Assembly: GCA_947846985.1 (NCBI GenBank)
Contig: CANTUZ010000027.1
Span: 4,416,403 to 4,480,402, forward strand
Direction of reading: 5' to 3'
Source of the DNA: Fratercula arctica
Lineage: Eukaryota; Chordata; Aves; Charadriiformes; Alcidae
DNA length: 64,000 nucleotides
Both the position numbers and the translations under genes were made by a program. This document shows, in pieces, positions 1 through 64,000 of the stretch. The notes under the pieces are model-generated. The model did not search any database. It was not told the DNA's origin and saw only the letters and a program-made list of their open reading frames with translations. The number at the start of each line of letters is the position of its first letter. Positions within the stretch are counted from its first letter, which is position 1.

Positions 1-1999
1 CCCGATGCGTCCCGATCTGAATATCTTTCCTAAAGGGTACAGCCACCCACCTGTCCTTCTAGTCTTCCTCCTTGCAACAAAGCACCTGTTTTTTCCAGGC
101 CGTTTCTCCAAACGGCCAAGATCTTTTCAAACTACCCTTGCGCCACCAAACCCGCGCAGGGTCCCTCCCAGCTTTTGGCTGCCCTTGGCTTTACCAGGCA
201 CACGCTCTATTCCCTCTCCCAACACCAAAAGTACGGCACGCTCCCAGACCAGAGCGCAACACTGCAGGTGCCCGCCCACGCCCAGCTGGTTTCATGAGGA
301 GTCCCCGCCACCGCAGGCTGCACACCCAAGCGCAGCTTCACCCGCACCCATTTCAGGGGATGCGCAACTTGCTATTCGCTTCCTGCCACGGCTGCTCTTC
401 CTTCAGAAATTCTACTCGTAGCCAAGATTTTCACTACGGGTTCAAGCATTTACCTTCCTGGAATTACCAGCAGTATTACACAGGCAAGTCACTTAATTGC
501 TCTTCTAAAATTAGCCAACTGAAAGTTACAGCCCTGAAAGAGGAGGGGAAAAGACAAGGAGAGCTCAGGCAGCAAGAGAGCTCTGCAGGCTGCCACCTGC
601 AGTCAACATTGCACTCTCTTTTTGAAAGCACACACACACACTAGAGAACCCCCACAAAACAAACAAACACAAACCCCAGGACTTTGTATCCTTCCCTCTC
701 CCAGCATATGGTCTTGTCAGAGCATGATGACGTGCAGACCACCTGTGTCCCGAGGACATTTGCACGCGAGGAATACGTGTCCAGAAACGGTCCAGATCTC
801 TAAGAGTTGTGTCATTTTGGGGGGTTTCCTTGTCATAACTCAGCTTCATTGACGGGCACATTTGAGAGGAAACTCGTTAACTTTTAAACGTAGTCTCTCC
901 TTGGGGAAAGAAACGTCTTGGAGACTGAAAAGCAATTACGATTCAGAGCTCCCACTCATGAGGAAGCCGTGGGGACATTAAGTAAAGCAAAGAACCCACA
1001 GCAGCAACATCCAGTGAAATTTGGCTTTAATTCTGATCACGCCCTTAAGAGACCCTCCAAGTCTACACCTCAGTCCTACAAAGGACGAGTCCTTCTCCGG
1101 AGGGACAAACTTTTTGTACTTAGAAGTCCTAGACTGAAGGCTCCACGGAACGTGCATTGAGCCACAGAAAAACATGCCATCACCACTCTTAATAAAAAGA
1201 AAAACTGAATAAAAATCAAGCGACACAACCGTTTCCATCACGTTTCACTCGTTACGTTTCTACCGGCGTCTAGGTGCTCAAAAATTAACTACACTGACAC
1301 CACATCCTAATAAAAATTTAGTTACGCATCAAAAAAGAAAAGGCTATTTCCCCTTTGCCCATGAAATCAGTACAAACAAACTGAAGAGAAACACCTGACC
1401 CTAAAGAAGGGAACAGGCAGCTCTCAATTTACCCAAGGTGAAAGTTCACTCTTATACCCCAAAGGAAAACACTCCAAACTGCCAAGGCACCAACTCAGGA
1501 AGGAGGCACTCTCTGTGAACTGCAACTCCTCCTCATCAGCTTTCCTGCACGGGCAGCAAAGTTGCGTTTCCTGCAGGTTTGACATGGACTGTCTGTAGCA
1601 TTCCCGAACTCACCAACGAGTCTCCCCGCTCCCCCAGCCCTACACGCGCCATTACCTGAGCCGCAAACGGAATCAGCCGTGCAGGATTCTCCTCCCAGGA
1701 CACAGAAGGTGACCCTAGGAAAAGAGGAGGCGAGAAATGAGCCTGTTTCTCACACCCAGCCAACGGGGACCAGCCAGGGGACCTCCACCCCACCTCTGCC
1801 CTCAGGAGCGGGGCCAGGACGGACCCGCCACACAGAGAGAGGCACCCAGCGCGGATTTCATCTTGGCCCCCCTTCCTGAGGCCAAAGCAGCTCAATTCCC
1901 TCTCTTTCTCAGCCCCAAAACCAGCCACACAAGCCCCTCTGCCAGCCCCAGGAGCAGAAGACCTGGTCTCCAGGTGGGGCCCCAAACCGGCTCCCCCTC
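1..1999. other. Flank of CpG island, no supported gene
   Basis: I see no convincing exon chain here. Moderately GC-rich sequence (about 1-640) gives way to AT-richer sequence (about 800-1500) and then GC-rich sequence again near the CpG island. A short CA microsatellite lies at about 630-642. If the minus-strand exon 1 proposed at 2407-2535 is real, this stretch would be the start of its first intron. Open frames here are short and show no recognisable domain. Confidence 0.5.
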
Positions 2000-2406
2000 T
2001 CTGCTTCCTCACCTCCTCTGCAACCCCCCTGGCCGATGCCGAGGGGCGGGGGGAGCGCAGCCGCCCCACGGCCCGGCACCCCCACGAGCCCCCACGGGCA
2101 GTTTTGGGGAGCGCTGGGGAACTGCCGAGGGCCGCGCCCCGCGTCTCTGCGGGGCGGCACCAGCTCGGCCCGCCCGCCGCTCAATTACCGCCGCTCCGGG
2201 TTTCATTGCTCCGGCATCGCCAGCAGCGCACCCCAACCCCTCCAGGTCGAAGGGACCCCGCGGGAAGCCGGGCTCAGCCAGCCCCCTCCGACACTGCAAT
2301 GCCCACTGAGACCCCCTCAGGCTCCCCGTGCTCCCCTCGGGTCCCCCCGTCTCGCCTCGGGACCCCGCCAGCTCCCCGCCAGCTTCCGCCGCCGCCACCC
2401 GCTCAC

Positions 2407-2535
2407 CTTCACGCGCTCCAGATGCTTCACGACGTGCTCGCGGAGGCCCCGCGGACCCAGTCCGGCCGACGGCCCGCCCGCCGGGCCCCGCTTTCTCCCC
2501 GGGCCGCTCCGCGCCCGCTGCCACCTGCCCGCCAT
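2407..2535 (-). CDS. Possible first coding exon, unknown gene
   Basis: On the minus strand an ATG at 2535-2533 sits in AAAATGGCGGGC, a YY1-like context typical of start codons just downstream of TATA-less promoters. It opens 43 codons ending LREHVVKHLERVK. They run exactly to a consensus splice donor (AAG|GTGAGC, exon end 2407), a phase 0 junction. The start lies about 70 bp beyond an inverted CCAAT box and on the correct side of the NF-Y/NRF1 core. I do not recognise the protein. The N-terminal part is rich in Arg, Gly and Pro; the end is predicted helical. No downstream exon could be identified in 1-2400, so this rests on start context and donor only. Confidence 0.35.
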
Positions 2536-2605
2536 TTTCCCCGGGCCCCTTCCGCTTCCGGTGCGCCGCGGCCCGCCGCCGACGGCCCGCCCATGCCGCG
2601 CGCCC

Positions 2606-2610
2606 ATTGG
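2606..2610 (-). promoter_or_regulatory. Inverted CCAAT box
   Basis: ATTGG in the context CCCATTGGCC. It lies about 70 bp upstream of the proposed minus-strand start codon and reads CCAAT on that strand. It would be an NF-Y site for the minus-strand gene. Confidence 0.45.
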
Positions 2611-2694
2611 CCATCGCCCACTCCGCTCGTCGGTATCTCAGCTCCAGTGGCCTTTCGCCGCCGTCAATCCCCGCCGCGGACCGCCCCGGCGATC

Positions 2695-2778
2695 CGATCC
2701 GGCCAATCCAAGCGCGGCGAGACGATCCGACCAATCGAAGCGCGGCGAGGCGACCCGACCAATGGGAGCGCGGCGCCC
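2695..2778 (+). promoter_or_regulatory. Three 28-bp repeats, each with a CCAAT box
   Basis: Three tandem copies of a 28-bp unit of the form CGAYCCGRCCAATSSRAGCG followed by CGGCG each place CCAAT at the same position (2703-2707, 2731-2735, 2759-2763). The exact 28-bp phasing puts the boxes on roughly the same face of the helix at about 2.7 turns. CCAAT is the core of the NF-Y site, and arrays of such sites are common in CpG-island promoters. Confidence 0.6.
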
Positions 2779-2801
2779 GCGCTGTGGTCGGCCCATTCTC
2801 C

Positions 2802-2812
2802 TGCGCATGCGC
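2802..2812. promoter_or_regulatory. NRF1 site
   Basis: TGCGCATGCGC is a perfect NRF1 palindrome (consensus TGCGCATGCGCA), located 40 bp from the last CCAAT box. NRF1 sites are typical of TATA-less, often bidirectional housekeeping promoters. Confidence 0.65.
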
Positions 2813-2821
2813 GCCAGGGCG

Positions 2822-2835
2822 GTTGCCATGGTGAG
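2822..2835. promoter_or_regulatory. X-box-like RFX site 1
   Basis: GTTGCCATGGTGAG matches the RFX X-box palindrome GTTGCCATGGNAAC in its left half and centre but is weaker in the right half. The ATG inside it is more likely part of the palindrome than a start codon. Confidence 0.45.
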
Positions 2836-2859
2836 GACGCTCCGGCGGGGGCCGGGGCC

Positions 2860-2873
2860 GTTGCCATGGCGAC
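2860..2873. promoter_or_regulatory. X-box-like RFX site 2
   Basis: GTTGCCATGGCGAC is one base from the full X-box palindrome GTTGCCATGGCAAC recognised by RFX factors, and lies 38 bp from the first X-box. X-boxes are a hallmark of promoters of cilium genes but also occur elsewhere. The embedded ATG (2866-2868) has a good Kozak context and opens a plus-strand frame, but that frame runs into the duplicated GC-rich block and resembles no known protein. Confidence 0.5.
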
Positions 2874-2929
2874 GGAGCCCTGCGGCCGGGCAGGACGGGC
2901 TGGAGGGCGGGGGGGATTCACCAAAACAC

Positions 2930-3505
2930 GGCTTTTTCTTCTTAAAAACTGTAGAGAGTTGTATGCGAAAGCACGAAAGAAGCCTGGAGCACTGCCCGCC
3001 CCCCGCCGCAGCGCTCCCTGGGGTCCCGAGCTTCGAGGGCGGACGGGGCTCCCGCAGCTCGGGGGCAGCGGCCGCTGCGGCTGCGCGTGGGCCAGCGCCT
3101 GCGGGGGGGGCCACGGCGGTGGCGGGCGGCACGGGCGGGGGCGTGATCGGGGAGACTGCGGGCGAGCTCTGGCGAGCTGGGGAGGCGCCCGGCGTCTGCG
3201 CCCGCGGGGTGTCCGCCTTCTTGCCCGCTTGCCTTCCGTCCGCTCTCGGCTAACTCCCCGGCGCCGCCCGGACCCGGCTCGCCTCCGGCGCCCCGGCAGC
3301 CTGCCGCAGCGGGCGGTTTGACGCTTCCCGCCCCGCCATCCCCGGGCGGCCAGCGGGCAGGAGACACCCCCGCCCCGGCCGAAGGGGCTCGCTCGCCTCC
3401 CCGGTGGTCCCGGCCCGGCCCCGCCGGCGGGGATGGCGCCCGGCAGCCGTCCGTGCGTGACCGGCGCTGCAGTACCGCGCTGTGGCCACGGGGAGGCAGC
3501 ACTAG
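2930..3505 (+). repeat. GC-rich tandem block, copy 1
   Basis: First of three homologous blocks. It begins near the AT-richer string TTAAAAACTGTAGAGAGTTG (about 2943), runs through shared GC-rich sequence, and ends with the CTCF-like motif at 3486-3499. The copy 2 equivalent starts at about 3850, an offset near 910 bp. The function is unknown; it may be a duplicated first exon/promoter unit or a duplicated regulatory block. Confidence 0.75.
3486..3499 (+). promoter_or_regulatory. CTCF-like motif, array member 1
   Basis: CCACGGGGAGGCAG resembles the CTCF core (CCASYAGRKGGCRS). It lies in a longer conserved context, CTGCAGTACCGC then GGCCAC, shared with the two other blocks. Confidence 0.4.
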
Positions 3506-3509
3506 CGAG

Positions 3510-3790
3510 AGCGGGGCGGGGGCGGGGCCGAGGGAGGACGAGGGGCGGGGCCGAGGGAGGGTGAGGGGCGGGGCCGAGGGAGGGCGGGGGGGCGGGGGAC
3601 CGAAGGCGAGCGGGGGGCGGGGCCGAGGGAGAGCGGGGGCGTAACCGAAGGCGGGGGGCGGGGCCGTCGGAGGGCGGGGCGGGGCCGAGGGAGGGCAGGG
3701 GGGCGAAGGAGAACGGGGGGCGGGGCCGAGGGAGAGCGGGGGCGTAACGGAGGGCGGGGGGCGTGGCCGAGGGACGGCGGGGGCGGTGTC
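3510..3790. repeat. G-rich irregular minisatellite
   Basis: Repeats of GGGGCGGGGCCGAGGGAG with variable G-run spacers. Runs of three or more G are dense enough to form G-quadruplexes on the plus strand. It separates blocks 1 and 2 and is related in sequence to the 24-bp minisatellite at 4280-4620. Confidence 0.75.
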
Positions 3791-3849
3791 ACGGCGTAGG
3801 CGCTGCTCCCCACCCGTAGGAACGGCCTCCGGGCGGCAGCACCCTATTT

Positions 3850-4265
3850 CTTAAAATCTGTAGAGAGTTGTATGCGAAAGCACGAAAGAAGCCTGGCGCA
3901 CTGCCCGGCCCCCCCCCGCAGCGCTCCCTGGGGTCCCGAGCTTCGAGGGCGGACGGGGCTCCCGTAGCTCGGGGGCAGCGGCCGCTGCGGCTGCGTGTGG
4001 GCCAGCGCCTGCGGGGGTGGGGGGGCACGGCGGTGGCGGGCGGCACGGGCGGGGGCGTGACCGGGGAGACTCCGGGCGAGCTCCCGGAGCTGGGGAGGCG
4101 AGCTGGGGAGGCGCCCGGCGTCTGCGCCCGCGGGGTGTCCGCCTTCTTCCCCGCTTGCCTCCGTCCGCTCTCGGCTAACTCCCCGGCGCTGCCCAGACCC
4201 GGCTCGCGTCCGGCGCCGCGGCAGGCGCTGCAGTACCGCACTTTGGCCACAGGAGGGCAGCACAA
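3850..4265 (+). repeat. GC-rich tandem block, copy 2
   Basis: Second copy of the block. It repeats the start string with one change (CTTAAAATCTGTAGAGAG), then CGAAAGAAGCCTGG, the GC-rich body and the CTCF-like end at 4247-4260. It is internally shortened relative to copy 1: the part equivalent to about 3300-3450 is missing. Confidence 0.75.
4247..4260 (+). promoter_or_regulatory. CTCF-like motif, array member 2
   Basis: CCACAGGAGGGCAG matches about 12 of 14 positions of the CTCF core and lies in the same conserved context as the motifs at 3486 and 5000, in the same orientation. Confidence 0.5.
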
Positions 4266-4279
4266 GAGAGAGTGCGGCG

Positions 4280-4625
4280 GGGCGTGGCCGAGGGCGGGTG
4301 GGAGGCGGGGCCGAGGGCGGGCGAGAGGCGGGGCCGAGGGCGGGCGAGAGGCGGGGCCGAGGGCGGGGCGGAGGAGGGGCCGAAGGAGGGAGGGAGGCGG
4401 GGCCGAGGGCGGGGCGGGAGGCGGGGCCGAGGGCGGGGCGGGAGGCGGGGCCGAGGGCGGGGCGGGAGGCGGGGCCGAGGGCGGGGCGGGAGGCGGGGCC
4501 GAGGGCGGGGCGGGAGGCGGGGCCGAGGGCGGGGCGGGAGGCGGGGCCGAGCCGGAAGGCTGGGCCGAGAGAGGTCGGGAGGCGGGGCCGAGGGCGGGGC
4601 GGGAGGCGGGGCCGAGGGCAGGCGG
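4280..4625. repeat. 24-bp GC minisatellite
   Basis: Tandem copies of a 24-bp unit, AGGCGGGGCCGAGGGCGGGG plus CGGG. The 4390-4545 part is almost perfectly regular and the edges degenerate. Because 24 is divisible by three, long artificial open frames with an 8-residue repeat appear on both strands. The G-runs make quadruplex formation likely. Confidence 0.9.
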
Positions 4626-4627
4626 TA

Positions 4628-5020
4628 GCGTGTGGGCCAGCGCCTGCGGAGGGGCCACGGCGGTGGCGGGCGGCACGGGCGGGGGCGTGATCGGGGAGAC
4701 CGCGGGCGAGCTCCCGGAGCTGGGGAGGCGCCCGGCGTCTGCGCCCGCGGGGTGTCCGCCTTCTTCCCCGCTTGCCTTCCGTCCGCTCTGGGGTTACTCC
4801 CCGGGGCCGCCCAGACCCGGCTCGCCGCCGGCGCTCCGGTAGCCTGCCGCAGCGGGCGCTTTGAAGCTTCCAGCCCCGGGCGGCCAGCGAGCAGGAGACA
4901 CCCCCGCCCCGGCCGAAGGGTCTCGCTCGCCTCCCCGGTGGTCCCGGCCCGGCCCCGCCGCCGGGGATGGGGGTCCGGCGCTGCAGTACCGCGTTTTGGC
5001 CACAGGAGGGCAGCACAAGC
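4628..5020 (+). repeat. GC-rich tandem block, copy 3 (5' truncated)
   Basis: Third copy. It starts inside the block at GTGTGGGCCAGCGCCTGCGG and lacks the AT-rich beginning. It keeps the 3' half including CCCGGTGGTCCCGGCCC and the CTCF-like motif at 5000-5013. Confidence 0.75.
5000..5013 (+). promoter_or_regulatory. CTCF-like motif, array member 3
   Basis: CCACAGGAGGGCAG is identical over the core to the motif at 4247-4260 and has the same orientation and left context (CTGCAGTACCGC). Confidence 0.5.
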
Positions 5021-5069
5021 GACAGTGCGGCGTGGCGTGGCCGAGGGCGGGGCGGGAGGCGGCGCCATG

Positions 5070-5079
5070 GCGCATGCGC
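5070..5079. promoter_or_regulatory. Second NRF1-like palindrome
   Basis: GCGCATGCGC, immediately after GCCATGGC, near the right edge of the CpG island. With the site at 2802-2812 it brackets the three GC-rich blocks, so a second promoter at this edge is possible. Confidence 0.45.
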
Positions 5080-5218
5080 GCCTTCCACCTGCAGGAACGC
5101 TCTCCGGCAGCCGGGCGGCAGCACCCCCTTCCTTAGCCCCTTCTCAGCGCTCATTAGGGTGATGAGCGGTGACCGCTCTCAGCCCGCTTTAGTCCAGCCG
5201 GGGACCGGAACCACTTAC

Positions 5219-5370
5219 CGGGCTGCGGGGCTCCCATCCCTCTACCGTGTCCGCACTCGCAGACCAGGCAGCGACAGTCAGCGCCTCTGCACCAAAAAAC
5301 CTGCGGAACTGGGGTTTTTGCCCCAGAACGAGCCCCAGGGACGCTGCAATGCTCTGCGCGGCGCACCAGG
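5219..5370 (-). other. Possible minus-strand exon with strong donor
   Basis: On the minus strand the sequence CCG|GTAAGT (donor GT at 5218-5217) is a near-perfect 5' splice site at the right edge of the CpG island, about 150 bp downstream of a G-rich area. It could end a first exon of a second minus-strand transcript. The upstream sequence shows no recognisable protein, so the exon could be non-coding. Confidence 0.2.
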
Positions 5371-5373
5371 GCC

Positions 5374-5395
5374 GGGGGGGGGGGGGGGGGGGGGG
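5374..5395 (+). repeat. Run of 22 G
   Basis: A homopolymer of 22 G within GCC(G)nCGGCG. Its true length is uncertain because such runs are error-prone in sequencing and assembly. Confidence 0.9.
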
Positions 5396-5479
5396 CGGCG
5401 GGGCGCGGGGTGACACCACCGAGTCCGCCGGGGAGCCAGGAGGGAGGCTGGCGCCTTGTCTACAACATAAAAAAGATCG

Positions 5480-6225
5480 GTGATTTTTGCTTTTCTGCAT
5501 GAAAATGTGTTGGGGTTTGGTTTTTTTTTTTCTTTTCCAACTGCACCAATCCAGGTGGATCTGGTTTTTGGGAGACCCAAATTGGCGGTTTTTTTTCTCC
5601 CACCTTGTTGGTTTGCCCCCTGGCGCAGACCCAGAATCAGGGACTTTGCGGTATTTTTGTGCCGTGGCGGCAGCTCCTGCTCAGTGCACGCGGTCCCGGG
5701 GGGGAAAGTCCCCGTTCAGGGCAATCAGCCACAAACTGGGAGGGGAAAAGGGGGAAGGGGCAGTTTTGGAAAGAGCTTTTATGTCTTCAAGAGAGATAAA
5801 GGGGAGAGAGAGTTTTTAAATCCTTTCTATAAACAGGCTTTCTTCCCATTTAAAAAACCTTATAGAGCATAGACATTTGCAGTAATGTATCTATTCACAT
5901 GTAGATAGATCAATTCAGGGAATATATATTATCTATTTACGCTTATATAGAATATCTGTTTAGACTCAGACGTATTTAGACTACTGTGTTAACACTTATT
6001 GTATAGAACAGGCAGTTAGACATATATTTTGACACTTTAATACCTTCTTATATATAAATCTTTTTTTCATCTTTTCATATGCTAAAACCCTTTCTATAAC
6101 ATAGAACCACTGAATGCTTAGAGATACAGGGTTTTAACTCCTTCTATATACATACATTAATATTATTTATCAAAATATATCAAACTGAGACACTTGACTA
6201 TTTCAATGCCTCACGCCCATATTTA
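5480..6225. other. AT-rich stretch, nothing identified
   Basis: The sequence shifts abruptly from the CpG island to AT-rich DNA, with many TATATA/TAGATA-like strings at about 5870-6180. No gene, repeat family or RNA gene is recognisable. Confidence 0.5.
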
Positions 6226-6720
6226 GAGGTTTTAACCTTTTTTAATCCACCCCCATGAATTTTCACACACTTTGGGGTTGTGACCCGCCTCTTTTGGGGG
6301 CGGGGGGGGGAACCCCGCATGACCCACAACCCCCAACTCACCTGCTCCTCTGCCGCATCGTCGCCCCCTCGGTGACGCTGGGGCGCCCCAAATGATGTCG
6401 TCGCCCCCACAGACACACACAGCCCTTTTTATTCGTGCACACCTCCTCTCCCTGGTGTTGGGAAACGCCTGGCCCTTTCCTCCCAGCGCGGCTGCAGGGA
6501 GATCCTTCACCCTGCCTGCGGGGCGGCAGGACCGGGCTGAGCCATAACCAGAATCCACGCTGACGGACCCACCACTGCACCTACAGCCCTCGCGCTGCTG
6601 CTGCTGCCGTCATCGCTGCTGCTCACCTCGCTCACTGGGTCAATGCAGCCGAGAGGGATGGGTCCAACCCTGAAGAGCAAAAGGAACAAGAAAGAACAAA
6701 GCTCGGTCATTCCCTTCATG
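6226..6720 (-). other. Possible minus-strand exons (unsupported)
   Basis: On the minus strand a pyrimidine-rich tract ending TTGCTCTTCAG precedes 43 bp (6669-6627) that end at GAG|GTGAGC. A second candidate runs from a CTGCAG acceptor near 6498 to CAG|GTGAGT near 6345. Signals are good but the reading frames show no known protein. The GC-rich, CpG-containing sequence may instead be a small independent CpG island. Confidence 0.15.
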
Positions 6721-6942
6721 GTGAAAAGGTGAGCCTATGTTTATATACATCCAGTAAAAACAATCATACTCTACAAGTATTTGACTTTCCTTTGGCACTA
6801 ATTTAAACTTGCACAGCTGTGAACTGATACCATTAAACTACCCCTCTTCAAAATACACAGTAATGACGACTGTGGGCTTTTTTGGGTGTCACACAAGGAG
6901 GAGGGACATCTGGCCAGCGGCACTGCCCAAGAGAGATGCTAC

Positions 6943-7361
6943 CGGGCTGCCGGGGAAACGCGCCACTGAAAGCCAGACAGAAATAAAGTACCTCCGAGCA
7001 CTCTGTCCTAATACCAGGAAAAACCCGCTAACATTCAGTCGCCTCTCTTTTTAAACCTTTAGAACAAACACCTAACTGCTTAAATACGCCTCATAAATTG
7101 CTAATTGCATAATATGCTACAGCTATTTGGCAGTGGCAGTTTAAACAATGCGAGTCAGTTTGTAAATTGTACAATTTTAGCTTTTTCTTTTTCTTCTTTT
7201 TTTTTTTTTAAGTTTCCTTTAACATAGAAAAATCAGCAAGATAAGACATCCCCCGAAATGGTTTTACTTTTGAGGGTCAGGAGGGAAATCAAATGCCCGG
7301 CGCTGCCATCCGTCAGGCTACCAAAACGGACTGGCAGATTGGCGAATGCTTTTGGCTGTGT
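6943..7361 (+). repeat. Diverged direct duplication, copy 1
   Basis: Homologous in order to 8187-8592. Shared strings include CGGGCTGCCGG, AAAGCCAGACAGAAAT, ATTCAGTCGCCTCTC, AATGCGAGTCAGTTTGTAA, CATAGAAAAATCAGC, AAATGGTTTTACTTTT and CACTGGCAGATTGGC-like sequence. A poly-T tract occurs at the same relative place in both copies. There is no coding potential. It may be a tandem duplication or two members of an unrecognised interspersed repeat. Confidence 0.85.
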
Positions 7362-7369
7362 AACATGCT

Positions 7370-8186
7370 CCAGAACAGACCTTACATTATTTTTAGTGTT
7401 TTCTTAAAATATTTCATACAAAAACTATAGAAGGAGAGCTGACGAAGCCTTCATGTTAACTTCAAAGTCCACACTTAGGGAAAAAGCAGACGCACATCGC
7501 AGACGTTCCTCATACTCACAGAGCACTCTGGATCCTTTCCGTCTGTCCTGCACTGTCACAGCACAACAAAAGGGCGATCACAGGGAAACGCTGGCAGTTG
7601 ACATTCTGCCGAGAGGTGGGGGGAGGGGAAATTTTGAGCACAAAGCTGGGTAGGAATCTAAAGCTTCCTTCTTTCAGGAAGGTTTGCAAAGACTACGGCC
7701 GAGTGGAGGAAAAAGTATTCGGCACCATCTCTGGCAGAGTCGTCAATACGGGTCACTAGATCTTTGCATTTTTTTTAGACAACCCCACCTTTTTCAACTC
7801 ACTGGCAGATTTAGTTGTGCTATAGCCACTTTCTCAGGTAGCCTGGGGCTCTTAAGTCGCTTTCCTGGTGACATCATCCTCAAAAACACCTTATTGCACT
7901 CTCACAGGGCTGGGACAAAAACATCAAACCTCCAGCGACTGCTCCCACACCAAAGGTGCCAGGAGGCAAAGCTGTGGCTTGTCCTCACTGTCCCTTGACA
8001 GCGCTTTCATCGCCTTGAAAAACCTTGGGGCTCCACACTTTCCTGGGGAATTCATCCCCCTCCTCCCCCCATAAAAAAAACAAAAACCAAAACCAAAACC
8101 AAAACACAAACACACATAAAACAAAAAATTTTTTTTTCCTTCACAGGGAATAATTTTTCCCTTCCGTCCACTCTCAGACAACTCCC
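7370..8186. other. Spacer between the duplicated segments
   Basis: No gene is recognisable. It contains a short CCAAAA-type microsatellite at about 8075-8110 and a run of T at about 8128-8137. The last 30 bp (from about 8158, TTCCGTCCACTCTCAGACAA then CTCCCCGGG) resemble a segment present in all three GC-rich blocks of the CpG island (3232, 4162, 4783). Confidence 0.5.
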
Positions 8187-8592
8187 CGGGCTGCCGGAAA
8201 ACACATGCCACTAAAAGCCAGACAGAAATGCAGAACTTCAGGGGATGCAAAATATCAGAGGAAAACAGCCCATTACATTCAGTCGCCTCTCATTTTAAAC
8301 AAGTACAACAAATACCTGACTGCTTCAGTACGCCATATAAAATGCACACCACAGCTATCTGTCAGCGGCAGTTTAAAGAATGCGAGTCAGTTTGTAAGTT
8401 ATACAAATTCAGCTTTTTTTTTTTTTTTTTTTTTTAATAAAAGTTTCACTTAGCATAGAAAAATCAGCGAGATAAGAGATGCACCCCAAATGGTTTTACT
8501 TTTCAGGGTCGGGGGGGAAATCAAATCCCCGGTGCCACGATCCACCAGGCTTCCAAAAAGCACTGGCAGATTGGCAAACACTTTTGGCCGTG
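8187..8592 (+). repeat. Diverged direct duplication, copy 2
   Basis: Second copy of the 6943-7361 segment, offset about 1,240 bp, with small indels and a longer poly-T (about 8407-8436). The high but imperfect similarity suggests an old duplication or a repeat family. Confidence 0.85.
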
Positions 8593-8887
8593 CTGAACAC
8601 GCGGAGGAACAGGGATTTATGAGGTCTTGACTGTAACAACTGAGAACACAAAGGCTGGCAAAGAAGTGCAAAGACAGTGCACGGTCTCAGTGCTCATGAC
8701 TTCTGCTGCCCAGCGCTTCATCTCTGAGGACCCGTTCTCTGACGGGAACTTCATAGAAAGGCAACTGCTCTGAGTGAGAAACGCTTCCATTTCCGAAAAT
8801 CTCTTTCCAACCAACATCAAAATGACACACTGCAGGTTACAGACAAAGGACATGACGGAAGCAACAACTCACCAAAACCACATCAGG

Positions 8888-9087
8888 NNNNNNNNNNNNN
8901 NNNNNNNNNNNNNNNNNNNNNNNNNNNNNNNNNNNNNNNNNNNNNNNNNNNNNNNNNNNNNNNNNNNNNNNNNNNNNNNNNNNNNNNNNNNNNNNNNNNN
9001 NNNNNNNNNNNNNNNNNNNNNNNNNNNNNNNNNNNNNNNNNNNNNNNNNNNNNNNNNNNNNNNNNNNNNNNNNNNNNNNNNNNNNNN
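8888..9087. other. Assembly gap, 200 N
   Basis: Exactly 200 N, a conventional fixed-size scaffold gap whose true length is unknown. It separates contig 1 from the palindromic contig. Confidence 1.
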
Positions 9088-10641
9088 CCTGTTGAATGAG
9101 ACAGGAGCCATGGTGATGGAGGATGCAGAGAAGGCGGAGTTACTGCATGCCTTCTTTGCTTTGGTCTTTACTGCTCGGCCCAGCCCTCAGGAGTCCCAAG
9201 CTTTGGGGAAAGTAACGGGGAAAGAGGAAGACTTCCCCTTGGTTGAGGAGGATCAAGTGAGAGATCAATTAGACATCCACAAGTCCATGGGTCTGGATGG
9301 GATGCACCCGAGAGTGCTGAGGGAGCTGGCGGAAGTCATTGCTGGGCCGTTCTCCATCATCTTTGAAAGCTCCTGGAGAACAGGCGAGGTGCCTGAGGAC
9401 TGGAGGAAAGCCAATGTCACTCCAGTCTTCAAAAAAGGCAAGAAGGAGGAGCTGGGGAACTACAGGCCAGTCAGCCTCACCTCCATCCCTGGAAAGATGA
9501 TGGAACAGCTCGTTCTGGGCGTCATCTCAAGGCATGTGGAGGTAAATAAAGCTATCAGAAGTAGTCAACAGTGGACAGTGGGGTGGATTGAAAACTGATT
9601 GAAAGACAGAGCTCAGAGGGTCATGATTAGGGGCACAGAGTCTAGTTGGAGGTCAGTGACAAGTGGTGTTCCCCAGGGGTCAGTACTGGGTCCAGTCCTG
9701 TTCAATATATTCATCAATGACCTGGATGAAGGGATGGAGCGCACCCTCAGCAAGTTTGCCGATGACACAAAGCTGGGAGGGGTGGCTGACACACCGGAAG
9801 GCTGTGCTGCCATACAGAGAGACCTGGACAGGTTGGAGATCTGGGCAGAGAGGAACCTTATGAAATTCAACAAGGGCAAGTGTAGGGTGCTGCACCTGGG
9901 GAGGAATACCCCCATGCACCAGTACAGGTTGGGGGCTGACCTGCTGGAGAGCAGCTCTGTGGAAAGAGACCTGGGAGTCCTGGTGGACAACAGGATGACC
10001 ATGAGGCAGCAATGTGCCCTTGTGGCCAAGAAGGCCAATGGCATCCTGGGGTGCATCAAGAAGAGTGTGGCCAGTAGGTCGAGGGAGGTCATCCTCCCCC
10101 TCTCCTCTGCCCTGGTGAGGCTGCACCTTGCGTACTGTGTCCAGTTCTGGGCTCCCCGGTTCAGGAAGGACAGGGAACTGCTGGAGAGGGTACAGCAAAG
10201 GGCTACCAAGATGATTAGGGGACTAGAACACCTCTCTTATGAGGAAAGGCTGAGGGACTTGGGTCTCTTCAGTCTGGAAACAAGATGGCTGAGGGGGGAT
10301 CTTATCAACGCTTATAAATACTTAAAGGGTGGGTGTCAGGAGGATGGGGCCAGGCTCTTTTCAGTGGTGCCCAGCGACAGGACAAGAGGTAATGGGCACA
10401 AACTTGAGCATAGGAAGTTCCACCTAAACATGAGGAGGAACTTCTTTACTTTGAGGGTGGCAGAGCGCTGGAACAGGCTGCCCAGAGAGGTGGTGGAGTC
10501 TCCTTCTCTGGAGACATTCAAAACCCACCTGCACACATTCCTGTGCAACCTGCTCTAGGTGACCCTGCTCTGGCAGGGGGGTTGGACTAGATGATCTCCA
10601 GAGGTCTCTTCCAACCCTATGATTCTATGATTCTATGATGC
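9088..10641 (+). mobile_element. CR1 LINE, 3' portion with RT pseudogene (left arm)
   Basis: CR1 non-LTR retrotransposon cut off by the gap at its left. The reverse transcriptase reading frame is recognisable. It contains VTSGVPQGS and the catalytic-type FADDTKL, a C-terminal domain with [20 protein letters not shown] and [14 protein letters not shown], and ends [13 protein letters not shown] with a stop at about 10558. A 3' UTR follows with tandem TGATTCTA ends. An in-frame TGA at about 9597, where relatives have Trp, splits the frame. A block of about 60 residues carrying GFTKGKSC and DFSKAFD, present in the spacer CR1, is deleted just before it. The element is dead. Confidence 0.93.
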
Positions 10642-10849
10642 TACTACGGTCTATGGGGTTGGTAAGACTCTTGAGTAACTTTTGGGCCATTTGGGAACTG
10701 CTTAGCAAGGCTTTGCAATAAAGCTGAATTCACTGCTTTTTTTTTTTCCTGTAGCAAGGCTTCACAATAAAGCAGAGTTAACCTTTTTTTCCTTTGTGTG
10801 GGCTCCGGTTTGTACGTTGGAATCTTTAAAAAAGAACCAGTTACATAAT
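10642..10849 (+). mobile_element. 3' part of an ERV LTR (left arm)
   Basis: This sequence directly precedes a retroviral primer-binding site and contains two near-duplicate strings TAGCAAGGCTTYRCAATAAAGC, giving two AATAAA polyadenylation signals about 60 bp apart. It ends GAACCAGTTACA, compatible with an LTR 3' terminus in CA plus a 4-bp spacer. The CR1 before it has replaced or interrupted the LTR 5' part, so the full LTR is not present. Confidence 0.6.
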
Positions 10850-10867
10850 TGGCGACGAGGGTGGGAT
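10850..10867 (+). promoter_or_regulatory. Retroviral primer-binding site, tRNA-Ser type
   Basis: TGGCGACGAGGGTGGGAT complements the 3' end of a vertebrate tRNA-Ser(GCT) (CCA plus acceptor and T stem) with about one mismatch. It lies 4 bp after a CA-ended LTR edge, as expected for minus-strand DNA priming. Serine priming is unusual and differs from the tRNA-Trp priming known for exogenous avian alpharetroviruses. Confidence 0.6.
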
Positions 10868-11361
10868 TCCAATACTACAAAGTGCTTATACACTTTTAAC
10901 TTCAAATGTAAAGAATTTCAACTAAGTAGGACTGAAAACTATATTCCTCGCTGTACATGTACATTACAATGGATAGAATGGAAGAAAAAATGGAATTATA
11001 GAATGTCTCATAATACAGGTTGAAGAGCTGCATTTTAAACTGTATATGATGATTGGTTTATGCTAACAGGTGAAATACTGATATCTTAAGCTTCAAATAC
11101 TACTTGTATCATCAAAGAAGTCATTATTTAACATCATTTTTGTGAGATAATTATGTTTCTTTAGCTGTGGTAATATGCAAATAGCTAACTGGATGACAGC
11201 AAATGACTATGCAATGTTAAAAAATGAAAAGCCTAAAGCTAACATTTCCCACTTTTAAAGGAAATACAGTGGGAAGGGCCACGGGTCCAGAAAACAAATT
11301 CACACTATGCTTTTAACAGAAATCTCACAGTCTGTGTTGCAAAAATATTACAGTAGAGATA
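10868..11361. other. ERV leader-like, non-coding
   Basis: AT-rich sequence following the primer-binding site. No open frame with retroviral features is visible. It is probably decayed leader/gag or unrelated sequence. Confidence 0.4.
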
Positions 11362-11560
11362 TGGACGGGGCTTGCTCAGTGGAGTGCACAGCCACACGAA
11401 GATTGCGCTGTCCCCCCCACAGTGAATAGTGGATGGGGCTTGGTCAGTGGGGTGCACGGCTGCACCAAGATCGCGCTGTCCCCCACACCGGTGAATAGTG
11501 GATGGGGCTTGGTCAGTAGAGAGCATAGCTGCCCCAAGATTGTGCCGTCCCTGTATGGGG
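11362..11560. repeat. 68-69-bp minisatellite, three copies (left arm)
   Basis: Three tandem copies of a 68-69-bp unit starting TGGATGGGGCTTGGTCAGTG, at 11362, 11430 and 11499, each ending in CTGTCCC-rich sequence and GTGAATAG. It lies between the primer-binding site and the env remnant. Confidence 0.9.
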
Positions 11561-11972
11561 GGGCCCATGGTCGGAGCATTGTCTCCCCGAGATAGAAGTG
11601 GTATTTTTGTATGTCTACTGTGTAAGTGTGTGTGGGTGCCAGCTTATACCTGCTGATCAGCATCTGTGATACTGTTTGTTTTTTGCTGTATGCAGTGTTG
11701 TTAGGTGACTCCGCTTGAGCAGGTGTTCTGCCCGGTGTGGTACTTTTCTCATACGCAACTAGGGCTGACACTCCATCAAGCAAAGAAGTTTGTATATACA
11801 CAATGTTTAGATGTAAGGTGAGCGCGCCCCAGGTAGATAGACCAGGATGGGCCGTAGAACCGATGGAAGTCCTGAAATATTGGGGGAGTTTTCACCAGCC
11901 AATACACTTACGCTCTCGGGAATGGCTCGCCCATGCAGGCGTATGGCTGGTTGTTTGTTGTTTGCCTATAAG

Positions 11973-12181
11973 GTTGATCGGGAAAAGGAGTTGAGACAAA
12001 ATTTATAGGATGCTCTGCAGGAAAATGAGAAACTTAAGGCTAAGCTCTTGTTGCAAAGGCAGACTTTTATGTCAGCCATAAGTGATAAGGAAAAAAAAAA
12101 ACAAAACGGCAGGAACAATTAGAAAGGAAATGTGCCGCGTTAGCACAAAAGTATGCCGTATGCGCTATGAGAAAGCGGCAA
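11973..12181 (+). pseudogene. Coiled-coil-like retroviral reading-frame remnant (left arm)
   Basis: A frame rich in Glu, Lys, Gln and Leu (for example ALQENEKLKAKLLLQRQ, then RQEQLERKCAALAQKYAV) looks like a coiled coil. It is broken by one TAG after RQNL and by a frameshift in a run of 11 A. Its position between the primer-binding site and env suggests a gag-region remnant, but no family could be named. Confidence 0.35.
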
Positions 12182-12814
12182 AAAAAAAAAAAAGAGAAAT
12201 AGGACACCTGGTTCAAAGCAGTATTGTAAAGATATGGTTTGGGTTTTTTTTTCTTTCTTTTCCTATATATATGTTTATTGCATGCCTTTGTAAACTACCC
12301 CGCAAGACTAAATGAACCCCAGCAGAAGCGGTCTCTTGAGTGAGGGGGTGAAATATGGGGAAGCAACGGAAGATTGGCGAGGAGGATTGTAAATATGCTC
12401 AAGGGACTAGCACCTGGGTGCTGGAAAACACATATATCACACTAATTGTTATTCAGTCTCGGGTGCTTGCAAGAAAAACACTTGCACTTAGATGACATAA
12501 GTCTGCGATGGACTCAGGGACACCTTATCTAGCCGCTGGAGAATCCTGGCCTGTTGTTGAAGAAGATCAAGGCACAGTGGGACAACTATGCCTAAATACC
12601 AGCAAGAACAGGGAGTCCGCGCCCGGTCTTGCTAACAAGGACTCTCTCGCTGCCAAGGATTCTTGATAACAAGGACTCCTTTGCTGCCAAGGATTCTTGA
12701 TAACAAGGACTCTCTCTCACTCCACTGTGCCCATTGAGCACATGGCCGTTGGCCTATATTTACTTTTGGGTAATGCCCCCACTTTGTATCACCAGCCCCC
12801 CCATACCAAAGATA
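12182..12814. other. Decayed ERV internal sequence with 34-bp repeats
   Basis: No intact frame. It includes an A run and T-rich tracts (12181-12270) and a short minisatellite (12631-12721, listed separately). Frames before and after it have retroviral flavour, so it is probably internal ERV sequence. Confidence 0.4.
12631..12721. repeat. 34-bp minisatellite, 2.7 copies (left arm)
   Basis: Units at 12631-12664, 12665-12698 and a partial one at 12699-12721, of the form GATAACAAGGACTCYYTYGC followed by TGCCAAGGATTCTT. The alternating CAAGGACTC and CCAAGGATTC strings suggest an older 17-bp sub-unit. Confidence 0.85.
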
Positions 12815-12973
12815 TTTGCAGGTGCATGCGTATGGTATCAAGCCCCAGGAGAAGTGGGGCCCATTGCAGCCGCAGTAGTGGCAGCCGATGACACACAGGC
12901 AGTTACAATAGCGGTACCAGGAGAAGCACAGTGGCTACGTGTGCCTGCTCAGCAATTACGGTGCAGAGATTAG
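12815..12973 (+). pseudogene. Retroviral pol/env-junction-like frame (left arm)
   Basis: An open frame ends QWLRVPAQQLRCRD and a stop at 12971-12973, just upstream of the env remnant. The position fits the end of pol (integrase C-terminus), but I cannot assign it firmly. Confidence 0.3.
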
Positions 12974-13327
12974 AAGGCTGGGGGGGGTGGGGGGGGAACT
13001 CTAACCATTTCTTCTGTTTATATCGTTGAATAGGTACCTGCAAACACACTACCTCCGTGATCAAAACATCTGTGTAACTCTGGCTAATGTGGCAGGACAA
13101 GATACGCTGTGTCTTAGCACAGCCACACCCCAAAATCCGTTCACGACATGCCTAAGTGGGAGTGCCGCTAACAACTAGTGAATTCAACATGACAACCCAG
13201 GGCACTGCCGCCAGCCCCGGCCTCCAGTCAGATGCAAGCATCATCAAAGTATGAGACAGCTGGCTCCCATATATTGGGGAGTCCCCTGCGTTACCGCCCC
13301 AGGAACTCCGCATTTTAGGAACGCTAA

Positions 13328-13819
13328 ATGCGGACCTATGCGGTTTGTTTTTTTTCCTTCTACATCAGTAGAAACAACACCACAGTCTCCTGGTGGGTCA
13401 ATGCCACCACCCCGTGGTACCAGAATAACACACAATGGTGTAATACTACTAGTCCAAATACCACAAAGAGTTACTCGACAGATATGACTCTCTCACCAGG
13501 ACTGTTTTTGATCTGTGGGGACCAGGTGTAGGCTGGAATTCACAAAGCAATTAAAGAAGGACCATGTACATTAGGCCGACAGACTATTTTTAATCCCAGT
13601 GTCACTGTAGCTTTATGGTTACAACAGAACCAAACATTACACCGACATCGACGTGATGTACATGCACTTCCCCCATACTGCAACGACCAAACTGAATTCT
13701 GGGGTCCTGCCAGGACCATAGCCGCATCCATTTTAGCCCCGGGAGTTGCCAGTGCACAAGCGTTGACGACCCTGAATAAACTTGGATGCTGGTTAGCCAA
13801 GTTTAATAATGCTACTAGT
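13328..13819 (+). pseudogene. env: env remnant: end of SU and start of TM (left arm)
   Basis: A single frame shows a glycosylation-rich surface-subunit stretch with several N-X-T/S sites (NNTT, NATT, NNT, NTT). It then shows GLFLICGDQ, a basic RHRR cleavage-type motif at about 13640, and a hydrophobic fusion-peptide-like region (ASILAPGVASAQAL) followed by NNATS. These features and their order fit the Env of avian alpharetroviruses. A TAG at 13529-13531, probably from TGG, interrupts the frame. Sequence upstream (about 13180-13330) is frame-shifted. The frame breaks at 13819/13820, where an LTR fragment begins. It is not functional. Confidence 0.75.
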
Positions 13820-14277
13820 TGTGGAATAATTATTAAGATGATCAAAAATACAGCATTGTTCACACATTAAGGAAAGGTACCCTGAGCCAACGGTTTGTCA
13901 AATTTTGACGAAATGCTGTCCCTTTGTGCGAACTTTGCTCATTATAATGTCATTATAATACCAAAACACACCTCCATCCCAAAGGCTACCCGCCTCCAAG
14001 GTGCGACCACTCCTCCTTGAGTCTGCGCCCTGAATTTTTCGTAAACTATGCCTTTAAATGTGAGGCGAGAAAATTTTACACCAATCATAATAAAGGTATT
14101 TATGACTAAAGTCACTCAAACTCCACCTTTAAGATAACAAATACTATAAAAATAGCCCAAGAAAGGGGGAATATCAGGGAAGAGACCATCGCGAACAAGT
14201 CGAAGAGAACTCCATCACTGACTTCCGGGATCAGTCGACGGACTGAGCCTTTCTTCCCCCTGTAGGGACGCCTTTGG
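13820..14277 (+). mobile_element. Partial LTR inside env (left arm)
   Basis: It starts TGTGGAATAATTA, exactly like the two solo LTRs (17749 and 26580), and carries the same U3 with TATAAAAATAG at about 14142. It lacks about 185 bp after AAGGAAAGGTA. It stops at GGACGCCTTTGG, precisely the point where the full LTRs continue with a splice donor (GG|GTAAGAC). The next base starts the remaining TM part of env. Confidence 0.8.
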
Positions 14278-14651
14278 CTCATGGACATGGTTGTCAAGAT
14301 TTTAAAGGATTGTGTTGTATGAATCTAAGTGACCACTCCAAATCCATCCATGCCCAGTTGCAAGAACTGCACAGACTGAACCAGCAACTTGTGGAGACCA
14401 CTGGGTGGAACCTGTTTGCTGGATGGACTTGGGGGTGGGGTTGGTTGAAGCAAATTATACTCATTGCCTGTGTGGAAGGAATTTGTCTGTTATGTTTAGT
14501 ATGCTGTTTGCTGTGTTTAATAAGCATTATACGATCAGTTGTAGATGCCGCTTTGCATTGTACCCTTGTACAAGTTGTAGAATACCGTCGTGTCCCAACT
14601 ACGGACCACAGGGTGGCATGTGCAAGGGATAATAGAGGATGGTCCGAGTGA
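14278..14651 (+). pseudogene. env: env remnant: TM ectodomain end and membrane anchor (left arm)
   Basis: The frame opens [19 protein letters not shown], containing the C-X6-CC motif of retroviral transmembrane subunits, in the sequence style of avian alpharetroviruses. It continues through an amphipathic [12 protein letters not shown] segment, a Trp-rich membrane-proximal region (GWTWGWGWL) and a long hydrophobic anchor rich in Leu, Cys and Ile, ending at TGA 14649-14651. About 40 residues between the preceding env part and this one are missing, replaced by the LTR fragment. Confidence 0.8.
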
Positions 14652-14877
14652 GACACGATGGAAAATTACTAGTTGAACCAAACCCAGTATACACGTTGGG
14701 AAAAAGGGACTCAGTACTGCTGCTGCAAAAACTATGTGTGTATCCATGAGAACCTGACCTTCAAAGAAGAAGATAACAAGAAGGGAGTACAACAATGTAG
14801 TCAGGTACCAGACAGCCGCTGTTAGCAAAGCTGGATCATGAGTCTGGTGAGGCTCGCTGCATGCGCTGGCCACGCGT
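14652..14877. other. Post-env ERV sequence
   Basis: Short non-coding stretch between the env stop and the next CR1, probably the 3' end of the retroviral internal region. No LTR start or polypurine tract is clear. Confidence 0.4.
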
Positions 14878-15589
14878 GGCTAGAAAGATGCCCAGCAGAA
14901 AAGGACCTGAGGGTGCTGGTGGACAGCCAGCTTAACACGAGCCAGCAGTGTGCCCAGGTGGCCAAGAAGGCCAACAGCATTCTGGCTTGTATCAGGAATA
15001 GCGTGGCCAGCAGGAGTAGGGAAGTGATCGTGCCTCTGTACTCGGCACTGGTGAGGCCTCACCTCGAGTACTGTGTTCAGTTCTGGGCCCCTCTGTACAA
15101 GAGGGACATTGAAGCGCTGGAGCGGGTCCAGAGGAGAGCTACCAAGCTGGGGAGGGGTCTGGAGACCAAGTCATATGAGGAGAGGCTGAGGGAGCTGGGC
15201 ATGTTTAGTTTGGAGAAGAGGAGGCTGAGGGGAGACCTCATTGCCCTCTACAACTACCTGAAAGGAGGGTGTAGAGAGGTGGGTGTTGGCCTCTTCTCCC
15301 AGGTGAATAATGACAGGACCAGAGGAAATGCTCTGAAGCTGTGGCAGGGGAGGTTTAGATTAGATATTAGGAAGAATTACTGTACTGAAAGAGTGGTCAG
15401 GCACTGGAACAGCCTGCCCAGGGAGGTGGCTGAGTCACCATCCCTAGAGGTATTTAAGAAACGTGTAGATGTGGCACTTCAGGGCATGCTCTAGTGACAG
15501 AGATTGTAGGGGGTTTTTTTGTGTGTGTATGGTTGGACTTGATGATCTCAAAGGTCCTTTCCAACCATGAAGATTCTATGATTCTATGA
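14878..15589 (+). mobile_element. CR1 LINE, 3' end with open RT C-terminus (left arm)
   Basis: 5'-truncated CR1. It keeps one uninterrupted frame for the C-terminal part of ORF2 ([18 protein letters not shown], then [20 protein letters not shown], ending VDVALQGML). A 3' UTR with GGTTGGACTTGATGATCTC follows, then the terminal GATTCTATGATTCTATG at 15572-15589. Confidence 0.95.
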
Positions 15590-15947
15590 AAACAAACTTG
15601 TTTTGTGCCTTGTCATATGTTCCAAGGTCTGAATTGTAAATGGACAGTGAAATAATGATTTGTTATAGAAGAGGACTGAACAAATTATAGAACTATGCAG
15701 ATGACCTAGAAGCCTCTTCTAACATCCAAGAAAGGTGGCAGGCCAGTCTAACACGTGATTAGATCATCATCATCTCACCTCTGACTCTGAAGGCTCAAAG
15801 GTCACTATCACAACTAAGAATCAGAAATATGTTGCCTAACCTCTGGGTTTGTTTTTTTTTTCCCTTTCTTTTTTAACCAAAGCATTTAAATCAGTGCCTT
15901 TCTTAGAAGGAAGAAGGTACTAGTGATCTCCTACTACTTCATCTGAA
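15590..15947. other. Unique intervening sequence
   Basis: AT-rich, with a T-rich tract at 15850-15872. Nothing recognisable. Confidence 0.4.
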
Positions 15948-16413
15948 GGGCAAGAAGGAGAATGCAGGGAACTATAGGCCAGTCAGCCTCACCTTGATCC
16001 CTGAGAAGGTGATGAACAGCTAATCTTGGAAGCACATTTCCAGGCACATGAAGGACAAGAAAAATCATCAAGAGCAGTCAGCAAGGACTCACCAAGGGGA
16101 AGTCATACTTGGCCAGCCTGATAGCCTTCTACAATGAAATGACTGGCCTAATAGATGAGGGGAGAGCAGTGGATATTGTCTACCTTGACTTCAGTAAGGT
16201 TTTTGACACTGTCTCCCATAAGATCCTCATAGAGAAGCTGATGAAGTATGGGTTGGATGAGTAGACAGTGGAGGTGGACTGAAAAACTGGCTGAATGGCT
16301 GGACCCAGAGGGTGGTGATCAATGGAACGAAGTCTAGTTGGAGGCCAGTAACTAGCAGTGTATCCCCGGGGTCATTACTGGGTTCAGTCCAGTTCAACAT
16401 CTTCATTAAGTTA
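15948..16413 (+). mobile_element. CR1 LINE fragment, RT core (left arm)
   Basis: Truncated at both ends. It covers the reverse transcriptase palm region corresponding to [14 protein letters not shown] and DFSKVFDTVSHKIL in a frame broken by several stops and shifts, and ends near the equivalent of SGVPQGS (AGCAGTGTATCCCCGGGGTC). Confidence 0.9.
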
Positions 16414-17748
16414 TAACACATATCACACGTCACACATAAACACAACATATACATACTATTCTTTGTATTCCCTCTGATGCTAGAAAAAGGTCTTTTAGTT
16501 ATCTATAATACATACAGCGAAAGCCTTCCAACTCCCAAGGGTACACACAATCATTTCATGGACAATTTTTAAGTGCCAAACTTTGTTTAAAATCCAAAAA
16601 GCATACTTCATTGTGCACCACTCACACGTTGCTTCACATAACCTTGCTAATACCTACTACAAGATTAATGTGAATGTAAATATTAATTGTCAAAAATATG
16701 AAAACAAGTTTTTATTTCTTAACATTCTGCTGTGGGATGGAACTCAGCTGACAAATTTACTTACAGAAATCCCTGAATAAAAACTTCTGATATTGACAGA
16801 GTTTTCTTTTTTTATTGGCCTGCCTGCAATTTTTTATGCCTTCATCTTTAATTATCAGCATCTGATGTTCAGTTACTGAGAACATTTGAACTCTAGTAAA
16901 ACAAGTGGATGACTATAACTGATTAATATCTCCACAAATCAAGTTTAGACATAAACATCTAAGCTAGAATCTTGGACCGTGTTTCTTTATCCATGGGTCA
17001 TTACAAGAAAAATCCTCACTGCACATACTGGAGGTAGAGACATGAAAAATCCTTCCCTCAAGTACATGGGAGAATGTGAACTAACATTCCTTTTAAAGGA
17101 CTGCACGTACCTGTGATCTGATGACTGGTAAAATGCTAATGGCAATGTTATCTTAGTTGTACTTCTCAAGGCCTGCTAAGACCTTGGTTTCACCTTGTAA
17201 AATAAAATTGAGATTATGCTCCTTTTACTTAGGCCATAATTTTGTGGGAGTTTTAAAAAAAAAAAAAATATCTTACATGATAACTCATGTACCTTTATAT
17301 GACACTGCAAAGAATAAAAAAAAGCATGAATGTGGAGAGAAAGGAAAAATCTGAGAAACCTAAGCTTGTGGCCTGGTGCTCGCAATTCACTGGCACAATG
17401 CTGCAACACCACAGCAATTGCTTTGATCTTCCTCCCTAGTTATTCCTCTTCCCTTTATAGAACCTCTGAAATGTCATTGCTACTGAGATGTGATTAAAAT
17501 ATATCCTAATACCTATAAATAGAAAAGTTGGTTCAAGTATTAATTCAGAATAAGTAAAGCATTTGGAAACTCACAGCAATATTCCTTTCCAACGGGAAGA
17601 GTCCTTCAGGAACAGACTGCTCCAGGCATTTTCCCTCACAGGGTCACAGGTCCTGTCAGAAAACCTGCTCCTGCATGGGCTCCTCTCCATGGACTGCAGC
17701 TTCCTTCAGAGCACATCCACCTGCTCCAGCATGGAGTCCATCACCAGC
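16414..17748. other. Unique AT-rich sequence
   Basis: No gene recognised. The last 170 bp (about 17580-17748) are a more GC-rich string with CTGCTCC and CATGGACTGCAGC motifs that looks like an old repeat fragment. The neighbouring solo LTR inserted at its end. Confidence 0.4.
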
Positions 17749-18916
17749 TGTGGAATAATTACTAAAATGGCCAAAAATACAGCATTGTTCACACATTAAG
17801 GAAAGGTATAAAATCAAAAGGCTTCTAAGGTAGAATACAGCCGCAGCTGGCATGCGAAGAATTCAACATCTGCGATTCCCTGTACAATATTGCTTGCAAA
17901 GCTACACAGGGGATGGAGCGGAATGTGACCTTCCATGGCCCTGCCCTGTGATATACAGCAGATATGGGAACAAGATGGTACTATGGAACCGATAAGCCGC
18001 ATACTTGCTACCGTGAGCCAACATTTTGTCAAATTTTGATGAAATGCTGTCCTTTGCGCGAACTTTGCTCATTATAATGTCATTGTAATACCAAAACACA
18101 CCTCCATCCCAAAGGCTACCCGCCTCCAAGGTGCGACCACTCCTTCTTGAGTCTGCGCCCTGAATTTTTCATAAACTATACCTTTAAATGTGAAGTGAGA
18201 GAATTTTACACCAATCATAATTAAAGTATTTATGACTAAAGTCACTCAAACTCCACCTTGAAGGTAAAAAATAGTATAAAAACAGCCCAAGAAAGGGGGG
18301 ATATCAGGGAGGACACCATCGTGAACAAGTCAGGGAGGACTCCATCACAGACTGCCTTTGACTTCCGGGACCAGTCAACGGACTAAGCCTTTCTCCCGCC
18401 CCATAGGGACGCCTGTGGGTAAGACTTAGACTATACCGAGTGCTTCCTCGGGGAACTTAGAAATTTCTCCAGAGAATCTCTTTCCTACATTTATAGCCAG
18501 GCTGTATTGTTTATAACTTTGTCACGCGTTTTGTATACTTAACAACATCTTTATTTGCACGTGCTTTGCAGACAGTGTATTTATCACCGGCGATCCTAAG
18601 AACCTATCTATCTGTTGTTTAAATAAACTGCACTGTTTAAGTAGCTAGTCGTTTCGGTTTCTCATTGAACGTGACCAAAGACTTGAGGGTGGCCGTGCTA
18701 GTTCATGAGCATGACTAGACTGAAGGTGCAGTCCACTATTAGTGTATCCAAATCATAACAGTTTAATATATTAAACGCGATTGGACTGATAGTGCTGAAT
18801 TGGGCATCACTCAGAATTTAAACCTAGCCGCACCTAGCCTCCCACCTCGGTGAGGAGTGTTAGAACGCAAGGGGGTTTATCTTCTGCCAAAACCGCTTTG
18901 TCCCTTTCACGCAACA
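17749..18916 (+). mobile_element. Solo LTR, 1,168 bp (left arm)
   Basis: It starts TGTGGAATAATTAC, ends ACGCAACA, and is flanked by the perfect 5-bp target duplication CCAGC (17744-17748 and 18917-18921). The U3 ends with a TATA box (TATAAAAA at about 18275). R contains a splice donor GG|GTAAGAC at 18418/18419 and AATAAA at 18622-18627, followed by about 290 bp of R/U5. No internal region is attached, so it is a solo LTR formed by recombination. A 5-bp duplication is more typical of ERVL-like or some ERVK-like elements than of 6-bp alpharetroviruses. Confidence 0.88.
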
Positions 18917-18921
18917 CCAGC

Positions 18922-19337
18922 TGCAGGGGAATCTCTGCTGTGGCACCTTGAATACCTCCTCCCCCTCCTTCTTCACTGACCTTGGTGTCTGCAGGGTGGT
19001 TTCTTGCACATTTTCTCACTCATCTCTCTCACAGCTACTGTGCAGCATTATTCACCCTTTCTTACATATGTTATCACAGAGGCGCCACCAGCTCTGACGA
19101 TTGGTTCAGCTTTAGCCAGCAGCAGGTCCATCTTGGAGCCATCTGAAATTGGCTGTGTCTGACATAGGGAGCACTGTCTGGTGTCTTCTCACAGAAGCCA
19201 CGCCTGCAGTCTTCCCCGCTAACAAAACCTTGCAAAATAAACCCAATACAATGATACATTCTTCCCCAAGATCACTGTTTTTTCACCCTTCTCCTCTGAG
19301 CGATACTCCACTGTGAGGGTGTGCTAGTCAGTCACAC
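18922..19337. other. Unique sequence
   Basis: Mixed base composition; no gene, repeat or RNA recognised. Confidence 0.4.
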
Positions 19338-20565
19338 TTGTTTAGCCTAGAGAAAAGAAGCCCCAGGGGGGATCTTATAGAATCATAGAATGGTTTGTGT
19401 TGGAAGGGACCTTTAAAGATCATCAAGTCCAACTCCCCTGCCGAGGGCAGAGACATCATTCACTAGATCGGGTTGCTCAAAGCCCAGTCCAACCTGACCT
19501 TGAACACTTCCGGGGATGGGGCAGCCGCAACTTCTCTGGGCAACCTGTTCCAGTGTCTCACCACCCTCAGCGTAAAAAATTTCTTCTTTATATCCAATCT
19601 AAATCTAACCTCTTTCAGTTTAAAACACTTGCCCCTCATCCTGTCCCTACAGGCCCTGGTAAAAAGTCTGTCTCCATCTTTATTAGAAGCCCCCTTTAAG
19701 TACTGAAAGGCCACAATTAGATCTCCCCAGAGCCTTCTCTTCTCCAGGCTGAACAACCCCAACTCTCTCAGCCTGTCTTCATAGGTGAGGCGTTCCAGCC
19801 CTCTGATCATTTTTGTGGCCCTCCTCTGGACCTGCTCCAACAGGTCCATGTCTTTCTTGTGCTGGGGACCCCAGAACTAGATGCAGCACTCCAGGTGGGG
19901 TCTCACCAGAGCGGAGCAGAGGGGAAGAATTGACCTGCTGGCCACGCTTCTTTTGATGCAGACCAGGATACAATTGGCTTTCTGGGCTACAAGCGCGCAT
20001 TGCCAGCTCATGTCCAACTTTTCATTCACCAGTATCCCCAAGTCCTTCTCTGCAGGGCTGCTCTCAATCCATTCATCCCCCAGCCTGTATTAATACTGGT
20101 GATTGCCCCAACCCATGTGCAGGACCTTGCCCTTGGCCTTGTTGATCTTCATGATGTTCCTCATGGGCCCACTCCTTAAGCCTGTCAAGGTCCCTCTGGA
20201 TGGCATCCCTTCCCTCAGGCGTATCAACTGCACCACTCAGCTTGGTGACATCTCCAGACTTGCTGAGGGTGCACTCAATCCCACTGTCTATGTCATTAGT
20301 AAAGCTATTGAACAGTACCGGTCCCAGTACAGACTCCTGAGGGACACCACTCATTGTTGGTTTCCTCTTGGACATTGAGCCATTGACTGCAACTGTTTGG
20401 ATGTCTTCCAACGTCTATATATACTTGAAGGGAGGGTGTAAGGAAGACAGATCCAGGTTCTTTTCAGTGGTGTCCAGCAACAGAACAGGAAGCAATGAGC
20501 ACATAGTGAAACACAGGAGATTCCGTCTGAACATAAAGAAAAGCTTTTTTTACTGTGAGGGTGAC
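19338..20565 (+). mobile_element. Older CR1 (+) split by a nested CR1 (left arm)
   Basis: Two plus-strand CR1 pieces, 19338-19378 (encoding an LFSLEKRS-like string, GGGGGATCTTAT) and 20405-20565 (YLKGGCKEDRSRFFSVVSSN then RFRLNIKKSFF), are consecutive in CR1 coordinates. They are separated only by the minus-strand CR1 at 19379-20400. Confidence 0.8.
19379..20400 (-). mobile_element. Nested CR1 LINE (left arm)
   Basis: Minus-strand CR1 whose 3' end (AATCATAGAATGG) is at 19379. It extends to the RT motif [14 protein letters not shown] near 20350. The C-terminal frame [20 protein letters not shown] is intact over 128 codons (19849-19463), but upstream parts are frame-shifted. It inserted into the plus-strand CR1 listed above and is therefore younger. 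Confidence 0.92.
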
Positions 20566-20569
20566 AGTA

Positions 20570-20697
20570 TTTATGTGGGTGACTCACGAGTTTTTCATCT
20601 TATTTTCTCACCCCTGTCCCACTGAGGAGGGGGAGTGAGAGAGCGGCATGGTAGGCACATGGCGACCAGTCAAAGTCAACCCACCACACGCTACGTC
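20570..20697 (-). mobile_element. Avian LTR fragment (left arm)
   Basis: On the minus strand TGGTGGGTTGACTTTGACTGG, then CTCTCACTCCCCCTCCTCAG, GGGACAGGGGTGAGAAAATA and ACTCGTGAGTC resemble the conserved 5' part of widespread bird ERVL-type LTRs. It is truncated against the CR1. Confidence 0.45.
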
Positions 20698-20849
20698 AAA
20701 TTTTTATCACATTTGGAAACTCTCTACTCCTGCCTCACTATTCATGTCCCCCTCCATTGTATCAATGTGTTAAGCAGGTACAAAAAGTAATCAGTGAAGG
20801 GGAAATTCAAATTGTAACTGCTCAACGATGGTAATTTGTGATCGAGGAA
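20698..20849. other. Short unassigned sequence
   Basis: Possibly internal ERV sequence (GTATCAATGTGTTAAGCAGG and GGAAATTCAAATTGTAAC), but not assignable. Confidence 0.3.
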
Positions 20850-21283
20850 TGATCTGGCATGGAAGGCAAGAAGGCCCAGCTGCAGAAGGGGTTAAACTGG
20901 CTGGAAGCAGGAATGCCAGAGACAGAACAACTCCCTGTAAGGGAGTGAAGTTTCCCTTGGTGAAGAGATAAGAAACAGCATGAAGAATTGTCTTGTAGCC
21001 ATCCTGAAATGCAAGTGCTCAGGGACCATCTTTGGGCAGCAGAGCTGGGTTAGGAGATGGACCCAAGGCTGGGCTGAGGCCTCCATGCTGATGCTCACAG
21101 GATTGGTGCTGGTGCAAGTGCATATAAGGAATCGGCTCATGACACATCTTTGCAGACTCCTTGTAGAACCACTTATGGCGGTAGAACTCTGCCCAATGCA
21201 TTGCTCATTAAATATTTTTTTAATATATTTAAGCACAAACAGGTGTTTAATTCGCCTCAACTGGTACAATAAAAATTACCCAA
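20850..21283 (+). mobile_element. Possible second LTR type (left arm)
   Basis: LTR-like layout: GC-balanced U3, a TATA-like GCATATAAGGAAT at about 21119, an AATAAA at about 21269 and an end in CCCAACA at 21283. The start is uncertain and no target duplication was found. Confidence 0.35.
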
Positions 21284-21754
21284 CATGAGCCACAGGGAAA
21301 GCCTCTTTCACTGTCGTCTTACCAACAGATTCCTCCCAGCCAGGGCTGCTTACACAGATTGAACAAGTCCGCACGTCTGTTCTCTGACAGCCCGTGGAGG
21401 TATTAAGGATCTTCTGTAAAGTCTTAACCTGTAAAGATTCAAGTTAATAACTAAATAAGCACAGTGACATTTTCTTCCCTCTTAGTCTGACATAATTTAT
21501 CATTACTACCTAAATCATAACAAAGAAGTAAATAGATCTCTAGGATTTAAATTATTTGGTTTCCTTGAAAGACATTCTTTTATTATTAAAGTTGTTTGTG
21601 TCTAAAACAAACCCTACGTATTACTGGCTCTAACTAAAATACTTTCTAATACCCAAGCCTGCCAACAAAATGCATTTGTTAAAAATATTTAATATTTCAA
21701 TTTTAGGACAACTACTAAAATGCCAATTTGAATGTTTATTGCACAGTGCAAGAA
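21284..21754. other. Unique AT-rich sequence
   Basis: On the minus strand, positions 21437-21361 form an exon-like stretch (CTTTACAG| acceptor, about 25 open codons, donor TGT|GTAAGC) whose product is not recognised. Otherwise nothing is identified. Confidence 0.25.
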
Positions 21755-22325
21755 CTGAGCAGGACTAGAGAAGTGATCGTTCCACTGTACTCGGCACTGG
21801 TGAGGCCACACCTTGAATACTGTGTTCAGTTTTGGGCCCCTCACTACAAGAAAGACATTGAGGTGCTGGAGTGTATCCAGAGAAGGGCAACAAAGCCGGT
21901 GAGGGGTCTAGAGAACAAGTCTTATGAGGAGCGGCTGAGGGAACTGGGGCTGCTTAGCCTGGAGAAAAGGAGGCTAAAGGTCTGAGGGGAGACCTTATCG
22001 CTGTCTACAACTACCTGAAAGGAAGTTGGTCTCTTCTCCCAAGTAACAAGTGATAGGACAAGAGGAAACGGCCTCAAGTGGCACCAGGGAAGGTTTAGGA
22101 TGGATATTAGGAAGAATTTCTTCACCCAAAGGGTTATCAAGCATTGGAACAGGCTGCCCAGGGAAGCGGTTGAGTCACCATCCCTGGAGGTATTTAAAAG
22201 ATGGGTAGATGTGGTGCTTTAGGGACATAGTTTAGTGGTGGTTTTGTCAGCGTTAGGTTAATGGTTGGACTTGATGATCTTAAAGTTCTTTTCCAACCTA
22301 AACGATTCTATGATTCTAGGATTCT
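21755..22325 (+). mobile_element. CR1 LINE 3' end (left arm)
   Basis: 5'-truncated CR1. The C-terminal ORF2 frame ([24 protein letters not shown], [19 protein letters not shown]) is frame-shifted at about 21975. The 3' UTR has TTGGACTTGATGATCTTAAA and ends with GATTCTATGATTCTAGGATT. Confidence 0.93.
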
Positions 22326-25300
22326 AACAGCTGCTGGGGGGGATACTTTAAAAAACAAAATAGAGAAGGCTTCTGGGAAATGTCTCTGCTTGGAAACCAA
22401 ATTCATTTTGAATGCTAATAAAATTTGAAATGTTGCAGAACACCACACACAGAAAGGTAACTTCTTATTTAGCAAGCTTTCACTTTTAACTACAGACAGC
22501 AGAGCCTTACTTAATTTTTATCGTCTGTAGAATAGCTGCTGGAATACATATATGTACATACAAGCACACTTTTTTTTAATATATATATATACACGCATGC
22601 ATATATATGCTAGAGAAAGTACAAAATAGACGGGAGTTATTATTTTATAATATATCATCAGTATACTTTTTATACTGATTCACCCACAGAAAGTCATTGT
22701 TTAAGATGTCAACAAAAGCAAAGAAGTAAAGCAGCAGCCATGTCCCTAATTTACCTCTGTCTAGGGTTACATTATCGGTAAAGAGTTTTCAGAATTCAGT
22801 TTACATTTGAGACTGCAGAGAAAAAAATATGAGACCATGACTTCTGTTATTTTCCCACGTTATAGATGCCCAAGGGGAGACTTTACATACTAGATTCCAA
22901 TTCACGGTTTAATTAAATGCCAAATTAAGAACTAGTGAACACGGACACAGAAGGCAGGGGCACTAACAGCGGAAATGCTGACAGACTGGTAACCAAATTG
23001 TCACTAGTGGGCGCAACTATAGCATTTTGTTCTCTCATTTATTTCCAACAAAACATACAAGTAGGAACATATTTTCTTTCAGTTTCCCCCCTCCCTTCTA
23101 ATAAAAGAGATTCTGCCTGATAGAAAATCTGTTCCAAAGTTCAGAAGAAGTTTCAAGACACAGACTATTACAAAAATCCTTTTAGGGTTTAAAGTTGTTC
23201 TACCCTCTTTTCCACAAATAGAGCAATATCAATAACACTATCTCCAAAGGTTATTTATAAGGTCTTAAAATTGCACTAGAAGTTTTAGTCAACTAAACAC
23301 ACCCCATTAATTTTTGTTTTCCTCACCACCATCCTTATTTGTCCCATCCACCTGTTAGTTCTCATCTTTCACACAGAATTGTTTGAGGCACACACTGTCA
23401 ATTTTCCATTTGTTTGCCTTATGATTAATACAAAGGGGCCCTTGCTTTTAAGTGCTACCATTCATAAATGACAGAGAAAGCAAAAATAAATTCGGTTTCA
23501 AGTATTATGAAACCATTTTCCTTTATGACAAATCATATTTCTAGAATGCATCTCAAATATCTAACATACAGGAAAAATACACAATGCAGCTATAGCAAAA
23601 TACAGCAAGATAAATTTCCATGTCAAAAACTTCCAGAAAATAAGCCAAAATTTCAGTCTTCCCATTTATAATCATCATCATCATCAACAACCCTCTGAAC
23701 TGCACGAGAGCATGCTCCATTAATAATCACATATATTTGAGCATTTTTAAGTACATCACTTGGACCAGGAAATGTGGCTAATATCAAGAAACAGTATTTA
23801 CATTGTGAATCAAGTACTTTGTATTATGGCTACGATTGCCGCAATGCCATCTATTTATATTGTAAAGTAGATAATTAGTCCCAACCCATGCCTGTTGCAT
23901 GGAAATCTTATTACTTTCCCAGGGTTCCCCCTGTCCCCAATTGTGAGTATTGACACTACAAAGAGGGAATAAATTAATATGTTTTGATCAAGCACACCAG
24001 AGGCTTTTTGTCATGTCCAATATAATGAAACAGCATCCCCACTGTAAAGCTGTATCCCAACACTGTATATTTTATCTTGCCCTTAAGACTGCACAACCTG
24101 CCCTGCAACTATTCAGCCTTTTGAAAGTTTACTGTGTTTTTTTACACTAAATTGTCATGTGTGACCTGATGTGGTGGTTTTAAAGTTTGAATAATTAGAC
24201 CGAAACCTCTGAAACAAGCTAAAACAAAGAGACAGAGTATCAAAACTAGTTCTGTATTTGAAAAAGCCAAGATGAAGAAAAAGCATGCTTTGTATTTTAT
24301 CCATATTAGTATACAAGACACTTCAAGCATTATACTGTTACAAGAATATCTCAACACATTAACAGTTTTGAAAGGGTTTCTACAAATAATCTTGGAACAA
24401 AATTATGAATTTTCTGAATCCTACCCCTAACCTGTAAAAAGCACAGAGAAAACAAATCTCATTTCTTCAAAGATCTGGTATTGCAGCTACAGAGGTTAGC
24501 GACCTCACATCCCAGAAGACCACCCACATGAAGGAGCGCATTTACAATTCCTACATTAACAAATACAATAAGTGCCAGATTCGCCCTTTATACTAGAAAA
24601 ATACCACTGCAACATTTGGCTACTGACCTTTCACAGCCATGAAATGTGACACAGAGATATGTACTTGAATATCCACAGCACTAATGCTTGCACTGCACCC
24701 CTGAGCCAGGGCACAAAACACTGAAGTAATGCAGCTGGTATGCTGAATATCCCTTTTCCTCCAGTCTGTACTTGAATGAAGTCATTGAAAGTCTCCTCTG
24801 AGGGGAAATGTGCCTCGGACTAATGCAGCAACCAATTGACAGTAGCGTGATTTCTATTATTATGCCATTATCACACTGGGGGTTGTGCCTAAATGAGCAT
24901 ACTTCCTCCCTGATGCCATTTCCTTTTATCCTGGCTCTAGTCTAAAGGTGGATCATTGGGAGTATATAGATTATGTCACTTCATTTTACAGCTCCCTCTC
25001 TCACATGCACAGATATATCAATTCTTCCCAAAAATGGTTAAGAAATGCATGAGGAGGCTCTTCTCCCAGAAAAGGGTTCTCTGCTATATTTGTCTACATA
25101 ACTACACCAAGGAACTGTTTCTATGGAGCAAAACCAGGGGGGAAATCAAAAAAGTCACTACTGTGCGCTGGAAAATGCTGGCTGAAATACAACACAAACA
25201 AGGCCCAAAACAGAATTAAAACTATCTGACCTTTGAAAATTATACAGAAAAGTTCCAAGTTTCCAAAACAATAAATTTCTGCAGCATTTCTCTGGGAGAA

Positions 25301-25394
25301 GGTAGTCCCCCCCCAAACCATAAAATGTCTTTTCATTCACTTTTTTACAAGATCTTCCAAATACAAACCAAATTCCTTCCCATTCCTTTCATAA
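22326..25394. other. Unique AT-rich sequence with one exon-like stretch
   Basis: About 3 kb of apparently single-copy DNA per arm. On the minus strand, 23777-23653 follows an AG acceptor and encodes about 40 open codons ending DDDDDYKWED and a TGA stop, which resembles a terminal exon. The acidic tail comes from a GAT repeat, so chance is possible. A TATATA microsatellite lies at about 22578-22592. No other feature is recognised. Confidence 0.3.
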
Positions 25395-25399
25395 GGAAG

Positions 25400-26580
25400 T
25401 GTTGCGTGGAAAGAGGCAAAGCGGTTTTGGCAGAAGATAAACCCCCTTGCGTTCTAACACTCCTCACCGAGGTGGGAGGCTAGGTGCGGCTGGGTTTAAA
25501 TTCTGAGTGATGCCCAATTCAGCACTATCAGTCCAATCGCGTTTAATACGTATTAAACTATTACGATCTGGATACACTAATAGTGGACTGCACCTTCAGT
25601 CTAGTCGTGCTCATGAACTAGCACGGCCACTCTCGAGTCTTTGGTTGCGTTCAGTGAGGAACCGAAATGACTAGCTACTTAAACAGTGCAGTTTATTTAA
25701 ACAACAGATAGATGGGTTCTTAGGATTGCCGGTGATAAATACACTGTCTGCAAAGCACGTGCAAATGAAAGTATTATTACATATATCAAACGCGCGACAA
25801 AGTTATAAACGATACAGCCTGGCTATAAATGTAGGAAAGAGATTCTCTGGAGAAATTTCTAAGTTTCCTGAGAAAGCACTTGGTATAATCTAAGTCTTAC
25901 CCAAAGGCGTCCCTGTGGGGGGGGGAAGAAAGGCTCAGCCCGTCGACTGATCCCGGAAGTCAGTGATGGAGTTCTCTTCGACTTCTTCGCGATGGTGTCT
26001 TCCCCGGGTATCCCCCCTTTCTTGGGCTATTTTTACACTACTTTTTACCTTCAAGGTGGAGTTTGAGTGACTTTAGTCATAAATACTTTAATTATGATTG
26101 GTGTAAAATTCTCTCGCTTCACATTTAAAGGTATAGTTTACAAAAAATTCAGGGCGCAGACTCAAGAAGGAGTGGTCGCACCTTGGAGGCGGGTAGCCTT
26201 TGGGATGGAGGTGTGTTTTGGTATTATAATGACATTATAATGAGCAAAGTTCGCGCAAAGGACAGCATTTCATCAAAATTTGACAAAATGTTGGCTCCGA
26301 GTATCGAGCAGGCAGCTAATTGGCAGCTTATCTGTTTCATGGTATCGTCCCGTCCCCGTATCTGCTATACATCATAAGGTAAAGCCGCGGAATAATTGCA
26401 TCCCGCCCCGTACCTCATGTAGCTTCACAAGCATCCTTATCAGGGAACCGCAGATGTTGTATTCTTCATGCCAGCTGCAGCTGTTTTCTACCTCAGAAGC
26501 CTCTTCATTTTATACTTTTCCTTAATGTGTGAACAATGCTGTACTTTTGTATTTTTAGCCAATTTAGTAATTATTCCACA
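25400..26580 (-). mobile_element. Solo LTR, 1,181 bp, opposite orientation (left arm)
   Basis: Same family as 17749-18916, on the minus strand: starts at 26580 (TGTGGAATAATTAC) and ends at 25400 (ACGCAACA). Flanks GAAAG (26581-26585) and GGAAG (25395-25399) form a probable 5-bp target duplication with one mismatch. The TATA box is mutated (GTGTAAAAATAG), while the splice donor (TTTGG|GTAAGAC) and AATAAA are kept. U3 differs from the other copy by small indels and substitutions, indicating an independent insertion. Confidence 0.88.
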
Positions 26581-26585
26581 GAAAG

Positions 26586-28320
26586 AAAGGGGGAAAATGC
26601 ACCCCAGAGTTTGTTACTGAAGAGTTCCCTTCAGACAGAATTTCCTCATTAATTGCAGATAAGAAAGCGCTGCTACTAATCCAGGAGACAGGATTTATAG
26701 GGCCAGGCCTATATTCTGAAGCAATCATACAAATCCCCAAATGAATCTTGCATCATAAGCTCTCTGCAAAGACAATTTGCAATGACAGCTGTTTTGTGCA
26801 GGCTGTAATTAAACAAAAACCTTTGTAAAACAAATCCTCAAAGTCCAAAAAATTGTAAGCTTGAAAATTAAGGAAAACAATATTTACCTAACATTTTTAG
26901 ACAGACTTTGTCACCATTTTTCTCAAACAATATTCTTAAGATGCTGTTTTCATCTCCACTGTTGCTTCTTTTAAATTAAAACAGGGCACTCTTGCGGGAT
27001 TGTTTTTTTGTTTTGTTTTGTCGTCCCCCCCAAGACTAAAATGTACTCATATTAAGTAGTATATGAATTCGATAAAAATATCCACACAAACAGCTGTTAA
27101 TACATTGCTGATACAACAGCTGTTGATATACTGTGATACACTGCACTGAGGTTCTAACTCAGAGAACTAGTCTGCAGTTCGATTAATACACAGAAAAAAG
27201 TAACCTGCAGCTGACAAAAAAAATTTGCTTTTAACTGTTTCACAAAATAAAACCCATCTATTCCAGAGGTTGATAAAATTTCAGAAGTGCCTAGTGAGGC
27301 AGATTGTTCTGATTAAATTTATCTAGGTCAGTTCGTTTCTGACTTTCCTCTTGTTGAAAAATCAGCTCCCCTTTGCATGTTTATGAAAGATAACTAGACT
27401 TCATTATATTTAAAATCAAAATAAACACCTGTCTGTAGCATATGCTCTTCTAGCTGTGAACTATAACTCCCCCCCTCACTACAGTGTGTCCCCACTGTGC
27501 GCAAGTTTTCTCAGTGGCTTCTCAGAATACTCTTACTGTGCTTGGCAAATCAGTTTTCAGCATTAAAAAAACCCACAGGAATTATACTGAATTTTTAATC
27601 ACGGAAGAGACATTCCTACCAAATTTGCTTTCTTCAAAAAGTCTTACTTCAAAAAGTACTGATCGTGACAACTTTATCAACATTTGATTTGCGATACACT
27701 TAAAAATACTGATTTTGAGACATTTAGGAACTTTGGTATCACTTGTTTCATTTCATACCAGTAGAACATAAAAGTAATATTGAGAGCAATTTATTTAATA
27801 AAAACTGCACTTGCGTATAGCTCCCGGTTATTGTCCTCTTTGTAACATAAAACCTAAAAGACTTCTTATTTTTGGAAGCAGTTCACCTATGTCACAAATT
27901 TTATGCATATGAAAACGCTGCTGGACAAAGGACACGCTTCCCAAAGAACAGCACAAATTGTGTCTGCACACAACAACTTGATCTCCATCAACTTTTAACA
28001 ATCCCTTGAAATACAAGGACAAAAATAACAGTAATTAACTAACAGAGTACAATAGGTAAGCAATAAATGTTATCCCACACGACAGCTGCAATTTAAGATG
28101 GGCTTCTGGAGGGTTCAAAAAGAAGGTTTTGTGCATGATTTTAATTTTAATTACAATTTCATCTGATATGTGCAACACTAATATATTTGCAAAGCAACAA
28201 AACTTGGGAAACCTATTTTAATTAAGCAAAGCATTAGTCAAATGTGTGTGTGGGAAAGAAACAGTACATATATAATTTTCCACATTCCATATGCCTATTT
28301 TTTCAAGGAGGATGGCATAT
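26586..28320. other. Unique sequence with exon-like stretches
   Basis: Apparently single-copy, AT-rich. On the minus strand two stretches have splice signals and open frames: 28004-27833 (below) and 26967-26888 (acceptor AAAG|, about 26 codons including DENSILRILFEKNGDKVC, donor TTAG|GTAAAT). The intron phases of the two do not match directly. No protein is recognised. Confidence 0.25.
27833..28004 (-). CDS. Possible terminal exon, unknown gene (left arm)
   Basis: On the minus strand a pyrimidine-rich acceptor (CTTGTATTTCAAG|) leads into 56 open codons beginning GLLKVDGDQVVVCRHNLCC and ending in TAA, followed within about 40 bp by AATAAA. An alternative donor (GACATAG|GTGAAC) lies inside. 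The layout fits a last exon with polyadenylation site, but I recognise no protein. Upstream exons would lie beyond the palindrome centre and are absent. Confidence 0.25.
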
Positions 28321-30056
28321 CATGGAATCACGGAATTTCAGAGTTGGAAGGGACCTCTAGAGATCATCTAGTCCAACTCCCCTGCTAAAGCAGGATTGCC
28401 TAGAGCACATTACTCAGGACTACATCCAGGCGGGTCTTGAAAGTCTCCAGAGAAGGGGACTCCACAACCTCCCTGGGCAGCCTGTTCCAGTGCTCTGTCA
28501 CCCTCACCGTAAAGAAGTTTTTCCTCATATTTGATCGGAACTTCCTATGTTCCAGCTTGTGCCCATTACCCTTCGTCACGTTACTGGGAACCGCTGAAAA
28601 GAGTCTGGCTCCATCCTCCTTAAACCCACCCTTTAGATACTTGTAAACATTAATAAGGTCTCCCCTCAGCCTTCTCCAGGCTAAAGAGTCCCGGCTCTCT
28701 CAGCCTTTCCTCATAAGGGAGACGCTCCAACCCCTCAGTCATCTTTGTTGCCCTATGCTGGACTCTCTCCAGTAGTTCCCTGTCTCTCTTGAACTGGGGA
28801 GCCCAGAACTGGACACAGTATTCCAGTTGTGGCCTCACCAGTGCAGAGTAGAGGGGGAGGAATGACCTCCCTTGACCTGCTGGCCACACTCTTCCCTATG
28901 CAGCCCAGAATTCCATTGGCCTTCTTGGCGACAAGGGCACATTGCTTGCTCATGGATAATTTACTGTCTACCAAGACCCCCAGATATCCTTTTCTTCAGA
29001 ACTGCTTTCCAGCAGGTCCACCCCTAACCTACATTGGTGCCTGACATTCTTCCTCCCCAGGTGCAGGACCCTACACTTGTCCTTGTGGAACCTCATTAGG
29101 TTCTTCTCTGTCCAGCTCTCCAGCCTGTCTAGGTCACCCTGGATGGCAGCACGGCCCTCTGGGGTGTCAGCCACCCCAGCGAGTTTGGTATCATCAGCGA
29201 ACTTGCTGAGGATACACTCTGTCCCCTCGTCCAGGTCGTTGATGAATATCTTAAACAATACTGGTCCAAGTATTGACCCCTGGGGGACACCACTGGTTAC
29301 AGGCCTCCAACTCGACCCTGCTCCATTAATCACAACCCTCTGAGTCCTGTCACACAGCCAGCTCTCAATCCACCTCACTGTCCCCTCGTCTAGTCCACAC
29401 TTCCTCAGTTTCCTGAGGAGGATGTTATGAGAGACAGTGTCAAAAGCCTTGCTGAAGTCAAGGTAGATGACATCTGCTGCTCTGCCCTCATCCAGGCAAC
29501 CATTTATAACATCATAGAAGGTTATGAGATTGGTCAAGCATGATTTACCCTTGGTAAATCCATGTTGACCACTTCCAATAACTTCCTGCTCCTGAACGTG
29601 CTCGGATATGACATCCGGAATGAGTCCCTCCATTACCTTCCCAGGGACGGAGGTGAGACTAACCGGTCTGTAGTTGCCTCGGTCCTCCTTCTTGCTCTTT
29701 TTGAAGGCTGGAGTGATATTGGCCTTCCTCCAGTCCTCAGGCACCTTTCCTGTTCTCCATGACCTTTCAAAGATGATGGAGAGTGGCCAAGCAATAACAT
29801 CTGCCAGCTCTCTCAGCACTCGTGGGTGCATCTCGTCAGGGCCAATGGACTTATGGCTGTCCAGTTTGGCCAAGTGGTCTCTAACCTGATCTTCCTCTAC
29901 TGGGGAAAACTCTTCCTCTCTCCAGACCTTCCCCCTTGCCTGCAGGGCCTGGGATTCATGAGGGACAGCTTTAACAGTGAAGACTGAAGCAAAGGCGGCA
30001 TTCAGTAGCTCTGCCTTCTCTGTGTCTTCCACCACTAGGGCGCCCATCTCATTCGT
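28321..30056 (-). mobile_element. CR1 LINE at the palindrome centre
   Basis: Minus-strand CR1, 3' end at 28321 and 5' truncation near 30056. It has a long RT frame (30047-28968, 359 codons) with [58 protein letters not shown] and FADDTKLAG, i.e. the palm motifs in order. A frameshift near 28968 separates the C-terminal domain ([15 protein letters not shown], then [14 protein letters not shown]). The 28321-28778 part belongs to the left arm and the remainder is the single-copy spacer. Confidence 0.95.
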
Positions 30057-30075
30057 TAGTGGGAGAGAGACAAGA
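28779..30075. other. Palindrome spacer, 1,297 bp
   Basis: The only part of the contig without an inverted partner. It consists almost entirely of the central CR1 (to about 30056) plus a short junction, GGGAGAGAGACAAGA (30061-30075). At the fold the arm sequence resumes at GAACTACTGG. Confidence 0.95.
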
Positions 30076-30533
30076 GAACTACTGGAGAGAGTCCAGCATA
30101 GGGCAACAAAGATGACTGAGGGGTTGGAGCGTCTCCCTTATGAGGAAAGGCTGAGAGAGCCGGGACTCTTTAGCCTGGAGAAGGCTGAGGGGAGACCTTA
30201 TTAATGTTTACAAGTATCTAAAGGGTGGGTTTAAGGAGGATGGAGCCAGACTCTTTTCAGCGGTTCCCAGTAACGTGACGAAGGGTAATGGGCACAAGCT
30301 GGAACATAGGAAGTTCCGATCAAATATGAGGAAAAACTTCTTTACGGTGAGGGTGACAGAGCACTGGAACAGGCTGCCCAGGGAGGTTGTGGAGTCCCCT
30401 TCTCTGGAGACTTTCAAGACCCGCCTGGATGTAGTCCTGAGTAATGTGCTCTAGGCAATCCTGCTTTAGCAGGGGAGTTGGACTAGATGATCTCTAGAGG
30501 TCCCTTCCAACTCTGAAATTCCGTGATTCCATG
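30076..30533 (+). mobile_element. CR1 3' fragment at the fold (right arm)
   Basis: Copy of the 3' 458 bp of the central CR1. It begins abruptly inside the C-terminal ORF2 region ([13 protein letters not shown]) because the arm ends there, and ends in a CR1 tail (TTCCGTGATTCCATG). Confidence 0.95.
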
Positions 30534-30849
30534 ATATGCCATCCTCCTTGAAAAAATAGGCATATGGAATGTGGAAAATTATATATGTACTGTTTCTTTC
30601 CCACACACACATTTGACTAATGCTTTGCTTAATTAAAATAGGTTTCCCAAGTTTTGTTGCTTTGCAAATATATTAGTGTTGCACATATCAGATGAAATTG
30701 TAATTAAAATTAAAATCATGCACAAAACCTTCTTTTTGAACCCTCCAGAAGCCCATCTTAAATTGCAGCTGTCGTGTGGGATAACATTTATTGCTTACCT
30801 ATTGTACTCTGTTAGTTAATTACTGTTATTTTTGTCCTTGTATTTCAAG

Positions 30850-31021
30850 GGATTGTTAAAAGTTGATGGAGATCAAGTTGTTGTGTGCAGACACAATTTG
30901 TGCTGTTCTTTGGGAAGCGTGTCCTTTGTCCAGCAGCGTTTTCATATGCATAAAATTTGTGACATAGGTGAACTGCTTCCAAAAATAAGAAGTCTTTTAG
31001 GTTTTATGTTACAAAGAGGAC
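30850..31021 (+). CDS. Possible terminal exon, unknown gene (right arm)
   Basis: Mirror copy of 27833-28004. AATAAA is at about 31060. The same reservations apply. Confidence 0.25.
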
Positions 31022-32273
31022 AATAACCGGGAGCTATACGCAAGTGCAGTTTTTATTAAATAAATTGCTCTCAATATTACTTTTATGTTCTACTGGTATG
31101 AAATGAAACAAGTGATACCAAAGTTCCTAAATGTCTCAAAATCAGTATTTTTAAGTGTATCGCAAATCAAATGTTGATAAAGTTGTCACGATCAGTACTT
31201 TTTGAAGTAAGACTTTTTGAAGAAAGCAAATTTGGTAGGAATGTCTCTTCCGTGATTAAAAATTCAGTATAATTCCTGTGGGTTTTTTTAATGCTGAAAA
31301 CTGATTTGCCAAGCACAGTAAGAGTATTCTGAGAAGCCACTGAGAAAACTTGCGCACAGTGGGGACACACTGTAGTGAGGGGGGGAGTTATAGTTCACAG
31401 CTAGAAGAGCATATGCTACAGACAGGTGTTTATTTTGATTTTAAATATAATGAAGTCTAGTTATCTTTCATAAACATGCAAAGGGGAGCTGATTTTTCAA
31501 CAAGAGGAAAGTCAGAAACGAACTGACCTAGATAAATTTAATCAGAACAATCTGCCTCACTAGGCACTTCTGAAATTTTATCAACCTCTGGAATAGATGG
31601 GTTTTATTTTGTGAAACAGTTAAAAGCAAATTTTTTTTGTCAGCTGCAGGTTACTTTTTTCTGTGTATTAATCGAACTGCAGACTAGTTCTCTGAGTTAG
31701 AACCTCAGTGCAGTGTATCACAGTATATCAACAGCTGTTGTATCAGCAATGTATTAACAGCTGTTTGTGTGGATATTTTTATCGAATTCATATACTACTT
31801 AATATGAGTACATTTTAGTCTTGGGGGGGACGACAAAACAAAACAAAAAAACAATCCCGCAAGAGTGCCCTGTTTTAATTTAAAAGAAGCAACAGTGGAG
31901 ATGAAAACAGCATCTTAAGAATATTGTTTGAGAAAAATGGTGACAAAGTCTGTCTAAAAATGTTAGGTAAATATTGTTTTCCTTAATTTTCAAGCTTACA
32001 ATTTTTTGGACTTTGAGGATTTGTTTTACAAAGGTTTTTGTTTAATTACAGCCTGCACAAAACAGCTGTCATTGCAAATTGTCTTTGCAGAGAGCTTATG
32101 ATGCAAGATTCATTTGGGGATTTGTATGATTGCTTCAGAATATAGGCCTGGCCCTATAAATCCTGTCTCCTGGATTAGTAGCAGCGCTTTCTTATCTGCA
32201 ATTAATGAGGAAATTCTGTCTGAAGGGAACTCTTCAGTAACAAACTCTGGGGTGCATTTTCCCCCTTTCTTTC

Positions 32274-33454
32274 TGTGGAATAATTACTAAATTGGCTAAA
32301 AATACAAAAGTACAGCATTGTTCACACATTAAGGAAAAGTATAAAATGAAGAGGCTTCTGAGGTAGAAAACAGCTGCAGCTGGCATGAAGAATACAACAT
32401 CTGCGGTTCCCTGATAAGGATGCTTGTGAAGCTACATGAGGTACGGGGCGGGATGCAATTATTCCGCGGCTTTACCTTATGATGTATAGCAGATACGGGG
32501 ACGGGACGATACCATGAAACAGATAAGCTGCCAATTAGCTGCCTGCTCGATACTCGGAGCCAACATTTTGTCAAATTTTGATGAAATGCTGTCCTTTGCG
32601 CGAACTTTGCTCATTATAATGTCATTATAATACCAAAACACACCTCCATCCCAAAGGCTACCCGCCTCCAAGGTGCGACCACTCCTTCTTGAGTCTGCGC
32701 CCTGAATTTTTTGTAAACTATACCTTTAAATGTGAAGCGAGAGAATTTTACACCAATCATAATTAAAGTATTTATGACTAAAGTCACTCAAACTCCACCT
32801 TGAAGGTAAAAAGTAGTGTAAAAATAGCCCAAGAAAGGGGGGATACCCGGGGAAGACACCATCGCGAAGAAGTCGAAGAGAACTCCATCACTGACTTCCG
32901 GGATCAGTCGACGGGCTGAGCCTTTCTTCCCCCCCCCACAGGGACGCCTTTGGGTAAGACTTAGATTATACCAAGTGCTTTCTCAGGAAACTTAGAAATT
33001 TCTCCAGAGAATCTCTTTCCTACATTTATAGCCAGGCTGTATCGTTTATAACTTTGTCGCGCGTTTGATATATGTAATAATACTTTCATTTGCACGTGCT
33101 TTGCAGACAGTGTATTTATCACCGGCAATCCTAAGAACCCATCTATCTGTTGTTTAAATAAACTGCACTGTTTAAGTAGCTAGTCATTTCGGTTCCTCAC
33201 TGAACGCAACCAAAGACTCGAGAGTGGCCGTGCTAGTTCATGAGCACGACTAGACTGAAGGTGCAGTCCACTATTAGTGTATCCAGATCGTAATAGTTTA
33301 ATACGTATTAAACGCGATTGGACTGATAGTGCTGAATTGGGCATCACTCAGAATTTAAACCCAGCCGCACCTAGCCTCCCACCTCGGTGAGGAGTGTTAG
33401 AACGCAAGGGGGTTTATCTTCTGCCAAAACCGCTTTGCCTCTTTCCACGCAACA
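32274..33454 (+). mobile_element. Solo LTR (right arm)
   Basis: Mirror of 25400-26580, here on the plus strand. Splice donor TTTGG|GTAAGAC is at 32953/32954 and AATAAA at 33157-33162. Confidence 0.88.
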
Positions 33455-36400
33455 CTTCCTTATGAAAGGAATGGGAAGGAATTTGGTTTGTATTTGGAAG
33501 ATCTTGTAAAAAAGTGAATGAAAAGACATTTTATGGTTTGGGGGGGGACTACCTTCTCCCAGAGAAATGCTGCAGAAATTTATTGTTTTGGAAACTTGGA
33601 ACTTTTCTGTATAATTTTCAAAGGTCAGATAGTTTTAATTCTGTTTTGGGCCTTGTTTGTGTTGTATTTCAGCCAGCATTTTCCAGCGCACAGTAGTGAC
33701 TTTTTTGATTTCCCCCCTGGTTTTGCTCCATAGAAACAGTTCCTTGGTGTAGTTATGTAGACAAATATAGCAGAGAACCCTTTTCTGGGAGAAGAGCCTC
33801 CTCATGCATTTCTTAACCATTTTTGGGAAGAATTGATATATCTGTGCATGTGAGAGAGGGAGCTGTAAAATGAAGTGACATAATCTATATACTCCCAATG
33901 ATCCACCTTTAGACTAGAGCCAGGATAAAAGGAAATGGCATCAGGGAGGAAGTATGCTCATTTAGGCACAACCCCCAGTGTGATAATGGCATAATAATAG
34001 AAATCACGCTACTGTCAATTGGTTGCTGCATTAGTCCGAGGCACATTTCCCCTCAGAGGAGACTTTCAATGACTTCATTCAAGTACAGACTGGAGGAAAA
34101 GGGATATTCAGCATACCAGCTGCATTACTTCAGTGTTTTGTGCCCTGGCTCAGGGGTGCAGTGCAAGCATTAGTGCTGTGGATATTCAAGTACATATCTC
34201 TGTGTCACATTTCATGGCTGTGAAAGGTCAGTAGCCAAATGTTGCAGTGGTATTTTTCTAGTATAAAGGGCGAATCTGGCACTTATTGTATTTGTTAATG
34301 TAGGAATTGTAAATGCGCTCCTTCATGTGGGTGGTCTTCTGGGATGTGAGGTCGCTAACCTCTGTAGCTGCAATACCAGATCTTTGAAGAAATGAGATTT
34401 GTTTTCTCTGTGCTTTTTACAGGTTAGGGGTAGGATTCAGAAAATTCATAATTTTGTTCCAAGATTATTTGTAGAAACCCTTTCAAAACTGTTAATGTGT
34501 TGAGATATTCTTGTAACAGTATAATGCTTGAAGTGTCTTGTATACTAATATGGATAAAATACAAAGCATGCTTTTTCTTCATCTTGGCTTTTTCAAATAC
34601 AGAACTAGTTTTGATACTCTGTCTCTTTGTTTTAGCTTGTTTCAGAGGTTTCGGTCTAATTATTCAAACTTTAAAACCACCACATCAGGTCACACATGAC
34701 AATTTAGTGTAAAAAAACACAGTAAACTTTCAAAAGGCTGAATAGTTGCAGGGCAGGTTGTGCAGTCTTAAGGGCAAGATAAAATATACAGTGTTGGGAT
34801 ACAGCTTTACAGTGGGGATGCTGTTTCATTATATTGGACATGACAAAAAGCCTCTGGTGTGCTTGATCAAAACATATTAATTTATTCCCTCTTTGTAGTG
34901 TCAATACTCACAATTGGGGACAGGGGGAACCCTGGGAAAGTAATAAGATTTCCATGCAACAGGCATGGGTTGGGACTAATTATCTACTTTACAATATAAA
35001 TAGATGGCATTGCGGCAATCGTAGCCATAATACAAAGTACTTGATTCACAATGTAAATACTGTTTCTTGATATTAGCCACATTTCCTGGTCCAAGTGATG
35101 TACTTAAAAATGCTCAAATATATGTGATTATTAATGGAGCATGCTCTCGTGCAGTTCAGAGGGTTGTTGATGATGATGATGATTATAAATGGGAAGACTG
35201 AAATTTTGGCTTATTTTCTGGAAGTTTTTGACATGGAAATTTATCTTGCTGTATTTTGCTATAGCTGCATTGTGTATTTTTCCTGTATGTTAGATATTTG
35301 AGATGCATTCTAGAAATATGATTTGTCATAAAGGAAAATGGTTTCATAATACTTGAAACCGAATTTATTTTTGCTTTCTCTGTCATTTATGAATGGTAGC
35401 ACTTAAAAGCAAGGGCCCCTTTGTATTAATCATAAGGCAAACAAATGGAAAATTGACAGTGTGTGCCTCAAACAATTCTGTGTGAAAGATGAGAACTAAC
35501 AGGTGGATGGGACAAATAAGGATGGTGGTGAGGAAAACAAAAATTAATGGGGTGTGTTTAGTTGACTAAAACTTCTAGTGCAATTTTAAGACCTTATAAA
35601 TAACCTTTGGAGATAGTGTTATTGATATTGCTCTATTTGTGGAAAAGAGGGTAGAACAACTTTAAACCCTAAAAGGATTTTTGTAATAGTCTGTGTCTTG
35701 AAACTTCTTCTGAACTTTGGAACAGATTTTCTATCAGGCAGAATCTCTTTTATTAGAAGGGAGGGGGGAAACTGAAAGAAAATATGTTCCTACTTGTATG
35801 TTTTGTTGGAAATAAATGAGAGAACAAAATGCTATAGTTGCGCCCACTAGTGACAATTTGGTTACCAGTCTGTCAGCATTTCCGCTGTTAGTGCCCCTGC
35901 CTTCTGTGTCCGTGTTCACTAGTTCTTAATTTGGCATTTAATTAAACCGTGAATTGGAATCTAGTATGTAAAGTCTCCCCTTGGGCATCTATAACGTGGG
36001 AAAATAACAGAAGTCATGGTCTCATATTTTTTTCTCTGCAGTCTCAAATGTAAACTGAATTCTGAAAACTCTTTACCGATAATGTAACCCTAGACAGAGG
36101 TAAATTAGGGACATGGCTGCTGCTTTACTTCTTTGCTTTTGTTGACATCTTAAACAATGACTTTCTGTGGGTGAATCAGTATAAAAAGTATACTGATGAT
36201 ATATTATAAAATAATAACTCCCGTCTATTTTGTACTTTCTCTAGCATATATATGCATGCGTGTATATATATATATTAAAAAAAGTGTGCTTGTATGTACA
36301 TATATGTATTCCAGCAGCTATTCTACAGACGATAAAAATTAAGTAAGGCTCTGCTGTCTGTAGTTAAAAGTGAAAGCTTGCTAAATAAGAAGTTACCTTT

Positions 36401-36527
36401 CTGTGTGTGGTGTTCTGCAACATTTCAAATTTTATTAGCATTCAAAATGAATTTGGTTTCCAAGCAGAGACATTTCCCAGAAGCCTTCTCTATTTTGTTT
36501 TTTAAAGTATCCCCCCCAGCAGCTGTT

Positions 36528-37099
36528 AGAATCCTAGAATCATAGAATCGTTTAGGTTGGAAAAGAACTTTAAGATCATCAAGTCCAACCATTAACCTAA
36601 CGCTGACAAAACCACCACTAAACTATGTCCCTAAAGCACCACATCTACCCATCTTTTAAATACCTCCAGGGATGGTGACTCAACCGCTTCCCTGGGCAGC
36701 CTGTTCCAATGCTTGATAACCCTTTGGGTGAAGAAATTCTTCCTAATATCCATCCTAAACCTTCCCTGGTGCCACTTGAGGCCGTTTCCTCTTGTCCTAT
36801 CACTTGTTACTTGGGAGAAGAGACCAACTTCCTTTCAGGTAGTTGTAGACAGCGATAAGGTCTCCCCTCAGACCTTTAGCCTCCTTTTCTCCAGGCTAAG
36901 CAGCCCCAGTTCCCTCAGCCGCTCCTCATAAGACTTGTTCTCTAGACCCCTCACCGGCTTTGTTGCCCTTCTCTGGATACACTCCAGCACCTCAATGTCT
37001 TTCTTGTAGTGAGGGGCCCAAAACTGAACACAGTATTCAAGGTGTGGCCTCACCAGTGCCGAGTACAGTGGAACGATCACTTCTCTAGTCCTGCTCAGT
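36528..37099 (-). mobile_element. CR1 LINE 3' end (right arm)
   Basis: Mirror of 21755-22325. Confidence 0.93.
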
Positions 37100-37569
37100 T
37101 CTTGCACTGTGCAATAAACATTCAAATTGGCATTTTAGTAGTTGTCCTAAAATTGAAATATTAAATATTTTTAACAAATGCATTTTGTTGGCAGGCTTGG
37201 GTATTAGAAAGTATTTTAGTTAGAGCCAGTAATACGTAGGGTTTGTTTTAGACACAAACAACTTTAATAATAAAAGAATGTCTTTCAAGGAAACCAAATA
37301 ATTTAAATCCTAGAGATCTATTTACTTCTTTGTTATGATTTAGGTAGTAATGATAAATTATGTCAGACTAAGAGGGAAGAAAATGTCACTGTGCTTATTT
37401 AGTTATTAACTTGAATCTTTACAGGTTAAGACTTTACAGAAGATCCTTAATACCTCCACGGGCTGTCAGAGAACAGACGTGCGGACTTGTTCAATCTGTG
37501 TAAGCAGCCCTGGCTGGGAGGAATCTGTTGGTAAGACGACAGTGAAAGAGGCTTTCCCTGTGGCTCATG

Positions 37570-38003
37570 TTGGGTAATTTTTATTGTACCAGTTGAGGCG
37601 AATTAAACACCTGTTTGTGCTTAAATATATTAAAAAAATATTTAATGAGCAATGCATTGGGCAGAGTTCTACCGCCATAAGTGGTTCTACAAGGAGTCTG
37701 CAAAGATGTGTCATGAGCCGATTCCTTATATGCACTTGCACCAGCACCAATCCTGTGAGCATCAGCATGGAGGCCTCAGCCCAGCCTTGGGTCCATCTCC
37801 TAACCCAGCTCTGCTGCCCAAAGATGGTCCCTGAGCACTTGCATTTCAGGATGGCTACAAGACAATTCTTCATGCTGTTTCTTATCTCTTCACCAAGGGA
37901 AACTTCACTCCCTTACAGGGAGTTGTTCTGTCTCTGGCATTCCTGCTTCCAGCCAGTTTAACCCCTTCTGCAGCTGGGCCTTCTTGCCTTCCATGCCAGA
38001 TCA
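37570..38003 (-). mobile_element. Possible second LTR type (right arm)
   Basis: Mirror of 20850-21283. Confidence 0.35.
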
Positions 38004-38155
38004 TTCCTCGATCACAAATTACCATCGTTGAGCAGTTACAATTTGAATTTCCCCTTCACTGATTACTTTTTGTACCTGCTTAACACATTGATACAATGGA
38101 GGGGGACATGAATAGTGAGGCAGGAGTAGAGAGTTTCCAAATGTGATAAAAATTT

Positions 38156-38283
38156 GACGTAGCGTGTGGTGGGTTGACTTTGACTGGTCGCCATGTGCCT
38201 ACCATGCCGCTCTCTCACTCCCCCTCCTCAGTGGGACAGGGGTGAGAAAATAAGATGAAAAACTCGTGAGTCACCCACATAAA
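38156..38283 (+). mobile_element. Avian LTR fragment (right arm)
   Basis: Mirror of 20570-20697. Confidence 0.45.
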
Positions 38284-38287
38284 TACT

Positions 38288-39515
38288 GTCACCCTCACAG
38301 TAAAAAAAGCTTTTCTTTATGTTCAGACGGAATCTCCTGTGTTTCACTATGTGCTCATTGCTTCCTGTTCTGTTGCTGGACACCACTGAAAAGAACCTGG
38401 ATCTGTCTTCCTTACACCCTCCCTTCAAGTATATATAGACGTTGGAAGACATCCAAACAGTTGCAGTCAATGGCTCAATGTCCAAGAGGAAACCAACAAT
38501 GAGTGGTGTCCCTCAGGAGTCTGTACTGGGACCGGTACTGTTCAATAGCTTTACTAATGACATAGACAGTGGGATTGAGTGCACCCTCAGCAAGTCTGGA
38601 GATGTCACCAAGCTGAGTGGTGCAGTTGATACGCCTGAGGGAAGGGATGCCATCCAGAGGGACCTTGACAGGCTTAAGGAGTGGGCCCATGAGGAACATC
38701 ATGAAGATCAACAAGGCCAAGGGCAAGGTCCTGCACATGGGTTGGGGCAATCACCAGTATTAATACAGGCTGGGGGATGAATGGATTGAGAGCAGCCCTG
38801 CAGAGAAGGACTTGGGGATACTGGTGAATGAAAAGTTGGACATGAGCTGGCAATGCGCGCTTGTAGCCCAGAAAGCCAATTGTATCCTGGTCTGCATCAA
38901 AAGAAGCGTGGCCAGCAGGTCAATTCTTCCCCTCTGCTCCGCTCTGGTGAGACCCCACCTGGAGTGCTGCATCTAGTTCTGGGGTCCCCAGCACAAGAAA
39001 GACATGGACCTGTTGGAGCAGGTCCAGAGGAGGGCCACAAAAATGATCAGAGGGCTGGAACGCCTCACCTATGAAGACAGGCTGAGAGAGTTGGGGTTGT
39101 TCAGCCTGGAGAAGAGAAGGCTCTGGGGAGATCTAATTGTGGCCTTTCAGTACTTAAAGGGGGCTTCTAATAAAGATGGAGACAGACTTTTTACCAGGGC
39201 CTGTAGGGACAGGATGAGGGGCAAGTGTTTTAAACTGAAAGAGGTTAGATTTAGATTGGATATAAAGAAGAAATTTTTTACGCTGAGGGTGGTGAGACAC
39301 TGGAACAGGTTGCCCAGAGAAGTTGCGGCTGCCCCATCCCCGGAAGTGTTCAAGGTCAGGTTGGACTGGGCTTTGAGCAACCCGATCTAGTGAATGATGT
39401 CTCTGCCCTCGGCAGGGGAGTTGGACTTGATGATCTTTAAAGGTCCCTTCCAACACAAACCATTCTATGATTCTATAAGATCCCCCCTGGGGCTTCTTTT
39501 CTCTAGGCTAAACAA
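38288..39515 (-). mobile_element. Older CR1 split by nested CR1 (right arm)
   Basis: Mirror of 19338-20565. Outer pieces are 38288-38448 and 39475-39515. Confidence 0.8.
38453..39474 (+). mobile_element. Nested CR1 LINE (right arm)
   Basis: Mirror of 19379-20400. Confidence 0.92.
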
Positions 39516-39936
39516 GTGTGACTGACTAGCACACCCTCACAGTGGAGTATCGCTCAGAGGAGAAGGGTGAAAAAACAGTGATCTTGGGGAAGAATGTATC
39601 ATTGTATTGGGTTTATTTTGCAAGGTTTTGTTAGCGGGGAAGACTGCAGGCGTGGCTTCTGTGAGAAGACACCAGACAGTGCTCCCTATGTCAGACACAG
39701 CCAATTTCAGATGGCTCCAAGATGGACCTGCTGCTGGCTAAAGCTGAACCAATCGTCAGAGCTGGTGGCGCCTCTGTGATAACATATGTAAGAAAGGGTG
39801 AATAATGCTGCACAGTAGCTGTGAGAGAGATGAGTGAGAAAATGTGCAAGAAACCACCCTGCAGACACCAAGGTCAGTGAAGAAGGAGGGGGAGGAGGTA
39901 TTCAAGGTGCCACAGCAGAGATTCCCCTGCAGCTGG

Positions 39937-41104
39937 TGTTGCGTGAAAGGGACAAAGCGGTTTTGGCAGAAGATAAACCCCCTTGCGTTCTAACACTCCT
40001 CACCGAGGTGGGAGGCTAGGTGCGGCTAGGTTTAAATTCTGAGTGATGCCCAATTCAGCACTATCAGTCCAATCGCGTTTAATATATTAAACTGTTATGA
40101 TTTGGATACACTAATAGTGGACTGCACCTTCAGTCTAGTCATGCTCATGAACTAGCACGGCCACCCTCAAGTCTTTGGTCACGTTCAATGAGAAACCGAA
40201 ACGACTAGCTACTTAAACAGTGCAGTTTATTTAAACAACAGATAGATAGGTTCTTAGGATCGCCGGTGATAAATACACTGTCTGCAAAGCACGTGCAAAT
40301 AAAGATGTTGTTAAGTATACAAAACGCGTGACAAAGTTATAAACAATACAGCCTGGCTATAAATGTAGGAAAGAGATTCTCTGGAGAAATTTCTAAGTTC
40401 CCCGAGGAAGCACTCGGTATAGTCTAAGTCTTACCCACAGGCGTCCCTATGGGGCGGGAGAAAGGCTTAGTCCGTTGACTGGTCCCGGAAGTCAAAGGCA
40501 GTCTGTGATGGAGTCCTCCCTGACTTGTTCACAATGGTGTCCTCCCTGATATCCCCCCTTTCTTGGGCTGTTTTTATACTATTTTTTACCTTCAAGGTGG
40601 AGTTTGAGTGACTTTAGTCATAAATACTTTAATTATGATTGGTGTGAAATTCTCTCACTTCACATTTAAAGGTATAGTTTATGAAAAATTCAGGGCGCAG
40701 ACTCAAGAAGGAGTGGTCGCACCTTGGAGGCGGGTAGCCTTTGGGATGGAGGTGTGTTTTGGTATTACAATGACATTATAATGAGCAAAGTTCGCGCAAA
40801 GGACAGCATTTCATCAAAATTTGACAAAATGTTGGCTCACGGTAGCAAGTATGCGGCTTATCGGTTCCATAGTACCATCTTGTTCCCATATCTGCTGTAT
40901 ATCACAGGGCAGGGCCATGGAAGGTCACATTCCGCTCCATCCCCTGTGTAGCTTTGCAAGCAATATTGTACAGGGAATCGCAGATGTTGAATTCTTCGCA
41001 TGCCAGCTGCGGCTGTATTCTACCTTAGAAGCCTTTTGATTTTATACCTTTCCTTAATGTGTGAACAATGCTGTATTTTTGGCCATTTTAGTAATTATTC
41101 CACA
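39937..41104 (-). mobile_element. Solo LTR with CCAGC target duplication (right arm)
   Basis: Mirror of 17749-18916; the duplication reads GCTGG on the plus strand. Two single-base differences from the left copy were noted (TTCACACC versus TTTACACC, and CATTGTGAAC versus CATCGTGAAC). Confidence 0.88.
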
Positions 41105-42439
41105 GCTGGTGATGGACTCCATGCTGGAGCAGGTGGATGTGCTCTGAAGGAAGCTGCAGTCCATGGAGAGGAGCCCATGCAGGAGCAGGTTTTCTGACAG
41201 GACCTGTGACCCTGTGAGGGAAAATGCCTGGAGCAGTCTGTTCCTGAAGGACTCTTCCCGTTGGAAAGGAATATTGCTGTGAGTTTCCAAATGCTTTACT
41301 TATTCTGAATTAATACTTGAACCAACTTTTCTATTTATAGGTATTAGGATATATTTTAATCACATCTCAGTAGCAATGACATTTCAGAGGTTCTATAAAG
41401 GGAAGAGGAATAACTAGGGAGGAAGATCAAAGCAATTGCTGTGGTGTTGCAGCATTGTGCCAGTGAATTGCGAGCACCAGGCCACAAGCTTAGGTTTCTC
41501 AGATTTTTCCTTTCTCTCCACATTCATGCTTTTTTTTATTCTTTGCAGTGTCATATAAAGGTACATGAGTTATCATGTAAGATATTTTTTTTTTTTTTAA
41601 AACTCCCACAAAATTATGGCCTAAGTAAAAGGAGCATAATCTCAATTTTATTTTACAAGGTGAAACCAAGGTCTTAGCAGGCCTTGAGAAGTACAACTAA
41701 GATAACATTGCCATTAGCATTTTACCAGTCATCAGATCACAGGTACGTGCAGTCCTTTAAAAGGAATGTTAGTTCACATTCTCCCATGTACTTGAGGGAA
41801 GGATTTTTCATGTCTCTACCTCCAGTATGTGCAGTGAGGATTTTTCTTGTAATGACCCATGGATAAAGAAACACGGTCCAAGATTCTAGCTTAGATGTTT
41901 ATGTCTAAACTTGATTTGTGGAGATATTAATCAGTTATAGTCATCCACTTGTTTTACTAGAGTTCAAATGTTCTCAGTAACTGAACATCAGATGCTGATA
42001 ATTAAAGATGAAGGCATAAAAAATTGCAGGCAGGCCAATAAAAAAAGAAAACTCTGTCAATATCAGAAGTTTTTATTCAGGGATTTCTGTAAGTAAATTT
42101 GTCAGCTGAGTTCCATCCCACAGCAGAATGTTAAGAAATAAAAACTTGTTTTCATATTTTTGACAATTAATATTTACATTCACATTAATCTTGTAGTAGG
42201 TATTAGCAAGGTTATGTGAAGCAACGTGTGAGTGGTGCACAATGAAGTATGCTTTTTGGATTTTAAACAAAGTTTGGCACTTAAAAATTGTCCATGAAAT
42301 GATTGTGTGTACCCTTGGGAGTTGGAAGGCTTTCGCTGTATGTATTATAGATAACTAAAAGACCTTTTTCTAGCATCAGAGGGAATACAAAGAATAGTAT
42401 GTATATGTTGTGTTTATGTGTGACGTGTGATATGTGTTA

Positions 42440-42905
42440 TAACTTAATGAAGATGTTGAACTGGACTGAACCCAGTAATGACCCCGGGGATACACTGCTA
42501 GTTACTGGCCTCCAACTAGACTTCGTTCCATTGATCACCACCCTCTGGGTCCAGCCATTCAGCCAGTTTTTCAGTCCACCTCCACTGTCTACTCATCCAA
42601 CCCATACTTCATCAGCTTCTCTATGAGGATCTTATGGGAGACAGTGTCAAAAACCTTACTGAAGTCAAGGTAGACAATATCCACTGCTCTCCCCTCATCT
42701 ATTAGGCCAGTCATTTCATTGTAGAAGGCTATCAGGCTGGCCAAGTATGACTTCCCCTTGGTGAGTCCTTGCTGACTGCTCTTGATGATTTTTCTTGTCC
42801 TTCATGTGCCTGGAAATGTGCTTCCAAGATTAGCTGTTCATCACCTTCTCAGGGATCAAGGTGAGGCTGACTGGCCTATAGTTCCCTGCATTCTCCTTCT
42901 TGCCC
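42440..42905 (-). mobile_element. CR1 LINE fragment, RT core (right arm)
   Basis: Mirror of 15948-16413. Confidence 0.9.
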
Positions 42906-43263
42906 TTCAGATGAAGTAGTAGGAGATCACTAGTACCTTCTTCCTTCTAAGAAAGGCACTGATTTAAATGCTTTGGTTAAAAAAGAAAGGGAAAAAAAAA
43001 ACAAACCCAGAGGTTAGGCAACATATTTCTGATTCTTAGTTGTGATAGTGACCTTTGAGCCTTCAGAGTCAGAGGTGAGATGATGATGATCTAATCACGT
43101 GTTAGACTGGCCTGCCACCTTTCTTGGATGTTAGAAGAGGCTTCTAGGTCATCTGCATAGTTCTATAATTTGTTCAGTCCTCTTCTATAACAAATCATTA
43201 TTTCACTGTCCATTTACAATTCAGACCTTGGAACATATGACAAGGCACAAAACAAGTTTGTTT

Positions 43264-43975
43264 TCATAGAATCATAGAATCTTCATGGTTGGAAAGGACC
43301 TTTGAGATCATCAAGTCCAACCATACACACACAAAAAAACCCCCTACAATCTCTGTCACTAGAGCATGCCCTGAAGTGCCACATCTACACGTTTCTTAAA
43401 TACCTCTAGGGATGGTGACTCAGCCACCTCCCTGGGCAGGCTGTTCCAGTGCCTGACCACTCTTTCAGTACAGTAATTCTTCCTAATATCTAATCTAAAC
43501 CTCCCCTGCCACAGCTTCAGAGCATTTCCTCTGGTCCTGTCATTATTCACCTGGGAGAAGAGGCCAACACCCACCTCTCTACACCCTCCTTTCAGGTAGT
43601 TGTAGAGGGCAATGAGGTCTCCCCTCAGCCTCCTCTTCTCCAAACTAAACATGCCCAGCTCCCTCAGCCTCTCCTCATATGACTTGGTCTCCAGACCCCT
43701 CCCCAGCTTGGTAGCTCTCCTCTGGACCCGCTCCAGCGCTTCAATGTCCCTCTTGTACAGAGGGGCCCAGAACTGAACACAGTACTCGAGGTGAGGCCTC
43801 ACCAGTGCCGAGTACAGAGGCACGATCACTTCCCTACTCCTGCTGGCCACGCTATTCCTGATACAAGCCAGAATGCTGTTGGCCTTCTTGGCCACCTGGG
43901 CACACTGCTGGCTCGTGTTAAGCTGGCTGTCCACCAGCACCCTCAGGTCCTTTTCTGCTGGGCATCTTTCTAGCC
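43264..43975 (-). mobile_element. CR1 LINE 3' end (right arm)
   Basis: Mirror of 14878-15589, with the same uninterrupted C-terminal ORF2 frame. Confidence 0.95.
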
Positions 43976-44201
43976 ACGCGTGGCCAGCGCATGCAGCGAG
44001 CCTCACCAGACTCATGATCCAGCTTTGCTAACAGCGGCTGTCTGGTACCTGACTACATTGTTGTACTCCCTTCTTGTTATCTTCTTCTTTGAAGGTCAGG
44101 TTCTCATGGATACACACATAGTTTTTGCAGCAGCAGTACTGAGTCCCTTTTTCCCAACGTGTATACTGGGTTTGGTTCAACTAGTAATTTTCCATCGTGT
44201 C

Positions 44202-44575
44202 TCACTCGGACCATCCTCTATTATCCCTTGCACATGCCACCCTGTGGTCCGTAGTTGGGACACGACGGTATTCTACAACTTGTACAAGGGTACAATGCAA
44301 AGCGGCATCTACAACTGATCGTATAATGCTTATTAAACACAGCAAACAGCATACTAAACATAACAGACAAATTCCTTCCACACAGGCAATGAGTATAATT
44401 TGCTTCAACCAACCCCACCCCCAAGTCCATCCAGCAAACAGGTTCCACCCAGTGGTCTCCACAAGTTGCTGGTTCAGTCTGTGCAGTTCTTGCAACTGGG
44501 CATGGATGGATTTGGAGTGGTCACTTAGATTCATACAACACAATCCTTTAAAATCTTGACAACCATGTCCATGAG
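44202..44575 (-). pseudogene. env: env remnant, TM part (right arm)
   Basis: Mirror of 14278-14651, with the C-X6-CC motif and membrane anchor. Confidence 0.8.
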
Positions 44576-45033
44576 CCAAAGGCGTCCCTACAGGGGGAAG
44601 AAAGGCTCAGTCCGTCGACTGATCCCGGAAGTCAGTGATGGAGTTCTCTTCGACTTGTTCGCGATGGTCTCTTCCCTGATATTCCCCCTTTCTTGGGCTA
44701 TTTTTATAGTATTTGTTATCTTAAAGGTGGAGTTTGAGTGACTTTAGTCATAAATACCTTTATTATGATTGGTGTAAAATTTTCTCGCCTCACATTTAAA
44801 GGCATAGTTTACGAAAAATTCAGGGCGCAGACTCAAGGAGGAGTGGTCGCACCTTGGAGGCGGGTAGCCTTTGGGATGGAGGTGTGTTTTGGTATTATAA
44901 TGACATTATAATGAGCAAAGTTCGCACAAAGGGACAGCATTTCGTCAAAATTTGACAAACCGTTGGCTCAGGGTACCTTTCCTTAATGTGTGAACAATGC
45001 TGTATTTTTGATCATCTTAATAATTATTCCACA
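44576..45033 (-). mobile_element. Partial LTR inside env (right arm)
   Basis: Mirror of 13820-14277. Confidence 0.8.
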
Positions 45034-45525
45034 ACTAGTAGCATTATTAAACTTGGCTAACCAGCATCCAAGTTTATTCAGGGTCGTCAACGCTTGTGCA
45101 CTGGCAACTCCCGGGGCTAAAATGGATGCGGCTATGGTCCTGGCAGGACCCCAGAATTCAGTTTGGTCGTTGCAGTATGGGGGAAGTGCATGTACATCAC
45201 GTCGATGTCGGTGTAATGTTTGGTTCTGTTGTAACCATAAAGCTACAGTGACACTGGGATTAAAAATAGTCTGTCGGCCTAATGTACATGGTCCTTCTTT
45301 AATTGCTTTGTGAATTCCAGCCTACACCTGGTCCCCACAGATCAAAAACAGTCCTGGTGAGAGAGTCATATCTGTCGAGTAACTCTTTGTGGTATTTGGA
45401 CTAGTAGTATTACACCATTGTGTGTTATTCTGGTACCACGGGGTGGTGGCATTGACCCACCAGGAGACTGTGGTGTTGTTTCTACTGATGTAGAAGGAAA
45501 AAAAACAAACCGCATAGGTCCGCAT
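45034..45525 (-). pseudogene. env: env remnant, SU end and TM start (right arm)
   Basis: Mirror of 13328-13819, with the same in-frame stop. Confidence 0.75.
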
Positions 45526-45879
45526 TTAGCGTTCCTAAAATGCGGAGTTCCTGGGGCGGTAACGCAGGGGACTCCCCAATATATGGGAGCCAGCTGTCTC
45601 ATACTTTGATGATGCTTGCATCTGACTGGAGGCCGGGGCTGGCGGCAGTGCCCTGGGTTGTCATGTTGAATTCACTAGTTGTTAGCGGCACTCCCACTTA
45701 GGCATGTCGTGAACGGATTTTGGGGTGTGGCTGTGCTAAGACACAGCGTATCTTGTCCTGCCACATTAGCCAGAGTTACACAGATGTTTTGATCACGGAG
45801 GTAGTGTGTTTGCAGGTACCTATTCAACGATATAAACAGAAGAAATGGTTAGAGTTCCCCCCCCACCCCCCCCAGCCTT

Positions 45880-46038
45880 CTAATCTCTGCACCGTAATTG
45901 CTGAGCAGGCACACGTAGCCACTGTGCTTCTCCTGGTACCGCTATTGTAACTGCCTGTGTGTCATCGGCTGCCACTACTGCGGCTGCAATGGGCCCCACT
46001 TCTCCTGGGGCTTGATACCATACGCATGCACCTGCAAA
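45880..46038 (-). pseudogene. Retroviral pol/env-junction-like frame (right arm)
   Basis: Mirror of 12815-12973. Confidence 0.3.
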
Positions 46039-46131
46039 TATCTTTGGTATGGGGGGGCTGGTGATACAAAGTGGGGGCATTACCCAAAAGTAAATATAGG
46101 CCAACGGCCATGTGCTCAATGGGCACAGTGG

Positions 46132-46222
46132 AGTGAGAGAGAGTCCTTGTTATCAAGAATCCTTGGCAGCAAAGGAGTCCTTGTTATCAAGAATCCTTGG
46201 CAGCGAGAGAGTCCTTGTTAGC
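46132..46222. repeat. 34-bp minisatellite (right arm)
   Basis: Mirror of 12631-12721. Confidence 0.85.
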
Positions 46223-46672
46223 AAGACCGGGCGCGGACTCCCTGTTCTTGCTGGTATTTAGGCATAGTTGTCCCACTGTGCCTTGATCTTCTTCAACAAC
46301 AGGCCAGGATTCTCCAGCGGCTAGATAAGGTGTCCCTGAGTCCATCGCAGACTTATGTCATCTAAGTGCAAGTGTTTTTCTTGCAAGCACCCGAGACTGA
46401 ATAACAATTAGTGTGATATATGTGTTTTCCAGCACCCAGGTGCTAGTCCCTTGAGCATATTTACAATCCTCCTCGCCAATCTTCCGTTGCTTCCCCATAT
46501 TTCACCCCCTCACTCAAGAGACCGCTTCTGCTGGGGTTCATTTAGTCTTGCGGGGTAGTTTACAAAGGCATGCAATAAACATATATATAGGAAAAGAAAG
46601 AAAAAAAAACCCAAACCATATCTTTACAATACTGCTTTGAACCAGGTGTCCTATTTCTCTTTTTTTTTTTTT

Positions 46673-46881
46673 TTGCCGCTTTCTCATAGCGCATACGGCA
46701 TACTTTTGTGCTAACGCGGCACATTTCCTTTCTAATTGTTCCTGCCGTTTTGTTTTTTTTTTTCCTTATCACTTATGGCTGACATAAAAGTCTGCCTTTG
46801 CAACAAGAGCTTAGCCTTAAGTTTCTCATTTTCCTGCAGAGCATCCTATAAATTTTGTCTCAACTCCTTTTCCCGATCAAC
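46673..46881 (-). pseudogene. Coiled-coil-like retroviral frame remnant (right arm)
   Basis: Mirror of 11973-12181. The adjacent homopolymer run is one base longer here (15 versus 14). Confidence 0.35.
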
Positions 46882-47293
46882 CTTATAGGCAAACAACAAA
46901 CAACCAGCCATACGCCTGCATGGGCGAGCCATTCCCGAGAGCGTAAGTGTATTGGCTGGTGAAAACTCCCCCAATATTTCAGGACTTCCATCGGTTCTAC
47001 GGCCCATCCTGGTCTATCTACCTGGGGCGCGCTCACCTTACATCTAAACATTGTGTATATACAAACTTCTTTGCTTGATGGAGTGTCAGCCCTAGTTGCG
47101 TATGAGAAAAGTACCACACCGGGCAGAACACCTGCTCAAGCGGAGTCACCTAACAACACTGCATACAGCAAAAAACAAACAGTATCACAGATGCTGATCA
47201 GCAGGTATAAGCTGGCACCCACACACACTTACACAGTAGACATACAAAAATACCACTTCTATCTCGGGGAGACAATGCTCCGACCATGGGCCC

Positions 47294-47492
47294 CCCCATA
47301 CAGGGACGGCACAATCTTGGGGCAGCTATGCTCTCTACTGACCAAGCCCCATCCACTATTCACCGGTGTGGGGGACAGCGCGATCTTGGTGCAGCCGTGC
47401 ACCCCACTGACCAAGCCCCATCCACTATTCACTGTGGGGGGGACAGCGCAATCTTCGTGTGGCTGTGCACTCCACTGAGCAAGCCCCGTCCA
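47294..47492. repeat. 68-69-bp minisatellite (right arm)
   Basis: Mirror of 11362-11560. Confidence 0.9.
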
Positions 47493-47986
47493 TATCTCTA
47501 CTGTAATATTTTTGCAACACAGACTGTGAGATTTCTGTTAAAAGCATAGTGTGAATTTGTTTTCTGGACCCGTGGCCCTTCCCACTGTATTTCCTTTAAA
47601 AGTGGGAAATGTTAGCTTTAGGCTTTTCATTTTTTAACATTGCATAGTCATTTGCTGTCATCCAGTTAGCTATTTGCATATTACCACAGCTAAAGAAACA
47701 TAATTATCTCACAAAAATGATGTTAAATAATGACTTCTTTGATGATACAAGTAGTATTTGAAGCTTAAGATATCAGTATTTCACCTGTTAGCATAAACCA
47801 ATCATCATATACAGTTTAAAATGCAGCTCTTCAACCTGTATTATGAGACATTCTATAATTCCATTTTTTCTTCCATTCTATCCATTGTAATGTACATGTA
47901 CAGCGAGGAATATAGTTTTCAGTCCTACTTAGTTGAAATTCTTTACATTTGAAGTTAAAAGTGTATAAGCACTTTGTAGTATTGGA

Positions 47987-48004
47987 ATCCCACCCTCGTC
48001 GCCA
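47987..48004 (-). promoter_or_regulatory. Primer-binding site, tRNA-Ser type (right arm)
   Basis: Mirror of 10850-10867; reads TGGCGACGAGGGTGGGAT on the minus strand. Confidence 0.6.
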
Positions 48005-48212
48005 ATTATGTAACTGGTTCTTTTTTAAAGATTCCAACGTACAAACCGGAGCCCACACAAAGGAAAAAAAGGTTAACTCTGCTTTATTGTGAAGCCTTGC
48101 TACAGGAAAAAAAAAAAGCAGTGAATTCAGCTTTATTGCAAAGCCTTGCTAAGCAGTTCCCAAATGGCCCAAAAGTTACTCAAGAGTCTTACCAACCCCA
48201 TAGACCGTAGTA
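48005..48212 (-). mobile_element. 3' part of an ERV LTR (right arm)
   Basis: Mirror of 10642-10849, with both AATAAA signals. Confidence 0.6.
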
Positions 48213-49765
48213 GCTTCACGGAATCACAGAATCATAGGGTTGGAAGAGACCTCTGGAGATCATCTAGTCCAACCCCCCTGCCAGAGCAGGGTCACCTAGA
48301 GCAGGTTGCACAGGAATGTGTGCAGGTGGGTTTTGAATGTCTCCAGAGACGGAGACTCCACCACCTCTCTGGGCAGCCTGTTCCAGTGCTCTGCCACCCT
48401 CAAAGTAAAGAAGTTCCTCCTCATGTTTAGGTGGAACTTCCTGTGCTCAAGTTTGTGCCCATTACCTCTTGTCCTGTCGCTGGGCACCACTGAAAAGAGC
48501 CTGGCCCCATCCTCCTGACACCCACCCTTTAAGTATTTATAAGCGTTGATAAGATCCCCCCTCAGCCATCTTGTTTCCAGACTGAAGAGACCCAAGTCCC
48601 TCAGCCTTTCCTCATAAGAGAGGTGTTCTAGTCCCCTAATCATCTTGGTAGCCCTTTGCTGTACCCTCTCCAGCAGTTCCCTGTCCTTCCTGAACCGGGG
48701 AGCCCAGAACTGGACACAGTACGCAAGGTGCAGCCTCACCAGGGCAGAGGAGAGGGGGAGGATGACCTCCCTCGACCTACTGGCCACACTCTTCTTGATG
48801 CACCCCAGGATGCCATTGGCCTTCTTGGCCACAAGGGCACATTGCTGCCTCATGGTCATCCTGTTGTCCACCAGGACTCCCAGGTCTCTTTCCACAGAGC
48901 TGCTCTCCAGCAGGTCAGCCCCCAACCTGTACTGGTGCATGGGGGTATTCCTCCCCAGGTGCAGCACCCTACACTTGCCCTTGTTGAATTTCATAAGGTT
49001 CCTCTCTGCCCAGATCTCCAACCTGTCCAGGTCTCTCTGTATGGCAGCACAGCCTTCCGGTGTGTCAGCCACCCCTCCCAGCTTTGTGTCATCGGCAAAC
49101 TTGCTGAGGGTGCGCTCCATCCCTTCATCCAGGTCATTGATGAATATATTGAACAGGACTGGACCCAGTACTGACCCCTGGGGAACACCACTTGTCACTG
49201 ACCTCCAACTAGACTCTGTGCCCCTAATCATGACCCTCTGAGCTCTGTCTTTCAATCAGTTTTCAATCCACCCCACTGTCCACTGTTGACTACTTCTGAT
49301 AGCTTTATTTACCTCCACATGCCTTGAGATGACGCCCAGAACGAGCTGTTCCATCATCTTTCCAGGGATGGAGGTGAGGCTGACTGGCCTGTAGTTCCCC
49401 AGCTCCTCCTTCTTGCCTTTTTTGAAGACTGGAGTGACATTGGCTTTCCTCCAGTCCTCAGGCACCTCGCCTGTTCTCCAGGAGCTTTCAAAGATGATGG
49501 AGAACGGCCCAGCAATGACTTCCGCCAGCTCCCTCAGCACTCTCGGGTGCATCCCATCCAGACCCATGGACTTGTGGATGTCTAATTGATCTCTCACTTG
49601 ATCCTCCTCAACCAAGGGGAAGTCTTCCTCTTTCCCCGTTACTTTCCCCAAAGCTTGGGACTCCTGAGGGCTGGGCCGAGCAGTAAAGACCAAAGCAAAG
49701 AAGGCATGCAGTAACTCCGCCTTCTCTGCATCCTCCATCACCATGGCTCCTGTCTCATTCAACAG
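48213..49765 (-). mobile_element. CR1 LINE with RT pseudogene (right arm)
   Basis: Mirror of 9088-10641, cut by the second gap. It carries most of the differences between the arms, e.g. a His codon where the left arm has Arg (AEHWNR versus AERWNR) and a tail GATTCTGTGATTCCGTGAAG versus GATTCTATGATTCTATGATG. Confidence 0.93.
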
Positions 49766-49965
49766 NNNNNNNNNNNNNNNNNNNNNNNNNNNNNNNNNNN
49801 NNNNNNNNNNNNNNNNNNNNNNNNNNNNNNNNNNNNNNNNNNNNNNNNNNNNNNNNNNNNNNNNNNNNNNNNNNNNNNNNNNNNNNNNNNNNNNNNNNNN
49901 NNNNNNNNNNNNNNNNNNNNNNNNNNNNNNNNNNNNNNNNNNNNNNNNNNNNNNNNNNNNNNNNN
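49766..49965. other. Assembly gap, 200 N
   Basis: Second fixed-size gap, at the position mirroring the first gap across the palindrome centre. Confidence 1.
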
Positions 49966-50084
49966 CTGTGCTGGTGGTGCGCTCTGTCAGGGATGGCTGG
50001 GAGGGATCCTTCCTCGCTGCGGGGATCGTCCGTTCCTCGCTGGAGGCACCTGCCTGTTGAAACCCCCTTCTTTTTACTCCTCAG

Positions 50085-50404
50085 CCAGCTCTGGCAGGCA
50101 GATGTACCCAGGCAGCCCCCTCCACACGGCAGGGCCAACCCCATCCTCAGCCTCGCTGGCTGCACCTGAGCCTGTCCCAGCCCCTCCTCACTTCATGGGT
50201 CCCACCTGGGCTGCCTCAGCCCCAGCTGGAGCCCACTGGGAACAAGGACCATTGCCCAAGCCCCACAGCACATCACCTCCTCGCCCGAGCCTGTCCCCAA
50301 CAACGACGAGCTCTGCACCCTGGGGGCAGCAGATGCATCCAGAAGCACAGAGGAAGCGTTTATTCCTGAATGTGCATAAGAAATGCCAGCAGCGAGTTGG
50401 CTAG
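50085..50404 (+). CDS. Possible terminal exon, Pro/Ser-rich, unknown gene
   Basis: A strong acceptor (CCCCTTCTTTTTACTCCTCAG|, AG at 50083-50084) opens a frame of about 106 codons to TAG at 50402-50404. It is rich in Pro, Ser and Ala, with SLSPTTTSSAPWGQQMHP and a basic end (QRKRLFLNVHKKCQQRVG). Base composition changes right after the stop to the GA-rich satellite. The protein is not recognised, and the low complexity means the frame may be accidental. Confidence 0.25.
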
Positions 50405-50429
50405 GAGGCTCAGTGCCCAAATGCAGCAG

Positions 50430-51542
50430 GACAGAGGAAGAAAAGGGAACAGAAAAGCAGGAGGAAGGACAGAGGGACACAGAGAAGGGGTGTGGGACAG
50501 GAAGCCAGGAAACACGATGCTGCAAACAAGAGTAGAGTGGGCAGCAGTGTAGAAAGAGGAGAGGGGAGAGACTGTGCAACAAAAAAAACAGGGACAGAGA
50601 CACGGAAGGATAAATAAGAGAGACGGGGAGCAGGAGAGAGAGGCGGAAGGGACCAGCAGGACAAGAAGACAGAAACGAGACGAGAGGCAGGGAAAAATTC
50701 TACAGTGACCGGGAAAAAGAAGCAAAGGCAAGAAATAGAAAATAGAATCAGGAAGCAGGACAGAGGTAGACGTCAAAAAAGAATTTCAAAACTTGACAAA
50801 GTACAAGAAACGTAGGCGAGAACTAACAAATAGGGACAAGGATATGTAAAAAGAAAGTGTAAAAAGCAACAGGGGGCAGGACGGAGAGGGAAGAACTGGG
50901 GAATTAGAGAGATGGCTAGAAGAAGACATGGGAAATGTGGAACGGAGGGGAAGAATGGGGGAAAAAAGAGCAGATGAACAAGGGACGGGGCAAAGAATGC
51001 AAAAAGAAGGAGGGACAGGCGACAAGGGGAAAGAATGGGTAAAGAAGGGAATGAAAAAATAGGGGACAGGGTTTAAGAAACGGGAAATAAGGAAAGGAAG
51101 AACAGGGAATGGAGGGAAAAAAGAAAGTAGGAACAGCGGACGGGGGAATAAATGCACGAAGAAGGAAAGAAGGAACGGGCAACAGGCAGAAAGAATGGAG
51201 GAAGAAGGAAACAAGGAACATGGGATTGGAAGAAAAGAATGGAGAAATAAGGAAAGGACAAACAGGGGACAGGAGGGATAAATGGGTTAACAGGGAACAA
51301 GGGAAATTATGATGAAATAAGGGAAAAAGAAATGGGGGATGAGGAAATAATGGGGAGAGAATAAAATGAAGAACAGGGCTAGGGGAAGAACGTGGAAAGA
51401 AGAAGAGGAACACGGGACATCGGGGGAGAAAGAATGGGGAAAGAACGAAAGGGGAAACGGGACAAGGGGAAACACTGGGAAAGAAGAAAGAAGAAAAAGG
51501 GGATGGGGAAGAATGAACAAAGAAGGAAAGCAGGAACAGGGG
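50430..51542 (+). repeat. Diverged GA-rich satellite edge
   Basis: Purine-rich plus strand with degenerate copies of the unit seen to the right (GGAACAGGGGACRGGRGGAA with AGAAWGGRGAAAGAAGGAAA). It is not part of the regular 3.8-kb repeat. Copies are more diverged toward the left, as expected at a satellite edge. Confidence 0.8.
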
Positions 51543-54500
51543 CACGAGAGGAAAATAACTGGGAAAACAGAAAGAGGGACAAAGGAAAAGGAGAGAGAAA
51601 CGGGGTAAGAAAGGAAAGGAAGAACGGGGACAGAGGGGAAAGAACGGGGAAAGAAGGGAAAGAAGGAACAGGAGACAGGGTGGGAAGAAAGAGGACGAGG
51701 GGGCAAGAAAGGGGAAATGTGGGACGGCACGGGGAGAACAGAGAAAGAAAGAAGGAATAGGGGAAGGGGTGGAAGAATGCAGAAAGAAGGAAAGGAAAAA
51801 GAGGCGACGGGTGGAAAGAACGGGGAAAGGAGGAACGGGGGATGGGGCAGGAAGAAAGGACGTGGAGGGAAGAAAGGGGAAAAGTGGGATGGCAGGGGGA
51901 GAATAGGGAAAAAAAGAAAGAAGGAAGAGGGAACGCGGAGGAAGGGGAAAGAAGGAAAGAAGGAACGGGGGATGGGGAGGAAAGACTGGGGAAGGAAGGG
52001 AATGAAGGAACAGGGGTGGGAAAATGGGGAAAGAAAGAAAGGAGGGACGGGAGACCGCGGTAGAAGAATAGAGAAAGAAGGAAAGAAGGAACAGGCGACA
52101 GGAGGAAAAAATGCGGAAAGAAGGAAATGAGGAACACGGGATGGAAGGGAAAGAACGGGGAACGAAGGGAAAGGAGAAACACGGGACAGGGGAAATGGGA
52201 AAAGAAAGAAAAAAGGAACCGGGGACGAGTGGAAAGAAAGGAGACGGGCCAGGGCGGGGGAAGAAAGGAGTGAGAAGGAAGAGGGAACAGACGAGAAGGA
52301 TGGGGAAATAAGGGAAGGAGGAAGAGGGGACGGGGGGGAAACATGAGGAAAGAAGGGAAAAAAGAAACAGGGGATGGAGGGAAGAACGATGAAAGACGAG
52401 AAAGGAGAAAAAGGGGACGGCGGCGAAATGCGGGAAGGAGTGGGAAAAATGGGTAAAAAAGGAAAGGAGGAACAGGGCGCAAGGGAGAAGAACGGGGATA
52501 GAAGTAAAGGGGGAAAAGGGCCAGGGGGAGGAATGGGGAAAGGAGGAAAGGGAAAACAGGCGACGGGGGAAGAATGGGGAAAGAAGGCAAAGAAGAACTG
52601 GGGGTGGAGAAGGAAGAATGCGTAAGGAAGAGAAGGAGGAACGGGATGGAGGAGGAATAACGGGTAAAGAAGGAAAGGGGGGACAGGGGAAGAATGCAGC
52701 AAGCAGGAAAGGTGGAACAGGGCCTGAGGGGGGAGAAAGGAGACGAGGAGGAAGAAACAGACAAGAAGGAAAAGAGGAACATGGGACAGAGGAGAACAAT
52801 GGGGAAAGAAAAAAGACAGGGGACGTGCGGGAAAGAAAGCGGAGAGAAGGGAAGGAGGAATAGGGGCTGGGGGGGAAACAAAGTGGAAAGAAGGAACGGT
52901 GAAACGGGGGACGGGGGAAAGAATGGGGAAAGAAGGAAAGAAAGAAAAGAGGAACCGGGGACAGAAGGAAAGAATGGGGAAAGAAGGAAAGGAAAAACAG
53001 GAGACCGAGGTAGAAGAAATAGGACAGGGGGAAGCACGGGGAAAGAAGGAAAAGGGGCCACAGGCGATGGGGGGAAGAATGGAGAAGAAAAGAAATGAGG
53101 AACGGGAGACGGGTGGGGAGGAAGGAAAAAAGTAAATAAGGCACCAGGAAGGGGGGGGGGGAAATGGGAAAAGAAAAGGATAATAGAACAGGGGATGGGG
53201 CTGAAGAATAAGGAAGGAAAGGACGGAAAGAGCGGAAAGGACAGAAAGGAAGGAAAGGAAGGAAAGGACGGAAAGGGGGACTGAGGAAAGAACGGGGGAA
53301 GAGGAACGGGGAGGGCAACATGAGGAACAACGGGGAAAAAGAAACAGGGGGCGGGGGAAAGCATAGGGAAAGAAGGAAAGCAAGAACGGGGGATGGGCGG
53401 GAAAGAACGGGGACGGGGTGGAAGAAAGGGGACGATGGGGAAAAAGGGAAAGACGGAATGGAGGACTGGGGCACAGCGGGAAAGGATGGGGAAAGAAGTA
53501 CAGAGCGAGCAGTGGACGGGAGAAGAATAAAGAAGGAACAAGGAACAGCGGGGGAAGTACGGGGAAAGAAGGCACCGGGGACAGGGGGAGGAAAGAAAAG
53601 AAGGAAAAGCAGCGGGCTGGAAGAATGGGGATGAAAGACAGAAGGAACGGGCGACAGGGTGGAAAAATGGGGAAAGAAGGAAAGGAGCAACAGGGGATGG
53701 AGGAGAAGGAACGGTGCCTGAGGGGAAAGGAGGAAGAGGGGACGGAGAGAAGAGAATGGGGAAAGAAAGAACAGAGGAACAGGGGACGGAGGAAAAAAAA
53801 ATGGGGAAGGAAGAAAAGAAAGAAGAGGCGATGAGGAAAAAAGAAAGGTGAAAGACACAAAGATGCAACAGAGAACGGGCTGGGAAGCATGGGGAAAGAA
53901 GGAGAAAAAGAAACAAGGGAGAAGGGGCAAAGAATGGGGAAAGAAGGAAAGGAGCGACAGGGGATGGAGGGGAAAGGAACAACAGGCGACAAGGCGGGGA
54001 AGGAACAGGAAAAGGAACAAAGGGGCAAAACGGGGGACGGGACCTGTAAGAATGGGAAAAGACCACAAAGGGGAATACGTGACGGCGGGCAGAAAGAGTG
54101 GGAAAGACGGAACGCGTGACGGAGGGGAAAAGCATGGTGAAAGAAGAGAAAGGAAGGAGAGGGGACAAAGAGAAAAGAATGGGGAAAGAAGGAAAGGCGA
54201 AAGGCGGACCAAGGGGAGAAGAACGAAGATAGAAGCAAAGGGAAAACAAGCGACAGGAGAAAGAACGGGGAAAAGAGGAAAGGGAAACAGAGGACAGAGG
54301 CAAAAGAATGGGGAAAGAAGAAAAGGAGAAACAGGAGACTGGGGCAGAAAAATGGGGCAGGGGAAAGAGTGGGGAAAGAAGGAAAGGGGCAAGAGGCGAT
54401 GGGGGGAAGAATGGAGAAAAAAAAGAAATGAGGAACCGGAGACGGGTGGTGGGGAGGGGAAGGAAAGAGGTAAATAAGGCGCGGGGAACGGGGGGAAAGA

Positions 54501-57500
54501 ATGGGGACGGGGGTGGAAGAGAGGGTACGAGGGGCAAGAAGGGAAAGATGGAATGGAGGAACAGGGCACGGGGGGAAAGAAAGGGGAAGAAGAAAAGAGG
54601 GAAAGGGGAAGGATGAGGAAAGAAGGAAAGAAAGAACAGCGGATGGGGGAAGAATAAAGGAGGAACAGTGGGGGAAGTGTGGGGAAAGAAGGGACAAGGG
54701 GGGGGAAAGAAAAGAGGAAAAGGAGAGGGCTAGAAGAATGGGGAGAGAAAGAAAGAAGGAAGAGGCGACAGGGTGGAAAAAAGAGGAAAGAAGGAAAGGA
54801 AGAACAGGGAACCGGGGAAAGAATGGTAATAGAAGAAAAAGGGGCTGGAGAGCAGAGAAAGAGAGAAAAAAAGGAGGACGAAGGGACGAAGGGAAAAGAA
54901 CGGGGAAAGGAGGAGAGGAAGAAGAGGCGAAGGCGGGGGAAGAATGGGGAAAGAGGGAAAGAACAGGTGACGAAGAAAAAGAACGGTGAAAGATGTAAAG
55001 ATGCAGCAGAGAACAGGATGGGAAGTATGGGGAACGGAAGGAGAAAAGAAACAAGGGAGCAGGGGCAAAAAATGGGGAAAGAAGGAAATGAGCAACAGGG
55101 GACGGAGGGGAAAGAAAGCGGAAAGACGGAAAGGAGGAATAGGGGACGGGGTGGAAAGCACAAATAAAGGAAGAAAGGGGGAGCAGGGTACAGGGGAGAC
55201 AAGTAGGGAAAGAAGGAAAGCGGGAACAGGCGACGGGGGGGAAAGAATGGTGAAAGACATAAAAAAGGAACAGGGGACGAGGGAAAAATAACGGGGAAAG
55301 AAGGAACAGGGCACGAGGGTTGAGGAACGGCAGAAGAATGGAAGGAGGAACGGAGCACGAGAGGAAAATAACTGGGAAAACAGAAAGAGGGACAAAGGAA
55401 AAGGAGAGAGAAACGGGGTAAGAAAGGAAAGGAAGAACGGGGACAGAGGGGAAAGAACGGGGAAAGAAGGGAAAGAAGGAACAGGAGACAGGGTGGGAAG
55501 AAAGAGGACGAGGGGGCAAGAAAGGGGAAATGTGGGACGGCACGGGGAGAACAGAGAAAGAAAGAAGGAATAGGGGAAGGGGTGGAAGAATGCAGAAAGA
55601 AGGAAAGGAAAAAGAGGCGACGGGTGGAAAGAACGGGGAAAGGAGGAACGGGGGATGGGGCAGGAAGAAAGGACGTGGAGGGAAGAAAGGGGAAAAGTGG
55701 GATGGCAGGGGGAGAATAGGGAAAAAAAGAAAGAAGGAAGAGGGAACGCGGAGGAAGGGGAAAGAAGGAAAGAAGGAACGGGGGATGGGGAGGAAAGACC
55801 GGGGAAGGAAGGGAATGAAGGAACAGGGGTGGGAAAATGGGGAAAGAAAGAAAGGAGGGACGGGAGACCGCGGTAGAAGAATAGAGAAAGAAGGAAAGAA
55901 GGAACAGGCGACAGGAGGAAAAAATGTGGAAAGAAGGAAATGAGGAACACGGGATGGAAGGGAAAGAACGGGGAACGAAGGGAAAGGAGAAACACGGGAC
56001 AGGGGAAATGGGAAAAGAAAGAAAAAAGGAACCGGGGACGAGTGGAAAGAAAGGAGACGGGCCAGGGCGGGGGAAGAAAGGAGTGAGAAGGAAGAGGGAA
56101 CAGACGAGAAGGATGGGGAAATAAGGGAAGGAGGAAGAGGGGACGGGGGGGAAACATGAGGAAAGAAGGGAAAAAAGAAACAGGGGATGGAGGGAAGAAC
56201 GATGAAAGACGAGAAAGGAGAAAAAGGGGACGGCGGCGAAATGCGGGAAGGAGTGGGAAAAATGGGTAAAAAAGGAAAGGAGGAACAGGGCGCAAGGGAG
56301 AAGAACGGGGATAGAAGTAAAGGGGGAAAAGGGCCAGGGGGAGGAATGGGGAAAGGAGGAAAGGGAAAACAGGCGACGGGGGAAGAATGGGGAAAGAAGG
56401 CAAAGAAGAACTGGGGGTGGAGAAGGAAGAATGCGTAAGGAAGAGAAGGAGGAACGGGATGGAGGAGGAATAACGGGTAAAGAAGGAAAGGGGGGACAGG
56501 GGAAGAATGCAGCAAGAAGGAAAGGTGGAACAGGGCCTGAGGGGGGAGAAAGGAGACGAGGAGGAAGAAACAGACAAGAAGGAAAAGAGGAACATGGGAC
56601 AGAGGAGAACAATGGGGAAAGAAAAAACAGGGGACGTGCGGGAAAGAATGCAGAAAGAAGGGAAGGAGGAATAGGGGCTGGGGGGGAAACAAAGTGGAAA
56701 GAAGGAACGGTGAAACGGGGGACGGGGGAAAGAATGGGGAAAGAAGGAAAGAAAGAAAAGAGGAACCGGGGACAGAAGGAAAGAATGGGGAAAGAAGGAA
56801 AGGAAAAACAGGAGACTGAGACAGAAGAAATAGGACAGGGGGAAGCACGGGGAAAGAAGGAAAAGGGGCCACAGGCGATGGGGGGAAGAATGGAGAAGAA
56901 AAGAAATGAGGAACGGGAGACGGGTGGGGAGGAAGGAAAAAAGTAAATAAGGCACCAGGAAGGGGGGGGGGGGAAATGGGAAAAGAAAAGGATAATAGAA
57001 CAGGGGATGGGGCTGAAGAATAAGGAAGGAAAGGAAGGAAAGGAAGGAAAGGACAGAAAGGAAGGAAAGGAAGGAAAGGACGGAAAGGGGGACTGAGGAA
57101 AGAACGGGGGAAGGAGGAACGGGGAGGGCAACATGAGGAACAAAGGGGAAAAAGAAACAGGGGGCGGGGGAAAGAATGGGGAAAGAAGGAAAGCAAGAAC
57201 GGGGGATGGGCGGGAAAGAATGGGGACGGGGTGGAAGAAAGGGGACGATGGGGAAAGAGGGAAAGATGGAATGGAGGACTGGGGCACAGCGGGAAAGGAT
57301 GGGGAAAGAAGTACAGAGCGAGCAGTGGACGGGAGAAGAATAAAGAAGGAACAAGGAACAGCGGGGGAAGTACGGGGAAAGAAGGCACCGGGGACAGGGG
57401 GAGGAAAGAAAAGAAGGAAAAGCAGCGGGCTAGAAGAATGGGGATGAAAGAAAGAAGGAACGGGCGACAGGGTGGAAAAATGGGGAAAGAAGGAAAGGAG

Positions 57501-60500
57501 CAACAGGGGATGGAGGAGAAGGAACGGTGCATGAAGGAAAAGGAGGAAGAGGGGACGGAGAGAAGAGAATGGGGAAAGAAAGAACAGAGGAACAGGGGAC
57601 GGAGGAAAAAAAAATGGGGAAGGAAGAAAAGAAAGAAGAGGCGATGAGGAAAAAAGAAAGGTGAAAGACACAAAGATGCAACAGAGAAGCGGCTGGGAAG
57701 CATGGGGAAAGAAGGAGAAAAAGAAACAAGGGAGAAGGGGCAAAGAATGGGGAAAGAAGGAAAGGAGCGACAGGGGATGGAGGGGAAAGGAACAACAGGC
57801 GACAAGGCGGGGAAGGAACAGGAAAAGGAACAAAGGGGCAAAACGGGGGACGGGACCTGTAAGAATGGGAAAAGACCACAAAGGGGAATACGTGACGGCG
57901 GGCAGAAAGAGTGGGAAAGACGGAACGCGTGACGGAGGGGAAAAGCATGGTGAAAGAAGAGAAAGGAAGGAGAGGGGACAAAGGGAAAAGAATGGGGAAA
58001 GAAGGAAAGGCGAAAGGCGGACCAAGGGGAGAAGAACGAAGATAGAAGCAAAGGGAAAACAAGCGACAGGAGAAAGAACGGGGAAAAGAGGAAAGGGAAA
58101 CAGAGGACAGAGGCAAAAGAATGGGGAAAGAAGAAAAGGAGAAACAGGAGACTGGGGCAGAAAAATGGGGCAGGGGAAAGAGTGGGGAAAGAAGGAAAGG
58201 GGCAATGGGCAATGGGGGGGAAGAATGGAGAAAAAAAAGAAATGAGGAACAGGAGACGGGTGGTGGGGAGGGGAAGGAAAGAGGTAAATAAGGCGCGGGG
58301 AACGGGGGGAAAGAATGGGGACGGGGGTGGAAGAGAGGGTACGAGGGGCAAGAAGGGAAAGATGGAATGGAGGAACAGGGCACGGGGGGAAAGAAAGGGG
58401 AAGAAGAAAAGAGGGAAAGGGGAAGGATGAGGAAAGAAGGAAAGAAAGAACAGCGGATGGGGGAAGAATAAAGGAGGAACAGTGGGGGAAGTGTGGGGAA
58501 AGAAGGGACAAGGGGGGGGGAAAGAAAAGAGGAAAAGGAGAGGGCTAGAAGAATGGGGAGAGAAAGAAAGAAGGAAGAGGCGACAGGGTGGAAAAAAGAG
58601 GAAAGAAGGAAAGGAAGAGCAGGGAACCGGGGAAAGAATGGTAATAGAAGAAAAAGGGGCTGGAGAGCAGAGAAAGAGAGAAAAAAAGGAGGACGAAGGG
58701 ACGAAGGGAAAAGAACGGGGAAAGGAGGAGAGGAAGAAGAGGCGAAGGCGGGGGAAGAATGGGGAAAGAGGGAAAGAACAGGTGACGAAGAAAAAGAACG
58801 GTGAAAGATGTAAAGATGCAGCAGAGAACAGGATGGGAAGTATGGGGAACGGAAGGAGAAAAGAAACAAGGGAGCAGGGGCAAAAAATGGGGAAAGAAGG
58901 AAATGAGCAACAGGGGACGGAGGGGAAAGAAAGCGGAAAGACGGAAAGGAGGAATAGGGGACGGGGTGGAAAGCACAAATAAAGGAAGAAAGGGGGAGCA
59001 GGGTACAGGGGAGACAAGTAGGGAAAGAAGGAAAGCGGGAACAGGCGACGGGGGGGAAAGAATGGTGAAAGACATAAAAAAGGAACAGGGGACGAGGGAA
59101 AAATAACGGGGAAAGAAGGAACAGGGCACGAGGGTTGAGGAACGGCAGAAGAATGGAAGGAGGAACGGAGCACGAGAGGAAAATAACTGGGAAAACAGAA
59201 AGAGGGACAAAGGAAAAGGAGAGAGAAACGGGGTAAGAAAGGAAAGGAAGAACGGGGACAGAGGGGAAAGAACGGGGAAAGAAGGGAAAGAAGGAACAGG
59301 AGACAGGGTGGGAAGAAAGAGGACGAGGGGGCAAGAAAGGGGAAATGTGGGACGGCACGGGGAGAACAGAGAAAGAAAGAAGGAATAGGGGAAGGGGTGG
59401 AAGAATGCAGAAAGAAGGAAAGGAAAAAGAGGCGACGGGTGGAAAGAACGGGGAAAGGAGGAACGGGGGATGGGGCAGGAAGAAAGGACGTGGAGGGAAG
59501 AAAGGGGAAAAGTGGGATGGCAGGGGGAGAATAGGGAAAAAAAGAAAGAAGGAAGAGGGAACGCGGAGGAAGGGGAAAGAAGGAAAGAAGGAACGGGGGA
59601 TGGGGAGGAAAGACCGGGGAAGGAAGGGAATGAAGGAACAGGGGTGGGAAAATGGGGAAAGAAAGAAAGGAGGGACGGGAGACCGCGGTAGAAGAATAGA
59701 GAAAGAAGGAAAGAAGGAACAGGCGACAGGAGGAAAAAATGCGGAAAGAAGGAAATGAGGAACACGGGATGGAAGGGAAAGAACGGGGAACGAAGGGAAA
59801 GGAGAAACACGGGACAGGGGAAATGGGAAAAGAAAGAAAAAAGGAACCGGGGACGAGTGGAAAGAAAGGAGACGGGCCAGGGCGGGGAAAGAAAGGAGTG
59901 AGAAGGAAGAGGGAACAGACGAGAAGGATGGGGAAATAAGGGAAGGAGGAAGAGGGGACGGGGGGGAAACATGAGGAAAGAAGGGAAAAAAGAAACAGGG
60001 GATGGAGGGAAGAACGATGAAAGACGAGAAAGGAGAAAAAGGGGACGGCGGCGAAATGCGGGAAGGAGTGGGAAAAATGGGTAAAAAAGGAAAGGAGGAA
60101 CAGGGCGCAAGGGAGAAGAACGGGGATAGAAGTAAAGGGGGAAAAGGGCCAGGGGGAGGAATGGGGAAAGGAGGAAAGGGAAAACAGGCGACGGGGGAAG
60201 AATGGGGAAAGAAGGCAAAGAAGAACTGGGGGTGGAGAAGGAAGAATGCGTAAGGAAGAGAAGGAGGAACGGGATGGAGGAGGAATAACGGGTAAAGAAG
60301 GAAAGGGGGGACAGGGGAAGAATGCAGCAAGCAGGAAAGGTGGAACAGGGCCTGAGGGGGGAGAAAGGAGACGAGGAGGAAGAAACAGACAAGAAGGAAA
60401 AGAGGAACATGGGACAGAGGAGAACAATGGGGAAAGAAAAAACAGGGGACGTGCGGGAAAGAATGCAGAAAGAAGGGAAGGAGGAATAGGGGCTGGGGGG

Positions 60501-63500
60501 GAAACAAAGTGGAAAGAAGGAACGGTGAAACAGGGGACGGGGGAAAGATTGGGGAAAGAAGGAAAGAAAGAAAAGAGGAACCGGGGACAGAAGGAAAGAA
60601 TGGGGAAAGAAGGAAAGGAAAAACAGGTGACTGAGACAGAAGAAATAGGACAGGGGGAAGCACGGGGAAAGAAGGAAAAGGGGCAACAGGCGATGGGGGG
60701 AAGAATGGAGAAGAAAAGAAATGAGGAACGGGAGACGGGTGGGGAGGAAGGAAAAAAGTAAATAAGGCACCAGGAATGGGGGGGGGAAATGGGAAAAGAA
60801 AAGGATAATAGAACAGGGGATGGGGCTGAAGAATAAGGAAGGAAAGGACGGAAAGAGCGGAAAGGACAGAAAGGAAGGAAAGGAAGGAAAGGACGGAAAG
60901 GGGGACTGAGGAAAGAACGGGGGAAGGAGGAACGGGGAGGGCAACATGAGGAACAACGGGGAAAAAGAAACAGGGGGCGGGGGAAAGCATAGGGAAAGAA
61001 GGAAAGCAAGAACGGGGGATGGGCGGGAAAGAATGGGGACGGGGTGGAAGAAAGGGGACGATGGGGAAAGAGGGAAAGATGGAATGGAGGACTGGGGCAC
61101 AGCGGGAAAGGATGGGGAAAGAAGTACAGAGCGAGCAGTGGACGGGAGAAGAATAAAGAAGGAACAAGGAACAGCGGGGGAAGTACGGGGAAAGAAGGCA
61201 CCGGGGACAGGGGGAGGAAAGAAAAGAAGGAAAAGCAGCGGGCTGGAAGAATGGGGATGAAAGAAAGAAGGAACGGGCGACAGGGTGGAAAAATGGGGAA
61301 AGAAGGAAAGGAGCAACAGGGGATGGAGGAGAAAGAATGGTGCATGAAGGAAAAGGAGGAAGAGGGGACGGAGAGAAGAGAATGGGGAAAGAAAGAACAG
61401 AGGAACAGGGGACGGAGGAAAAAAAAATGGGGAAGGAAGAAAAGAAAGAAGAGGCGATGAGGAAAAAAGAAAGGTGAAAGACACAAAGATGCAACAGAGA
61501 ACGGGCTGGGAAGCATGGGGAAAGAAGGAGAAAAAGAAACAAGGGAGAAGGGGCAAAGAATGGGGAAAGAAGGAAAGGAGCGACAGGGGATGGAGGGGAA
61601 AGGAACAACAGGCGACAAGGCGGGGAAGGAACAGGAAAAGGAACAAAGGGGCAAAACGGGGGACGGGACCTGTAAGAATGGGAAAAGACCACAAAGGGGA
61701 ATACGTGACGGCGGGCAGAAAGAGTGGGAAAGACGGAACGCGTGACGGAGGGGAAAAGCATGGTGAAAGAAGAGAAAGGAAGGAGAGGGGACAAAGAGGA
61801 AAAGAATGGGGAAAGAAGGAAAGGCGAAAGGCGGACCAAGGGGAGAAGAACGAAGATAGAAGAAAAGGGAAAACAAGCGACAGGAGAAAGAACGGGGAAA
61901 AGAGGAAAGGGAAACAGAGGACAGAGGCAAAAGAATGGGGAAAGAAGAAAAGGAGAAACAGGAGACTGGGGCAGAAAAATGGGGCAGGGGAAAGAGTGGG
62001 GAAAGAAGGAAAGGGGCAAGAGGCGATGGGGGGAAGAATGGAGAAAAAAAAGAAATGAGGAACCGGAGACGGGTGGTGGGGAGGGGAAGGAAAGAGGTAA
62101 ATAAGGCGCGGGGAACGGGGGGAAAGAATGGGGACGGGGGTGGAAGAGAGGGTACGAGGGGCAAGAAGGGAAAGATGGAATGGAGGAACAGGGCACGGGG
62201 GGAAAGAAAGGGGAAGAAGAAAAGAGAGAAAGGGGAAGGATGAGGAAAGAAGGAAAGAAAGAACAGCGGATGGGGGAAGAATAAAGGAGGAACAGTGGGG
62301 GAAGTGTGGGGAAAGAAGGGACAAGGGGGGGGGAAAGAAAAGAGGAAAAGGAGAGGGCTAGAAGAATGGGGAGAGAAAGAAAGAAGGAAGAGGCGACAGG
62401 GTGGAAAAAAGAGGAAAGAAGGAAAGGAAGAGCAGGGAACCGGGGAAAGAATGGTAATAGAAGAAAAAGGGGCTGGAGAGCAGAGAAAGAGAGAAAAAAA
62501 GGAGGACGAAGGGACGAAGGGAAAAGAACGGGGAAAGGAGGAGAGGAAGAAGAGGCGAAGGCGGGGGAAGAATGGGGAAAGAGGGAAAGAACAGGTGACG
62601 AAGAAAAAGAACGGTGAAAGATGTAAAGATGCAGCAGAGAACAGGATGGGAAGTATGGGGAACGGAAGGAGAAAAGAAACAAGGGAGCAGGGGCAAAAAA
62701 TGGGGAAAGAAGGAAATGAGCAACAGGGGACGGAGGGGAAAGAAAGCGGAAAGACGGAAAGGAGGAATAGGGGACGGGGTGGAAAGCACAAATAAAGGAA
62801 GAAAGGGGGAGCAGGGTACAGGGGAGACAAGTAGGGAAAGAAGGAAAGCGGGAACAGGCGACGGGGGGGAAAGAATGGTGAAAGACATAAAAAAGGAACA
62901 GGGGACGAGGGAAAAATAACGGGGAAAGAAGGAACAGGGCACGAGGGTTGAGGAACGGCAGAAGAATGGAAGGAGGAACGGAGCACGAGAGGAAAATAAC
63001 TGGGAAAACAGAAAGAGGGACAAAGGAAAAGGAGAGAGAAACGGGGTAAGAAAGGAAAGGAAGAACGGGGACAGAGGGGAAAGAACGGGGAAAGAAGGGA
63101 AAGAAGGAACAGGAGACAGGGTGGGAAGAAAGAGGACGAGGGGGCAAGAAAGGGGAAATGTGGGACGGCACGGGGAGAACAGAGAAAGAAAGAAGGAATA
63201 GGGGAAGGGGTGGAAGAATGCAGAAAGAAGGAAAGGAAAAAGAGGCGACGGGTGGAAAGAACGGGGAAAGGAGGAACGGGGGATGGGGCAGGAAGAAAGG
63301 ACGTGGAGGGAAGAAAGGGGAAAAGTGGGATGGCAGGGGGAGAATAGGGAAAAAAAGAAAGAAGGAAGAGGGAACGCGGAGGAAGGGGAAAGAAGGAAAG
63401 AAGGAACGGGGGATGGGGAGGAAAGACCGGGGAAGGAAGGGAATGAAGGAACAGGGGTGGGAAAATGGGGAAAGAAAGAAAGGAGGGACGGGAGACCGCG

Positions 63501-64000
63501 GTAGAAGAATAGAGAAAGAAGGAAAGAAGGAACAGGCGACAGGAGGAAAAAATGCGGAAAGAAGGAAATGAGGAACACGGGATGGAAGGGAAAGAACGGG
63601 GAACGAAGGGAAAGGAGAAACACGGGACAGGGGAAATGGGAAAAGAAAGAAAAAAGGAACCGGGGACGAGTGGAAAGAAAGGAGACGGGCCAGGGCGGGG
63701 AAAGAAAGGAGTGAGAAGGAAGAGGGAACAGACGAGAAGGATGGGGAAATAAGGGAAGGAGGAAGAGGGGACGGGGGGGAAACATGAGGAAAGAAGGGAA
63801 AAAAGAAACAGGGGATGGAGGGAAGAACGATGAAAGACGAGAAAGGAGAAAAAGGGGACGGCGGCGAAATGCGGGAAGGAGTGGGAAAAATGGGTAAAAA
63901 AGGAAAGGAGGAACAGGGCGCAAGGGAGAAGAACGGGGATAGAAGTAAAGGGGGAAAAGGGCCAGGGGGAGGAATGGGGAAAGGAGGAAAGGGAAAACAG
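51543..64000 (+). repeat. Polypurine satellite with 3.81-kb higher-order repeat
   Basis: Almost pure A/G on the plus strand. The basic degenerate unit is about 40 bp (GGAACAGGGGACGGAGGGAA then AGAATGGGGAAAGAAGGAAA). Blocks of such units repeat as a higher-order unit, with the landmark CACGAGAGGAAAATAACTGG at 51543, 55356, 59171 and 62984 (periods 3,813, 3,815 and 3,813). This gives three full copies and about 1,017 bp of a fourth. Copies are highly similar, with scattered substitutions and small block differences. The array continues beyond the window. No coding role is supported. Confidence 0.97.

Follow-up and report, generated by a model that had tools for sequence, protein, structure and literature searches.

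The contig that is the subject of this analysis consists almost entirely of two inverted arms, which raises the question whether its symmetry arose in the bird, in the tube or in the assembler. The contig lies within a window of 64,000 nucleotides from Fratercula arctica, where a first-pass annotation had proposed a 40.7-kb palindrome that fills the contig and ends at mirrored positions. The alignment of the window with its own reverse strand by BLASTN confirms both parts of this proposal: a single match of 19,703 columns pairs 9089-28789 with 49765-30064 at a coordinate sum of 58853-58854, with an identity of 99.934% (10 mismatches and 3 one-base gaps), and the contig ends mirror each other to one base, the left end carrying one base more (CCTGTTG vs CTGTTG). 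An arm match of 19.7 kb is not a matter of chance; together with a spacer of 1,274 bp, its identity lies within the range by which sex-chromosome palindromes are recognised, i.e. arm identity above 99.9% and a short spacer. The limits that had been given previously (arms of 19,690 bp, spacer at 28779-30075) were close, but differ slightly from those in Table 1, because a substitution and an indel lie no more than 11 bp from the spacer. We conclude that the contig is probably a real, young palindrome of the W chromosome, similar to those of the duck W.

Table 1. Coordinates of the features of the palindromic contig, in positions of the window.
Feature	Position	Strand	Remarks
Whole unplaced contig	9088..49765		40,678 bp, between two 200-N gaps
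Arm 1 (presumed original arm)	9089..28789	+	19,701 bp; BLASTN
Spacer (loop)	28790..30063		1,274 bp; entirely within CR1_b (antisense)
Arm 2 (presumed inverted copy)	30064..49765	-	19,702 bp; BLASTN
CR1_a, outer end of arm 1	9088..10640	+	
Cluster of 7 arm substitutions	10411..10639	+	mirror 48215-48443
Repeat amplified mainly on C25	10650..12900	+	54 of the 61 non-arm matches listed, 83-95% over matched parts
LTR-like element of 1.18 kb, inserted precisely relative to C26 partner	25400..26580		mirror about 32273-33454
CR1_b LINE fragment	28320..30063	-	reverse transcriptase ORF 28968-30047
J1, joint of arm 1 and spacer	28789..28790		CR1_b continuous through J1, as in 7 paralogues
J2, sole novel inner joint	30063..30064		CR1_b cut and fused to an inverted stretch from its own interior
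3' remainder of CR1_b in inverted orientation, at inner end of arm 2	30064..30535	+	
CR1_a copy, outer end of arm 2	48214..49765	-	

The contig is flanked by runs of exactly 200 Ns at 8888-9087 and 49766-49965 and belongs to scaffold C27, a pile of unplaced contigs that are sorted by length and separated by 200 Ns; the neighbours of the contig in the window are therefore uninformative about its locus, and its placement by means of them has been ruled out. No overlap was found between the ends of the contig and these neighbours, which are not its genomic neighbours; that nothing ties the contig to a flank on either side counts against a real palindrome. Among the seven whole contigs of C27 that were examined, only this one is palindromic. 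Scaffolds of this kind are not to be treated as loci, whether or not the palindrome is real.

The comparison of the two inner joints with related CR1 elements has revealed that they differ in kind. CR1_b aligns without a break across J1 to seven copies on scaffold C25, and all seven extend beyond the point where J2 cuts CR1_b; a 31-mer that spans J2 occurs once in the genome, with up to two mismatches allowed. At the position of J2, the paralogues continue from GTTAGTGGG into CCTACATT, the joint continues into AGAGAGAC, and the template reads CCAGTTCA followed by AGAGAGAC; if native CR1_b continued like its paralogues, no base is shared on either side, i.e. J2 has no strict microhomology. An apparent microhomology of 8 bp was rejected, since these bases are part of the copied arm and CR1 paralogues continue differently. 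One substitution and one indel occur in the 11 bp next to J2; the probability that two of the 13 arm differences fall by chance in the last 11 bp beside the spacer is 2.4e-5. The spacer is unduplicated and has a native edge at J1 and a novel one at J2, as in a fold-back inverted duplication; short inverted homology, another mark of such duplications, was not found at the novel edge. Loop and novel joint are read directly from the sequence, and their arrangement is that of a looped fold-back.

The chromosomal origin of the contig has been explored through searches of the whole 1.21-Gb assembly with pieces that cover less than half of arm 1. The pieces 23000-25300 and 26600-28300 (three of three candidate places scored in each search) are found at 100% in both arms and otherwise only once, on C26, at 71-87% identity; for the piece 10650-12900, with 40 of 876 candidates scored, the two full-length copies at 100% are both in the arms, and the best other match across most of the piece is at 90%. 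No non-palindromic version of any of the three pieces is assembled (for the last piece, among the same 40 candidates). Arm 1 is collinear with C26 from 21333 to 28229, at 70-88%, with one precise insertion, the LTR-like element, whose related copies lie at 17748-18917 and 13878-14277. We take C26 (84.0 Mb) to be Z-like and C25 (28.4 Mb) to be W-like; with a Z-like partner on C26 and an outer repeat that is abundant on C25, the contig looks W-derived, and because the sole other copy of 23000-25300 and 26600-28300 is as distant as 71-87%, the arm looks like haploid W sequence. The CR1 element of the spacer is not W-specific, as 32 of the 39 other matches listed are on other chromosomes, at 93-95%, which weighs against the reading as a W palindrome. 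The resemblance to sex-chromosome palindromes that had been suggested earlier is thus supported by the Z-like partner and the W-enriched outer repeat, with the W origin inferred for a contig that is itself unplaced.

The term “ampliconic”, which had also been applied to the contig, is not supported, because it implies multicopy genes, and the only family that Pfam recognised in 14 contig frames (13 of the 63 listed frames of at least 75 codons and the frame of the spacer, all scanned as unspliced open frames) was reverse transcriptase, in two frames, the other 12 having no family. The six open frames of the window that lie outside the contig also gave no family (20 frames in all: two with reverse transcriptase, 18 with none), and Rfam gave no matches at the gathering score. 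With no gene found in it, the palindrome probably arose passively, as a by-product of a chromosome that is rich in repeats and does not recombine.

Palindromes on avian W chromosomes are known from other birds; our literature search for such palindromes in Charadriiformes found none. Davis et al. in 2010 reportedly described a W-linked palindrome in New World sparrows and blackbirds, under a title that names gene conversion; that palindrome is said to carry a gene, whereas none was found in the present one, which is presumably W-linked as well. In the Pekin duck, as far as the accessible part of the source describes, the W palindromes measure 15.2-345.5 kb, contain nested repeats and are without robustly expressed genes (PMC7787181); our contig resembles them in its probable W linkage, in its nested repeats, in the lack of a gene among our findings and in its length, which falls within the duck range, but differs from them in that it is a single unplaced contig without outer flanks, with a joint that is resolved to the base, whereas no joint is described in that part of the duck study.

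If the palindrome is real, a break inside CR1_b would have released a 3' end, and the freed strand would have turned back along itself, with about 1.3 kb forming the loop. Its end would have been joined to CR1_b at a point 1,274 bases back, or would have primed synthesis there, and 19.7 kb of arm 1 would then have been copied to give arm 2; the direction of copying, from arm 1 to arm 2, is inferred from which joint is native. Since both arms carry the LTR-like element and the 3' part of CR1_b, the fold-back, or else the most recent homogenisation between the arms, would be later than both insertions; a recent origin explains the identity of the arms as well as gene conversion between them does. 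In human fold-back inverted duplications, according to the portion of the study available, each of the 21 junctions sequenced had an unduplicated spacer, of 766-70,466 bp, with inverted microhomology of 2-8 bp in 13, homologous LINE/SINE pairs in three and insertions in five (PMC3907307). The present contig has such a spacer; unlike most of the human junctions, J2 has small changes in place of strict microhomology, and the human duplications are large and lie next to terminal deletions or translocations, or in rings (PMC3907307), whereas the arms of the contig stop after 19.7 kb.

A further proposal, which we put forward tentatively and regard as rather unlikely, is that the palindrome represents one complete repair of a break in the W chromosome: the broken end of CR1_b would have folded back and copied 19.7 kb up to CR1_a, which is related to CR1_b but lies in inverted orientation; CR1 homology would then have allowed the copied end to reconnect with the opposite side of the break at the same CR1 position. 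The contig end, located in CR1_a, and the break in CR1_b are about 3 bases apart in CR1 coordinates, an agreement between outer arm end and inner break that such a repair would explain, along with where the contig ends stop. It predicts 5' sequence of a CR1 of the CR1_b type directly to the right of 49765, followed by the W partner of C26 below 45,115,646.

An origin of the palindrome in the bird, rather than in vitro or during assembly, is suggested in part by the differences between the arms. Seven of the nine substitutions outside the junction cluster in 229 bp, as tightly as in none of 20,000 random draws; the idea that CR1_b had converted the differing patch of CR1_a was rejected, given the mixed pattern over the seven sites. 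At 18207 and 18320, seven other copies that cover both sites (nine matches with mirror images) carry the bases of arm 1, so that, among the compared copies, those of arm 2 are private. The base of arm 1 at 10467 and that of arm 2 at 10504 are absent from every other compared copy that covers the respective site, but the CR1 copies used there are just 66-81% similar to CR1_a, and a closer copy could be the source. Substitutions that are private to one arm favour two physical arms, although all ten substitutions are located in repeats, where polishing errors also gather, which weakens the reading as a real palindrome. They require two copies, not adjacency, and would thus also suit two real inverted duplicates that lie apart on the W and were joined through J2 by the assembler, as would the absence of strict microhomology and the two small changes beside J2; we consider such a join very improbable, as J2 lies inside a gapless contig, its 31-mer is found only here, and no sequence common to both sides would have misled the assembler. 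Haplotype joining had also been named in the first-pass annotation. Here, it would mean that both haplotypes of a Z or autosomal locus were joined tail to tail, which would fit arms that differ by just 0.07%, but we find it scarcely credible and reject it: the arm differences are clustered and not spread, and the sole other copy of 23000-25300 and 26600-28300 is the divergent one on C26.

To a fold-back artefact of a locus that is truly single-copy we give a lower, though appreciable, probability, because mirrored ends would be expected from one hairpin molecule or from an assembly path that uses the same read twice. One strand of a 21.0-kb W fragment (9088-30063) may have been shortened by about 1.3 kb at the right end, with the long strand closing as a hairpin in library preparation (or a chimeric read giving the same result) and both strands being read consecutively; alternatively, the assembler may have passed through a fold-back read and returned along the same reads in reverse. 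A missed hairpin adapter alone is rejected, as it should leave no spacer of this length. Near-perfect midpoint symmetry and mirrored ends are shared with known long-read artefacts, as the available sections of two studies describe them (PMC12870357, PMC6218980), and correspond to the pattern that a symmetry filter seeks (PMC12870357); by the Breakinator rules, with the midpoint at 29426, J2 lies 637 bp away, a distance of 1.6% of the contig and within the 10% allowed, but the spacer exceeds the 200 bp permitted between the first segment and the second on the other strand. In the portions of these studies at hand, fold-back reads make up about 0.55-0.6% of ONT gDNA reads, with about 2 kb between the segments of one example read (PMC12870357), and palindromes occur in 11.8% and 45.8% of reads in two whole-genome amplification data sets, compared with 0.5% in a non-amplified PacBio control (PMC6218980). 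An artefact would also suit a small contig in the unplaced pile, the class where artefacts collect, and the absence from the assembly of any W counterpart to the C26 sequence past the loop, as though a branch had been dropped: a search with that C26 sequence gave its own locus at 100% and otherwise just 28 short matches to repeats, so that no outer flank can be checked, which counts against a real palindrome. Against an artefact stand the substitutions private to one arm, if the chromosome is haploid, the single palindrome among the seven C27 contigs, and the fact that copies at about 100% of the three searched pieces are found only in the arms, making it less likely that a rare chimeric read displaced the normal locus, since ordinary reads should outnumber it. 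HiFi data are described as virtually free of fold-backs, on three PacBio samples in all in the part of the source available (PMC12870357), a point whose weight depends on the platform of this assembly.

If the contig is an artefact, its arm sequence is counted twice in the assembly, giving a false W duplication. If it is the real palindrome that we favour, the W chromosome carries a young palindrome with a founding joint legible to the base, and how such palindromes start becomes testable; should the complete repair also prove true, inverted LINE pairs would seed palindromes on a chromosome that is unable to recombine.

The first-pass annotation had described the contig at 9088-49765 as one palindrome with mirrored ends, and both observations hold: alignment of one arm with the other, reversed, makes the contig a single inverted repeat, the left and right ends of which are symmetrical to one base. 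The two arms are 99.934% identical (19,703 columns; 10 mismatches and 3 one-base gaps). Beyond the last 11 bp, they differ by nine substitutions and two homopolymer-length changes; seven of the nine substitutions fall in the 3' tail of a CR1 element (10411-10639), while the other two (18207 and 18320) are located inside an LTR-like repeat. Random placement of nine substitutions produced such clustering in 0 of 20,000 draws.

Features of the palindrome contig (window positions)
Feature	Position	Strand	Remark
Arm 1	9089-28789	+	inverted-repeat match
Spacer	28790-30063		between the arms
Arm 2	30064-49765	- (arm 1 reversed)	inverted-repeat match
CR1_a	9088-10640	+	CR1 at the outer end of arm 1
CR1_b	28320-30063	-	LINE fragment
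1.18-kb insertion relative to C26	25400-26580		breaks arm/C26 collinearity precisely

CR1_b runs antisense from 30063 leftward through the spacer and continues into arm 1. Its alignments to seven paralogues on C25, another sequence of the assembly, cross the arm 1/spacer joint without a break, and all seven paralogues extend upstream past the stop at 30063; it follows that the arm 1/spacer joint is native, and that the spacer/arm 2 joint (30063|30064) is new. At the new joint, the broken CR1 runs into its own inner part, copied in inverted orientation, and the broken end shares no base with the template, provided that the native CR1_b continued like its paralogues. The first 11 bases past this joint differ from arm 1 by one substitution and one indel, changes that look like a small repair scar; a search of the genome that allowed up to 2 mismatches located the 31-mer at the joint a single time. 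Arm 1 and the spacer would be original sequence, and arm 2 copied. At its outer end the contig stops within CR1_a, a second CR1 that runs opposite to CR1_b; in CR1 coordinates, this end and the CR1_b break point are about 3 bases apart. This coincidence, which was noticed post hoc, would be explained by a repair that joined the copied strand to the other broken end via CR1 homology; a random fragment end would leave it unexplained.

Among the 14 contig frames scanned against Pfam, 12 are without a match and the other two are CR1 reverse transcriptase; we see no function for the palindrome. The spacer reverse transcriptase is closest to proteins of the shorebirds Limosa, Rissa and Calidris (81-84%, among 120 matches listed of 5,232), which is suggestive, though not proof, of a charadriiform source. 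By eye, the area 10650-14650 and its mirror look like an endogenous retrovirus that has degraded and that includes an envelope-like reading frame; Pfam gave no match here.

The window occupies 4416403-4480402 of C27, in an assembly of 1,214,569,813 bp in 28 sequences. Consecutive whole contigs of this scaffold measure 42,829, 42,085, 40,678 (the palindrome), 40,631 and 40,463 bp, separated by 200 Ns, and the final two measure 10,162 and 10,088 bp. From about 0.29 of its 5.99 Mb, C27 thus reads as a length-sorted pile of unplaced contigs with a minimum of about 10 kb, so that the palindrome is not a genomic neighbour of the GC-rich stretch on its left or of the polypurine stretch on its right. 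The former (2000-6000; 68-76% GC) carries G-rich minisatellites, e.g. with 12- and 24-bp units at 4281-4619; the latter (50900-64000) is an extreme polypurine satellite (AT skew ~0.8, GC skew ~0.7) of ~44-bp units; its higher-order period is ~3,813 bp, with blocks at 51620, 55433, 59248 and 63061. The contig C27:4383205-4425289, which includes window positions 1-8887, holds four copies of the 1.18-kb LTR-like element of the arms at ~9-kb spacing, 94-95% identical to 25399-26581. At C27:4547862-4580402, each unit of a ~12.2-kb tandem array is interrupted at a matching place by short runs of 63 and 75 Ns, possibly masked sequence.

An artefact of the reads or of the assembly is a possible but rather doubtful origin of the contig. 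Its mirrored ends, the fold close to its centre, its unplaced status and its lack of flanks all speak for this origin, and fold-back reads are a documented artefact of ONT and amplified DNA (PMC12870357, PMC6218980); they are virtually absent from the HiFi data studied in PMC12870357. The mirrored ends are not decisive, since a real palindrome collapsed in the assembly graph would also end in mirror, where the flanks diverge. Of the seven whole C27 contigs examined (thresholds of 97% and >1.5 kb, and of 90%), only this one is palindromic; the partly seen contig with the 12.2-kb array contains inverted 1.57-kb pieces. That the contig is a real palindrome seems to us reasonably probable: no normal, non-palindromic copy of the three searched pieces (23000-25300, 26600-28300 and 10650-12900) occurs in the assembly, some substitutions are private to one arm among the copies compared, and W palindromes built of nested repeats are reported in birds (PMC7787181).

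The same pieces point to the chromosome of origin. Apart from the two arms, 23000-25300 (100% in the arms) matches only C26:45117475-45120099 (72-87%) and 26600-28300 only C26:45115646-45117334 (71%) in the assembly; C26 is collinear with the arm across 21333-28229, interrupted by one precise insertion. For the C26 sequence past the loop, the assembly holds no W partner, which fits a W deletion, failed assembly or a dropped branch. Piece 10650-12900, part of the retrovirus-like area, is amplified mainly on C25: of its 63 matches (40 of 876 candidates scored), two are the arms themselves at 100%; the 61 others are weaker and fall on C25 (54), elsewhere on C27 (three) and on other chromosomes (four). 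The matches of the spacer, a less telling pointer than the pieces, are led after itself by seven on C25 (95-96%), with the other 32 listed on other chromosomes at 93-95% (40 of 8,017 candidates scored). C26 (84.0 Mb) appears to behave like the Z chromosome and C25 (28.4 Mb) like the W, and the palindrome contig would be a fragment of the W.
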